Part shown: one piece after another, positions 1 through 64,000 of the stretch
Layout of the letters: every line of letters starts with the position of its first letter
Position numbering within the stretch: the stretch's first letter is position 1
Assembly: GCA_022376925.1 (NCBI GenBank)
Contig: JAIOJX010000004.1
Coordinates: 2,170,001 to 2,234,000 of the forward strand
Reading direction: 5' to 3'
Length of the DNA stretch: 64,000 nucleotides
Source: Tragulus kanchil
Lineage: Eukaryota; Chordata; Mammalia; Artiodactyla; Tragulidae
Notes under the pieces: model-generated
The model's input: the letters and a program-made list of their open reading frames with translations, nothing else
Told to the model about the DNA's origin: nothing
Database searches by the model: none
Made by a program: the position numbers and the translations under genes

Positions 1-64
1 GGAGTGGTGCTGATAAGCTAACAACAAAACAGCCCCCAATTACTGAGAGATTATCAAAAGTCAG

Positions 65-235
65 ACACTGTGCTAAATCCATGAGATGAATTGCTTTATT
101 TAATCTTCACGAAAGGTCTGTGTTAGATACTATCATTATGTTCATTTTAGAGACAGGAAAACTGAGACTCAAAGAAAGTAAGAGACTTGCCAAATCCACC
201 CACTATTAAATCTCTCTAGGGTGTGTCTCATACTT
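65..235 (+). repeat. MIR SINE fragment
   Basis: Matches the 3' half of the mammalian MIR consensus: 'gtgctaaatcc', a run resembling 'tttaatcttcacg', then 'gacaggaaaactgagactc' and 'gacttgccaaatcc'. Old and diverged. Assignment is by pattern recall; boundaries are approximate. Confidence 0.75.
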
Positions 236-358
236 TGTTCCATTTCTCTAGGGTAAAGAAGGGAAATAGAAGAGGATGTTTAAACAGCTGGCCTCAGACC
301 CACAATGCCTATCATCCTCTTCAGGGAAAGGTCCTAACAAGTAGAGAGAACTGGAGAG

Positions 359-612
359 GGCTTCCCTGGTAGTCCAGTGGGTGGAGTCTGCCTTGCAATG
401 CAGGGGGCGCCGGTTCAATCCATGGCTCAGAAGAGTCCCATGTACAGCAGAGCAGCTGGTCCAGTGTGTCCGATTAAGACCCAGCACTTTGGAGTGCATG
501 TGCCCAGAGCCAGTGCTCTGTAGCAAGACAGACCACTGCAATGGGAGGCCCACACAGGCCAAAGAATAAAGATGGAGGAAAACAAATAAACAAAAAATCA
601 ATAAAAGAGGCC
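359..612 (+). mobile_element. tRNA-derived CHR-like SINE, GC-bodied family
   Basis: Starts with the artiodactyl SINE head 'gggcttccctggtagtcca' and carries a B-box-like 'ggttcaatcc' at about 411-420. The body contains 'cccagagccagtgctctg' and 'gggaggcccacacaggcc', followed by the A-rich tail 'aataaagatgg'. The same body recurs at 3518, 10505, 24794, 47578, 53642, 57314 and 61822. The head is shared with CHR/Bov-tA SINEs, but the body differs from the standard cattle forms I know, so this may be a lineage-enriched subfamily. Confidence 0.85.
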
Positions 613-1034
613 ACGATTTTTTAAAAAAGAAGAAAAAAACTGGAGAGATGGCATGAAAAGCCTCAACAGAAATAAATATCAGACTGACTATGAAAAAGCG
701 AATCCAGGATGCTAACCAACTGAACAGCAAAAATATGGTGAAACAATAAGATAATTGAGTGATAGTGTCATAAGAACTTTAAGATTGTTTTCTTCAATGT
801 TGGTTTGTTTCTTTTGAGCTACAGAATTCTTTACATGAAGTCTTGGACTGAACAACAGGATGTCAAACAGACAAGATGTCAAGCAGGGGTATTCCAGCTG
901 CAGCTGGGGGGTCAGAGACCAGGATCAGAGCTCCCTAAGGTAACTCCACAGGCTGAGTTTGAAAGCCCCTCATTTTGTAGGTGAGCAAGGGGAAACCGAA
1001 AGAGTGTGATATGCCAGAGTCAGAGATATGATTA
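613..1034. other. No recognised feature
   Basis: Ordinary AT-rich intergenic DNA after the SINE tail. I see no ORF with coding character and no repeat I can name. Confidence 0.5.
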
Positions 1035-1224
1035 ATGTGCCTTGTTTTATTTACTGTGCTTAATTAACTGTGTGCCAGGTTGTTTTTAACTATTTTTCAT
1101 ATAGACTTAATCCCTACCACAACACTGTGTAAGGAAGGCATAATTATATCATAAAATCTGCAAGTAAGGAAACTGAAAGACAGAAAAGTTAATAAACTAA
1201 TTGCTGAAGGCAAATCAAAGAACC
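1035..1224 (+). repeat. MIR SINE fragment interrupted by a palindromic insertion
   Basis: Pattern 'tgtgccaggttg', 'cttaatccctaccacaac', 'tgtgtaaggaaggcataat', 'aaggaaactgaaagac' follows the MIR 3' consensus. The element appears to resume after 1402, so the palindrome at 1230-1397 probably landed inside it. Confidence 0.65.
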
Positions 1225-1402
1225 AAGATTGTTGTGGGTTATGCTCAGTGAAGCACCCAACTCAGCTCGTGGTGGATGAAAAAGAGGTTTATTAGGCTGG
1301 CTTTACTTGGACCCACTGGTATAAATCCAGCCTAATAAACCTCTTTTTCATCCACCACGAGCAGAGTTGGGTGCTTCACTGAGAGAGCCTCACAACAAAG
1401 AT
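1225..1402. mobile_element. 168-bp palindromic (fold-back) insertion with 5-bp target duplication
   Basis: The element spans 1230-1397. Its left arm (from 'tgttgtgggttatgctcag' through 'gaggtttattaggctgg') is the near-perfect reverse complement of the right arm ('ccagcctaataaacctc' to 'cctcacaaca'). Arms are about 70 bp around a loop of about 27 bp. It starts TG, ends CA, and is flanked by aagat at 1225-1229 and 1398-1402. Such a layout fits a hairpin MITE or an inverted LTR-derived fragment. No coding capacity is present. Family unknown. A fold-back sequencing artefact is the main alternative, but the flanking 5-bp repeat argues for a real insertion. Confidence 0.7.
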
Positions 1403-2892
1403 CAAATCCAGACAAGACCTAACCTCAAAACCCAGGTGATTAACTGTGAGGATGCCTGACTAAGAGGAGGAAGACTAGGTCAGATCTAGACCCGGGTCCC
1501 TGCTCTATAGACCAGCAGGCCTTCGTGTCCTCACAGCGCCCACGCAATGTCTGCTCCATTGGGGTACAAGGACAACAGGATTTAGGAGGAGGGTCTGAAA
1601 AGTGTATACATTTTAGAAACCTGGAGAAGCAAAATGTTTTCTAGCTAAATGCCATGCACTAAAGTGCCAAGGGCATTATTTGGAGATTTGTTGGCTTTGA
1701 TTTTTAAGTCTGGGGTAGCTTTAGTCTGGGAGCCTCTTCTGCTGGAAGTACCAAGGTGCCTCGGCTGGAAGTTCAAGCAGAGGAAGCAGAACATGATTGT
1801 TTCAGATTCACTTTAGGAACGTCTAATGCCTTCCACATTGTTGAGCTCAGTCATCTCTCAGACAGTAGAAGTCATCTCTCAGTGGCTAGAGATTCTCCTG
1901 GCCTCCGCTTCCAAAAAAACACAGTGGTGCTCCAGGAAGACATAGAGTCCTAAAAAGGATTAGGAATGATTTGGGGGGGGTAATGCTCATCTGTCTTCTA
2001 AGTGAGACCACTGGGCCTCACCTTGGTCTCACTCTGATAAGAAGAAAGGAGCTTGCAGCAGGGTGACCAGTGACCCCAGTCTGCCTGGGCCTGTCTTAGT
2101 TTTAGCACTGAATGTGTTCTGGGAAAGCCCTGGGTCCCAGTGAAACTGGCAGAGTTGGTCATTCTATGTCAAGTCTCAGATGACTTGACAATTTCTTAGA
2201 GTGAAAACTCGCAGAGACCGCAATTTGACATACAAAAACAACAACAAAAAAACAAAAACCTACCACACACTGCTGTAACAGGTAGAAGGCAGGAAACTGC
2301 TTGTTTTTTTCCAGTAATGTTAACCATGACAAAAATAAGACTGAGTGACCAAGTTTATGACCACCGCTGGCCCTAGAGGAACCAGCTGCCTGAGCTTTCT
2401 TCCTGAACGAGGGAATCTTGGGAAAAAAGGAAGGAAGGGCTTAGTCACACCCTGGGAGTGGAAACCAAAAAAAGCCTTCTCTCCTCCTCCTAGAGTGAGC
2501 TCAAAGCCTCTTTCTTCAGGAAAAGTAGATGCTTCCCAGGCTTCATTCCCCTTTCACAAAGTCCGAATAAAAAATACTAAGTGAGAAAGGGAGGAGAAGA
2601 AGCCAGAAAGTACAACCATCTCCCCATCTTGAGAAGAGTAGCTCCCCAACCCAGCACATCCCTAAGCCTTCACTGGACCCACTACCTCAGGCATTCCACA
2701 TGCCAGGGCTCCCCCTCCCTCCCCTCTAGGAAACTCACCTGAGCCCCAGGACAGACTTGGCTCCCTGGGGATGCAGAAGCAGCCACCCATGTGTGCACCA
2801 TCCTCCCTGGGCCGAGGCCCCTGGGAACACCAGCCAGAGGAGCACTGGGAGGAGACAGCCTCCCAGCCGTGTCAGTCCTCCCGCCTCCTCCC
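1403..2892. other. Intergenic sequence without a supported gene
   Basis: Short ORFs at 1756 and 2345 lack splice-consistent boundaries, composition or family resemblance that would support coding. Contains an A-rich stretch near 2236-2262. No repeat family recognised. Confidence 0.5.
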
Positions 2893-3960
2893 TAGCACAT
2901 GAGGGACCAAGTCCAGCTCAAAGCACAATGCAGCCTTTCATATCCTGCCTGCCTGAGGCAAGCAGGCCCCGGAGGATGGGAGGGGCAGCCCAGCCCCCAG
3001 GACCCATAGTCCTTGCACTGTCAGGCCTCTGACTGGGGAGTAGCTCCTCCCTGCCTCTCTGCAGATTGCTTCATGCCTATCAGGCTGTGGCACATTCCAT
3101 GCATTCTAGGATTGAGATACACAGTTTGGTTTTTGTGGGGGTGGATGGGGTGGGTGGGAGTGCAGAAGAAGGCAGCAGAGAGCATCCCAGGAATCAAGGC
3201 TGCTGCTGTTCTTGCTCTCTCCCTGAATGCTTGGCCCACACTGATTCACCTACCACTGGGAAAGTGCTCCCCACACAGCCTCTCTCTGTAAACACCTCCC
3301 CAAGCTATCTGGGTGAAGCTGGAGCTGCAGGCATCTCACCTCATCCCCAGCAGCATCAGTGAGCCAGCCCCCAGCGCTGGCTGCTAAAGTCTTGGTCAGA
3401 AGAGTCCGGGAAATCACCTGATGTAGCCCAGCATATTATAGATGAAATGATGGTGAACCAAGTATGTTAAGGCTACAAAGATGCACAGAAAAAAGATGGA
3501 TCACCCTAGACTCTTTTTCTTTTTAATTTTGGCCACCTTTATTGGTTATTTGTTTATTTATTTTCATCCATCTTTATTCTTTGACCTGTGTGGGCAGAGC
3601 GCTGGCTCACAATTGGACACACCAGTCCAGCTGCTCCGCGGCACATGGGATCTTCCCAGACCAGGGATCGAACTGTTGCCCCTTGCACTGCAAGGCAGAT
3701 TCTTTACCCACTGGACCACCAGGGAAGCCCTAGACAGACTCTTTTCCATCTTAGAAAAGGTGCAGAGTGGTAGGTTGCAGTTGATACAGTGTGGCTGAAT
3801 TTCAGAAAGCCTCCCTGGTATCTCCTAAAGGAGATGGAGAAACTATGGCCATATGCCAACAACGTTAGACAGAGGCATGACTGATCTACCAGCCAAGCTC
3901 AAGGATCATTAGTCCTTATTATTTCCTTAATGCCTAGAGCAAAAGTCACTGGTAAATGAT
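2893..3960 (+). repeat. Diverged dispersed repeat, copy 1 (partner at 55063-55860)
   Basis: Shares many blocks with 55063-55860 in the same order and orientation: 'gcagcctttcatatcct', 'ctcctccctgcctctctgca', 'gattgcttcatgccta', 'gcccacactgattcacct', 'gtcttggtcagaaga', then past the SINE 'gaaagcctccc' and 'cttaatgc'. The copies differ at many positions and this copy carries an extra SINE (3518-3735). This is therefore an old duplication or an unassigned repeat family, unlike the near-identical ~1.1 kb tandem copies elsewhere. Confidence 0.75.
3518..3735 (-). mobile_element. CHR-like GC-bodied SINE, minus strand
   Basis: Reverse complement of the family head ends the element ('accagggaagccc'), with B-box complement 'gggatcgaac' and tail complement 'catctttattctttg'. 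It is flanked by the target duplication agactctttt at 3508-3517 and 3736-3745, giving firm boundaries. It sits inside the diverged repeat and is absent from the partner copy at 55 kb, so it post-dates that duplication. Confidence 0.9.
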
Positions 3961-5384
3961 CCAAAGAGTGAGATGTGGCCAAGGGAAGGCCAGGGTCCTG
4001 ATTGCCTGCCATGCAGGCTTCTTGGAGGTTGAACTTGCAACCAGCCTGACGAGCACTCTCAGGAGGGAGGTGGGTGGCCTGGTCTGGTTTGTATTAGAGG
4101 AGGAGCCTGTTGTTGCAGAAGGGGAACCCCTTCCAAGGCCCACGAGTAGGCTCTTGTCAAACACTTGGAAATTAATTGTTCGAGGAGCTGACCAAACAAG
4201 AGACTTTACAGAAAGGGGCATCTGGGCAGAGAGCAGTAGGGTAAGGGAACCCAGGAGAACTGCTCTGCCCTGTGGCTCAAAGTCTTGGGTTTTATGGAGA
4301 AGGAATTAGTTCCCGGGTTGTCTTTGGCCAGTATTCAGACTCTGGGTCCTTTGTGGTGGTGCTCACATTGCCCAGCCAAGATGTATGCCAGTGGCATGGA
4401 TTTTGGGAGGTTGATCTTGTGGAACCTCATTTTGACCTTTCCTGAACTCTTCCATTTGGTGGTGGTTTGTTAGTTCTGTGTTCCTCACCAAGACCTCCTG
4501 TCATAAAACAACTCACACAAATTGTTACTATTGTACCTGGCCAGAGTGGGTGGTTTCAGTCAATGTGTTTCCCCTAACATTATCATCTTTATTTTGTGAG
4601 GCAACTAATGCATGTATACCTTGACCAAGGCCCCACCATTTATGAATGTCAGATTCAGGGCTTGAGTCAGGTCTAATTGATTCCATAGCCCAGGAGCTTT
4701 ACTTTTCTAATATTCAGGTTCTTTCCATGACTACAGTGAGGAAGGATTTGGTGATCTGAGCCTGACGATTCTGAAGCTAGCTGACCACTTAGAGAGGGTC
4801 CAAGAGAGGAGGGCTAGGGTGGAGCGAGGAATTCATGGTTTCTTTGATCGCAGAACTACCATGGAGGATGTTTTCTCTGCACAGATCTGTTTAAAGTATC
4901 TACTTCCCATAATATGTCTCATGTTTTTTCCCATCACCAAAGCATAGTATTTTAAGTATGAATTAGGATGTTTTCTTGGGCCTTAGATAAAAGAGCAAGG
5001 ATTTTTTTTTGTTTGTTTAGAAAGAAAGAAGCTGCTCAGAACTTTGGGAAGTACATGAGAATCAGTGAAGAGAAACCATGGTGTAATTTGCGAATGATGT
5101 TGAATGCTGAGACTTAGCATTTCTCCTTGATTTGGCTGCATACCATTTATATACAGGTACCAGCAGAGGTCAGAAATTGTAAATGATCAAGACCAAGCAA
5201 TGAAAGGATTCCCTAGGCCAACTGTCAGTTAGAACACTCACAGGCAGTTGGTTGAGACACACATTTTGGCATGTCTGGAATAAATGGTCCATCTTGGAAA
5301 AAGTCATTGCTTCTCTTGAGATGCAAGAAAGCAATACCTTTCTGCTTATGGATAGCTCAGATGAATTAGCAAGAATAAAGAGAT
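3961..5384. other. Intergenic, with a MIR-like stretch
   Basis: Unannotated sequence. A weak MIR-like 3' segment is visible around 4595-4710 ('gaggcaactaatgcatg', 'gattcagggcttgagtcagg'). No gene-like ORF; those at 3956 and 4285 are short and unsupported. Confidence 0.45.
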
Positions 5385-5645
5385 TTCCAGACAGAGCAGC
5401 AGGTACAAAGGCCCTGAAGCTGGAACTTGCCTAGAAAACTAAAGGAAAAGCGTGTATGGCTGGTGTTTAGTGAGGGAGGGCAGGATGTAGAGATGAGGTC
5501 ACTGAAGGTCAATTGTGTAGGACTTTGAAGGCCATCTAAAGACTTCAGCTTTTACACTGAAGGAGATGGGAGCCAAGGAAGGACACTAAATAGCGGTGTC
5601 ACATGACTGACTTCAGTTATGAAGGGTCTGTCTGGCTGCTCCAGA
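5385..5645 (+). repeat. Ancient mammalian interspersed repeat (unnamed here)
   Basis: Blocks 'agacagagcagcaggtacaa', 'aggccctgaag', 'gtaggactttgaaggccat', 'ggagatgggagccaagg' and 'gtgtcacatgactgacttc' follow a consensus also seen at about 7870-7955 with 9590-9660. I recognise the consensus as a common old mammalian repeat but will not commit to a family name. Confidence 0.5.
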
Positions 5646-5795
5646 CAAACCCTTAGGTATATAGGTAAATTCCAGGCATGAAGTAATTATAACATTCTGA
5701 AGAGAGATGATGATGGTTTGAACCAGGGAAATAGCAGTAGATATTTTTGAATGAAGAGTATATTAATCAAAGTTCTCTAAAAGAAACAAATCCAC

Positions 5796-5835
5796 TTGGA
5801 GATACACACACACACTCAGAGAGACACATATATAT
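5796..5835 (+). repeat. Short CA/GA-rich microsatellite
   Basis: A 'cacacacacactc' run followed by 'agagagacacatatatat', lying just before the BovB fragment. Confidence 0.6.
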
Positions 5836-6600
5836 CAATAACCTCAGGTATGCAGATGACACCACCATTGTGGCAGAAAGCAAAGAGGTACTGAAGAGCC
5901 TCTTGATGAAGGTGAAAGAGAATGAAAAAGTTGACCTAAAACTCAACATTCAAAAAACTAAGATCATGGCATTCAGTCCCATCACTTGATGACAAATGGG
6001 CAACCAATGGAAACAGTGACAGACTTTATTTTCTTGGGCTCAAAAATCACTGCGGATGGTAGCTGCAGCCATGAACTTAAAAGACACTTGCTCGTTGGAA
6101 GAAAAGCTATGATGAGCCTAGACAGCATATTAAAAAAACAGAGACATCACTTTGCCAACAAAAGTCTAGATAGTCAAAACTATGGTTTACCCAGTAGTCA
6201 TGTATGGATGTGAGAGTTGAACCATAAAGAAAGCTGAGCGTGGAAGAATTGATGCCTTTGTACTGTAGCACTGGAGAAGACTCTTGAGAGTCCCTTGGAC
6301 TACAAGGAGATCAAACTAGTCAATCCTAAAAGAAATCAACCCTGAATATTCATTGGAAGGACTGACGCTGAAACTGAAACTCCAATACTTTGGCCACCTG
6401 ATGTGAAGGAGTCAATTCATTGGAAAAGACCCTGAAAAATAGAAGGCAGAAGGTGAAAAATAGAAGGCAGAAGGGGACGACAGAGGACAAGATGGTTAGA
6501 TGACATCACTAACTCAATGGGCATGAGTTTGAGCAAACTCCAGGAGATGGTGAAGGAGATGCCTCCAGCTCACATCCAGCCTGAGATCAGTCAGTTTGTC
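5836..6600 (+). mobile_element. BovB (RTE-clade LINE) 3' fragment with decayed reverse transcriptase
   Basis: Translation from about 5840 reads LRYADDTTIVAES, the RTE reverse-transcriptase core with the YADD metal-binding motif. It continues KVDLKLNIQKTKIMAFSPIT and, after a stop and frame change, VTDFIFLGSKITADGSC. The end ('tgggcatgagtttgagcaaa', 'ggagatggtgaaggag') matches the BovB 3' end. Only the 3' part is present; stops and frameshifts make it non-functional. BovB entered ruminants by horizontal transfer (established knowledge) and is the strongest marker that this genome is ruminant. Confidence 0.93.
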
Positions 6601-6705
6601 ACTTCAGATGAAAAATTGAAGTTTTCTTTTATAAAATTTATAATATAGTAGGGATAAAAGATATGCACTTGGATACTAAAATTCACTGGAAGAACTGAAA
6701 GACCA

Positions 6706-7385
6706 TGTTATGGGTAGAATTGTCGTCCCCAAAAGTGATACATTGAAGCCTTAATCCCCAGTACATGAGAATGTGACTTTACCTGGAAATATGATTGTTG
6801 TAGATGTAATTATTTAGGTTCAGATGCATTCATACTGGGGTTTCCCAGGTAGCACTAGTGGTAAATTACCTGCCTGCCAATGTAGCAGATGGAAGAGATT
6901 CAAGTTCGATCCCTGGGTCAGGAATATACCCTGGAGAAGGGCATGGCAACCCACTCCAATATTCCTGCCTAGAGAATCTCATGGCAGAGGAGCCTGGTGG
7001 GCTATATATAGTCCATGGGGTCACAAAGAGTCAGCAGAAGTGACCTAGCCATGCACACATGAGTTCATATTGGAGTAGGGTAGACCCCAATCCAGTCTGA
7101 CTGGTTTCCTTATTTAAAAAAACACAGACAAACAAAAAATGCCCTGTGAAGCGATAGAGACACAGAAGGTAACAACAAATGGAGAAATGAGGATTCTGCA
7201 GTTGCCAGCCGAGGGACACTGAGGATTGCTAGGAATCACCAGAAGCCAAGAAGAGGCAAGGGAGGGTTCTCCCTGCAGGTCTCGGAGGGAGCCTAGCCAT
7301 GCAGATGCTTGGATTTGGGGCCTCAGGCCTCCAGAATTATGAGATCAGAAGTTCCAAGCCATTCATGTTGTGGTATTTTGTGAGG
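6706..7385 (+). mobile_element. MLT1-type (MaLR) LTR interrupted by a SINE
   Basis: Starts 'tgttatgggtagaattgtc', then 'ccttaatccccagtacatga', 'gaatgtgactttacctgg'. After a SINE it continues 'ggagtagggtagacccc', 'accagaagccaagaagagg', 'ctccagaattatgag' and ends 'gtggtattttgtgagggca'. This order matches MLT1 LTRs. The later part is repeated by the tandem duplication beginning at 6891. Confidence 0.85.
6838..7055 (+). mobile_element. Bov-tA/CHR-like SINE inside the MLT1 LTR
   Basis: Head 'gggtttcccaggtagcac', B-box-like 'gttcgatccctgg', then 'gaagggcatggcaaccca' and 'agtccatggggtcacaaaga', the classic Bov-tA arrangement of tRNA part plus Bov-A part. A diverged target duplication is visible: 'ttcatactgg' before and 'ttcatattgg' after. 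Confidence 0.88.
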
Positions 7386-9064
7386 GCAGACCAAGGACAC
7401 AAAAGCAGACCACATGAAAGATAAGAAAAACATGTCATTTATTCAATAACATTTTTCAGTGAACAAAAAACTATCGAGCATCCACTAAGCTACATATTGA
7501 TCTAAGCTGTGAGGATGCAGCAGTGAACAAAACAGACAAAAGTCTCTCTCTTGTGTAGTGTGCATTCTAGTGGGGGGAAGAAAAACAAGAAACAGAATGA
7601 TAATTTCTGTAGTGTGTTGAACATTGGAAGGTGTAACAGAAGAAAGAAATGGAACCACCAGAGTAGAGGAGCTACAGTTTTCAAAAGTGTGGAGAAAGAC
7701 TGATCTCTGTTCACCTGAAACTATCACAACATTGTTTATTAATTGACTATACTCCGATACAAAATAAAATGTTAAGAAAATATATCTAGTAAAAAAAAAG
7801 TGGTCACTGAGCAGGTGACAACTGATTGACTTGGCGGGTGGAAGGAATCATGGGCATCCAGGAGAAGAGCCTGCCAGGAAAAGGGAAGCACTAGTGCAAA
7901 GGCCCTGAAGGCAGGACTGTGCCTGGCATGCTTGGAGGAAGAGTCAGGAGAATGGGAAGCTACGAGGGGCAGATATGCCAATGGGTTTCCCGGGCAGGAA
8001 TTGGAAGAGATTCAAGTTCGATCCCTGGGTCAGGAATATACCCTGAGAAGGGCATGGCAACCCACTCCAATATTCCTGCCTAGAGAATCTCATGGCAGAG
8101 GAGCCTGGTGGGCTATATATAGTCCATGGGGTCACAAAGAGTCAGCAGAAGTGACCTAGCCATGCACACATGAGTTCATATTGGAGTAGGGTAGACCCCA
8201 ATCCAGTCTGACTGGTTTCCTTATTTAAAAAAACACAGACAAACAAAAAATGCCCTGTGAAGCGATAGAGACACAGAAGGTAACAACAAATGGAGAAATG
8301 AGGATTCTGCAGTTGCCAGCCGAGGGACACTGAGGATTGCTAGGAATCACCAGAAGCCAAGAAGAGGCAAGGGAGGGTTCTCCCTGCAGGTCTCGGAGGG
8401 AGCCTAGCCATGCAGATGCTTGGATTTGGGGCCTCAGGCCTCCAGAATTATGAGATCAGAAGTTCCAAGCCATTCATGTTGTGGTATTTTGTGAGGGCAG
8501 ACCAAGGACACAAAAGCAGACCACATGAAAGATAAGAAAAACATGTCATTTATTCAATAACATTTTTCAGTGAACAAAAAACTATCGAGCATCCACTAAG
8601 CTACATATTGATCTAAGCTGTGAGGATGCAGCAGTGAACAAAACAGACAAAAGTCTCTCTCTTGTGTAGTGTGCATTCTAGTGGGGGGAAGAAAAACAAG
8701 AAACAGAATGATAATTTCTGTAGTGTGTTGAACATTGGAAGGTGTAACAGAAGAAAGAAATGGAACCACCAGAGTAGAGGAGCTACAGTTTTCAAAAGTG
8801 TGGAGAAAGACTGATCTCTGTTCACCTGAAACTATCACAACATTGTTTATTAATTGACTATACTCCGATACAAAATAAAATGTTAAGAAAATATATCTAG
8901 TAAAAAAAAAGTGGTCACTGAGCAGGTGACAACTGATTGACTTGGCGGGTGGAAGGAATCATGGGCATCCAGGAGAAGAGCCTGCCAGGAAAAGGGAAGC
9001 ACTAGTGCAAAGGCCCTGAAGGCAGGACTGTGCCTGGCATGCTTGAGGAAGAGTCAGGGAGAAT
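6891..9064 (+). repeat. ~1.1 kb tandem direct duplication A
   Basis: 6891-7955 is repeated at 8003-9064, nearly identical apart from small indels (for example 'ccctggagaagg' versus 'ccctgagaagg'). The 47-bp spacer holds 'gggtttcccgggcaggaatt', which looks like the true left flank ('gggtttcccaggtagcac' ... before 6891) with a deletion. The duplicated content is SINE, MLT1 and older repeat, so it does not follow any element boundary. Probably an unmerged assembly overlap. Confidence 0.9.
7450..7770 (+). repeat. L2-like ancient repeat (repeated at 8561-8881)
   Basis: 'gatgcagcagtgaacaaaac', 'agacaaaagtctctc' and 'gcattctagtggggg' follow a well-known ancient mammalian repeat 3' consensus that I associate with L2. 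Diverged. Confidence 0.5.
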
Positions 9065-9744
9065 GAACTCGAGCAGAATGAGAATGGGCAGGAAGCAGAG
9101 GGTACCCACAAAGGAGTCATTAAATACCATATACTATAGTGTGGGCAGAGTTAAAACCAGCAAGCATGGTGAGGCACCACAGAGCTAGGAAGACTGAGAA
9201 GCCATCAGCATCCTGAAGGGAAACCTGAAAGGACAAGAGGAAAGGACAAAAGGACAAGGCAAAGGGTTGTTGGAACCTAGCAAGAGCCGGCTGCAGACCA
9301 GGGTTGATGACAGGACCTGTGTTATTAATAGTGGGACCCAGTTGTGGCCCAACCAAGGCCATGCGTGCACAGGGCACAGAGAAATAATGCTCCGTCCTCT
9401 CACCTCCCAACTTCCATTGACCGAACACAACTGGAAGCCAAGGTGTGAGAGAGCTGAGTTGAGGATGCCAATGGAGGCCAGCTTCCCTGAGGGCACAGAG
9501 CAGGGCAGAAGATAACTGAAGATTACTCAGTACAAGGGGAGAGGTAACAGCGTCCTGAGGATGCAGGATTTACTGGACCACTTAAAAGGAGGTTGGCTTT
9601 CACTCTGAGTGAAATGGCAACTACTGCAGTGTTTCAAACAGAAGAGTGACTGTCACAGATCACTGTGATAATCTGAGCAAGAGGAGAGGGTGACTTGCCA
9701 GGGAAGTAGCAGAGAGGTGCAGCAATGTGGCAAGATTCTAGCAG
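9065..9744. other. Intergenic, ancient repeat remnants
   Basis: No supported gene. 9590-9660 ('tcactctgagtgaaatgg', 'cagaagagtgactgtcac') continues the ancient repeat consensus also seen at 5385-5645. Confidence 0.45.
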
Positions 9745-10101
9745 GGTTTTTTTGTTTTATTTATGTATTTGTTTATTTGTGGCTGTTTTAGGCTTTCACT
9801 CCTGCTGCAGGCTCTTCTCTAGTTGCAGGAAGTAGGAGCTACTCTCTAGTTGAGGTGAGCAGGCTTCTGCTTGTGGTGACATCTCATTGTGGAACTCAGG
9901 GTCTAGGGCTCATGGGGTTCAGTAGTTGCAGCACATGGGCTCAAGAGTTGTGGCTCCGAGGCTCTAGAGCACAGGCTCAATAGTTGTGGCTCATGGACTT
10001 TGTTGCTCCATAGCATGTGGGATCTTCCTGGATCTGGGATTGAACCCATGTCTCCTGCATTGGCAGGTGAACTCTTCACCACTGAGCTACCAGGGAAGCC
10101 C
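9745..10101 (-). mobile_element. CHR-2-like SINE, minus strand
   Basis: Reverse orientation of the CHR-2 body: repeated blocks 'cagtagttgcagcacatggg', 'caatagttgtggctcatgg', 'gcatgtgggatcttcctgg', B-box complement 'gggattgaaccc' and head complement 'ctaccagggaagccc'. T-rich 5' end is the reverse of its A tail. Confidence 0.9.
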
Positions 10102-10504
10102 AAGACTCTCATATTTTGAAGAGAGAGGTAGAACTGTCTGGGGATGAGATGCAGGCTGTGAGAAAAGGAGAAGCAAAAGATGACTCCCCATGTTTGGCTT
10201 GAGCACCAGCAGGAAGCACGGTAGCCATGACCCGAGACGGGGTGCTGCAGGGGGAGCCAGCTTGGCTGCATGGGTGAGTGGACAAGTTAAGGATGAGAAG
10301 TCTGTTTTGCATCGGCCTGAGGACCTTGAACAGGCAGAAGGATACGCAAGTCTGGAGTTCAAGGCAAAGGCCTCTACTGGAATCATCAGGATACAGAGAT
10401 ATACTGGAGACATGAAGAGAAAGATAGCATGCCCCAATTAGAAAAGCAAAGAAAGCTTAATGGAGGAGGTGGCATGTGACTGGGGCCTTGAAGGATGGAA
10501 TTTT

Positions 10505-10835
10505 TTTTTTTTTAAAGATTTATTTATTTATTTATTTTGGGCGGGGGTCGGGTTGGGGAGGGAGGGGAGTGAGCGGGCCACTTCTATTGGTCTTTCATTT
10601 CTCCACTTTCATCCGTCTTTGCTCTTTGTCTCCTGTGGGCCTCCCATCGCAGTGGTGTCTGTCCTCACAGAGCGCCGGCTCTGGGCGCATGCGCTCCAGA
10701 GCTCCAGCTCGGCGATTGGACACATCAGTCCAGCCGCTCCACAGCACGTGGGATCTTCGCAGGCCAGGGATTGAACCGGCACCCCTTGCACTGCAAGGCG
10801 GTGTCCTTACCCACTGGATCACCAGGTGAAGCCCA
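10505..10835 (-). mobile_element. CHR-like GC-bodied SINE, minus strand, full length
   Basis: Longest well-preserved member: T-rich tail complement, G-rich segment 10540-10575, body with 'gagcgccggctctgggcgca' and 'cagagctccagctcggcg', B-box complement 'gggattgaacc', head complement 'atcaccaggtgaagccc'. Flanked by the 14-bp target duplication aaggatggaatttt at 10491-10504 and 10836-10849. CpG content and the perfect target duplication suggest a fairly recent insertion. Confidence 0.92.
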
Positions 10836-11064
10836 AAGGATGGAATTTTGACAGGCAGATCTAGATGGGAAGAGAATCCCAGACTGAGGAAAAGCCATTA
10901 CCAAAAGTGCTAGGATTGGCACTGGTGACAAGTTTGGAAACAGCCATTCCATCTGAATGAGTTGGAAGACTGAGGGAGGGAGCCAAGTATAAGCCTCTTA
11001 GCTTCTGGTTCTTTCATCACATCTATTTATTCATTGAACATTACTGGCCACCTGCTCTAATGGT

Positions 11065-11175
11065 TGTTTTTCTAATAAATTTAGTAATAAATTTATTGGT
11101 GATAACATTAGTAATAACAATATTACTGTTAGTAATATTAATAATAACAATAACATTAGTAATAAATTTTTACTG
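11065..11175 (+). repeat. Degenerate AT-rich (TAA/TTA) repeat tract
   Basis: Irregular runs of 'taataaattt', 'taataacaat', 'attagtaata'. Simple-sequence in character. Confidence 0.75.
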
Positions 11176-12785
11176 AACTCTTATGATCATGTGAAAAATC
11201 CCCATCTAATCTTTACTTAAAGATCAGCAAACTAAGAACCTGGGCAACTTGCCCCAACTCACCCAGTGACAGGGCACAGCAAAGTCAGGACTTGAGCCTA
11301 GGAGGTGAGGTGACTGTGGGGCCCATGGTGCTTGCCACTCTGGTTAGTGCCCAAAGCTCAGTCAGGAAAATCAATCCCTGTCTGTGCCACATAACTAGGC
11401 AGCTGTCAGAGGTGCAGATAGGTCTCCACACTACAGGCAAGATGATGCCCAGACTTCCCTCTGCAAGGAGTGAAAGCAAGCCCCTGCCAGGGGTCAGCTG
11501 GGGAACTAGCCCAGCAGCTCAGGAAAGAGGCCTGACTGATGACCTGCTGACCAGGGCACAGGTCACCATGCCGCCAGCTCTGACCTCTCCAAGGACTGCT
11601 GACCACTCTTTCCAAAACATTACTTTCCTATTGCTTGGCTCCCACAGCCAACCTGGAGTCAAGGACAGGCAAGCAATGTCTCACCCTGGAAGGTCAGCAG
11701 TGAGAAGCGTCTCTGCAGGCACGTGTTCACTCCCCAACCCCTGAGCTCCATGAAGCCCAGGTCACCTGTTCAGCACCTTTAGGCAATTTGGTGACAACGC
11801 CTATATCAGAACTCAAACCTTGGGACTCTTAGTTCAGCTTCCATAGACCATGACAAATAAATCAGTTCATGTTTCAAAATTAGATTCGCTAGTGAGCAGG
11901 GTAGGAAACGGTGTGTGCATGCATGCCAAGGACAAGCCCTTTGGCTGACACTCCCCACCACTCCCAAGGAAAAGAATTTCTCTTCAGTCTAGTTTATCTT
12001 TAGGAAAAACTCAGGTTTCCAGGGAATGGGAGAGGAAGGAGGAGCCCTTCCATCCAGCAAGTCCACCTCAGGAGTCTTTCCTGGGCACTTAGGTACCACA
12101 GCCTGTGCAGGTGTGTGGCTGGAAACAGTGAGAAATGGAAGGGACCTGAATGCCCCTCAGTATGGAGGTGGTCAAATAGTGATGGTGCATTTAGTCAGCA
12201 GAGGAGAAAGCATGGAGCAGGCCTACACAGAGGGTCAATGGAAGACCTGTAAGACATATTCTGAAGCAAAAACTAAAGAAACCAGTTTATAGTACATACG
12301 GTGTGGTCCCATTTATGTACAAAAGCACACTATGTATGTGACTGAATGTATAAAGGGATTACATCAGCCTGATGATGATGATTTGTTCATTTGTCCCATA
12401 GGTGCTCATGGAGGGCCCCTGCTGTGCCCCACACTGGACTGTATGAGAGGACCCGCAGAGAGCAGGACAGATAGTATCCCTGCCTCCTGTAGCAGGTGAG
12501 GAAGTGGCATGGGGGTAGGGGACAAAGAACACGATGTCTTTTTACTTATGTAGTTCTGTATCACGTCAAGTTGTCCAACTAAAATGTTTCATGGTCATAA
12601 GAAATACAAAACACAGGAATAAAGAGAAGGTGGAAAAAGAAGAGAAAGAGGAGGAGAGGTGCATAGGTAAACACAGTGTATCAGGGGAAGTCGTGAGAGG
12701 GTGACTTTCAAGCTGTTGACACTCTGGATCTGACTTGAATAGGCGTCAAGTCATTCAGAGCATCGCACAATGGGCAATATCAATT
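11176..12785. other. Intergenic; MIR-like remnant, no supported gene
   Basis: About 11200-11285 resembles a MIR 3' end ('atctttacttaaag', 'gcaacttgccccaactcac'). A 150-codon open stretch at 11292-11744 shows no domain, coding composition or splice context I can support. Confidence 0.45.
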
Positions 12786-13330
12786 GGAGAATACCAGACA
12801 CAACGTCCGCAGCATCTTCAAAGGAAGAAGGCACATTTCAGTAACAAAAACTCCTGTAACTCTCCACAGTTTCTTGATGGCCTTCAGAGAGCACTGCCTG
12901 TAACTGGTTATAGCTCCAGGAAGAGACAATGTTTTAGTGTGAGGATCATCTTCTGGGGCTGATGCCATGAAAATGTTAAAGCTACACTGTCTTCTGGGCA
13001 TGTAGTCCTGCAGGCATGGCCTCCCTCCTGCCCCCATTCTGGTGCCTCCGCCCTACCAGCAACCTATTTAGAGCCCCTTCCTGCTGCTGGGATCCGAGAC
13101 TGACAGTGGAGGAGGCAGAGGAAGGAGGAGGCAAAGAAGGCTCTTCTTTTCTTCAGGCCATCGTGCCTCTACTCAGATAGTCTACCTGAGAGCAGAGGGC
13201 ATACCTACTCACACAGCCTCCCAGCCCTGGGCTTGTCTCCTCTGGGCAGAAGAATTAGGGAGACAAGCTATTGGCCAGTAAGGTAGCAGACTCCACCACC
13301 AGTCTGTTTTTATGTCTCAGCGATCAACTT

Positions 13331-13430
13331 GGGCATTAGATTTGTGGTCAGACAACCTAAGTTCGAATCCTGACCCTTGCCATTTTCAAGCTGTATACTC
13401 TTTGGCATGTTTCTTCCTTCATAAATAACA
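13331..13430 (+). repeat. MIR SINE core (copied at about 14437-14535)
   Basis: 'cattagatttgtggtcagac', 'ctaagttcgaatcctgaccc', 'ttgccattttcaagctgta' match the MIR tRNA-like and core region, including a recognisable B box 'gttcgaatcc'. The second copy arises from tandem duplication B. Confidence 0.85.
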
Positions 13431-13553
13431 ACAATAATTAATAATTATTACATTTAAATAATATTTAAATGGAGGTAACAAATAAGTCCTCCCTCACAAA
13501 GTGATTGCAAAGATATAAAAAGGTATTTATAGGTGTCTTTCATTTGTGCAAAT

Positions 13554-13575
13554 CTTGTGTGTGTGTGTGTGTGAG
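13554..13575 (+). repeat. (GT)n microsatellite, copied at about 14656-14675
   Basis: 'ttgtgtgtgtgtgtgtgtga' run; nearly identical in both copies of duplication B. Confidence 0.8.
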
Positions 13576-15002
13576 TGCATACATGCACATATCCACACAC
13601 ATAATCACTGTTGTGTTCATCTTAGACGTTTTTTCCATACATCTGGAGCTGGCAGGACTCTGAGCCAAAAGGGGCATCCTAGGTGAGCAGAATGTACCTG
13701 TCAGCTGTGACAGAGACACAATTTCAGTTCCAAGTAAAACCAAATCTGCCTATGCTTGGAGAAAGTCAGAAAGATTCCTTTCTGTTATTTCAAGCGAAGA
13801 CCCAGCTCGGCCACTCTGGCTGCATTTCAGCCCTTACTCCTCCACTGGCTAACATTTTCAGCCAACAGGAATTTTACAAGCTGTTTACTAAAGAAAGTTT
13901 GGAGAATACCAGACAACGTCAGCACTAAGAAGGCACATTTCAGTAACAAAAACTCCTGTAACTCTCCACAGTTTCTTGATGGCCTTCAGAGAGCACTGCC
14001 TGTAACTGGTTATAGCTCCAGGAAGAGACAATGTTTTAGTGTGAGGATCATCTTCTGGGGCTGATGCCATGAAAATGTTAAAGCTACACTGTCTTCTGGG
14101 CATGTAGTCCTGCAGGCATGGCCTCCCTCCTGCCCCCATTCTGGTGCCTCCGCCCTACCAGCAACCTATTTAGAGCCCCTTCCTGCTGCTGGGATCCGAG
14201 ACTGACAGTGGAGGAGGCAGAGGAAGGAGGAGGCAAAGAAGGCTCTTCTTTTCTTCAGGCCATCGTGCCTCTACTCAGATAGTCTACCTGAGAGCAGAGG
14301 GCATACCTACTCACACAGCCTCCCAGCCCTGGGCTTGTCTCCTCTGGGCAGAAGAATTAGGGAGACAAGCTATTGGCCAGTAAGGTAGCAGACTCCACCA
14401 CCAGTCTGTTTTTATGTCTCAGCGATCAACTTGGGCATTAGATTTGTGGTCAGACAACCTAAGTTCGAATCCTGACCCTTGCCATTTTCAAGCTGTATAC
14501 TCTTTGGCATGTTTCTTCCTTCATAAATAACAACAATAATTAATAATTATTACATTTAAATAATATTTAAATGGAGGTAACAAATAAGTCCTCCCTCACA
14601 AAGTGATTGCAAAGATATAAAAAGGTATTTATAGGTGTCTTTCATTTGTGCAAATCTTGTGTGTGTGTGTGTGTGAGTGCATACATGCACATATCCACAC
14701 ACATAATCACTGTTGTGTTCATCTTAGACGTTTTTTCCATACATCTGGAGCTGGCAGGACTCTGAGCCAAAAGGGGCATCCTAGGTGAGCAGAATGTACC
14801 TGTCAGCTGTGACAGAGACACAATTTCAGTTCCAAGTAAAACCAAATCTGCCTATGCTTGGAGAAAGTCAGAAAGATTCCTTTCTGTTATTTCAAGCGAA
14901 GACATCCAGCCTCGGCCACTCTGGCTGCATTTCAGCCCTTACTCCTCCACTGGCTAACATTTTCAGCCAACAGGAATTTTACAAGCTGTTTACTAAAGAA
15001 AG

Positions 15003-16031
15003 AAAACAAAGTCTCCTGCTCAACTATTTTCATCATTATGATATTTGCTTTGTGATCTGGTAAATACTTTTAGAGCAAAAGGAAATGTGTCTGTCTCTCT
15101 CTTTCTCTCTTGCGTTTCTGGTGTTTTCATTGATGAATTTCATTGTGTGGCATTGGGCCAGTCAGCCATGTCCCCTTCAGTGCTTCCCCCTCTTCCTCAT
15201 GTAATGTAGCCTTGAGTCCCCATACCATCTAGAGCTCACTCTTGTGAAGGCTTTGCCCAAGTTCCTCTGGAAGTTAGGGTGCCCAGATTTCCATCCAGTA
15301 TCCTTTACAACTTCATGCTCTGTATATGGCTCTGAGGCATTATCCCCTCCTTTGTTTCACTGACTGTACTTCTATTAATGGATCCCAAGCTTGCATCATC
15401 TTACAGAGTCAGGAGACAGCTCATATTCTATTCACTTGGAAAGAGTTGTTGATGACTAGATCTTGCCCAACCTTAACGTATCATTATCTCTGGATACATG
15501 CTTCTTTTAGATCCATTCCAAGTGATTCCAAACACATCCAGATTTTGGCAAACAATACCCCAGTGGTTACTTTTGCAGAGGGGAGGAGCAGACAGGTGTA
15601 TATTTCAGGGATGTAAATACCCATCTCTCTTTTCTAATTTTCTGATCCATGCCAAAGTTAATTAAAAGCCTTAATCACAAGAGGGCAGTATAGGCAGGGG
15701 AGTCACACGTTGAGAGGGAAAAGACTCTGAGAGGGTCCTGTTTATTCCTCAAGGTCCACAGGTAACCAAATAACAACTTAACAGAAGTGCAGGAGTTGCC
15801 TACTGATGAATTCCTCCATCTCACTGTATTCTCACACTCATATCTGTGACATACGGGTTGGAACTGCCATTTCGCAAGTGATATAAATGGCTTTTCCAAG
15901 GTCTTACTATTAGTAATTGGCAGAGATGGATTTTCTCAAACATTCCAGCCAGCACCAGCACATAGAGTAGCTTTCACCGTTTAAGGCACCCAGGAAGACA
16001 TGAACCAGACATGACACACAGTGCCCCAACC
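15003..16031. other. Intergenic, no supported gene
   Basis: A stretch around 15340-15500 ('ttctattaatggatcccaag', 'gttgatgactagatcttg') vaguely resembles a CR1/L3 3' end, at low confidence. The small ORFs at 15326 (+) and 15675 (-) have no support. Confidence 0.4.
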
Positions 16032-16274
16032 TCCAACACCTTCCTCAAGCAACACCTATCTAATAATACAAGATCAGAATTACTTTAATCTACACAAAAC
16101 CGCATATGTACAGAGGTCAAGGAAACAAACAAAACAAGCTTATCATATGTGCATTATAACTTAAAAGGTTTTAGCAATATGTGAGCATCCAGGGAAAAGT
16201 AGGAAAGGAAAACCATTTAAAAAGGGTAGCCAAGGTTTCACACAGACTTTAACATGGATGTGAAGTATCTGGTG

Positions 16275-16500
16275 TGGTAGACAGAGCAGTGGGTGCCAAA
16301 GATGCCCTAACTCCCATAACCTGTGAATATGTTACCTTTGCTGACTAAAGAGACTTCATCGATATGATTTAAGTTATGCAAGTTTAGAAGGGGAGGTTTT
16401 TTGGATTATCCAGGTGTAATCACATAGATCTTTATAAGTGGGAGGTAAGAGAGTCAGAGTCAAAAGAAGAGGTGATAGCAGGACTAGGAGCAGAGGTCAG
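16275..16500 (+). repeat. Ancient LTR-like repeat (MLT/MaLR-like), copied at 17410-17635
   Basis: 'cctgtgaatatgttaccttt', 'aaagagacttcatcgatatg', 'ggattatccaggtgtaatca', 'tttataagtgggaggtaaga' follow a common ancient mammalian LTR-type consensus. Exact family not certain. Confidence 0.55.
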
Positions 16501-16544
16501 AGTCAATGCAAAGCATCTGAAGATGCTATTACCATGCTGGCTTT

Positions 16545-16755
16545 AAATGAAAGAAGGTCCAGTAGTAAAGAATCTGCCTGAAATGCAGGAGACACAGGAG
16601 ATGTTGGTTCAGTCCTTGGGTGGGGAAGATCCTCTGGAGGAGGGCATGACAACCCACTCCAGTACTCTTGCCTGGAAAATCCCATGGACAGAGGAGGACT
16701 GCGGTCCATGGGGCCTCAAAGAGTCTGACACGATTGAAGCATCTTAGCACAGCAC
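16545..16755 (+). mobile_element. Bov-tA-like SINE (copied at 17680-17890)
   Basis: 'gtagtaaagaatctgcctga', 'ggttcagtccttgggt', 'gggcatgacaacccactcca', 'cctggaaaatcccatggac', 'ggcctcaaagagtctgacac' give the Bov-tA order. The head is decayed and the second copy comes from duplication C. Confidence 0.88.
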
Positions 16756-18477
16756 AGCACGTTCTGAGAGCTTCCCCTTCATCCTCTGTTTCTGCCCACC
16801 CCCGCCCCCCGTTTATTTGCCTCACAGACTGTAATTGTAAATCTGGGTGTTTATTATCTCCCTCCTCCTGTGTCAAGCCACCCCACCCTCACAGCGCCTG
16901 AGAGAATAGGCTCTCCTACGTGAATGAATGAACCAGAGGTTAAGCACTCAGTTCTTTTGTCAAATAAATGCCAAAATCTCTCACATCTTGTTTGTATGAC
17001 TGAGTTTTTTAAGCTACAGAATCCAAACATTTACATTGATCCAAGGAGCTATATCTTCTCAGACTGGATCTATGCTCCAACTAGATGAAATATCTGAATA
17101 TTGCCCATTTTTTCCCCCAAAACCCTAGAGTAGCTTTCACCTTTACAAAAACAAACCGCAAAAATGTCCAACACCTTCCTCAAGCAACACCTATCTAATA
17201 ATACAAGATCAGAATTACTTTAATCTACACAAAACCGCATATGTACAGAGGTCAAGGAAACAAACAAAACAAGCTTATCATATGTGCATTATAACTTAAA
17301 AGGTTTTAGCAATATGTGAGCATCCAGGGAAAAGTAGGAAAGGAAAACCATTTAAAAAGGGTAGCCAAGGTTTCACACAGACTTTAACATGGATGTGAAG
17401 TATCTGGTGTGGTAGACAGAGCAGTGGGTGCCAAAGATGCCCTAACTCCCATAACCTGTGAATATGTTACCTTTGCTGACTAAAGAGACTTCATCGATAT
17501 GATTTAAGTTATGCAAGTTTAGAAGGGGAGGTTTTTTGGATTATCCAGGTGTAATCACATAGATCTTTATAAGTGGGAGGTAAGAGAGTCAGAGTCAAAA
17601 GAAGAGGTGATAGCAGGACTAGGAGCAGAGGTCAGAGTCAATGCAAAGCATCTGAAGATGCTATTACCATGCTGGCTTTAAATGAAAGAAGGTCCAGTAG
17701 TAAAGAATCTGCCTGAAATGCAGGAGACACAGGAGATGTTGGTTCAGTCCTTGGGTGGGGAAGATCCTCTGGAGGAGGGCATGACAACCCACTCCAGTAC
17801 TCTTGCCTGGAAAATCCCATGGACAGAGGAGGACTGCGGTCCATGGGGCCTCAAAGAGTCTGACACGATTGAAGCATCTTAGCACAGCACAGCACGTTCT
17901 GAGAGCTTCCCCTTCATCCTCTGTTTCTGCCCACCCCCGCCCCCCGTTTATTTGCCTCACAGACTGTAATTGTAAATCTGGGTGTTTATTATCTCCCTCC
18001 TCCTGTGTCAAGCCACCCCACCCTCACAGCGCCTGAGAGAATAGGCTCTCCTACGTGAATGAATGAACCAGAGGTTAAGCACTCAGTTCTTTTGTCAAAT
18101 AAATGCCAAAATCTCTCACATCTTGTTTGTATGACTGAGTTTTTTAAGCTACAGAATCCAAACATTTACATTGATCCAAGGAGCTATATCTTCTCAGACT
18201 GGATCTATGCTCCAACTAGATGAAATACATCTGAATATTGATCTTTCTCACCCATGTTCAAGATTTCTCCCTCAGTTTGAAAAACCTGCTATATCAGGTT
18301 AGTTCCTACACAGCAAACTCTGGAAGATTTGCAGGCAGAAAGCTTATGGGAGGAATGGGTTGCAATGCAGACACTGGTTCAGGCAGGAAGCAGGCATGGC
18401 CCTTCAAGTTTGCCTTAACTGGGACGTGTCTTAAATGTGTCCAGTAACAACCAGTCACTGGACTGGTTACATTCCCG

Positions 18478-20558
18478 TGAAAACCAGTCATTGCCGGTAG
18501 GCTGCCCCAGAAGGGGACACAATCTGGAGTTGGCACCCTTCAGTTCTTGGTAAGCCCCAAAGAGCTGTCAACTTTAAAATGTTCCCAGAAGTAAAGGCAG
18601 AAATGAGCCAGTGGTGATCAGTGAGAAGTTAGGAAGAGTTCCCAACACTCACCTTGTTTCCTCAGTCACTGGGGGGAAAGAAACTATTAAAAGTCAGGAT
18701 AAAGGTCTGTGTCACACCAGAATGAACCAGAGAGGAATAGACTAAAGATGCAAGAAAGAGGAAGATCACTGACACAGAAGGGTCCAGAGAGGGAAAACTA
18801 GAGTGGGAAACGGTCTTGCTATCTTGAGACAGGGCTCCTCAGAGGCGGGCTACCTGGAAAATGTGATGTGTGAAGGCATCAAGAATATATGGAGGAAAGA
18901 GGCAGGCATTTGGGGTAGGTCACAGGTAGGGCCCAGTATAAATGGGAAATGGGGGAAGCGTATATGGGTCATAGAATTAGAAGCTGATTAGAAAGGAGTA
19001 AGAGGACTGCTGGGCACTGTGAGGGATGGGTGGGTTGGCTATTAGGAGTTTGCATGGGGCCAGTGATGGGAGCTTATGTCTTCCTTTCAGTAGCCTCAAA
19101 ACAAAGCAGGGGCGGCAGACAGTTCCCAGTGGGCAAAGCAGGAGTGGCAGGGAGACACTGGGCTGAGAGAATCAGTGGCTGGAGAGAGTCACCAGTTGGG
19201 TGCCTCAGCATCAGGACAAGGAGCCCAAGATGTGTGGAAAGGGATATGAGCACAGGCATGACACAAGGTCCTAAGAAGAATGTCCAACAGATGTGGGAGG
19301 GTGCCGAGAGAGGAGAACAGAAAGTTGGAGGTAATGGAGGGAAATTTCAGAGGCGTTTAGAAAGGTACAGGGCAAGAGGGAGTGCCTGTAGAGTGGGGGT
19401 GAGGCAAGTACCATCCTGCAGGAGAGGCAGATAATCTGCTTAAAATGACATCATTTCATAGTGACACATGCATGGAAATGTACACACTACACATGGAGTG
19501 AAAAGTGTGAGTCCTTGAAAACCAGTCAAGTTAAAGGCCGGTAGGCTGCCCCAGAGGGGGACACAATCTGGAGTTGGCACCCTTCAGTTCTTGGTAAGCC
19601 CCAAAGAGCTGTCAACTTTAAAATGTTCCCAGAAGTAAAGGCAGAAATGAGCCAGTGGTGATCAGTGAGAAGTTAGGAAGAGTTCCCAACACTCACCTTG
19701 TTTCCTCAGTCACTGGGGGGAAAGAAACTATTAAAAGTCAGGATAAAGGTCTGTGTCACACCAGAATGAACCAGAGAGGAATAGACTAAAGATGCAAGAA
19801 AGAGGAAGATCACTGACACAGAAGGGTCCAGAGAGGGAAAACTAGAGTGGGAAACGGTCTTGCTATCTTGAGACAGGGCTCCTCAGAGGCGGGCTACCTG
19901 GAAAATGTGATGTGTGAAGGCATCAAGAATATATGGAGGAAAGAGGCAGGCATTTGGGGTAGGTCACAGGTAGGGCCCAGTATAAATGGGAAATGGGGGA
20001 AGCGTATATGGGTCATAGAATTAGAAGCTGATTAGAAAGGAGTAAGAGGACTGCTGGGCACTGTGAGGGATGGGTGGGTTGGCTATTAGGAGTTTGCATG
20101 GGGCCAGTGATGGGAGCTTATGTCTTCCTTTCAGTAGCCTCAAAACAAAGCAGGGGCGGCAGACAGTTCCCAGTGGGCAAAGCAGGAGTGGCAGGGAGAC
20201 ACTGGGCTGAGAGAATCAGTGGCTGGAGAGAGTCACCAGTTGGGTGCCTCAGCATCAGGACAAGGAGCCCAAGATGTGTGGAAAGGGATATGAGCACAGG
20301 CATGACACAAGGTCCTAAGAAGAATGTCCAACAGATGTGGGAGGGTGCCGAGAGAGGAGAACAGAAAGTTGGAGGTAATGGAGGGAAATTTCAGAGGCGT
20401 TTAGAAAGGTACAGGGCAAGAGGGAGTGCCTGTAGAGTGGGGGTGAGGCAAGTACCATCCTGCAGGAGAGGCAGATAATCTGCTTAAAATGACATCATTT
20501 CATAGTGACACATGCATGGAAATGTACACACTACACATGGAGTGAAAAGTGTGAGTCC
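18478..20558 (+). repeat. ~1.04 kb tandem direct duplication D
   Basis: 18478-19514 is repeated at 19516-20558 (offset 1044 over most of its length), abutting with a one-base gap. Copies differ in short runs such as 'ccagaagggg' versus 'ccagaggggg' and near the start ('gtcattgccgg' versus 'gtcaagttaaaggccgg'). The content is purine-rich single-copy sequence. The 134-codon ORF seen in both (19030 and 20074) has no recognisable coding character. Confidence 0.9.
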
Positions 20559-20604
20559 CCTTTCAAAGCAACTCACCCCTAACCAAAGCACAGCCCCCTC
20601 TCTG

Positions 20605-20715
20605 GAGGCCTGTGTGCATGCTGAGTTGCTTCAGTCATCTCCAACTTGACCACCAAGCTCCTCTGTCCATGGGATTGCCCAGGCAAGAATACTGGAAGGG
20701 GTTGCCATCTCACTG
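20605..20715 (-). mobile_element. Bov-A-like SINE fragment, minus strand
   Basis: 'gagttgcttcagtcatctcc', 'ctcctctgtccatgggattg', 'caggcaagaatactgga', 'ggggttgccatctc' are the reverse complement of the Bov-A unit. Confidence 0.85.
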
Positions 20716-22224
20716 GCAATTTGGAGCATCCTTTCAGACCTCTGGCTCAGCATTCCAGACACTCGTATATATGATCCCTTTCTGTGAGAAAGATTATATA
20801 TACATATATTCACATTATATACATATAAACCCTATGAAATAGGACAATATATATTATCCCATACATCAGTTTGCTTATGCTTCACTCTCAGCACTGGAAT
20901 CATCCCATATTGTGAGGATGACAGCCTTGACCTGTGTCACCTGGCTTGTCACTGGATCCCTCAAGTAAGAATGATAGGAGCTCTCTGTGGAGCAGAGATC
21001 CAGGCGAGGTGATGGCCATGGGTGAAGCTGGCCCAGAGCTTCCTGTTTCTCCTTGTTGAAGGTAGAAGAAGCGTATGCCAAAGGTTGTGCCAGGTGGTTT
21101 TACAATATCTAGGAATATTTCCCTATCTCTGGGTGAGAACTGTTCATCATCTTTCCTGGAATCAAAACAAAGCTCAAAACAAACTTCTAAACAAAGGGAT
21201 CCTCTGCTCCCAGGTCTTAATTCCATTCCCTTGATAGGAATGAGCCAAGATACAAGTCTTCTGACAACTTTCCCAGCCACGCCTCACAGTGCAACCCAGG
21301 GCAGGCTTCCTCGTGCCTCTTCCCAGTGGCCACCAGTTGATATGCATGTCCTCATGGGGTTTGCGGGATCTTATTTCTGTTGATCCCTTTTTTCATGCCC
21401 TCATATTATGCAGGGAAAAGAAGATTGTTTTCCCATTTGAAGTTATTTGGGGTTTTTAAATGGTCCAACTTTCAGCAGCCTAATTCATCACAGCCAGCGA
21501 GTTAAGGTGAAAAGTGCCCTAGACAAAGAGATGTGGGGTTCTCACACTCAAATCTGAAGCTCCTCCTGCCTCAGAGGGAGGCCGAGCTGCTATCCAAGGG
21601 TGGAGTCCTTAGCTGTCGAATGTAACACCTGCCTGTGGGCTATACAGAGTGGTTAGGAGGAGAAAATCAGAAAGATCCATGCAAGCAATCTGTTAATTGT
21701 GAGGTGCTGGGAAGCACTGGGTGTGTCTCATTAAGCTGAGTCCACCCACCTGGGGAGAATGTTCACCCAACTGGAGAAGGAAGCTAATCTCAGCCTGGAA
21801 TAGAGAGAAAGGACTCAGGACCATGTCACCTTCGTATATGAATTGATGCTGCTTTGAAAGCAATTTCGTTCAGATGTTCAGAAGCCTGTGAAGTAGGGAG
21901 GCAGGGTTAGAGTCTTACTTCAGTTGCTAGAAAAGGGCCCGAGACTGAGAAGGGAAGGAACCAGAAGCCTGCTCCCCTCTGCCTGTCCCCCGCCTGAGTA
22001 CTACTCTACAAGGAGATGGAAATAGGCCACGGGCCAGCCTCATTTAACAACGTTGAGCTTGGCCCAGAGGAAGGACCACACCCTGAAGTCCTGTGGCAGC
22101 AAAGCTCACCACACGTTCCCAGGCAGGAAAATGCAAACAGACAGGAATGTGATGGGGAAAGGTCTAAGGCCTGCCAGAGGAGAGAGATGGTGGGTTAGTC
22201 ACGCAGATGAGTGTAAGTAAACGA
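20716..22224. other. Intergenic; AT-rich tract then unassigned sequence
   Basis: 20765-20860 is rich in 'tatatacatata' type simple sequence. A minus-strand open stretch (20900-21280) follows a possible splice acceptor 'ttttgattccag' (about 21150 on the minus strand), but no family or conserved motif is recognised, so no gene is called. Confidence 0.4.
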
Positions 22225-22420
22225 TGAGAGTGACAGTTAAGATACAATAACGACTTTGTGTGGATGCACTGTGCTAAGTATTTTAATGAGTTTGCTTGTT
22301 TCATACCTCACAGCCACCCAGTCAGGTAGTTACAGTCAGTATCACCATCCACAGATGAAGAATTTCAAAGCCTGGGAGGCTGAGTAAGTTTCCGAAGTTC
22401 ACACGTCTGGAAAGTGATGC
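22225..22420 (+). repeat. MIR SINE fragment (part copied from 23443)
   Basis: 'gatgcactgtgctaagtatt', 'catacctcacagccaccca', 'atcaccatccacagatgaag', 'gagtaagtttccgaagttca' follow the MIR 3' consensus. Confidence 0.75.
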
Positions 22421-23153
22421 AGCCACGATGGCAGTATGAATACAGAGCTGGGCTCTTGACCAGGACACCGAAAGGCTGTCCTGATAAATGCTTTGGCAAA
22501 GAATAACAGAGCCAGCATTTGTAGAACCTTAAAGTATGGAGACTGGAAGAAATATTGAAGATGACCTGAGTGGCGGGTGGTCATTCAACACATAGTGATT
22601 AAGTACCAACCGTGGGGCAGGCATTCACTAATATAGTTTTAGGAGGGAAGGTAAGTACAGTGGTAAAGTCAGCAGACACATCTACCATGAGCTAACATTC
22701 TCCTTGGAAAGAGAGATGATAAATAATTGTAACAAATGAGGCAGCAATAAGGGTATGAAGGCGAGGCAGGGACAGAAGTGAGGAGACTACTCACTTAGAG
22801 GAGAGCCTCTAAGCTCTTATCCACTTGTCCAGCCCCCACCTTCTACACTTGAGGAAAATGAGGCAGAGCCGGCCCTGACCTGCTCAAGACCACACCACAC
22901 CCAGCTGGTTAGAAGCAGAGTTGGAAGTGACGCTGTCTTCCTGCAAAGCAGGTCCTATCTTCACAGCCTCTCTCTTGAAAGGTCTATTTTCCTATCATTG
23001 TCTAGTCCTTAGAGCTCACTATCGAAGGAGGGAAACAGCGCTCAAGCACCCCCGCGTTGGCCCCAGGACATAGAATCCCATCCATTCCCCTTCACAGCCC
23101 AGGACCCTGGGAGAAGCCTGGGAGGGGCGGAGCCTGGACACGCGCCGGCGCGT

Positions 23154-23168
23154 CCAGCAGGTGGCAGC
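23154..23168 (+). promoter_or_regulatory. CTCF core motif, copy 1
   Basis: ccagcaggtggcagc is a perfect match to the CTCF core consensus. It lies about 60 bp upstream of the candidate ATG and in the duplicated segment. See the copy at 24282. Confidence 0.7.
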
Positions 23169-23224
23169 AGTGAGCAGCGCCCCTCTACCCCCAACCCCAT
23201 GCGGCCACTCGGCGAGCCCGCATC

Positions 23225-23362
23225 ATGGATGTTGAGCTCTTTCATTTCGCTTCTCTTGCCTTGGAATTCGAGACCCCAGACGAGGACCAGGACATGAACT
23301 GGTCTCATGGGCCCGGGCAGGGGCCTGTGGCTCCCGACGCTGACCGAAATGTGGGTCCCAGG
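23225..23362 (+). CDS. Candidate coding first exon, duplicate copy
   Basis: Sequence-identical partner of the candidate exon at 24356-24493, ending at the donor 'gtgagt' at 23363. It lies in the left copy of duplication E and is followed by the corrupted 62-bp spacer. The right-hand copy, which runs into coherent CpG-rich downstream sequence, is the better representation. If the duplication is an assembly error this entry is the same locus counted twice. Confidence 0.35.
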
Positions 23363-24281
23363 GTGAGTGGCAGTTCGTGGGGGGAGGGTTCGTGGAAAGG
23401 CCCGGCGGCAAAAGCGCACAGACGTGGTCTTTTGATTCCACCCAGCCACCCAGTCAGGTAGTTACAGTCAGTATCACCATCCACAGATGAAGAATTTCAA
23501 AGCCTGGGAGGCTGAGTAAGTTTCAAGTTCACACGTCTGAAAGTGATGCAGCCACGATGGCAGTATGAATACAGAGCTGGGCTCTTGACCAGGACACGAA
23601 GGCTGTCCTGATAAATGCTTTGGCAAAGAATAACAGAGCCAGCATTTGTAGAACCTTAAAGTATGGAGACTGGAAGAAATATTGAAGATGACCTGAGTGG
23701 CGGGTGGTCATTCAACACATAGTGATTAAGTACCAACCGTGGGGCAGGCATTCACTAATATAGTTTTAGGAGGGAAGGTAAGTACAGTGGTAAAGTCAGC
23801 AGACACATCTACCATGAGCTAACATTCTCCTTGGAAAGAGAGATGATAAATAATTGTAACAAATGAGGCAGCAATAAGGGTATGAAGGCGAGGCAGGGAC
23901 AGAAGTGAGGAGACTACTCACTTAGAGGAGAGCCTCTAAGCTCTTATCCACTTGTCCAGCCCCCACCTTCTACACTTGAGGAAAATGAGGCAGAGCCGGC
24001 CCTGACCTGCTCAAGACCACACCACACCCAGCTGGTTAGAAGCAGAGTTGGAAGTGAACGCTGTCTTCCTGCAAAGCAGGTCCTATCTTCACAGCCTCTC
24101 TCTTGAAAGGTCTATTTTCCTATCATTGTCTAGTCCTTAGAGCTCACTATCGAAGGAGGGAAACAGCGCTCAAGCACCCCCGCGTTGGCCCCAGGACATA
24201 GAATCCCATCCATTCCCCTTCACAGCCCAGGACCCTGGGAGAAGCCTGGGAGGGGCGGAGCCTGGACACGCGCCGGCGCGT

Positions 24282-24296
24282 CCAGCAGGTGGCAGC
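24282..24296 (+). promoter_or_regulatory. CTCF core motif, copy 2
   Basis: ccagcaggtggcagc fits the consensus at every degenerate position. It is 60 bp upstream of the candidate ATG, in CpG-rich DNA. Occupancy would depend on methylation of the adjacent CpGs. Confidence 0.7.
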
Positions 24297-24355
24297 AGTG
24301 AGCAGCCGCGCCCCTCTACCCCCAACCCCATGCGGCCACTCGGCGAGCCCGCATC

Positions 24356-24493
24356 ATGGATGTTGAGCTCTTTCATTTCGCTTCTCTTGCCTTGGAATTC
24401 GAGACCCCAGACGAGGACCAGGACATGAACTGGTCTCATGGGCCCGGGCAGGGGCCTGTGGCTCCCGACGCTGACCGAAATGTGGGTCCCAGG
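24356..24493 (+). CDS. Candidate coding first exon of an unrecognised gene
   Basis: An ATG in strong context (A at -3, G at +4; 'gcatcatgga') opens a 46-codon frame ending exactly at AGG followed by gtgagtgg, a consensus splice donor, in phase 0. The peptide starts MDVELFHFASLALEFETPDE. It is acidic, with no signal peptide or membrane segment. A CpG-rich region, GC box and CTCF motif lie just upstream, as expected for a first exon. I do not recognise the protein and no downstream exon is identifiable before the SINE at 24794 and the L1 cluster; such an intron would have to span more than 20 kb of retrotransposon. It could also be a 5' non-coding exon or a decayed promoter. Confidence 0.45.
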
Positions 24494-24793
24494 GTGAGTG
24501 GCAGTTCGTGGACGCCGGGCGGAGACGCGCTGCCCGCGCCCTGCCTCCTTGTGGTCCACCCACACTTTGGGCTTCCGAGCCGCTGGGCTGCAATAGTCAG
24601 GGTGCGCGCCAACAGGCGCTTCCAGCCCCGCTTCTGGCCGGGCGGTCTGGTCCCAGAAACGGGCAGACCCGGGCGCCCACGTCCTGTGTGCCTCCTCTTC
24701 CTTCCTGCTCTCACCTGTGCCTCTTAGCCCACTCGCCTCCAAGGCCAGGGGCTACCATCCAGACTAGAGAGGAATAGCAGAAAGAGAGAGTGC

Positions 24794-25045
24794 GGGCTTC
24801 CCTGGTGGCCCAGTGGGTAAGGACACCGGTTCGATCCCTGGCCTAGGAAGATTCCACGTGCCACAGAGCGGCTGGACCGATGTGTCCAACTACTGAGCCG
24901 GAGCTCTGAAGCACATGTGCCAGAGCCGGTGCTATGTAGCGACAAAGGCCACAGCGATGGGAGGCCCACACAGGCCAAAGAACAAAGATGGATGAAAATA
25001 AATAAATGAAAGACGAATAAAAGTGGCCCCCCCAAAAGAGGGCGC
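24794..25045 (+). mobile_element. CHR-like GC-bodied SINE
   Basis: Head 'gggcttccctggtggccca', B box 'ggttcgatccctgg', body 'gagccggagctctgaagc' and 'gggaggcccacacaggcc', tail 'aaaataaataaatgaaag' then 'aaaagtggccccccc'. Most of it is repeated at 25857-26090 by duplication F, there without its first bases. Confidence 0.9.
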
Positions 25046-26185
25046 ACCTGAAGATACAAAACTGACCTTGGACTGCCCATTTCATCCCCAGGTAATGAGT
25101 GGAGTCTAAAGACTGTAAGACTTAAACTGGGACCAAAAAAATGAAATATAAGGCATTCAGGTTGGAAAACAAACAAAACTATCTCTAGTCTCAGGTGACA
25201 TAATCTTCTAAGTGGAAAATCATAAGTAGTCTATAATTTAAAAAAACATTAGAACGGGGAACCCGCCCGCCGCGAGGAGCCGCCGGAACCCGCCCGCCGC
25301 GAGGAGCCGCCGGAACCCGCCCGCCGCGAGGAGCCGCCGGAACCCGCCCCGGAACCCGCCCGCGCGGAGCCGCGGAACCCGCCCGCGCAGGAGCCGCGGA
25401 ACCCGCCCGCGCGAGGAGCCGCGGAACCCGCCCGCGCGAGGAGCCGCGGAACCCGCCGCCGCGAGGAGCCGCGGACCCCCGCCGAGAGAGCCGCGGACGC
25501 CGCGGCGAGCCGAGAGCGGGACGCCGCGAGGAGCGGTAAGTTCAGCCACTCCAACTGGAGGGCTTGCTGAACGGAAAGAGGAAGTCGCCCACGGGTTGCT
25601 GACCAGGGACTGGGCACGAGTTGGACGGGAAAGCTCGCGTCCGCCTTTGGTACTTAGACACATAACCGGCAGTGGTGGAGGAGCGCGCTCCCCTAGAGCT
25701 GCAGCAGCGGAGGAAGCCGGGAAAGAGCAGGAATTGGGGACTACAGGCGGGCGCGGTCGAGCCGGGCACCCCTCCAACAGGGGGGGCCAGGAATGAGTCC
25801 TGCAGCCCCTATGGCAGCAAAGCCGTAATTTTGCTGAACACAAAAACAGAGAACCCCAGTGGGTAAGGACACCGGTTCGATCCCTGGCCTAGGAAGATTC
25901 CACGTGCCACAGAGCGGCTGGACCGATGTGTCCAACTACTGAGCCGGAGCTCTGAAGCACATGTGCCAGAGCCGGTGCTATGTAGCGACAAAGGCCACAG
26001 CGATGGGAGGCCCACACAGGCCAAAGAACAAAGATGGATGAAAATAAATAAATGAAAGACGAATAAAAGTGGCCCCCCCAAAAGAGGGCGCACCTGAAGA
26101 TACAAAACTGACCTTGGACTGCCCATTTCATCCCCAGGTAATGAGTGGAGTCTAAAGACTGTAAGACTTAAACTGGGACCAAAAA

Positions 26186-26302
26186 AATGAAATATAAGGC
26201 ATTCAGGTTGGAAAACAAACAAAACTATCTCTAGTCTCAGGTGACATAATCTTCTAAGTGGAAAATCATAAGTAGTCTATAATTTAAAAAAACATTAGAA
26301 CG
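26186..26302 (+). mobile_element. Old L1 ORF2 fragment, left part, split by young L1s (also at 25140-25256)
   Basis: 'aaatataaggcattcaggtt', 'aaactatctctagtctcagg', 'gacataatcttctaagtgg' are a decayed version of the L1 reverse-transcriptase region around the FADD motif. The same old L1 resumes at 45018, in the expected order. The two parts were one element before the young L1 insertions. Confidence 0.75.
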
Positions 26303-26535
26303 GGGAACCCGCCCGCCGCGAGGAGCCGCCGGAACCCGCCCGCCGCGAGGAGCCGCCGGAACCCGCCCGCCGCGAGGAGCCGCCGGAACCCGCCCGCCGC
26401 GAGGAGCCGCCGGAACCCGCCCGCCGCGAGGAGCCGCCGGAACCCGCCCGCCGCGAGGAGCCGCCGGAACCCGCCCGCCGCGAGGAGCCGCGGACCCGCC
26501 CGCGAGCGAGGAGCCGCGCGGACGCCGCGAGGAGC
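26303..26535 (+). repeat. 27-bp GC-rich minisatellite at the L1-A 5' end (also at 25257-25535)
   Basis: Unit of 27 bp built as 'ggaacccgcccgccgcgagg' plus 'agccgcc', about seven clean copies then degraded ones, very CpG-rich. Because 27 is a multiple of three, both strands stay open and give a spurious long proline/arginine/glycine ORF. It replaces the first ~500 bp of 5'UTR seen in L1-B and may be the promoter module of this subfamily. Confidence 0.85.
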
Positions 26536-28134
26536 GGGTAAGTTCAGCCACTCCAACTGGAGGGCTTGCTGAACGGAAAGAGGAAGTCGTCCACGGGTTG
26601 CTGACCAGGGACTGGGCACGAGTTGGACGGGAAAGCTCGCGTCCGCCTTTGGTACTTAGACACATAACCGGCAGTGGTGGAGGAGCCCGCGCTCCCCTAG
26701 AGCTGCAGCAGCAGCGGAGGAAGCCGGGGAAAGAGCAGGAATTGGAGACTACAGGCGGGCGCGCGGTCGAGCCGGGGCACCCCCTCCAACACGGGACTGC
26801 GTGTGCCGCGGCCTCCGCCCGACTGACCTGAATCAGCCCACCGTCCTGGCCAGCACCCAGTATGGCAGCAAAGCCCTCATTTTGCTGAACACAAAAACAG
26901 AAACCACAGCAACCGGCACTGTAAGGGAAAGACCACGCCATCAAGACACCACCATCAAGAGCAGATTGGTTTCCAACAGGCAGATATGAAGATAAAAACC
27001 AAGGACAGTATTTAACTTTTTTTTTTTTCTTTTTTCATTTTTTTCTGCTTGTTTGTGGTGGACTATTTTGCTTATTCAATTGATTGGTTTGGGGTTTATT
27101 AGTTTCTTTGTTTATTGGGGTTTTTTTATGTTTTTTTTTTTTTTTGTTGTTTTCATTTGTTTGATTTTTTTTTTGTGTTTTTTCTTTTTTTTTTGGTCTC
27201 ATTTTTTTTTTTTTTTTTGCTCTTTTTAATTTTTAACCTTCTTTTGACTTTTATTATATTTTTTTTAACTTTAATTTTAATTCTTGAAAACCTCTAATTC
27301 TCTTTTCTCTTTCCTCTTTCCCACTGCTTTCTTTCTCTATGTTCTAAATGTAAAACATCTTCCTAGCTATCAATATCCTCTAGACAAATTATTTCCTATC
27401 TTTCTGTCTGCACTATTCACTTCCAAATGCACTAAACAGTACACACACTAATCTTTGCTACCTAATCCTATAAAATACTTCCAAGACAAATCTTTTCCTT
27501 TTTATTACTTATAGACTCTCCTCCTTGTCACCCCGAGCACATGTCCTAATTTAAAATTGCTTTCATTGTAATTATCCAAGCCAGGACCTTGTGCTAGATC
27601 TATTATTCAGGCACTATTTTAATTAATTCAAAGCTTAACGGGCAAGTATCATCTGTGATTGCATGAGTTGCTAGAAAGATTTCCTGTGCCTTATCTCTGT
27701 AAAACTGGTCAGTTGTGGGGATTGCTGTATATGTATGTGTATCTTATGATTATGTTAGAAAACATCTGCATGCTTTTATGACTGTCACCCATCAGGGATG
27801 CACCTCTTGTTCCTCAGATGCTAGTGTGTGAACTAGTATCACAGAACACCATAGCAAACCAGACATAGAGCCTACACTCCCTGACCAATCATCAAACCAA
27901 GGATCCTGGAAGCGGAAGCCCGGATTCCAAGACCCCACACTGATTATCAAAGAACATACAACACTACAGATTATTCACCTGTAAACAAGGTCTATCACCA
28001 CCCAAGACACAAGCCACTGAACCCTTCTACAAGGACAAAAACCCACAGGAAGGGAGAATTCAACCAAGAAGCCTGGTGGGAATAAGAACTCCATACACAC
28101 AGACACACACAAAGAAACAAAAACTAACCTAATA
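26536..28134 (+). other. L1-A 5'UTR body
   Basis: From 'gtaagttcagccactccaac' onward it aligns with the L1-B 5'UTR (minus strand, about 44550 downward): shared 'ttgctgaccaggga', 'agcagattgg', 'ggacagtattta'. 27010-27290 is extremely T-rich, matched by A-rich DNA at 42750-42860 on the plus strand in L1-B. No coding signal. Confidence 0.8.
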
Positions 28135-29082
28135 ATGAAACGTCAGAGAAACACTGTACAAATGAAGGACCAAGCTAGAGAAACACCACTTCAAATGACA
28201 GAGGAGGAGATAGACAAGCTATCTGAAAGAGAATTCAGAAAAACTATACTAATGAGGATGCAAAACACCGAAAACAGAATATTAGAGGAAATTAGTGCAT
28301 TGAGAAAAGACATGCAGGAAATGAAAAATAAGCAAATAGAGACCACCAACTCAATTGCTGAACTCAAAAATACTATAGAAGGCCTCAACAGTAGAGTATC
28401 GGAGGCTGAAGAACGGATAAGTGAGCTGGAAGACAGAATGGTGGAAATAAGTGCTGAAGAACAGAACGAAGCCCAAAGAATTAAAAGAACTGAGGATAGC
28501 CTCAGAGACCTATGGGACAATATTAAACGCACCAACATTAGAATTATAGGAGTTCCAGAAGAAGAAGAAGAGAAGAAAGACTATGAAAAAATTCTTGAAG
28601 AGGTTATAGTTGAAAACTTCCCCAGCATGGGAAAGGAGATAGTCAGCCAAGTCCAGGAAGCACAAAGAGTTCCATACAGGAGAAACCCCAGAAGAAACAC
28701 ACCAAGGCACATTCTAATCAAACTAATGCAGACTAAATATAAAGACAGATTACTAAAAGCAGCTAGGAGCAAAGAACAAATAACATATAAAGGAAACCCC
28801 ATACGTTTAACTGCGGATCTCTCAACAGAAACCCTACAGGCCAGAAGAGAATGGCAAGATACATTTAAACGGCTAAAAGAGAATAACCTGCAACCACGAA
28901 TTCTCTACCCAGCAAGAATCTCATTCAGACTTGATGGTGAAGTCAAAAGCTTCACAGACAAGCAAAAACAAAAAAGAATTCTGTACCACAAAACCAGCCC
29001 TACAACAAGTGTTAAAGGGCCTGATATAGCCAATAAATACAAGAGTAGGAGAAGCCTTACAAATCAAACCCCAAATTTCTAA
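28135..29082 (+). CDS. L1-A ORF1p (RNA-binding chaperone), intact
   Basis: 315-residue open frame, near the usual mammalian L1 ORF1p length (338 in human). Residues about 40-125 form a long heptad coiled coil (for example [20 protein letters not shown] and [16 protein letters not shown]) that trimerises the protein. An RRM-type domain follows from about 135 ([14 protein letters not shown], then PRHILIKLM). The C-terminal domain is from about 235 ([24 protein letters not shown]). ORF1p coats L1 RNA in cytoplasmic particles and acts as a nucleic-acid chaperone in retrotransposition (established for the family). The stop is 4 bp before the ORF2 ATG. No frameshift seen, unlike L1-B. Expression would depend on the L1 5'UTR. 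Confidence 0.93.
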
Positions 29083-29575
29083 GAAGATGACAATAGGAAC
29101 ATTCGTATCAATAATGACTTTGAATGTAAATGGACTAAATGCTCCAACTAAACGACACAGGCTGACTGAATGGATCCAGAAGCAAGACCCATATATATGC
29201 TGTTTACAAGAGACCCACTTCAGACCTAGAGACACTCATAGACTGAAAGTGAAAGGCTGGAAAAAGATATTCCATGCAAATGGAAATCAAAAGAAAGCTG
29301 GAGTAGCAATCCTCATATCAGACAAAATAGACTTTAAAGTAAAGAAGATTCTAAGAGACAAGGCAGGTCACTACATCATGATTAAGGGATCTATCCAAGA
29401 GCAAGACATAACAGTCATGAATATCTATGCACCCAACACAGGGGCACCTCAATACATAAGACAGGTACTTTCAGACATAAACGAAGAAATCAATAATAAC
29501 ACAATAATAGTAGGAGACTTTAACACTCCTCTCACACCAATGGACAGATCAACAAAACAGAAAATTAATAAAGAA

Positions 29576-31734
29576 ACACAAGCCTTAAATGCCACACTGG
29601 AAAAGATGGACCTCATCGATATCTTTAGGACGTTCCATCCAAAAGCAGAAGAATACACTTTCTTCTCAAGTGCTCACGGAACATTCTCCAGGATAGACCA
29701 CATCTTGGGCCACAAATCTAACCTCAGTCAATTCAAGAAAACCGAAATTATATCAACCATCTTCTCGGACCACAATGCAATGAGACTAGAGATCAACTAC
29801 CAGAAAAAAAACCCTAAAAACAGAAACACATGGAGATTAAACAATACATACCTAAAAAACCAACTGATCACTGAGGAAATCAAAGGAGAAATTAAACAAT
29901 TCCTAGAAGAAAATGACAATGAACACACGACAGTGCAAAACCTATGGGATACAGCAAAAGCAGTTCTAAGGGGGAAATTTATAGCAATACAATCCCACCT
30001 CAAGAAACTAGGAAAATATGAAGCAGATGACCTAACCCTCCGCTTAAAACAGTTGGAGAAAGAAGAACAAAAACATCCCAGAGCCAGCAGAAGAAGAGAA
30101 ATCATAAAGATCAGAGCAGCAATAAATGAGAAAGAAACAAAAGAAACAATAGTAAAGATAAATAAAACAAAAAGCTGGTTCTTTGAAAAGGTAAACAAAA
30201 TTGACAAGCCACTGGCCAGACTCATTAAGAAAAAGAGAGAGAAGAACCAGATCAACAAAATCAAAAATGAAAAAGGAGAGATTACAACAGATAATGCAGA
30301 AATCCAAAGGATTCTAAGAGACTATTATGAGCAACTCTATGGCAACAAACTGGACAACTTGGAAGAAATGGACAGTTTCTTGGACAGGATTAATCTCCCA
30401 AGACTGAGCCAGGAAGAAACAGAAACTTTGAACAACCCAATCACAAGCTCAGAAATCGAATTTGTGATTAAAAATCTACCCAAAAATAAAAGCCCAGGGC
30501 CAGATGGCTTCACAGCCGAATTCTACCAAACATTTAAAGAAGAACTAATGCCTGTCCTTCTAAAACTCTTTCAAAAAATTGCACAGGAAGGAAAACTCCC
30601 AAACACATTCTACGAGGCCACCATCACCCTGATACCCAAACCAGGCAAAGACAACACAAGCCTTAAATGCCACACTGGAAAAGATGGACCTCATCGATAT
30701 CTTTAGGACGTTCCATCCAAAAGCAGAAGAATACACTTTCTTCTCAAGTGCTCACGGAACATTCTCCAGGATAGACCACATCTTGGGCCACAAATCTAAC
30801 CTCAGTCAATTCAAGAAAACCGAAATTATATCAACCATCTTCTCGGACCACAATGCAATGAGACTAGAGATCAACTACCAGAAAAAAAACCCTAAAAACA
30901 GAAACACATGGAGATTAAACAATACATACCTAAAAAACCAACTGATCACTGAGGAAATCAAAGGAGAAATTAAACAATTCCTAGAAGAAAATGACAATGA
31001 ACACACGACAGTGCAAAACCTATGGGATACAGCAAAAGCAGTTCTAAGGGGGAAATTTATAGCAATACAATCCCACCTCAAGAAACTAGGAAAATATGAA
31101 GCAGATGACCTAACCCTCCGCTTAAAACAGTTGGAGAAAGAAGAACAAAAACATCCCAGAGCCAGCAGAAGAAGAGAAATCATAAAGATCAGAGCAGCAA
31201 TAAATGAGAAAGAAACAAAAGAAACAATAGTAAAGATAAATAAAACAAAAAGCTGGTTCTTTGAAAAGGTAAACAAAATTGACAAGCCACTGGCCAGACT
31301 CATTAAGAAAAAGAGAGAAGAACCAGATCAACAAAATCAAAAATGAAAAGGAGAGATTACAACAGATAATGCAGAAATCCAAAGGATTCTAAGAGACTAT
31401 TATGAGCAACTCTATGGCAACAAACTGGACAACTTGGAAGAAATGGACAGTTTCTTGGACAGGATTAATCTCCCAAGACTGAGCCAGGAAGAAACAGAAA
31501 CTTTGAACAACCCAATCACAAGCTCAGAAATCGAATTTGTGATTAAAAATCTACCCAAAAATAAAAGCCCAGGGCCAGATGGCTTCACAGCCGAATTCTA
31601 CCAAACATTTAAAGAAGAACTAATGCCTGTCCTTCTAAAACTCTTTCAAAAAATTGCACAGGAAGGAAAACTCCCAAACACATTCTACGAGGCCACCATC
31701 ACCCTGATACCCAAACCAGGCAAAGACAACACAA
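29576..31734 (+). repeat. ~1.08 kb tandem direct duplication inside L1-A ORF2 (endonuclease to RT)
   Basis: 29576-30659 is repeated at 30654-31734, sharing 'acacaa' at the join. Differences are homopolymer or short-repeat indels ('agagagagaagaacc' versus 'agagagaagaacc'; 'gaaaaaggag' versus 'gaaaaggag'). Net length change between join points is 1075 bp, one more than a multiple of three, so the duplication breaks the ORF. Confidence 0.92.
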
Positions 31735-33353
31735 AAAAGGAAAACTATAGGCCAATTTCACTGATGAACTTAGATGCCAAGATCCTCAACAAAATCCTAG
31801 CAAACAGAATTCAACGACATGTCAAAAAACTCATACATCACGATCAAGTTGGGTTCATCCCAGGCATGCAAGGCTTCTTCAACATCCGCAAATCAATCAA
31901 CGTGATACACCATATCAACAAGTTGAAAGACAAAAATCACATGATCATCTCAATAGATGCAGAAAAAGCCTTCGACAAAGTACAACATCCATTTATCATC
32001 AAAACTCTTCAGAAAATGGGCATAGAAGGAACCTATCTCAAAATAATAAAAGCCATCTATGAGAAATCTACAGCGAACATTATTGTTAATGGTGAAAAAC
32101 TGAAAGCATTCCCTCTAAGATCAGGAACAAGACAGGGGTGCCCACTTTCACCACTGCTATTCAACATAGTCCTGGAAGTCCTAGCAACAGCAATAAGAGA
32201 AGAGAAAGAAATCAAAGGAATCCAGATTGGAAAGGAAGAAGTCAAGCTCTCTCTTTTTGCAGACAACATGATATTATACATAGAAAATCCCAAAGACACG
32301 GTTACAAAGCTACTAGAACTAATCAATGAATTCAGCAAAGTTGCAGGATATAAAGTCAACACACAGAAGTCACTGGCATTCCTATACACAAACAATGAAA
32401 AATCAGAAAATGAAATCAAAGAGGCAATCCCCTTCACCATTGCAACCAAAAGAATCAAATATCTAGGAATAAACCTACCCAAAGAAACAAAAGAATTGTA
32501 CACAGAAAATTACAAGACACTCATGAGAGACATTAAAGAAGACTTAAACAGATGGAGAGATATTCCATGTTCCTGGATTGGAAGAATCAATATTGTGAAA
32601 ATGACCATACTTCCAAATATCATCTACAGATTCAATGCAATACCTATTCAACTACCACTGACATTTTTCACAGAACTAGACCAAATAATAACACAGTTCA
32701 TATGGAAACACAGAAGACCTCGAAGAGCCAAAGCAATCCTGAGGAAGAAAAATGGAGTTGGAGGGATCAGCCTCCCTAACTTCAGACTCTACTACAAAGC
32801 AACAGTCATCAAGACAGTATGGTACTGGCACAAAAACAGAACTATAGATCAATGGAACAAGATTGAGAACCCAGAGATCAACCCACACACCTATGGGTAC
32901 CTTATTTTTGACAAAGTAGGAGAAACTATAAAATGGGACAAAGACAGCCTCTTTAACAAGTGGTGCTGGGAGAATTGGACAGCTACATGCAAAAAAATGA
33001 AATTGGAACATTCCCTGACGCCATACACTAAGATCAACTCAAAATGGATTAAAGACCTCAATGTAAGACCAGAAACCATCAAACTCTTAGAGGAGAATAT
33101 AGGCAAAATCCTCAAGGACATCAATCAAAGCAAGATCTTCTCTGACCCACCAACTAAAATAGCAGAACTGAAAAGAAAAATGAACATATGGGACCTCATG
33201 AAACTTAAAAGCTTTTGTACAGCAAAAGAAATTACAAAAAAGTTCAACAGACACCCCACAGAGTGGGAGAAAATCATAGCAAATGAAACAACAGACAAAG
33301 AATTAATCTCCAAAATCTACAAGCAACTCAGACAACTCAGCACAGGAAAATGA
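31434..33353 (+). other. L1-A reverse transcriptase open segment
   Basis: 639-codon uninterrupted stretch holding the RT core. Codons at 32259-32267 read Ala-Asp-Asn (gca gac aac) where active L1s have Ala-Asp-Asp. It ends prematurely at 33353 through loss of one A in 'ggaaaatgagcagcc'. It is part of ORF2, listed so the RT region can be found directly. Confidence 0.88.
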
Positions 33354-34536
33354 GCAGCCCAATCAAAAATGGGAAAAAGATCTAAAGAGACGCCTCTCCA
33401 AAGAGGACATACAAATGGTCCAAAATACATGAAACGATGCTCAACCTCGCTTATTATCAGAGAAATGCAAATTAAAACCACAATGAGATACCACCTCACA
33501 CCAAAAGAATCAAATATCTAGGAATAAACCTACCCAAAGAAACAAAAGAATTGTACACAGAAAATTACAAGACACTCATGAGAGACATTAAAGAAGACTT
33601 AAACAGATGGAGATATTCCATGTTCCTGGATTGGAAGAATCAATATTGTGAAAATGACCATACTTCCAAATATCATCTACAGATTCAATGCAATACCTAT
33701 TCAACTACCACTGACATTTTTCACAGAACTAGACCAAATAATAACACAGTTCATATGGAAACACAGAAGACCTCGAAGAGCCAAAGCAATCCTGAGGAAG
33801 AAAAATGGAGTTGGAGGGATCAGCCTCCCTAACTTCAGACTCTACTACAAAGCAACAGTCATCAAGACAGTATGGTACTGGCACAAAAACAGAACTATAG
33901 ATCAATGGAACAAGATTGAGAACCCAGAGATCAACCCACACACCTATGGGTACCTTATTTTTGACAAAGTAGGAGAAACTATAAAATGGGACAAAGACAG
34001 CCTCTTTAACAAGTGGTGCTGGGAGAATTGGACAGCTACATGCAAAAAAATGAAATTGGAACATTCCCTGACGCCATACACTAAGATCAACTCAAAATGG
34101 ATTAAAGACCTCAATGTAAGACCAGAAACCATCAAACTCTTAGAGGAGAATATAGGCAAAATCCTCAAGGACATCAATCAAAGCAAGATCTTCTCTGACC
34201 CACCAACTAAAATAGCAGAACTGAAAAGAAAAATGAACATATGGGACCTCATGAAACTTAAAAGCTTTTGTACAGCAAAAGAAATTACAAAAAAGTTCAA
34301 CAGACACCCCACAGAGTGGGAGAAAATCATAGCAAATGAAACAACAGACAAAGAATTAATCTCCAAAATCTACAAGCAACTCAGACAACTCAGCACAGGG
34401 AAAGGGAAAAAGATCTAAAGAGACGCCTCTCCAAAGAGGACATACAAATGGTCCAAAAATACATGAAACGATGCTCAACCTCGCTTATTATCAGAGAAAT
34501 GCAAATTAAAACCACAATGAGATACCACCTCACACC
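32445..34536 (+). repeat. ~1.05 kb tandem direct duplication in the 3' half of L1-A ORF2
   Basis: 32445-33501 is repeated at 33500-34536, joined at 'acacc/acacca'. The second copy lacks about 20 bp around 'tgagcagcccaatcaaa' and a 'ga' in 'ggagagatattcc'. Both copies end at 'ataccacctcacac'. Confidence 0.9.
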
Positions 34537-35300
34537 TGTCAGAATGGCCATCATCAACAAATCGACAGACAACAAATGCTGGAGAGGGTGTGGAGAAAAG
34601 GGAACCCTCTTGCATTGCTGGTGGGAATGTAAATTAATACAACCTCTATGGAAGACAATATGGAGATTCCTTAAAAAACTAAAAATAGAAGCACCCTATG
34701 ACCCAGCAATCCCACTATTAGGCCTATATCCTGATGAAATCAAAACTGAAAGAGGCACCTGTACCCCAATGTTCATTGCAGCTCTCTATACAATAGCCAG
34801 AACATGGAAGCAACCTAGATGTCCATCAACAAATGAATGGATCCAGAAGCTCTGGTACACATATACAATGGAATACTACTCAGCTGTTAAAAGAAATGCA
34901 GAAGATTCAATCCTAATGAGGTGGCTGGCTCTAGAACCTATCATAAAAAGTGAAGTAAGTCAAAAAGAGAAAGACAAGTATAGTATACTAACTCATATAT
35001 ATGGGATCTAGTAAGATGGTCATGATAACACACGCAGTGAACTCATGAAAAAACAGAGAATAGACATAAAGACATTGTGGAGACCGAACAATGGGAGGGA
35101 GTAACATGGGAACCTATACTGTCATGTGTAGAAAAGATAGCTATTGTCATTGTGCTAGGGGAATAGGAGTACCTACAACCACTTGGAGCAATGGTCTGGA
35201 GGGATGGGGGAACCTGGGTGGGGGGGGGGTCAAGGGATATGCGTCTGATTGATCTGGGAACATACATGTACAAAAATAAATAAATAAATTAATTAATTAA

Positions 35301-35317
35301 AAAAAAACATTAGAACG
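35301..35317 (+). repeat. L1-A 3' target-site duplication
   Basis: aaaaaaacattagaacg, matching the sequence ending at 26302 (and at 25256). Repeated near 36593-36609 by duplication G. Confidence 0.9.
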
Positions 35318-35324
35318 AATAAAC

Positions 35325-35339
35325 AAGTTTAATAAGTTT
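35325..35339 (+). repeat. L1-B target-site duplication, left copy
   Basis: aagtttaataagttt, identical to 45018-45032. It lies 7 bp beyond the L1-A target duplication. Confidence 0.92.
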
Positions 35340-35351
35340 TTTTTTTTTAAT

Positions 35352-35529
35352 AGTAAAAATATTCTCATTCTTTATTTGTAAGGTGGTCAGTTTCAGTGAT
35401 TACATTTGAGTAAAATTGATTTTTTTAACGCACATTAGTTTAAAGCATTGAACAGACATAAATACCAAATTCGGTTTTTAGAAACCCTGCACCTGAGGAA
35501 CTACCTAAATGTGCCGGGGTGGGTGGCAG
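35352..35529 (-). other. 3'-transduced non-L1 sequence carried by L1-B
   Basis: Between the L1 3'UTR with its internal A-rich tail and the real poly(A)/target duplication lies ~180 bp unrelated to L1-A. On the minus strand it ends with an AATAAA signal (complement at 35371-35376) about 20 bp before the poly(A). That is the textbook product of read-through past the L1 polyadenylation site. Repeated near 36643-36821 by duplication G. Confidence 0.85.
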
Positions 35530-37164
35530 ATTTTTATTTATTTATTTATTTATTTTATTCTTTATTTTAAAGGTTTTACAGAGTTTTGTTGTTCACAGAC
35601 ATGTATGTTCCAGATCAGTCATATGCATATCCATGGTCTCCACCTCCTCAGTTTCACCAATCCCACCCCTCCAGACCATCGCCCCAACCCATTGTAAGCA
35701 TTCCTATTCCCTTAGCGCAATGACAATAGCTATCTTTTCCACACATAACAGTAAAGGTTTCCATGTTACTCCCTCCATGCCTCCCCCTCCCTGTTTCTTC
35801 CCCACAGTGTCCCTATGTCTATGCTCTGTCTGTTTTTCCATGAGTCCACTGCATGTGTTATCAAGACTGTCCTACTAGATTCCATATATGTGCATTAGTA
35901 TACTGTATTTGTCTTTCTCTTTTTGACTTACTTCACTTTTTATGATAGGTTCTAGAGCCAGCCACTTCATTAGGACTGAGTCCTCTGCATTTCTTTTAAC
36001 AGCTGAGAAGTATTCCATTGTATATATGTACCAGGGCTTCTGGATCCATTCATTCGTCAATGGACACCTAGGTTGCTTCCATGTTCTGGCTATTGTATAG
36101 AGAGCTGCAATGAACATTGGGGTACAGGTGCTTCTTTCAGTTTTGATTTCATCTGAGTATAAGCCTAATAGTAGGATTGCTGGGCTGTATGGTGCTTCTA
36201 TTTTTAGTTTTTTAAGGAATCTCCATACTGTCTTCCATAGAGGCTGTATCAATTTACATTCACATCAGCAATGCAAGAGGGCTCCCTTTTCTCCGCACCC
36301 TAGTAAGATGGTCATGATAACACACACAGTGAACTCATGAAAAAACAGAGAATAGACATAAAGACATTGTGGAGACCGAACAATGGGAGGGAGTAACATG
36401 GGAACCTATACTGTCATGTGTAGAAAAGATAGCTATTGTCATTGTGCTAGGGGAATAGGAGTACCTACAACCACTTGGAGCAATGGTCTGGAGGGATGGG
36501 GGAACCTGGGTGGGGAGGGTCAAGGGATATGCGTCTGATTGATCTGGGAACATACATGTACAAAAATAAATAAATAAATTAATTAATTAAAAAAAAACAT
36601 TAGAACGAATAAACAAGTTTAATAAGTTTTTTTTTTTTTAATAGTAAAAATATTCTCATTCTTTATTTGTAAGGTGGTCAGTTTCAGTGATTACATTTGA
36701 GTAAAATTGATTTTTTTAACGCACATTAGTTTAAAGCATTGAACAGACATAAATACCAAATTCGGTTTTTAGAAACCCTGCACCTGAGGAACTACCTAAA
36801 TGTGCCGGGGTGGGTGGCAGATTTTTATTTATTTATTTATTTATTTTATTCTTTATTTTAAAGGTTTTACAGAGTTTTGTTGTTCACAGACATGTATGTT
36901 CCAGATCAGTCATATGCATATCCATGGTCTCCACCTCCTCAGTTTCACCAATCCCACCCTCCAGACCATCGCCCCAACCCATTGTAAGCATTCCTATTCC
37001 CTTAGCGCAATGACAATAGCTATCTTTTCCACACATAACAGTAAAGGTTTCCATGTTACTCCCTCCATGCCTCCCCCTCCCTGTTTCTTCCCCACAGTGT
37101 CCCTATGTCTATGCTCTGTCTGTTTTTCCATGAGTCCACTGCATGTGTTATCAAGACTGTCCTA

Positions 37165-40100
37165 CTAGATTCCATATATGTGCATTAGTATACTGTATTT
37201 GTCTTTCTCTTTTTGACTTACTTCACTTTTTATGATAGGTTCTAGAGCCAGCCACTTCATTAGGACTGAGTCCTCTGCATTTCTTTTAACAGCTGAGAAG
37301 TATTCCATTGTATATATGTACCAGGGCTTCTGGATCCATTCATTCGTCAATGGACACCTAGGTTGCTTCCATGTTCTGGCTATTGTATAGAGAGCTGCAA
37401 TGAACATTGGGGTACAGGTGCTTCTTTCAGTTTTGATTTCATCTGAGTATAAGCCTAATAGTAGGATTGCTGGGCTGTATGGTGCTTCTATTTTTAGTTT
37501 TTTAAGGAATCTCCATACTGTCTTCCATAGAGGCTGTATCAATTTACATTCCCACCAGCAATGCAAGAGGGTTCCCTTTTCTCCGCACCCTCTCCAGCAT
37601 TTATTGTCTGTTGATTTGTGGATGATGGCCATTCTGATGGGTGTGAGGTGGTATCTCATTGTAGTTTTAATTTGCATTTCTCTAATAAAAAGCAAGGATG
37701 AGCATCATTTCATGTGTTTTTGGGTCATCTGTATGTCCTCTTTGGAGAGGAGTCTCTTTAGATCTTTTTCCCATTTTTTGATTGGGTTGTTCATTTTTCC
37801 TGTGCTGAGTTGAGTTGCTTGTAGATTTTGAAGATTAATTCTTTCTCTGTTGTTTCATTTGTTATGATTTTCTCCCACTCTGTGGGGTATCTGTTCAGCT
37901 TTTTTGTAATTTCTTTTGCTGTACAAAAGCTTTTAAGTTTCCTTAGGTCCCACATGTTCATTTTTCTTTTCAGTACCACTATTTTAGTAGGTGGGTCAGA
38001 GAAGATCTTGCTTTGATTGATGTCCTTGAGGGTTTTGCCTATATTCTCCTCTAAGAGTTTGATGGTTTCTGGTCTTACATTTAGGTCTCTAATCCATTTT
38101 GAGTTGATCTTTGTGTATGGTGTCAGGGAATGTTCCAACTTCATTTTCTTGCATGTAGCTCTCCAATTTTCCCAGCACCACTTGTTGAAGAGGCTGTCTT
38201 TGTCCCATTTTATAGTTTCTCCTCCTTTGTCAAAAAGAAGGTACCCATAGGTGCGTGGGTTTATCTCTGGGTTCTCGATCTTGTTCCATCGGTCTATAGT
38301 TCTGTTTTTGTGCCAGTACCATACTGTCTTGATGACTGTTGCTTTGTTGCTTTGTAGTAGAGTCCGAAGTTGGGGAGGCTGATTCCTCCAGCTCCGTTTT
38401 TCTTTCTCAGGATTGTTTTGGCTCTTCGAGGTCTTTTGTGTTTCCATATGGACTGTGTTATTCTTTGGTCTAGTTCTGTGAAGAATGTCATTGGTAGTTT
38501 GGTAGGGATTGCATTGAATCTGTAGATGATATTTGGTAGTATGGTCATTTTCACAATATTGATTCTTCCGACCCAGGAACATGGAATATCTCTCCATCTG
38601 TTTAAGTCTTCTTTAATGTCTCTCATGAGTGTCTTGTAATTTTCTGTGTACAATTCTTTTGTTTCTTTGGGTAGGTTTATTCCTAGATATTTGATTCTTT
38701 TGGTGCACTGGTGAAGGGGATAGCCTCTTTGATTTCGTTTTCTGATTTTTCATTGTTTGTGTATAGGAATGCCAGTGATTTCTGTGTGTTGACTTTGTAT
38801 CCTGCGACTTTGCTGAATTCATTGATTAGCTCTAGTACCTTTGTAATAGTGTCTTTGGGATTTTCTATGTATAATATCATGTTGTCTGCAAAAAGAGAGA
38901 GCTTGACTTCTTCCTTTCCAATCTGGATTCCTTTGATTTCTTTCTCTTCTCTTATTGCTGTTGCTAGAACTTCCAGGACTATGTTGAATAGTAGTGGTGA
39001 AAGTGGGCACCCCTGTCTTGTTCCTGATCTTAGAGGGAATGCTTTCAGTTTTTCACCATTGAGGATAATGTTCACTGCAGGCTTCTCATATATGGCTTTC
39101 ACTATGTTGAGATAGGTTCCTTCTATGCCCATTTTCTGGAGAGTTTTTATCGTAAATGGATGCTGTACTTTGTTGAAGGCTTTTTCTGCATCTATTGAGA
39201 TGATCATGTGATTTTTGTCTTTCAACTTGTTGATATGGTGTATCATATTGATTGATTTGTGGATGTTGAAGAATCTTTGCGTGCCTGGGATGAACCTGAC
39301 TTGATCATGATGTATGAGTTTTTTGATGTGTCGTTGAATTCTGTTTGCTAGGATTTTGTTGAGGATCTTGGCATCTAAGTTCATCAGAGAAATCGGCCTG
39401 TAATTTTCCTTTTTTGTATTGTCTTTGCCTGGTTTGGGTATCAGGGTGATGGTGGCCTCGTAGAATGTGTTTGGGAGTTTTTCTTCCTATGCAATTTTTT
39501 GAAAGAGTTTTAGAAGGACAGGTATTAGCTCTTCTTTAAATGTTTGGTAGAATTCGGCTGTGAAGCCATCTGGCCCTGGGCTTTTATTTTTGGGTAGATT
39601 TTTAATCACAAATTCGATTTCTGAGCTTGTGATTGGGTTGTTCAAAGTTTCTGTTTCTTCCTGGCTCAGTCTTGGGAGATTAATCCTGTCCAAGAAACTG
39701 TCCATTTCTTCCAGGTTGTCCAGTTTCTTGCCATAGAGTTGCTCATAATAGTCCCTTAGAATCCTTTGGATTTCTACATTATCTGTTGTAATCTCTCCTT
39801 TTTCATTTTTGATTTTGTTGTTCTGATTCTTCTCTCTCTTTCTCTTGATGAGTCTGGCCAGAGGCTTGTCAATTTTATCTTTTCAAAGAACCAGCTTTTT
39901 GTTTTATTTATCCGTACTATAGTTTCTTTCATTTGTTTCTGATTTATTTCTGCTCTAGTCTTTATAATTTCTCTTCTTCTGCTGGCTTTGGGATGTTTTT
40001 GTTCTTCTTTTTCTAATTGTTTTAAGTGGAGTGTTAAGTCATCTGCTTCATATTTTCCTAGTTTCTTGAGGTGGGATTGTATTGCTATAAATTTCCCTCT

Positions 40101-40982
40101 TAGAACTGCTTTTGCGGTATCCCATAGGTTTTGCACTGTCGTGTGTTCATTGTCATTTTCTTCTAGGAATCTTTTAATTTCTCCTTTGATTTCCTCAGTA
40201 ATCAGTTGATTTTTTAGGTATGTGTTGTTTAATCTCCATGAGTTTGTGTTTTTAGCGGTTTTTTTCCTGTAGTTGATCTCTAGTCTCATTGCATTGTGGT
40301 CCGAGAAGATGGTTGATAGAATTTCAGTTTTCTTGAATTGACTGAGGTTAGATTTGTGGCCCAAGATGTGGTCTATCCTGGAGAATGTTTCGTGAGCACT
40401 TGAGAAGAAAATGTATTCTTCTGCTTTTGGATGGAATGTCCTAAAGATATCGATGAAGTCCATCTTTTCTAGTGTGGCATTTAAGGCTTGTGTTTCTTTA
40501 TTAATTTTCTGTTTGGATGATCTATCTATTGGTGTGAGAGGAGTGTTAAAGTCTCCTACTATTATTGTGTTATTATTGATTTCTTCTTTTAAGTCTGAAA
40601 GTATCTGTCTTATATATTGGGGTGTTCCTGTGTTGGGTGCGTAGATATTCATGACTGTTATGTCTTCCTCTTGGATGGATCCCTTAATCATGATGTAGTG
40701 ACCTGCCTTGTCTCTTAGAGTCTTCTTTACTTTAAAATCTATTTTGTCTGATATGAGGATTGCTACTCCAGCTTTCTTTTGATTTCCATTTGCATGGAAT
40801 ATCTTTTTCCAGACTCTCACTTTCAGTCTATGGGTGTCTCTAGGTCTGAAGTGGGTCTCTTGTAAACAGCATATATATGGGTCTTGCTTCTGGATCCATT
40901 CAGTCAGCCTGTGTCATTTGGTTGGAGCATTTAGCGCATTTACATTCAAAGTCATTATTGATACAAATGTTCCTATTGTCAT
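37165..40982 (-). pseudogene. L1-B ORF2p, degenerate
   Basis: The minus-strand start is near 40982. An early nonsense codon follows: where L1-A has 'actaaacgacac', L1-B has 'accaaatgacac' (CpG to TG decay creating TGA), and NVNG has become NVNA. Further open pieces are 40820-39774 (endonuclease, GDFN and SDHN retained), 39705-39487, 39384-38683 (RT, FADN at 38881-38886), 38653-38294, 38597-37791 and 37695-37165 (Cys motif [18 protein letters not shown]). These are separated by frameshifts. Not expected to be functional in cis. Confidence 0.9.
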
Positions 40983-40986
40983 CTTC

Positions 40987-41927
40987 TTAGAAATTTGGGG
41001 TTTGATTTGTAAGGCTTCTCCTACTCTTGTATTTATTGGCTATATCAGGCCCTTTAACACTTGTTGTAGGGCTGGTTTTGTGGTACAGAATTCTTTTTTG
41101 TTTTTGCTTGTCTGTGAAGCTTTTGACTTCACCATCAAGTCTGAATGAGATTTTTGCTGGGTAGAGAATTCTTGGTTGCAGGTTATTCTCTTTTAGCCGT
41201 TTAAATGTGTCTTGCCATTCTCTTCTGGCCTGTAGGGTTTCTGTTGAGAGATCCGCAGTTAAACGTATGGGGTTTCCTTTATATGTTATTTGTTCTTTGC
41301 TCCTAGCTGCTTTTAGTAATCTGTCTTTATATTTAGTCTGCATTAGTTTGATTAGAATGTGCCTTGGTGTGTTTCTTCTGGGGTTTCTCCTGTATGGAAC
41401 TCTTTGTGCTTCTTGGACTTGGTTGACTATCTCCTTTCCCATGCTGGGGAAGTTTTCCACTATAACCTCTTCAAGAATTTTTTCGTAGCCTTTCTTCCCC
41501 TCTTCTTCCTCTGAACTCCTATAATTCTAATGTTGGTGCGTTTGATATTGTCCCATAGGTCTTTGAGCCTATCCTCAGTTCTTTCAATTCTTTCGGCTTC
41601 GTTCTGTTCCTCAGCATTTATTTCCACCATTCTATCTTCCAGCTCACTTATCCGTTCTTCTGCCTCCGATACTCTACTGTTGAGGCCTTCTATAGTATTT
41701 TTGAGTTCAGCAATTGAGTTGGTGGTCTCTATTTGCTTATTTTTCATTTCCTGCATGTCTTTTCTCAATGCACTAATTTCCTCTAATATTCTGTTTTCGG
41801 TGTTTTGCATCCTCATTAGTATAGCTTTTCTGACTTCTCTTTCAGATAATTTGTCTACCTCTGTCATTTGAAGCTGTGATTCTCTAGCTTGGTCCTTCAT
41901 TTGTGCAGTGTTTCTCTGACGTTTCAT
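40987..41927 (-). pseudogene. L1-B ORF1p, frameshifted
   Basis: Two overlapping frames, 41927-41460 (coiled coil, then [13 protein letters not shown]) and 41460-40987 (RRM end and C-terminal domain). The frame change is near 41512, where 'gttcagaggaag' lacks one base relative to L1-A 'gttccagaagaag'. Otherwise colinear with L1-A ORF1p. A small deletion near the N-terminus is also present (LQMTEVDKLSE versus [13 protein letters not shown]). Confidence 0.9.
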
Positions 41928-42293
41928 TATTAGGTTAGTTTTTGTTTCTTTGTGGGTGTCTATGTGTACGGAGTTCTTTTCCCCACCAGGCTTCTTGGTT
42001 GACTTCTCCCTTCCTTTGGGTTTCTGTCCTTCTAGGAGGGTTCAATGGTTTGTGTCTTGGGTGGTGTTAGGTCTTGTTTACAGGTGAACAATCTCTAGTG
42101 TTGTATGTTCTTTGATAGTGTGGGGTCTTGGAATCCGGGCTTCCGCTTCCAGGATCCTTGGTTTGATGATTGGTCAGGGAGTGTAGGCTCTATGTCTGGT
42201 TTGCTATGGTGTTCCATGATATTAGTTCAAATACTAGCATCTGGATGGGTGACAGTCATAAAAGCATGCAGATGTTTTCTAACATAGTCATAA

Positions 42294-44584
42294 GATATAC
42301 ATACATACACAGCAAAAACCACATCTAACCAGTCTTACAGAGATAAAGCATAGGAAATTTTTCTGGCAAATGACACAAAGATGATACTTGCCCGTTAAGC
42401 TCTGAATTAATTAAAATAGTGCCTGGTAAAATAGATCCGGGGCAGGATCCTGGCTTGGACTATTTCATTGAAAGCAATTTTTAACTAAGACATGTGTTGG
42501 GGGTGAGGAGGAGGAGAGTGTATAGGTAATGAGAAGGAATAGATTCTTCTTGGAAGGATTTTATAGGGTTATGTAGTCAAGATTAGTGTGTTGTTTAGTG
42601 CAGCTGGAAGAGAATAGTGGAGACAGGAAGGTAGGAAATATTTATCTAGAGGATAGTGGTAGACAGGAGAAAGTTTTACATTTAGAACATAGAGGGAGGT
42701 AGCAGTGGCAAAGAGGAAGGAAAATTAGAAGTTTCCAAGAATTAAAACTTTAAAAAAAAATTTAAAAATTAAAAATCAAAAAAAAATAAAAAAAGAAATT
42801 AAAAATTAAAAAGGGAAGAAAAACTTAATAAGAAGAGACAAAGAAAAAAAAAAAACCCAAACCTGACCGACCAAACAAATAAACAGAACCGTCCATGACA
42901 AGTAAACAACAACAACAAAAAAAGCTAAATACTGTCCCTGGTGTTTATCCTCTCATCTGTCTGGTGGAAGCCAATCTGCTCTCGATGATGTTGTCTTGAT
43001 GATGTAGCCTTTCGCTTATGGCACCGGTTGCTATGGTTTGTTTTCAGCAAGATAAAGGATTTGCTGCAAGCTCAGGTACTGGCCGGGCGGCAGGCTGATT
43101 CCAGTCCGTTGGGCGCGGGGCCACGGCGCGCGCAGCCCTGTGTTGGAGGTGGGCGCCCCGGCTCTGTCGTGCACGCGCCATTAGCCTCTAATATCTGCCC
43201 TTCTCCTGGTTTCCTCCACTGCGGGTGTAGCTATGGGGGTGCACGGGCTCCTCCACCACTGGCACGCGCACACTGCCAGTTACGCGTCCAAGTCCCAAAG
43301 GCAGGCACAAGCTTCCCTGTTTGGCTCGAGCCCGGTCCCTGGTCAGCAATCCGTGGGTGACTTCCCCTTCAGCCAGTCCCCCACTAGGAGTGTTTGAACT
43401 CACCCAGTGCCAGGCAGAAAGTCGCATGGCACGATATACATACATACACAGCAAAAACCACATCTAACCAGTCTTACAGAGATAAAGCATAGGAAATTTT
43501 TCTGGCAAATGACACAAAGATGATACTTGCCCGTTAAGCTCTGAATTAATTAAAATAGTGCCTGGTAAAATAGATCCTGGGCAGGATCCTGGCTTGGACT
43601 ATTTCATTGAAAGCAATTTTTAACTAAGACATGTGTTGGGGGTGAGGAGGAGGAGAGTGTATAGGTAATGAGAAGGAATAGATTCTTCTTGGAAGGATTT
43701 TATAGGGTTATGTAGTCAAGATTAGTGTGTTGTTTAGTGCAGCTGGAAGAGAATAGTGGAGACAGGAAGGTAGGAAATATTTATCTAGAGGATAGTGGTA
43801 GACAGGAGAAAGTTTTACATTTAGAACATAGAGGGAGGTAGCAGTGGCAAAGAGGAAGGAAAATTAGAAGTTTCCAAGAATTAAAATTTAAAAAAATATT
43901 TAAAAATTAAAAATCAAAAAAAAAAAGAAATTAAAAATTAAAAAAGGAAGAAAAACTTAATAAGAAGAGACAAAAAAAAAAAAAAAACCCAAACCTGACC
44001 GACCAAACAAATAAACAGAACCGTCCATGACAAGTAAACAACAACAACAAAAAAAGCTAAATACTGTCCCTGGTGTTTATCCTCTCATCTGTCTGGTGGA
44101 AGCCAATCTGCTCTCGATGATGTTGTCTTGATGATGTAGCCTTTCGCTTATGGCACCGGTTGCTATGGTTTGTTTTCAGCAAGATAAAGGATTTGCTGCA
44201 AGCTCAGGTACTGGCCGGGCGGCAGGCTGATTCCAGTCCGTTGGGCGCGGGGCCACGGCGCGCGCAGCCCTGTGTTGGAGGTGGGCGCCCCGGCTCTGTC
44301 GTGCACGCGCCATTAGCCTCTAATATCTGCCCTTCTCCTGGTTTCCTCCACTGCGGGTGTAGCTATGGGGGTGCACGGGCTCCTCCACCACTGGCACGCG
44401 CACACTGCCAGTTACGCGTCCAAGTCCCAAAGGCAGGCACAAGCTTCCCTGTTTGGCTCGAGCCCGGTCCCTGGTCAGCAATCCGTGGGTGACTTCCCCT
44501 TCAGCCAGTCCCCCACTAGGAGTGTTTGAACTCACCCAGTGCCAGGCAGAAAGTCGCGATTTTCGCTCGGCCAAGTGGCACGAT
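42294..44584 (+). repeat. ~1.14 kb tandem direct duplication I in the L1-B 5'UTR
   Basis: 42294-43436 is repeated at 43433-44584, joined at 'gat'. Copy 1 ends with a collapsed version of the real sequence ('gtcgcatggcacgat' for 'gtcgcgattttcgctcgg...ggcacgat'). A-run lengths differ near 42755 and 43890. It contains the 110-codon ORF 43028/44160, which is not a gene. Confidence 0.9.
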
Positions 44585-45017
44585 TTTCGCACTGGGCGCT
44601 CCCTCCTGGCTCCAAGTCACTAGGCAGCATTCCAATTGCGTTCAGCCCGTCCCTGCTCCAGTATCCTATCTTCACAGTGTCTTAATTTCTGCCGGCGATC
44701 CGGGTGGATTCTCGGAATTTTCGCACTGAGCGCTGCCCTCTCTCCCCTGATGCTCCGCTCTAGCCCCCTTTTAGGGCACTTGCTGGTGCGCTCTCCATTG
44801 GTCTGGTCCAGCGTGGGGGTTAGGATAGAGGGTTCTTAGAACAGTAGCTCTGGGAAAGCTCTGGCTGTTCACTCTTCTGCTCTCGCGGATCTATGGAGTT
44901 CTTCTGTCGTCTAGCGGCTGGTTTGTTGTTGGTGTTTCATTTCTTGATTAGATCTGGTGATTCTGTTGGGGAGCTGGTGAAATATTCCCCTCATTCCTCC
45001 GCCATCTTGGCTCCTCC
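44585..45017 (-). promoter_or_regulatory. L1-B 5'UTR promoter end with YY1-type site
   Basis: On the minus strand the element begins 'ggaggagccaagatggcgg'; in known mammalian L1s the 'aagatggc' core at this position binds YY1 and sets the transcription start. This first ~430-500 bp has no counterpart in L1-A. Confidence 0.75.
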
Positions 45018-45032
45018 AAGTTTAATAAGTTT
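45018..45032 (+). repeat. L1-B target-site duplication, right copy
   Basis: aagtttaataagttt directly follows the L1-B 5' end ('cttggctcctcc'). Confidence 0.92.
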
Positions 45033-45725
45033 GCAAAATAAAAGAACAGTGTGCAAAATCAGTTGTTTTCAATACGTAGCAATGAATAATCCGAAGGTGA
45101 AATTAAGAAAATAACTTAATTTGCCAAAACACCAACAATAACAAAACACTTAGAAACATATTTAACAAAAGCAGGGAAAAACTTATACTCTGGAAACTAC
45201 AGAATATTGTTGAAAGAAATTAAATATATAAATAAATGGGAAAACATCTCATGTTCATAGATTTGTAAGATTTACTATTGTTAAAATGTGAATACCCCCA
45301 AATAAATCTGCAGACTCGATACAATCTCTGTCAAAGTCACAGAAGCTTCCTTTTTAAAAAATAAATTGACATGCTGGTACTAAAATTCATATGAAGACTT
45401 AGGGACCCAGAATAGCCAAAACAGTTTTGAAAATGAAAGACAAAGTTGGAGAACTCACACGTCTCAGTTTCAAAAGTTATTATAAAGCAATGGTAATTGA
45501 GGCAGTGTGGTGCTATCTACAGATAAACCATCATAATAGAATTAGGAGTCTAGAAGTAAACCTGTGTGTCTGTGATAAATTGATTTTCCACAAGGGACCA
45601 AAGCAATGGAGGAAAGAATACTCTTTCACCAAATGGTGCTGGGAGAACAGTATGGCCACATGCAACAGAGTGAAGTTGAGTCATCACCTCACATCGTATG
45701 TATAAGTTAAATCACAGTGACGGAA
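45018..45725 (+). mobile_element. Old L1 ORF2 3' fragment, right part
   Basis: Continuation of the old L1 interrupted at 26302. The open part 45427-45705 includes LSFKSYYKAMVIEAVWCYLQ and EYSFTKWCWENSMATCNRVK, a diverged match to the L1 ORF2 post-RT region of L1-A ([35 protein letters not shown]). Stops and frameshifts elsewhere. Confidence 0.85.
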
Positions 45726-47239
45726 ACATAGCCTAGCTTTTGATCGAGGGAACCCTGATTTATTTGGCTATGAGGCAGCTATTGACCTGAACAAAGTGTC
45801 AGGCTTCGGCCCTGGGAAGAAAGAGCCTCCACGTATGCTGCTGTCCTGCCTTTGACGTGATGTCTACAACATCCTAGAACTGACTGACTCTGACCACCCT
45901 CTCTATGTTTTAGAATGGCACACTTGCTGCTGAGGCTGTAGGCTGAGACACTCCATGATAAGCTGATGTGATCACCTTCCTATCTGAGTTCAGATCATCA
46001 CCACCTTCTCTAATTAAGACTCCTGTCGTACTCTCAAGACATCATAGCCTCAAGCTACAGTAGCATTAAGCAGTTGGGTGCACCTGACTTAATATTCTCA
46101 CTACTTCCACTGGACAGTGGACAACATGTTCTATGTAGCTCTGGGTGTTTATACCAACTGTGCCCATCAGCTGTTATCCAGGCCTTCAAGTCAGTTGTGA
46201 CCAGAGCTCCAAATTCTTGGTAGCTCTGGTCATAATTAGAACAGCCCTGCTCACAGGGTTGATTGTGAAGCTTGGTCCTTCAGAAGAGACTAAGAAACAT
46301 ACAGTCAAATGGTAGGCAGACATTATGTGAATATGAGCAGTCTGCCCAGAAGTTGACACAGTCTGATTTCTTGTCTCTTTCTTGAGAGACCCAAAGAGAA
46401 CATAGAGCTTTTACCTCTGACTTAAGGCTACAGAACTGTCACCTACAGCACTTTACCCTGGGATGTGGTGCAACACCATCAACTCTCATTGCTTATGGCT
46501 GAGCCCTGGCTCATCATCTCACTGGATCATAATGTAGTCATGCTCCCAAGTTAAAAAAAAAAAAGCTGTTACTGATTCATGAACAGTAACAGCTTTTTAC
46601 TGCTGTTAAAAAAGCTGAACAATTTTTAACTGCTGAAGGATTGTTGAGTAGATCAAAGCAGGAATGAAAGCAGCCCTCCCAATTGTGCCTTGTTTCAAGA
46701 AACAGACCAAAGCCCTTCTCCTAACCCTATCTTTTCAAGAGACTACAGGGTCCACGCTTTCATGGGAAATGTACAGGGGTTACCGTATGTGTAAAGATCA
46801 GAGAGAAGCCATTAAGTGGAATTTCTTTACAGTTAGATGATTTTAGCAAAAAATCTAGGGCTAGGTGACACAACATTGAGAAACTATGAAGCTAATCAAA
46901 AGGAAGCTTGTACAACTGATACAACAAATTCATTGTGAATCATTAAGAAAAGAATAGAATTGCTAGGGGATGGGAAGTGGGGATGAAGGAATGTCAGGGG
47001 GCTGGAAGAAAATGATCATAAACAATAGAAATCTTTATGCCCAGCCTACTAGATTTCCAAACTTGGCTAAAACTAACCTTCCTACTATACTGTTGACATA
47101 GAAGTAAGAATTTTCAAACTAGACCTTTTAGAAAGCAGCCAGTCTAGAATATATCTAGATAGTTTTGAAAGCCCTATTTAGATATAAAAGATTCTTTTTT
47201 TATTTGTTTTGTTCAGAATCATTTTTAAAAAGTAATATA
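45726..47239. other. Unassigned intergenic sequence
   Basis: No ORF over 60 codons and no repeat I can name with confidence. The evenly mixed composition of 45726-46540 could be a decayed pseudogene or ERV interior, but I cannot assign it. Contains the hairpin at 46556-46597. Confidence 0.4.
46556..46597. repeat. Short perfect inverted repeat (hairpin)
   Basis: 'aaaaagctgttactg' and 'cagtaacagcttttt' flank a 9-base loop 'attcatgaa'. A third partial copy 'actgctgttaaaaaagctg' follows. Possibly a local copying event or MITE remnant. Confidence 0.6.
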
Positions 47240-47430
47240 ACTTGGAGCTCAATAATTAACAAAGAGTGCTTATTGTGAAGCAGGCCCTGACATGGCTGCT
47301 CTCTCTCTTGTATGCTCTCTCTTGTAATTCTCACAACAGTTCTGTGAAGCAGCACAGAACTTTTTACAGATGGAGAAACTGAGGCATGGAGCAGCCGTTT
47401 GCCAAGGTCACACTTCCAGAGTGTCATGAA
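47240..47430 (+). repeat. MIR SINE fragment
   Basis: 'aattctcacaacagttctgt', 'ttacagatggagaaactgag', 'gtttgccaaggtcacact' match the MIR 3' end. Confidence 0.85.
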
Positions 47431-47577
47431 GCAGGGTGCAAGAAGAGCTGCCTGTTTTAAAGTGAGGAGAGGGAAGGGTTTCAAGTGGTGAAGGTGTCAA
47501 TAGCCCTGTCACTTTTTCCTCTGCCTCACAGCTCAGAGGACCCTGTTTGAAAGCTCCTGATAAGAAAACCAGAAGAG

Positions 47578-47855
47578 GGCTTCCTTGGTGGTTCAGTAGG
47601 TAAAGAGTCCACCTTGCAGTGCAAGGGGCACAGGTTTGATCTGTGGCCCAGGAAGATCCAACGTGCCGCGGAGCAGCTGGACTGGTATGTCCAATTAGTA
47701 GCCAGCTCTCTGGAGCACATGTGCCCAGAGCCGATGCTCTGCAACTAGAGGGGTCACTGCAATGGGAGGCCCTCACAGGCCGAAAAAATAAAGATTGATA
47801 AAAATAAATACATAAAAAAGCAATAAAAGAGGTCAAATTAAAAAAAAAAGAAAGA
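47578..47855 (+). mobile_element. CHR-like GC-bodied SINE
   Basis: Head 'gggcttccttggtggttca', B-box-like 'ggtttgatctgtgg', body 'gcccagagccgatgctctg', 'gggaggccctcacaggcc', A-rich tail. CpGs largely decayed, so older than the 10505 copy. Confidence 0.88.
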
Positions 47856-47964
47856 AAAGAAAAAGAAAACAGACGATAAACTGAATAACTCAAGTTCCAG
47901 GTAAGATAAAATGTGACAACGATAAATAGTTTCATTTATGTTTAGCTTTAAAGAAAGAAAAGAG

Positions 47965-48335
47965 AGCTTCCTTGGTAGCTGAGGGTTCCCTGGTAGCTCA
48001 GACGAACTGCCTGCCAATGCAGGAGACACGGGTTCAATCCCTGAAGATTCTGGGAAGATCCCACATGCTGTGGAGCAACTAAGCCCATGAGCCACAACTG
48101 TTGAGCCTGTGTTCTACAGCCTTGGAGCCGCAACAATTGAGCCTATGAGCTGCAACTACTGAAGCCCATGTGCCCTAGAGCCCGAGTTCCACAACAAGAG
48201 AAGTCACCGCAACAAGAAGTCTGCTTACCTCAACTAGAGGTAGCCTACACTCCCTGTAGCTATAGAAGAGCCTGTGGCAGCCATGAAAACCCAGAATAGC
48301 CAAAGAATAAATAAAATTTAAAAAAATAATAAGAA
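47965..48335 (+). mobile_element. CHR-2-like SINE
   Basis: Two nested heads ('agcttccttggtagctgagg' then 'gttccctggtagctcagac'), B box 'ggttcaatccctg', CHR-2 body 'gagcaactaagcccatgag', 'gagctgcaactactgaagcc', 'aagaagtctgcttacctc', A-rich tail. The repeated head may reflect a short internal duplication. Confidence 0.88.
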
Positions 48336-48635
48336 AGACAAAAAGGTTCTGTGGGAGCCAGAAACAAGCACAGAATTCAGAGCCTTTTGGGTTCATGGGA
48401 GCAGATTCCATGAGGACCCTGGGGGTTCTCAGCATGAATATTGGTCCTCAGAACTGGGCCCATCCCCCCAACATTGGACATGACCTTGGGCCTTTGTAAA
48501 GCAGGAGAACTGGACATGTGCTCCCTGCATGAAGTTTGAAACCTGAGAGTGTTGCTTTTCCATCAAAAAGGCTTGAGAAGACTTAAGTCCACCTTCCAAG
48601 GACATCCTGAAAAAGCCATGCATCTGTAAAGAGAA

Positions 48636-50845
48636 GTCAAACCCTCAGACCCACTACTTGAGAAGGTGTAGGATCTGAATTTCCCCTGCACTCTATAGGA
48701 ATCCCAGTCAAGGGAGTAAGTGATCAAAACTGGTCCTTGAATGTTGATTCTCTAGGGAGACAACAGAAACAATTGCAAAGACTCTCTCAGGATACTGTCA
48801 CAGAACAGGGTGCATGAGGTCGAAGACTAGTTCAGTATAGTTCACAGTAAAAGAGACACAAATCTCACAAGGAAATTAACTATCTGAGGAGAAGACCAGC
48901 AGATGTAACCATCCAGTGAATTAGCATTGCAAGAATGGGAAATAAAAGAAATGGAAGTGAAAGAGACCTAAACTAGTGTGTTACTGATATTCAAAAGATT
49001 TTTAAAATTAGGAGCCATAATGAAAGAATAGAGCATTATGAACAAATTTGATAAATAACAAAATACAACAACCAAAGATTTTCTGATAAAATTTTATTTG
49101 ACAAAATACAAATTTGATTTTTAAAAAGAGGACACATTTGATAAATTATCAAATACAACTCCTATAAACAAACAAAAGTCACTGCAATTAAAGACTCAGT
49201 GGATAGCTTAAACGAAAGACTCAGCACATCAGAGGGAAAAAAATCCTTGAACTTGAACACAGATCTACAGAAATCTAGAATACAACTGTAGAAACAACAT
49301 AGAAACTACCAAAGGATTAAATAAGATAGAGATTAGAAAATAGAAATGAGAAGCCCAACATAATCTAATAGAAATTCCAGAAGGAAAGACTGAAAGGGAG
49401 CCAATGTTCAAAGGGAAGATGATTGAGAATATTCCAGAATAAAGACATGACTCTTCAGGCTGAAAAAGCACATTTTCTTTATGGCCCGTTTCTGCGTCTT
49501 TTGCTGTGTTTACTTCCTCTGCTCTGTAAATAGAGGCATCCTCCAAGTTTCTTTCATCAGGATGCTGGGTTTCCAGAGTCAAGGCCTTGGGTTCATCCTT
49601 TCACTCCTGGAGTCCTCACTTTCCCCTGCAGTAAAATCAGGGGGTGGTTTAGGTCAGTGGTTCTCACTTTGGCTGCAGGTTAGCTCCATCTGGTGGTGGG
49701 ATCACAAGACCAAAATTTTGCTAGAAATTCTAAGAATGCAGATGTTTAGGATATACATTGTTGCTTTGTCAAACCCTCAGACCCACTACTTGAGAAGGTG
49801 TAGGATCTGAATTTCCCCTGCACTCTATAGGAATCCCAGTCAAGGGAGTAAGTGATCAAAACTGGTCCTTGAATGTTGATTCTCTAGGGAGACAACAGAA
49901 ACAATTGCAAAGACTCTCTCAGGATACTGTCACAGAACAGGGTGCATGAGGTCGAAGACTAGTTCAGTATAGTTCACAGTAAAAGAGACACAAATCTCAC
50001 AAGGAAATTAACTATCTGAGGAGAAGACCAGCAGATGTAACCATCCAGTGAATTAGCATTGCAAGAATGGGAAATAAAAGAAATGGAAGTGAAAGAGACC
50101 TAAACTAGTGTGTTACTGATATTCAAAAGATTTTTAAAATTAGGAGCCATAATGAAAGAATAGAGCATTATGAACAAATTTGATAAATAACAAAATACAA
50201 CAACCAAAGATTTTCTGATAAAATTTTATTTGACAAAATACAAATTTGATTTTTAAAAAGAGGACACATTTGATAAATTATCAAATACAACTCCTATAAA
50301 CAAACAAAAGTCACTGCAATTAAAGACTCAGTGGATAGCTTAAACGAAAGACTCAGCACATCAGAGGGAAAAAAATCCTTGAACTTGAACACAGATCTAC
50401 AGAAATCTAGAATACAACTGTAGAAACAACATAGAAACTACCAAAGGATTAAATAAGATAGAGATTAGAAAATAGAAATGAGAAGCCCAACATAATCTAA
50501 TAGAAATTCCAGAAGGAAAGACTGAAAGGGAGCCAATGTTCAAAGGGAAGATGATTGAGAATATTCCAGAATAAAGACATGACTCTTCAGGCTGAAAAAG
50601 CACATTTTCTTTATGGCCCGTTTCTGCGTCTTTTGCTGTGTTTACTTCCTCTGCTCTGTAAATAGAGGCATCCTCCAAGTTTCTTTCATCAGGATGCTGG
50701 GTTTCCAGAGTCAAGGCCTTGGGTTCATCCCTTTCACTCCTGGAGTCCTCACTTTCCCCTGCAGTAAAATCAGGGGGTGGTTTAGGTCAGTGGTTCTCAC
50801 TTTGGCTGCAGGTTAGCTCCATCTGGTGGTGGGATCACAAGACCA
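48636..50845 (+). repeat. ~1.08 kb tandem direct duplication J
   Basis: 48636-49712 recurs at 49768-50845 (offset 1132-1133). The spacer 49713-49767 contains 'gctagaaattctaagaatg' and 'ggatatacattgtt', a compressed noisy version of the true right flank at 50873-50933 ('gctagaaaatttctagaatg', 'gatatacattgtt'). Confidence 0.92.
48890..49450 (+). mobile_element. Old L1/HAL1 ORF1-like fragment (copied at 50022-50582)
   Basis: 'aaagactcagtggatagctt', 'cagatctacagaaatctag', 'ctaatagaaattccagaagg', 'gattgagaatattccagaat' follow the order of the L1 ORF1 coiled-coil to RRM region, heavily decayed. Confidence 0.6.
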
Positions 50846-52929
50846 TGAGAAAGTTAGGGGTGGGAGTGGGTAGCTAGAAAATTTCTAGAATGAATGTGTT
50901 TTTCCATGCATTCGTTTAGAGATATACATTGTTTTGCAATTATTTTTACATTTATTAACATGTTATAGATGTCTTTAAATGCTTAATGAGATGTCCAAGC
51001 CAAATTCAGCCTCTTCTAAAACATTGAGGATGGGAATGCTCCAGACTTAAAATGTTGAGTGCAGCCTCCTGGTGCCTTCTTTAAAGTTCACCCGCCTTGA
51101 GCTCAAATTCCTATAAAACAGACTACACACAGATCACACAAGAGCCAGGATTTGCTCCAACATCCATGTTTGCCCTACATTCTTTCTCACCCTGTATCCA
51201 GTAAGCTTTTTTTTTTTTTTTTTAAATAAGAAGCAGACTGAAAAACTATGAAATTCTGAAATTCTATTAATTTCTAGTCCTCTAAGCATACTTATAAACA
51301 TGATTTATCTATGTTAATATTTTCTTCCTTCTGGGCTTGATATTTTAGAGACAAATACCTGTCTTTTCTTTTTCTGTTCTGGCTATTTTGGGTCCAGTTT
51401 TGACCCTTGGTTATGTATTATGACAGTGCAATTTATACACATTAATGTACAAAAAATCACCTGAAATATTGTTAAACGCTAGTTCTGTTTTCAGTAGGTA
51501 TGAGTGGGGTCTGAAATTCTGCCTTCCTAGCAGGCTCCCAGGTGATGCAGAGGTTTCTGGTCTGTGGGCCACACATTGAATAGTGAGGGTCAGTAATGTT
51601 CACTGGAAGAGATGTTTAGCATGAGAACAAAAGACCTCCAAGACTACAAGTGGGAAAATCTGTCTCTTATTCCTTTCAGTCATGAACCATCTGACCCTGT
51701 ACCCTTTGCAGAAGGTCACTTCCTGTGTAAATCTGCATGAAGCTAGTATTTCCTGGAAAATATTAAGCATGCATCAAATCAGGAGGCATCCCTTTGCTTT
51801 GCTTGTTTTTGATTCATAACCATAACTTTCCTATCATGAGTTGCTCTACATGGAGAGGGCAGGTGAGCTATTTCCCAACACTGATGCTGTGTCCCAGTAT
51901 CCTTCTGCAAAATCTGCAGCCTGAGGCTGCTGTAAGCAGGTAATTGCCACCTCCTACCCAAAGCCATGGCATAGAGTATGTGGTATCTGGTACTTTCATA
52001 CTCTGAACTGCTTCCTTGCTCTTGCTTGAAACAGTTCCTCATTTTTAAGAATCTATCAGCTGCACATCAATTTCAGTACCTTGCATTTAGTAGGTGACCA
52101 ATAACTCCTTGCCAGCTTTGATTGGGTATCTAATAAAGAAGGATCTCCCTGGAGACAAGGAAGCCAGATTCTTCATATGGCATTTCAGAAGAATGGTTAA
52201 CATTTACTTTAGACTTATTTAGAGACAATTTGAGATGTTTCAGAAGCCGACCAACTTCGTCTTCTTCGGGGATTTACCTCTTGCAATTTTTAGAGTCAGA
52301 TTAATTTCTTAATGTCAAGTCCTACAGATACGCTGAGCTGAGAAATGGCTGTCTCTGCTTGCCTGCTCCATGCTTGCCCAAAACTCAGCTTTTAATTATA
52401 ATTAGCCATGGTCCAAATGTCCCTTTTCCTCAAGGTCAGGTCATTTTATCAAAACTCAGCCAGTTGAACCAGCACATGACAGGTGATAGAATCTCAGTTC
52501 AGTGAAGCTCAATAGAGAGAGAGATAGACAGACTGGGGGAAGCTCCAGGCTCCGATTAGAGGAAACACAGTGAAGGAAAAGATACCTTGGAAGATGCAGG
52601 CAATCCTGAGCGAAAATGTGAGGGAGAGCATAAAAGCAGAGGGAAAGAAGTGGATGAAGACTTGGCAGTCAAATGTGCAAGGTGGGTTTGGCAGATAGTA
52701 CAGAGTCCATCTCAACTGTGACCAAAAAAAATGATATTGAAGGGAGTATAATGAATCATGACATGGGGGGGGAAATGATAGACAGATTGTGCAACATTTT
52801 ATATGTCAGCCTGAAGAGACATAAGTTAACCTGTAGGCAATGGAGAGCTATGGAAGATTTTTAATTAAGTAAATGTCACAGTCAAAGTTAATGTCCTTAC
52901 AAAGATTTACTTGGTTGTAGTGTCTAGGG
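50846..52929. other. Intergenic, no supported gene
   Basis: Contains a T-run at about 51208-51224. A purine-rich stretch 52500-52870 ('gtaggcaatggagagctatg') resembles the ancient repeat also seen at 5385. A minus-strand 87-codon ORF at 51779-52042 has no recognisable features. Confidence 0.45.
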
Positions 52930-53440
52930 TATCTCTATATGAGGTATGAGTTTGAACATGAGTCATATTCTCCCACAAATTTGGTCTGTCTTGGTAAATG
53001 TACTATGTACATGGGAAAAATGTCTATCTTGTAGTTATAGGACATTGTGTTTCATAAATATTAATTATGTCAAAATGATCAAGTGTTTTCCAGGTCATCT
53101 TTATTTTTACTATTTTTTTGTGTGTTCTTTCAATTGTATATTATTTTGTTGTCCTTTTAATTGCTGAAAGAGGGTGTTAAGATCCCCAATTGTGATTATA
53201 GAATTTCTGCTTCTCCCCTTGATTCTGTTAACTGCTTCTTTGTCTATTTTAAAGACCTATTCTCAGCACACACATTATCAGCATTACTCAGCAGAATGGC
53301 ACATGTTTTTTTTCACCAAGAACGGATCTACTTTGATACAGCAAAATAATTCTTATAACCTAAAGTTTATCCAAGGGTTCATTCTTGGTATTGTACATTC
53401 TATGAGTCTAGACAATGTGTAATGACAAATGTCCATCATT
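52930..53440 (-). mobile_element. Old L1 ORF2 endonuclease-region fragment, minus strand
   Basis: 'tttggtctgtcttggtaaat', 'aattatgtcaaaatgatcaa', 'gagggtgttaagatccccaa', 'gtgattatagaatttctgc' are the reverse complement of the L1 endonuclease region, strongly diverged. Confidence 0.7.
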
Positions 53441-53469
53441 AAATATACAGAATATTTTCACTTCTCTAA

Positions 53470-55062
53470 AAGTATTTTATGCTGTCTGTTTATCACACCT
53501 CACCCCCACCTCCACAATCACTGATCTTTTCCTTGACTCCATAGTTTTCCAGAGTGTCATATAGTCGGAATCATATAGTATGTAGCTTTCTCAGATAGGT
53601 TTGTTTCACTTAGTAAATACCTTTAAAATTCCTCCATGTCAGGGCTTCCCTGGTGGTCCAGTGGGTAAAGAGTCCACCTTGCAGTGCAAGGGACACTGGT
53701 TTGATCCCTGGCCCGTGAAGATCCCACATGCTGAGGAACAGCTGGGCCAGCGTGTCCAATTGTGAGCCAGCACTCTGGAGTGCATGCGCCCAGAGCCAGT
53801 GCTCTGCAGCCAGAGAGGCCACGGCAGTGGGAGGCCCACACATGCCAAAGAATAAAGATGGATGAAAAAATAAAAACAATGACTTAGAAACAAACAAACA
53901 AAAATTCCTCTGTGTCTTTCTGTGATCTAATAGCTCATTTCTTTTTAGCACCAAATAAACTGCTCTTTGATCTAGATGTGCCACAGTTTATTCACCTACT
54001 GAAGGCCATCCAGCTTGCTTCCATGTTTTGGCAATTACGCTATAAACATCTTTATGCAGGTTTTTGTTTGAACATAAGTCTTTGACTCCTTTGGGTAAAA
54101 AACAAAAAGTGTAATTGCTAAGTCTTATGGTAAGAGAATGTCTAGTCTTATAAGAACTACCGAACTGTCTTCCGAAGTGGCTGTGCTGTTCGCATTCTCA
54201 TGAGCAGGGTGAGAATTCTTGTTGCTCCACATCCTCAGCAGCATTTGGTGGTCAGTGTTCTGGATTTTGGCCACTCTGATGGGCATTTAGTGGTATACTC
54301 ATTTGCATTTCCAGATGACATAGGATGTGGAGCGTCTTTTCATATGCTTATTTGCCATCTGCATCTCCTCTTTGGTAAGATGTCCATTAAGGTCTTTGGC
54401 CCATTTTTTAAATTGGGTTATTGGATTCCCATTGTTGAGTTTTAAGTGTTATTTGTATACTATTTTGGATAACCGTCCTTTACCAGGTGTGTCTTTTCCA
54501 AATGTTTCCTCTTAGGCTGTGGCTTATCTTCTTATTCTCTTGACATTGTCTTTTGCAGAAGCAGAAGTTTTTAACTTTAATGAAATCTAGCTTATTAATT
54601 ATTTCTCCTAGGATCATGTCTTTAGTATTGTATCTAAAAAGGTATGTCTTTACCCAAAGTTATCTAGGTTTTATCCTATGTTATATTCTAGGAGTTTTAT
54701 AGTTTCACATTTTGCATCGAGGCCTGTGATTCATTCTGAGTTGATTATTGTGAAGATGTAAGGTCTGTGTCTAGAACAGACACAGGCCTAGACATTTCAG
54801 TACCATTTGTTGAAAAGAGAAATATTTTTGCTCCATTGTACTGCCTTTGCTCCTTTGTCAAAGATCAGTTAACCTTAATTAGGAGATCTGTCTCCTGGGC
54901 TCTCTGTTCTGTTCCACTGATCTGTTTGTTTTTTTCTTTTGCCAATGCTTCACTGTCTTAATTACTGAAGCATTATAGTAAGTCTTGAAGTCAGGTGATA
55001 CAGTCTTCCTACTTTGCTATTCTCTTTCGATGTTGTGTTGGCTCTTCAGGGTCACCAGATAC
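53470..55062 (-). mobile_element. Old L1 3' end (3'UTR and ORF2 C-terminus), minus strand
   Basis: Antisense L1 from the 3'UTR ('gtttcacttagtaaatacc') through ORF2: 'ccgaactgtcttccgaagtg' , 'ccactctgatgggcattta', 'catctcctctttggtaagat', 'gtaccatttgttgaaaagag', 'cctttgctcctttgtcaaag'. Colinear with the same region of L1-B but much more diverged. Interrupted by the SINE at 53642. Confidence 0.88.
53642..53890 (+). mobile_element. CHR-like GC-bodied SINE inside old L1
   Basis: Head 'gggcttccctggtggtcca', B-box-like 'ggtttgatccctggcc', body 'gcccagagccagtgctctg', tail 'aataaagatggatgaaaa'. Target duplication 'aaaattcctccatgtc' before and 'aaaattcctctgtgtc' after. Confidence 0.92.
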
Positions 55063-55860
55063 ACGAGGGATTCAAAGTCCTGCTGAAAGCACATTGCAGC
55101 CTTTCATATCCTGGCTGTGGCAGCAGGAGGTCCAGGGAGATTGGGAGGGGCATCCCAGCCCTCAGGACCCATAGTCTTTGCACTCTCAGGCCTCTGACTA
55201 GGGAGCAACTCCTCCCTGCCTCTCTGCAGATTGCTTCATGCCTACCAGGCTGTGGCACATTCCACATATTCTAGGATTGAGATACCCAGTTTGGTTCCTG
55301 TGGAGGAAGTCAGGCCATGGGAGGAGGGCTGAGAGCATCCCAGGATTCAAAGCTTGCCCCCTCCTTGACTGGTTTGGCCCACACTGATTCACCTGCCACT
55401 GGGAAAACGGTCCTCACCCAGCCTCTCTTTGCAAACACCTCCCTTGGCTATCTGGGTCAAGCTGGAGCTGTGGATGCAGCATCTCACCTCACCCTCACCA
55501 GCATCGATGAGCCAACCCCGAGCCCTGGTTCCCAAAGTCTTGGTCAGAAGAAATCCAGGAAATATCCGGATGTAGCCCAACATTTTACAGGTGAGAGGAT
55601 GGAGGACCAGGTATGTTAAGGCTGTGCATGAAGTCTAGCTGCATGAAACAAACCTCATTTGCTTTTTGGACAGTCAGCTGGGCAGGGGCATGCAGTTGAC
55701 TTAGCAAGCTGAACTTTAGAAAAGCCTCCCATGAGATCTTGCAGATGAGATGGGGAAAAAAAAATGAACTGGACCCAAATAACATTAGATAGATTGATGA
55801 CTGATTTAAAGACTACTAATAAATTACTTAATGCTCCCCTGGATACTCTCTTCAAAGCAG
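55063..55860 (+). repeat. Diverged dispersed repeat, copy 2 (partner at 2893-3960)
   Basis: Begins 'acgagggattcaaagtcctg' against 'atgagggaccaagtccagct' at 2899, and shares ordered blocks to about 55860. It lacks the SINE present in the partner. The portion from 55133 is repeated again at 56223 by tandem duplication K. Confidence 0.75.
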
Positions 55861-57306
55861 GTTCTTAGTCACAGCTCTTATTCCATTCCAGGCCAAATTT
55901 TAATACTCTTGGATAAAGGCAGAAATTTACTCCTTTAAATAGTATTGAGTGCCTACTCTGTACTGGGCACTCATGTTACTCTCAAGTGAAAATAGCCCCA
56001 GCACTACCAGAACCTGCCATCCACTGAGCACTCAGAGGCCATCAGAGTATAACACAAGGGGCTGTGAGTAAGGTCTGTGACAGGGAGGAAGACTCGTACT
56101 GTCAGACCCCTACTGTTAAAGAGGGATTCATCTGGGGTTGGGGAATCAAGGAAGAGTTCCCTACAGACGTGACTTTTAAGTTAATGTCTGAAAGATACAC
56201 ATGAATTACAAAGACAAGGTTTCAGGGAGATTGGGAGGGGCATCCCAGCCCTCAGGACCCATAGTCTTTGCACTCTCAGGCCTCTGACTAGGGAGCAACT
56301 CCTCCCTGCCTCTCTGCAGATTGCTTCATGCCTACCAGGCTGTGGCACATTCCACATATTCTAGGATTGAGATACCCAGTTTGGTTCCTGTGGAGGAAGT
56401 CAGGCCATGGGAGGAGGGCTGAGAGCATCCCAGGATTCAAAGCTTGCCCCCTCCTTGACTGGTTTGGCCCACACTGATTCACCTGCCACTGGGAAAACGG
56501 TCCTCACCCAGCCTCTCTTTGCAAACACCTCCCTTGGCTATCTGGGTCAAGCTGGAGCTGTGGATGCAGCATCTCACCTCACCCTCACCAGCATCGATGA
56601 GCCAACCCCGAGCCCTGGTTCCCAAAGTCTTGGTCAGAAGAAATCCAGGAAATATCCGGATGTAGCCCAACATTTTACAGGTGAGAGGATGGAGGACCAG
56701 GTATGTTAAGGCTGTGCATGAAGTCTAGCTGCATGAAACAAACCTCATTTGCTTTTTGGACAGTCAGCTGGGCAGGGGCATGCAGTTGACTTAGCAAGCT
56801 GAACTTTAGAAAAGCCTCCCATGAGATCTTGCAGATGAGATGGGGAAAAAATGAACTGGACCCAAATAACATTAGATAGATTGATGACTGATTTAAAGAC
56901 TACTAATAAATTACTTAATGCTCCCCTGGATACTCTCTTCAAAGCAGGTTCTTAGTCACAGCTCTTATTCCATTCCAGGCCAAATTTTAATACTCTTGGA
57001 TAAAGGCAGAAATTTACTCCTTTAAATAGTATTGAGTGCCTACTCTGTACTGGGCACTCATGTTACTCTCAAGTGAAAATAGCCCCAGCACTACCAGAAC
57101 CTGCCATCCACTGAGCACTCAGAGGCCATCAGAGTATAACACAAGGGGCTGTGAGTAAGGTCTGTGACAGGGAGGAAGACTCGTACTGTCAGACCCCTAC
57201 TGTTAAAGAGGGGATTCATCTGGGGTTGGGGGGAATCAAGGAAGAGTTCCCTACAGACGTGACTTTTAAGTTAATGTCTGAAAGATACACATGAATTACA
57301 AAGACA
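55133..57306 (+). repeat. ~1.09 kb tandem direct duplication K
   Basis: 55133-56220 is repeated at 56223-57306 (offset 1090, later 1087 through an A-run difference: 'ggggaaaaaaaaatg' versus 'ggggaaaaaatg'). Abutting with two bases between. Confidence 0.92.
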
Positions 57307-57313
57307 AAAGGTA

Positions 57314-57570
57314 GGGCTTCCCCTGGTGGTCCAGTGGGTAAAGACACCGCCTTGCAGTGCAAGGGGCGCTGGTCTGGGAAGATCCCACGTGCTGCGGAGC
57401 GGCTGGACCGATGTGTCCAATTACCGAGCCGGAGCTCTGGCGCGCGTGCGCCCAGAGCCGGTGCTCTGTGACGACAGTGGCCACCGCGATGGGAGGCCCA
57501 CACGGGCCAAAGAACAAAAGACGGATGAAAATGGAGAAATGAAAGACCAAGAGAAGTGGCCCGCCCATCC
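57314..57570 (+). mobile_element. CHR-like GC-bodied SINE lacking its B box
   Basis: Head 'gggcttcccctggtggtcca', body 'gagccggagctctggcgcgc', 'gcccagagccggtgctctg', 'gggaggcccacacgggcc'; CpG-rich, so young. The B-box segment is deleted: 'gcgctggtctgggaagatcc' runs straight from head to body where relatives have 'ttgatccctggcc'. Followed by poly-C then poly-A. Confidence 0.9.
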
Positions 57571-57574
57571 CCCC

Positions 57575-57605
<31 letters not shown>

Positions 57606-57620
57606 AAAAAAAAAAAAAAA
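57571..57620 (+). repeat. Poly-C/poly-A homopolymer tract
   Basis: A pure C run of about 27 directly followed by an A run of about 24. The partner copy at 58711-58760 reads as an interrupted C-rich sequence with t and a bases, so the pure run may be a base-calling or consensus product. Confidence 0.85.
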
Positions 57621-57956
57621 GACAAAAGGTAAACAGCTCCAGAGAGAGGACCTGCCTATGCCTCTGAGACCCTGTGCCAGGAAGCCAATGTGACCAGTGT
57701 GAAGGAATGAAAGGCCAGTGAGCCAGGGAGTCATGAGGACCTGCATTCATCTGCTGGAATATAAGCTCTATGAGGGTAGAGGATTTGTACTATTTTTCTC
57801 TTAGCTATATCCCCAGTGCCTAGAGCTGTGCCTACCACATGGTAGGTACTGAGGAATAGTAACAGAATGAATGGATGGATGCATGCTGATGAGTGTATAA
57901 GAGATATGAACAATTGAAATATTATAGGGCTTTAGACAATGGGATGTTATTTTATA

Positions 57957-58165
57957 GAGGCTTCCTGAGTGGCTTAGATTGTTTAAAAAAAAATCTGCCT
58001 GAAATGCAGGAGGCCCAGGTTTGATCTTAGGGTTGGGAAGATCCCCTTGAGAAGAGAATGGCTACCCACTCCAGTATTCTTGCGTGGAGAATTCCATCGA
58101 CAGAGGCTGTAGTCTATGGGATCTCAGAATCAGACACGGCTGGCAACTTACACTTTCACTTTTGA
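57957..58165 (+). mobile_element. Bov-tA-like SINE (copied at 59097-59305)
   Basis: 'ggcttcctgagtggcttaga', 'atctgcctgaaatgcaggag', 'ggtttgatcttagggttgg', 'ctacccactccagtattctt', 'cgacagaggctgtagtctat'; Bov-tA order, head decayed. Confidence 0.88.
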
Positions 58166-58456
58166 GTAAGATGTTGTGAACTTTTTTTAAACTCTCCAAT
58201 AGTTTTGAGGCCTCTCTGTAGGGCATCATGTTACTCTCAAGTGAAAAAGCCCCGTGACAGGATGAGCACTCAGAGGCCTCAAAAACGGGGCTGTGAGTAA
58301 GGTCTGTGACAGGGAGGAAGACTCGTACTGTCAGACCCCTACTGTTAAAGAGGGGATTCATCTGGGGTTGGGGGGAATCAAGGAAGAGTTCCCTACAGAC
58401 GTGACTTTTAAGTTAATGTCTGAAAGATACACATGAATTACAAAGACAAAAGGTAG

Positions 58457-58710
58457 GGCTTCCCCTGGTGGTCCAGTGGGTAAAGACACCGCCTTGCAGT
58501 GCAAGGGGCGCTGGTCTGGGAAGATCCCACGTGCTGCGGAGCGGCTGGACCGATGTGTCCAATTACCGAGCCGGAGCTCTGGCGCGCGTGCGCCCAGAGC
58601 CGGTGCTCTGTGACGACAGTGGCCACCGCGATGGGAGGCCCACACGGGCCAAAGAACAAAAGACGGATGAAAATGGAGAAATGAAAGACCAAGAGAAGTG
58701 GCCCGCCCAT
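58457..58710 (+). mobile_element. CHR-like GC-bodied SINE, second copy from duplication L
   Basis: Same element as 57314, including the missing B box, followed by an interrupted C-rich tract. Not an independent insertion. Confidence 0.9.
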
Positions 58711-59322
58711 CCCCCTCCCTCCCCACCCCACCCCCCAAAAGATAAAAAAAAAAAAAAAAAGACAAAAGGTAAACAGCTCCAGAGAGAGGACCTGCCTATG
58801 CCTCTGAGACCCTGTGCCAGGAAGCCAATGTGACCAGTGTGAAGGAATGAAAGGCCAGTGAGCCAGGGAGTCATGAGGACCTGCATTCATCTGCTGGAAT
58901 ATAAGCTCTATGAGGGTAGAGGATTTGTACTATTTTTCTCTTAGCTATATCCCCAGTGCCTAGAGCTGTGCCTACCACATGGTAGGTACTGAGGAATAGT
59001 AACAGAATGAATGGATGGATGCATGCTGATGAGTGTATAAGAGATATGAACAATTGAAATATTATAGGGCTTTAGACAATGGGATGTTATTTTATAGAGG
59101 CTTCCTGAGTGGCTTAGATTGTTTAAAAAAAAATCTGCCTGAAATGCAGGAGGCCCAGGTTTGATCTTAGGGTTGGGAAGATCCCCTTGAGAAGAGAATG
59201 GCTACCCACTCCAGTATTCTTGCGTGGAGAATTCCATCGACAGAGGCTGTAGTCTATGGGATCTCAGAATCAGACACGGCTGGCAACTTACACTTTCACT
59301 TTTGAGTAAGATGTTGTGAACT

Positions 59323-60559
59323 GTTTTGTAGAAAGTAGCCTGGCTTCAGGGTAGAGAAAAGACTGGAGGAAGTGGGGATTAGATGTGTGTGACCAGTTAG
59401 GATAAACTTTCCATTTCTGGATGAAGATTAGACTAAGCGGGGGTACTGCAGAGAGAACAAAGTGGAGAGTGTTGAGGGGTATTCAGGAGACTTGGGAAGG
59501 AACTGCCATGCGTGAGCTGGTGAAAGCCATTGGAGGGGGCACAGAGGGTACATAAGAACACAGAATCAGAATCATTATCTCAAAAAGTCTGAAGGAAATG
59601 TCACAGTAAGATAACAAGCAAATAAAATACATGTAAAACTCTTAACTCAAAGTACACTCAGAAATACAATGACACAAGTATAGGATGGGAAAGACTAACA
59701 AACAACACAGAGAAGAAACATGTCAGAGTGTTAAGTACCTTCAATTCCAAGCAAGAATTATCTGTAAATGAGACTACAAACATGAATGCAATTTAGACCA
59801 CACCAGGAGACTTACTGTGCAAGAAAATGAGATGGCAAATCCTTCGGTACTCTGGGCCGGCTGATGGAACCATGCATTCAGCTCTAGGTGACAGATATTA
59901 AAACAGACATTTATCAACTGGAACTTCTTTAGAAAAAGGACACTAATAAGTCACTAAAATAAGTCAATACATCAAGGGGTACCTCAGTTAACAGAGGGCA
60001 TTTAGCAAACATGAGAAAAAACTCAGAGGGAATAGTCACATTCCAGGGCCTAGAGGCTCTCATGAGAGTGAGAGATTATATTCTAATATAGTCTCTGGGA
60101 GTCTAATCCAGGATGGGTGTTATAGGAACAAAGATTTCCACTTAGCGACAGAAAGTTTTCTAAATCAGTCTGTCGCCAAATAGAAGTCTCCAGCAAGCCT
60201 GGAGCCTCTCCTGAGGGAGAATAAGCAGATGCAGGCTGGGAGAAGGCAGGGCCAGGTCATGAAACACAGGGCCTGTGCTTCTGGCTGCTTGGATTCTGAA
60301 CTTGATCTCAAAGCTACATGGAAATCTCAGGAGCATTTTAAGGAGGGCAGCAGCCTGTTCTAGTTTATATCCTGGGAGGAACCCTTCAGTATTGCAGATA
60401 CCCTGGGCATCAACCTCTCAGGAGAGGTCAGCCAGCGGTATCCAAAATAGGCACCAGCTCATACCCAAGTGCTGGCCCTCTGCCTGGGATTGCAATGAAC
60501 CTATAGGTCAACCTGGGGAGAAATGACATCTTGACAGCATTGACTATTCCAATCCATGG
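59323..60559. other. Intergenic, no supported gene
   Basis: Old repeat remnant at about 60245-60360 ('gggccaggtcatgaaacaca', 'gggcagcagcctgttct') resembling the family at 5385. Otherwise unassigned; the 83-codon ORF at 60275 overlaps that remnant. Confidence 0.45.
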
Positions 60560-61256
60560 ATGCAGTCTGTCTTTCTACTCATGAAGTCTAGTTCAGTTTC
60601 TCTCATCAATGCTTCATAAATGTGAGCATGTAAATCTTGTATATATTTTTGTTAGACTTACCTCTCTGTTTTTCATGTTTTGGGTACTGTTACATTGTTT
60701 GTAGAGACTTTAGGATTTCCTATATAGATAAAAAGTAAAGACAATTTTTATTCTTTCCTTTTTAATCTTAATGTCATTTATTTCTAGTTCTTATCTTCAA
60801 TGCAGTTTTGAATAGTAGTGAGACTGGATATCCTTGCCTTCTTCCTGATCTTAGAATAAGCATTCAGTCTTTCATACAGTAAATATGAAGTCAGCTATAC
60901 ATTCTCATGGTTGATCTTTTATGAGGTTGAAGAACCTCCCTATTATTTCTAGTTTCTTGAGATATTTTATTATGAATGGATGTTGAGTTTGCTAAAAGTA
61001 CTTTTTCTGCAGCTATTGAGATAATCTTTTTATCTGTTGTTATTGTGATTACATTGATTAATTTTCTTTTCTTTTTTAATTTATTTTCAAATATTGAACT
61101 AACCTTGCATTACAGTTATAAATAAAACCACTTGTTCATCATGTGTTATCCTTTTTATATGTTGCCAAGGGCTTTTGCATCTGTGTCTGTGGGGGATATT
61201 TGAGCTATAGATTTCTTTTTATGTAATGTCTTTGTCTGGTTTTAATTTTAGACTGA

Positions 61257-61634
61257 TGTGGGAAAACAGCTGGGAACTGCTCTGTACTCATAAAACAATT
61301 ATCTTAAGAGTTATGTTTCCTTGGGTCAGTCCACCAAGGAATTCTGTGGTCCCTTTGGCCAGATACTGGTGCAGACTTTGGAACACCCGGTCATGCTTAA
61401 TCAGAACACTGAGCACGTATACCATGTCTGCACCAGGGGGCTCACTGACTTCTTGACTGACGTCTCTTGGTAAGTGCATAACTCTCTGCTTTAAAGGCTA
61501 AATAAATATGATGAGGACTTTGTGCACAGGGCCCTTGATCCATGAGGTCTTGATTCCCCTGTCCCATCTTTAACTTGCTGTCTGTCTTTGTGTTTCTTAT
61601 GTTCTGCGGCACCCGTCACTCGTCCCAAGCCTCA
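61257..61634 (+). mobile_element. Class II (betaretrovirus-like) ERV solo LTR (copied at 62353-62730)
   Basis: About 378 bp starting 'tgtgggaaaacagctgggaa' and ending 'cgtcccaagcctca' (TG...CA). It contains 'ggctaaataaatatgatgag' (TATA- or polyadenylation-like) and 'tttgtgtttcttatgttctg' near the end, typical of ERV2-type artiodactyl LTRs. No internal viral genes flank it, so it is a solo LTR left by recombination. No clear 6-bp target duplication is visible. The second copy comes from duplication M. Confidence 0.75.
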
Positions 61635-61821
61635 GTAGGTTGATATTGGATTCATAAAATTAATTGAAAATTAATCATCTTCCATGTTTTGGAAAAAAAT
61701 CTCTAGAATTAATATTATTCTTCCATTAAGTGTTTGGTAAAAGTCACCACCAAACTCATATAGGCTAGGGTTTTTCTTTTTCAGAGGGTTTTCAGGTACA
61801 AATTTAGTTTTTTTTCTTTTT

Positions 61822-62032
61822 TTGCCTCTAAGTCATGGTTTATTTTCATCCATCTTTATTCTCTGGCATATGTGTGCCTCCTATTGAAGTGGCCACTCTT
61901 GCTGCAGAGCCCTGGCTCTGAGCTCATGCACTCCAGAGTGCTGGCTCATAATTGAACATACTGACCCAGCTGCTCCATGGATCTTCTGGAGCCAGGGATC
62001 GAACCGATGCCGCTTACACTGCAAGGCAATCT
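61822..62032 (-). mobile_element. CHR-like GC-bodied SINE, truncated by a duplication junction
   Basis: Same element as 62918-63157, but cut off at 'gcaaggcaatct' where duplication M joins. Confidence 0.88.
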
Positions 62033-62917
62033 TGTTTTTGTGATTACATTGATTAATTTTCTTTTCTTTTTAATTTATTTTCAAATATTGTAGCTAACTT
62101 TCTGCAGCTATTGAGATAATCTTTTTATCTGTTGTTATTGTGATTACATTGATTAATTTTCTTTTCTTTTTTAATTTATTTTCAAATATTGAACTAACCT
62201 TGCATTACAGTTATAAATAAAACCACTTGTTCATCATGTGTTATCCTTTTTTATATGTTGCCAAGGGCTTTTGCATCTGTGTCTGTGGGGGATATTTGAG
62301 CTATAGATTTCTTTTTATGTAATGTCTTTGTCTGGTTTTAATTTTAGACTGATGTGGGAAAACAGCTGGGAACTGCTCTGTACTCATAAAACAATTATCT
62401 TAAGAGTTATGTTTCCTTGGGTCAGTCCACCAAGGAATTCTGTGGTCCCTTTGGCCAGATACTGGTGCAGACTTTGGAACACCCGGTCATGCTTAATCAG
62501 AACACTGAGCACGTATACCATGTCTGCACCAGGGGGCTCACTGACTTCTTGACTGACGTCTCTTGGTAAGTGCATAACTCTCTGCTTTAAAGGCTAAATA
62601 AATATGATGAGGACTTTGTGCACAGGGCCCTTGATCCATGAGGTCTTGATTCCCCTGTCCCATCTTTAACTTGCTGTCTGTCTTTGTGTTTCTTATGTTC
62701 TGCGGCACCCGTCACTCGTCCCAAGCCTCAGTAGGTTGATATTGGATTCATAAAATTAATTGAAAATTAATCATCTTCCATGTTTTGGAAAAAAATCTCT
62801 AGAATTAATATTATTCTTCCATTAAGTGTTTGGTAAAAGTCACCACCAAACTCATATAGGCTAGGGTTTTTCTTTTTCAGAGGGTTTTCAGGTACAAATT
62901 TAGTTTTTTTTCTTTTT

Positions 62918-63157
62918 TTGCCTCTAAGTCATGGTTTATTTTCATCCATCTTTATTCTCTGGCATATGTGTGCCTCCTATTGAAGTGGCCACTCTTGCTG
63001 CAGAGCCCTGGCTCTGAGCTCATGCACTCCAGAGTGCTGGCTCATAATTGAACATACTGACCCAGCTGCTCCATGGATCTTCTGGAGCCAGGGATCGAAC
63101 CGATGCCGCTTACACTGCAAGGCAATCTTTTTACCCACTGGACCACCAGGGAAGCCC
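62918..63157 (-). mobile_element. CHR-like GC-bodied SINE, minus strand, complete
   Basis: Tail complement 'catccatctttattctctgg', body 'agagccctggctctgagctc', B-box complement 'gggatcgaaccg', head complement 'ggaccaccagggaagcccc'. Flanked by 'caaattta' on the left and 'caaattta' on the right as a short target duplication. Confidence 0.9.
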
Positions 63158-63722
63158 CAAATTTAATTTTTAATAGGTACAGCATTATTTAGACTACCTA
63201 TTTCTTCTTGAGTGAGTTTGTTTTTATCTTTCTGCTCCTTTTGTATTTAACTTGCTTTCCTGTTTTGTAATTTCTCAAGGTGGCAGCTGAGATCATTATA
63301 AGGAGACTTTTCTTCTTTACAAGTGATTACCATCCTATACATCACACATATTTTTATAGATTGTGTTTTCATTTGTTGAATTCAAAGTACTTTTGAATTC
63401 TTTGGCCCATGGGTTATTTAGAAATATATCTTTTAATTTCTAATTTTTTAGAGATTTCTTGCTGTACCTCTTTCTTATTCATTTCTGCATGAATGCTAAT
63501 ATGGTCAGAGAACATGTGTTGTATTATTTTGGTCCTTATAAATTTACAGAGGTTTGTTTTGTGATCTAGAATATGATTTATCTTGGTGAATATGTCACAT
63601 GTGCTTGAAAAGAATGTTTTCTTTGCTATTGTTAAGTGTTCTATACATATTAATTAAGTCAAGTTGATGGAAAATGTCCTTCAGGTCTTTAACCACAAGT
63701 TAGTTGCAAGTATCCTCAGGTC

Positions 63723-64000
63723 TTCTTTAGAAGTCATCCAGTCATAAATATGTATATACCTAGTGATAGAATTTGAGAATACAAGGAAAATGATGTAACT
63801 TGAAAAAGAAAAACCCACAATTATATCTGGAGACATCAACACTAATTGATAGAACAAGTAGATGAAGAGAAGTTACAAGAGAAATGAATAAAATAAGTAC
63901 AAGTTCAACCGCTATCTCTCCATCATGAGTATCATATCATCATCTAAACATATCCCCGGTATATGCTTCACTATGTCAACTGCAAATTGGCATTTTCCCA
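63723..64000 (+). mobile_element. L1 ORF2 endonuclease-region fragment, plus strand (inverted relative to preceding L1)
   Basis: 'aatatgtatatacctagtga', 'cacaattatatctggagaca', 'tcaacactaattgatagaac' are sense-strand L1 endonuclease sequence. The preceding DNA is the antisense of a neighbouring part of the same ORF, so orientation flips near 63723, as in L1s with twin-priming inversions. The window ends inside it. Confidence 0.7.

What the first reader, a model, noticed from the sequence alone, without database searches (positions are those of the whole stretch)
6891..63128. Fourteen ~1.1 kb tandem direct duplications spread over the window, probably a systematic assembly error
Fourteen segments of 1.03-1.29 kb are each followed by a near-identical direct copy (offsets about 1038-1292 bp, summing to about 15.6 kb). 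Content is unrelated between sites (single-copy DNA, SINE, L1 ORF2, 5'UTR, LTR) and boundaries ignore element ends. Only copy length is conserved. Copies differ mainly by short indels and homopolymer lengths. No biological process I know duplicates arbitrary ~1.1 kb blocks every 2-7 kb; contig or read-chunk overlaps left unmerged would do so. If real, it would be extraordinary.
Basis: partly seen in the sequence, partly recalled or inferred. Interest (0 to 1): 0.9.

Follow-up and report, generated by a model that had tools for sequence, protein, structure and literature searches.

The report
Assembly error: unmerged 1.1-kb overlaps

Summary
The window holds 14 direct near-tandem pairs with modal offsets of 1044-1290 bases and 15,576 excess bases, 24.3% of the window. 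They are not local. I took 20 stretches of 10 kb at round coordinates on 12 of the 32 contigs of the same 3.17-Gb assembly; 19 of 20 hold such pairs: 56 pairs, 27.9% excess. In window and samples together the 60 complete pairs have a median offset of 1114, sd 44.

Three features point to an assembly error. (1) Copies differ by indels more than substitutions (130 gap events, 57 mismatches in 70.3 kb); one-base indels favour homopolymers and differences crowd at copy ends. (2) The spacer between copies resembles its own outer flank (0 of 2000 permutations as high). (3) Content is arbitrary; one L1 ORF2 is restarted twice.

Best explanation: consensus blocks of noisy long reads, overlapping by one fixed-size unit, were concatenated without merging. 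A wtdbg-type assembler (1024-bp vertices) fits the length, but its name is inference, and a 256-base step was not detected. Biological interest is low; the practical warning is real.

The parts
6890..9065 (+). Site 1: copy 1 6890-7954, spacer 47, copy 2 8002-9065; offset 1111
   Evidence: 1063 identities, 0 mismatches, 3 gap bases
12784..15002 (+). Site 2: copy 1 12784-13897, spacer 1, copy 2 13899-15002; offset 1102
   Evidence: 0 mismatches, 16 gap bases, 13 of them in the first 35 bases of the copy
16032..18240 (+). Site 3: copy 1 16032-17103, spacer 63 (resembles the left flank), copy 2 17167-18240; offset 1135
   Evidence: 0 mismatches, 2 gap bases
18493..20558 (+). Site 4: copy 1 18493-19514, spacer 22 (resembles the left flank), copy 2 19537-20558; offset 1044
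   Evidence: 1 mismatch, no gap
22311..24511 (+). Site 5: copy 1 22311-23380, spacer 62 (no better match to its flanks than shuffles), copy 2 23443-24511; offset 1127-1132
   Evidence: 0 mismatches, 9 gap bases
24809..26896 (+). Site 6: copy 1 24809-25845, spacer 9 (like the start of the right flank), copy 2 25855-26896; offset 1046; contains a 27-base VNTR
   Evidence: 974 identities, 7 mismatches, 117 gap bases, from 25349 onwards
29570..31717 (+). Site 7: copy 1 29570-30642, spacer 4 (equals the start of the right flank), copy 2 30647-31717; offset 1075-1078; inside L1 ORF2
   Evidence: 0 mismatches, 4 gap bases
32445..34522 (+). Site 8: copy 1 32445-33488, spacer 11 (equals the start of the right flank), copy 2 33500-34522; offset mainly 1053; inside L1 ORF2
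   Evidence: 1 mismatch, 23 gap bases (one gap of 20)
35008..37578 (+). Site 9: copy 1 35008-36288, spacer 11 (equals the start of the right flank), copy 2 36300-37578; offset 1290-1292
   Evidence: 5 mismatches, 4 gap bases
42294..44552 (+). Site 10: copy 1 42294-43420, spacer 12, copy 2 43433-44552; offset 1132-1139
   Evidence: 4 mismatches, 7 gap bases
48636..50845 (+). Site 11: copy 1 48636-49712, spacer 55 (resembles the right flank in local alignment), copy 2 49768-50845; offset 1132
   Evidence: 0 mismatches, 1 gap base
55133..57301 (+). Site 12: copy 1 55133-56211, spacer 11, copy 2 56223-57301; offset 1087-1090; copy 2 overlaps copy 1 of site 13
   Evidence: 0 mismatches, 6 gap bases; further match at offset 2229-2232
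57059..59327 (+). Site 13: copy 1 57059-58186 (clean from 57145), spacer 40 (resembles the left flank in local alignment), copy 2 58227-59327; offset 1140-1142
   Evidence: 8 mismatches, 35 gap bases, 32 of them in the first 90 bases
61004..63129 (+). Site 14: copy 1 61004-62033, spacer 65 (no better match to its flanks than shuffles), copy 2 62099-63129; offset 1096
   Evidence: 0 mismatches, 1 gap base

Best explanation
Assembly artefact. The contig was written as a chain of consensus blocks built from error-prone long reads, neighbouring blocks overlapping by about one fixed-size unit (roughly 1.0-1.3 kb in the finished sequence). At many joins the overlap was not recognised and merged, so the block ending in unit B was followed directly by the next block beginning with B. 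The result is left flank, B, a ragged tail of the first block and/or a ragged head of the next, B again, right flank. The likely source is a wtdbg-type fuzzy-Bruijn-graph assembler, whose vertices are 1024-base read segments: 1024 bases measured on raw reads with net deletions become slightly longer in the finished sequence. Shown: the pairs, their recurrence in sampled loci across the assembly, narrow length, indel-dominated differences, crowding at copy ends, and flank-like spacers. Inferred: that reads would not support the second copy, and the assembler type (about 0.5).
For: Recurrence: 19 of 20 sampled 10-kb loci, on 11 of 12 contigs sampled, hold 56 pairs; 22 of 42 SINE matches outside the window lie in pairs 1072-1148 bases apart (best 40 of 9687 candidates scored). 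Narrow size: 60 complete pairs have offsets 1024-1290, median 1114, sd 44. In 66 of 70 pairs: 57 mismatches against 130 gap events in 70,296 aligned bases; 32 of 67 one-base indels in runs of 4 or more, where 9.6% of bases lie; 16 pairs identical; differences by decile of the copy 71, 23, 4, 5, 26, 12, 7, 2, 7, 30. Spacers of 20 bases or more (29) match their own outer flanks, mean 17.8 against 8.95 for other sites' flanks, 0 of 2000 permutations as high, own flank best in 19 of 29. Pair starts, with duplicates discounted, are never closer than 702 bases in 46 intervals (mean 2059; 1.6e-7 under an exponential). L1 ORF2: residues 176-387 and 813-1061 of human ORF2p are met twice in order. Vertex of 1024 bp in wtdbg2: passages of PMC7506008 and PMC10989838.
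Against: No reads, depth or independent assembly of the species could be examined. A test for a regular step (such as 256 bases) in the distances between pair starts was negative (best Rayleigh 0.26, n = 39). In a stricter test of each spacer anchored to its flanks, 4 of 13 spacers (sites 5, 11, 13, 14) were unremarkable; by local alignment sites 5 and 14 remain no better than shuffles. The differences also have a smaller bump in the middle of the copies (fifth decile, 26 of 187), and copy limits were set at the outermost shared 20-mers, which may add to the crowding at the ends. The second L1 of the window sided with copy 1 at 27 of 31 differing columns, with copy 2 at 2, whereas the model predicts faults at the 3' end of copy 1 as well as the 5' start of copy 2; this covers two sites, and one 20-base gap makes up most of it. 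One sampled locus of 20 (L014) has no pair. No paper describing exactly this artefact appeared in the listings.
Confidence: 0.97

Rival explanations
1. Artefact of gap filling or scaffolding rather than of the contig assembler: roughly 1-kb anchor ends of short contigs were kept both in the contig and in the long-read filler.
For: It would also give near-constant length, direct orientation and noisy joins.
Against: Anchors defined on finished contigs should have one exact length; copies here vary (first copy 1002-1254), as if the unit were fixed on raw reads (inference). Anchors should also come two per gap; no such alternation was tested.
Confidence: 0.2
2. Heterotype false duplication: the two copies are the two parental haplotypes placed side by side.
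For: A few pairs carry several mismatches (sites 9, 10, 13 in the window: 5, 4, 8).
Against: 40 of 66 pairs have no mismatch, gap events outnumber mismatches by more than two to one, and differences crowd at copy ends. Haplotype blocks would also not have a fixed 1.1-kb length (inference).
Confidence: 0.02
3. Real tandem duplications in the animal, produced genome-wide by an unknown process with a 1.1-kb length scale.
For: The letters are in an assembly with contigs up to 297 Mb, and the copies are nearly tandem.
Against: About a quarter of the sampled sequence would be surplus, nearly identical between copies, with indels exceeding substitutions and flank-like DNA in the spacers.
Confidence: 0.005

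Closest known systems
Homotype false duplication (Genome Biol 2022, PMC9516828, passages seen)
   Same: The same DNA is written twice in an assembly because error-bearing reads were not collapsed; same-scaffold pairs are counted there.
   Different: Here it recurs at one length of about 1.1 kb and makes up about a quarter of the sampled sequence; in the six assemblies tabulated there homotype duplication was at most 2.7%. Here the copies are joined by a few noisy bases, not by an N gap.
Overlapping consensus blocks of wtdbg2 (Ruan and Li 2020; paper not held; known from passages in PMC7506008, PMC10989838, PMC9915519)
   Same: Vertices are 1024-bp read segments, close to the repeated length; contigs are laid out as overlapping reads and a separate program writes the consensus.
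   Different: I found no description of wtdbg2 leaving a shared segment unmerged (listings), and a 256-base bin step (bin size recalled) was not detected.
Tandem segmental duplication
   Same: Direct, near-adjacent, high-identity copies.
   Different: One narrow length, about one per 3-5 kb in window and sampled loci, indel-dominated differences, noisy flank-like spacers.

Membership tests
Homotype false duplication | Copies differ by sequencing-type errors, not haplotype variants | tested here: met
   130 gap events against 57 mismatches; 40 of 66 pairs without a mismatch
Homotype false duplication | Read depth below haploid level, no haplotype-specific k-mers | not testable with these tools
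   no reads available
Homotype false duplication | Gap (N) between the two copies on one scaffold (listed as a characteristic in PMC9516828) | tested here: not met
   no N in the window; spacers are short real letters. This is an accompanying sign rather than the definition; I claim 'works like', not formal membership.
wtdbg-type unmerged vertex | Repeated unit about 1024 bases as measured on raw reads | tested here: inconclusive
   first-copy length median 1092, range 1002-1254; fits only if raw reads have net deletions
wtdbg-type unmerged vertex | Distances between units in steps of one 256-base bin (bin size recalled) | tested here: not met
   Rayleigh at most 0.26 for periods 180-399, n = 39; a variable indel bias could blur a real step
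wtdbg-type unmerged vertex | Assembler named in the record | not testable with these tools
Tandem segmental duplication | Copies adjacent and direct | tested here: met
Tandem segmental duplication | Differences dominated by substitutions, spread along the copy | tested here: not met
   indels exceed mismatches and differences crowd at the copy ends (that substitutions should dominate is general knowledge)

The most novel reading that the evidence does not exclude
The genome of this animal (a ruminant by its repeats, recalled) really carries private 1.1-kb tandem duplications over about a quarter of its sampled length, made in one recent burst by a process with a fixed length scale.
Probability: 0.005. 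Interest if true: 1.

Novelty: not a real feature. Interest (0 to 1): 0.12.

Why it matters
If the sampling is representative, roughly a quarter of this chromosome-scale assembly is false. Exons, regulatory elements and transposons would be counted twice, reading frames broken at the joins, and copy-number, gene-gain and repeat studies misled. The signature (direct pairs at 1.02-1.29 kb, indel-rich, noisy spacer) is simple enough to screen other assemblies with a self-comparison.

Tried and rejected
A regular step in the distances between pair starts was looked for and not found. A strict anchored test of the spacers against their flanks gave mixed results by site; the pooled local test was clear. 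Using the window's second, antisense L1 to decide which copy is faulty gave 27 of 31 columns for copy 1 and 2 for copy 2 at two sites, dominated by one 20-base gap, so it was not used as support. Rfam at gathering thresholds and ARAGORN found nothing in the window. Paper searches for the species, for wtdbg2 details or for this artefact were seen as listings; passages only were seen of PMC7506008, PMC10989838, PMC9516828 and PMC9915519. The planned check whether a single-copy RNA gene (RNase MRP) appears once or twice could not be done because the genome server did not answer.
Full report
What is there. A 24-mer self-comparison of the window and gapped alignment recover 14 direct near-tandem pairs between 6890 and 63129. 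Modal offsets run from 1044 to 1290, copies are 1,022-1,281 bases long, and the bases between copies number 1-65. The offsets sum to 15,576 bases, 24.3% of the window. The second copy of site 12 overlaps the first copy of site 13. Site 6 contains a 27-base VNTR, so its pair is less clean.

It recurs across the assembly. The window lies in an assembly of 3,167,203,957 bases in 32 contigs. A SINE-containing query from site 1 gave 44 matches there, with only the best 40 of 9687 candidates scored. Two are the window's own pair, and 22 of the other 42 form eleven same-strand pairs 1072-1148 bases apart on eight contigs. I then fetched 20 stretches of 10 kb at round coordinates on 12 contigs. Of these, 19 hold at least one pair; L014, the only stretch sampled on C4, holds none. 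The 20 loci hold 56 pairs with an excess of 55,879 of 200,000 bases, 27.9%. Extrapolated, removing the excess would shrink 3.17 Gb to about 2.3-2.4 Gb. That is at the low end for a ruminant (recalled), so genome size is not an independent check.

One length only. In the window and the 20 loci, repeats with at least 200 exact 24-mer matches were sought at offsets of 200 to 6000 bases. Of 75 found, 70 lie at 1024-1290 and 5 at about the sum of two successive offsets, where neighbouring units overlap by 265-336 bases. The 60 complete pairs have median offset 1114 and sd 44. With duplicates discounted, pair starts are never closer than 702 bases in 46 intervals of mean 2059; randomly placed events would give this with probability about 1.6e-7. 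In one search no repeat core exceeds 1254 bases, so close pairs were not fused by the grouping. This is what a tiling scheme would give. A regular step in these distances was not detected.

Error-type differences. In 66 of the 70 pairs there are 57 mismatches and 130 gap events in 70,296 aligned bases. Four pairs were left out by rule: an N inside, a visible copy under 600 bases, or the VNTR site. Of 67 one-base indels, 32 are in runs of four or more identical bases, where 9.6% of bases lie. Sixteen pairs are identical and 40 have no mismatch. Differences crowd at the ends of the copies, with a smaller bump in the fifth decile: 71, 23, 4, 5, 26, 12, 7, 2, 7, 30. Copy limits were the outermost shared 20-mers, which may add to the crowding. 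Real duplications would show mainly substitutions spread along the copy (general knowledge).

The spacers resemble flank. One search shows several: the spacers of sites 3, 4 and 13 match their left flanks and that of site 11 its right flank better than 100 shuffles, and those of sites 8 and 9 equal the start of the right flank; sites 5 and 14 show nothing above shuffles. In a pooled test, 29 spacers of 20 bases or more score 17.8 on average against their own outer flanks and 8.95 against those of other sites. None of 2000 permutations reaches the observed mean, and the own flank is best in 19 of 29. A stricter anchored test by site was mixed: of 13 spacers tested, sites 5, 11, 13 and 14 were unremarkable. 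Ragged, poorly covered ends of two consensus blocks would look like this.

Arbitrary content. The blocks take in SINE sequence (two matches at 16654 and 17789, and two at 58066 and 59206, are members of pairs, pattern recalled) and cut twice into one L1 ORF2. Five open frames in order match human ORF2p residues 6-526, 176-387, 426-1061, 813-1062 and 1089-1272, so the protein runs forward, jumps back, runs on, jumps back and finishes. The second L1 of the window, on the other strand, matches the whole of each of these two repeated stretches in a single alignment at 93-95%, so the doubling is not a property of the L1 family. As a witness of which copy is faulty it sided with copy 1 at 27 of 31 columns, which the model does not predict in particular.

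Mechanism. The unit varies a little in finished bases but clusters just above 1024. wtdbg2 uses 1024-bp read segments as graph vertices (passages of PMC7506008 and PMC10989838) and computes consensus in a separate program over overlapping reads (passage of PMC9915519). If consecutive blocks share one vertex and the overlap is not merged, the vertex is written twice, with ragged ends between (inference). Raw reads with net deletions would make 1024 raw bases slightly longer in the finished sequence. I hold this assembler type at about 0.5. The record is unnamed, the wtdbg2 paper itself was not held, and a 256-base step was not detected. A gap-filling step that kept its anchors is the main technical rival.

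Verdict. It is an assembly artefact, close in kind to homotype false duplication (PMC9516828, passages) but far denser than the homotype share tabulated there. Reads were not available, so the final proof is outstanding.

Noticed in passing
window 28135-35011 (+) and 37165-41927 (-): Two L1 elements in opposite orientation with 3' ends facing. A 315-aa frame before ORF2 in the first is taken as ORF1 (position, recalled); the second matches the first at about 93-95% over the two stretches compared.
   Followed up: partly
window around 25262-25349 and its copy about 1046 bases on: A 27-base tandem repeat, seen as an offset ladder 1019, 1046, 1073, 1100, 1127, 1154, 1181; the two copies of site 6 differ by many gaps from there on.
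   Followed up: no
L014 (G000:C4:15000001-15010000): The one sampled 10-kb locus of 20 with no pair; compatible with chance at this density (inference), but it could mark a region assembled otherwise.
   Followed up: no
L025 3193-3492 and L026 9496-9644: Runs of 300 and 149 N inside sampled loci: gaps or withheld stretches, not resolved.
   Followed up: no
G000 contigs C2, C3, C15, C23: Three contigs of 292-297 Mb and one of 249 Mb; with inflation removed these would still be large for a ruminant and suggest a low chromosome number (inference).
   Followed up: no
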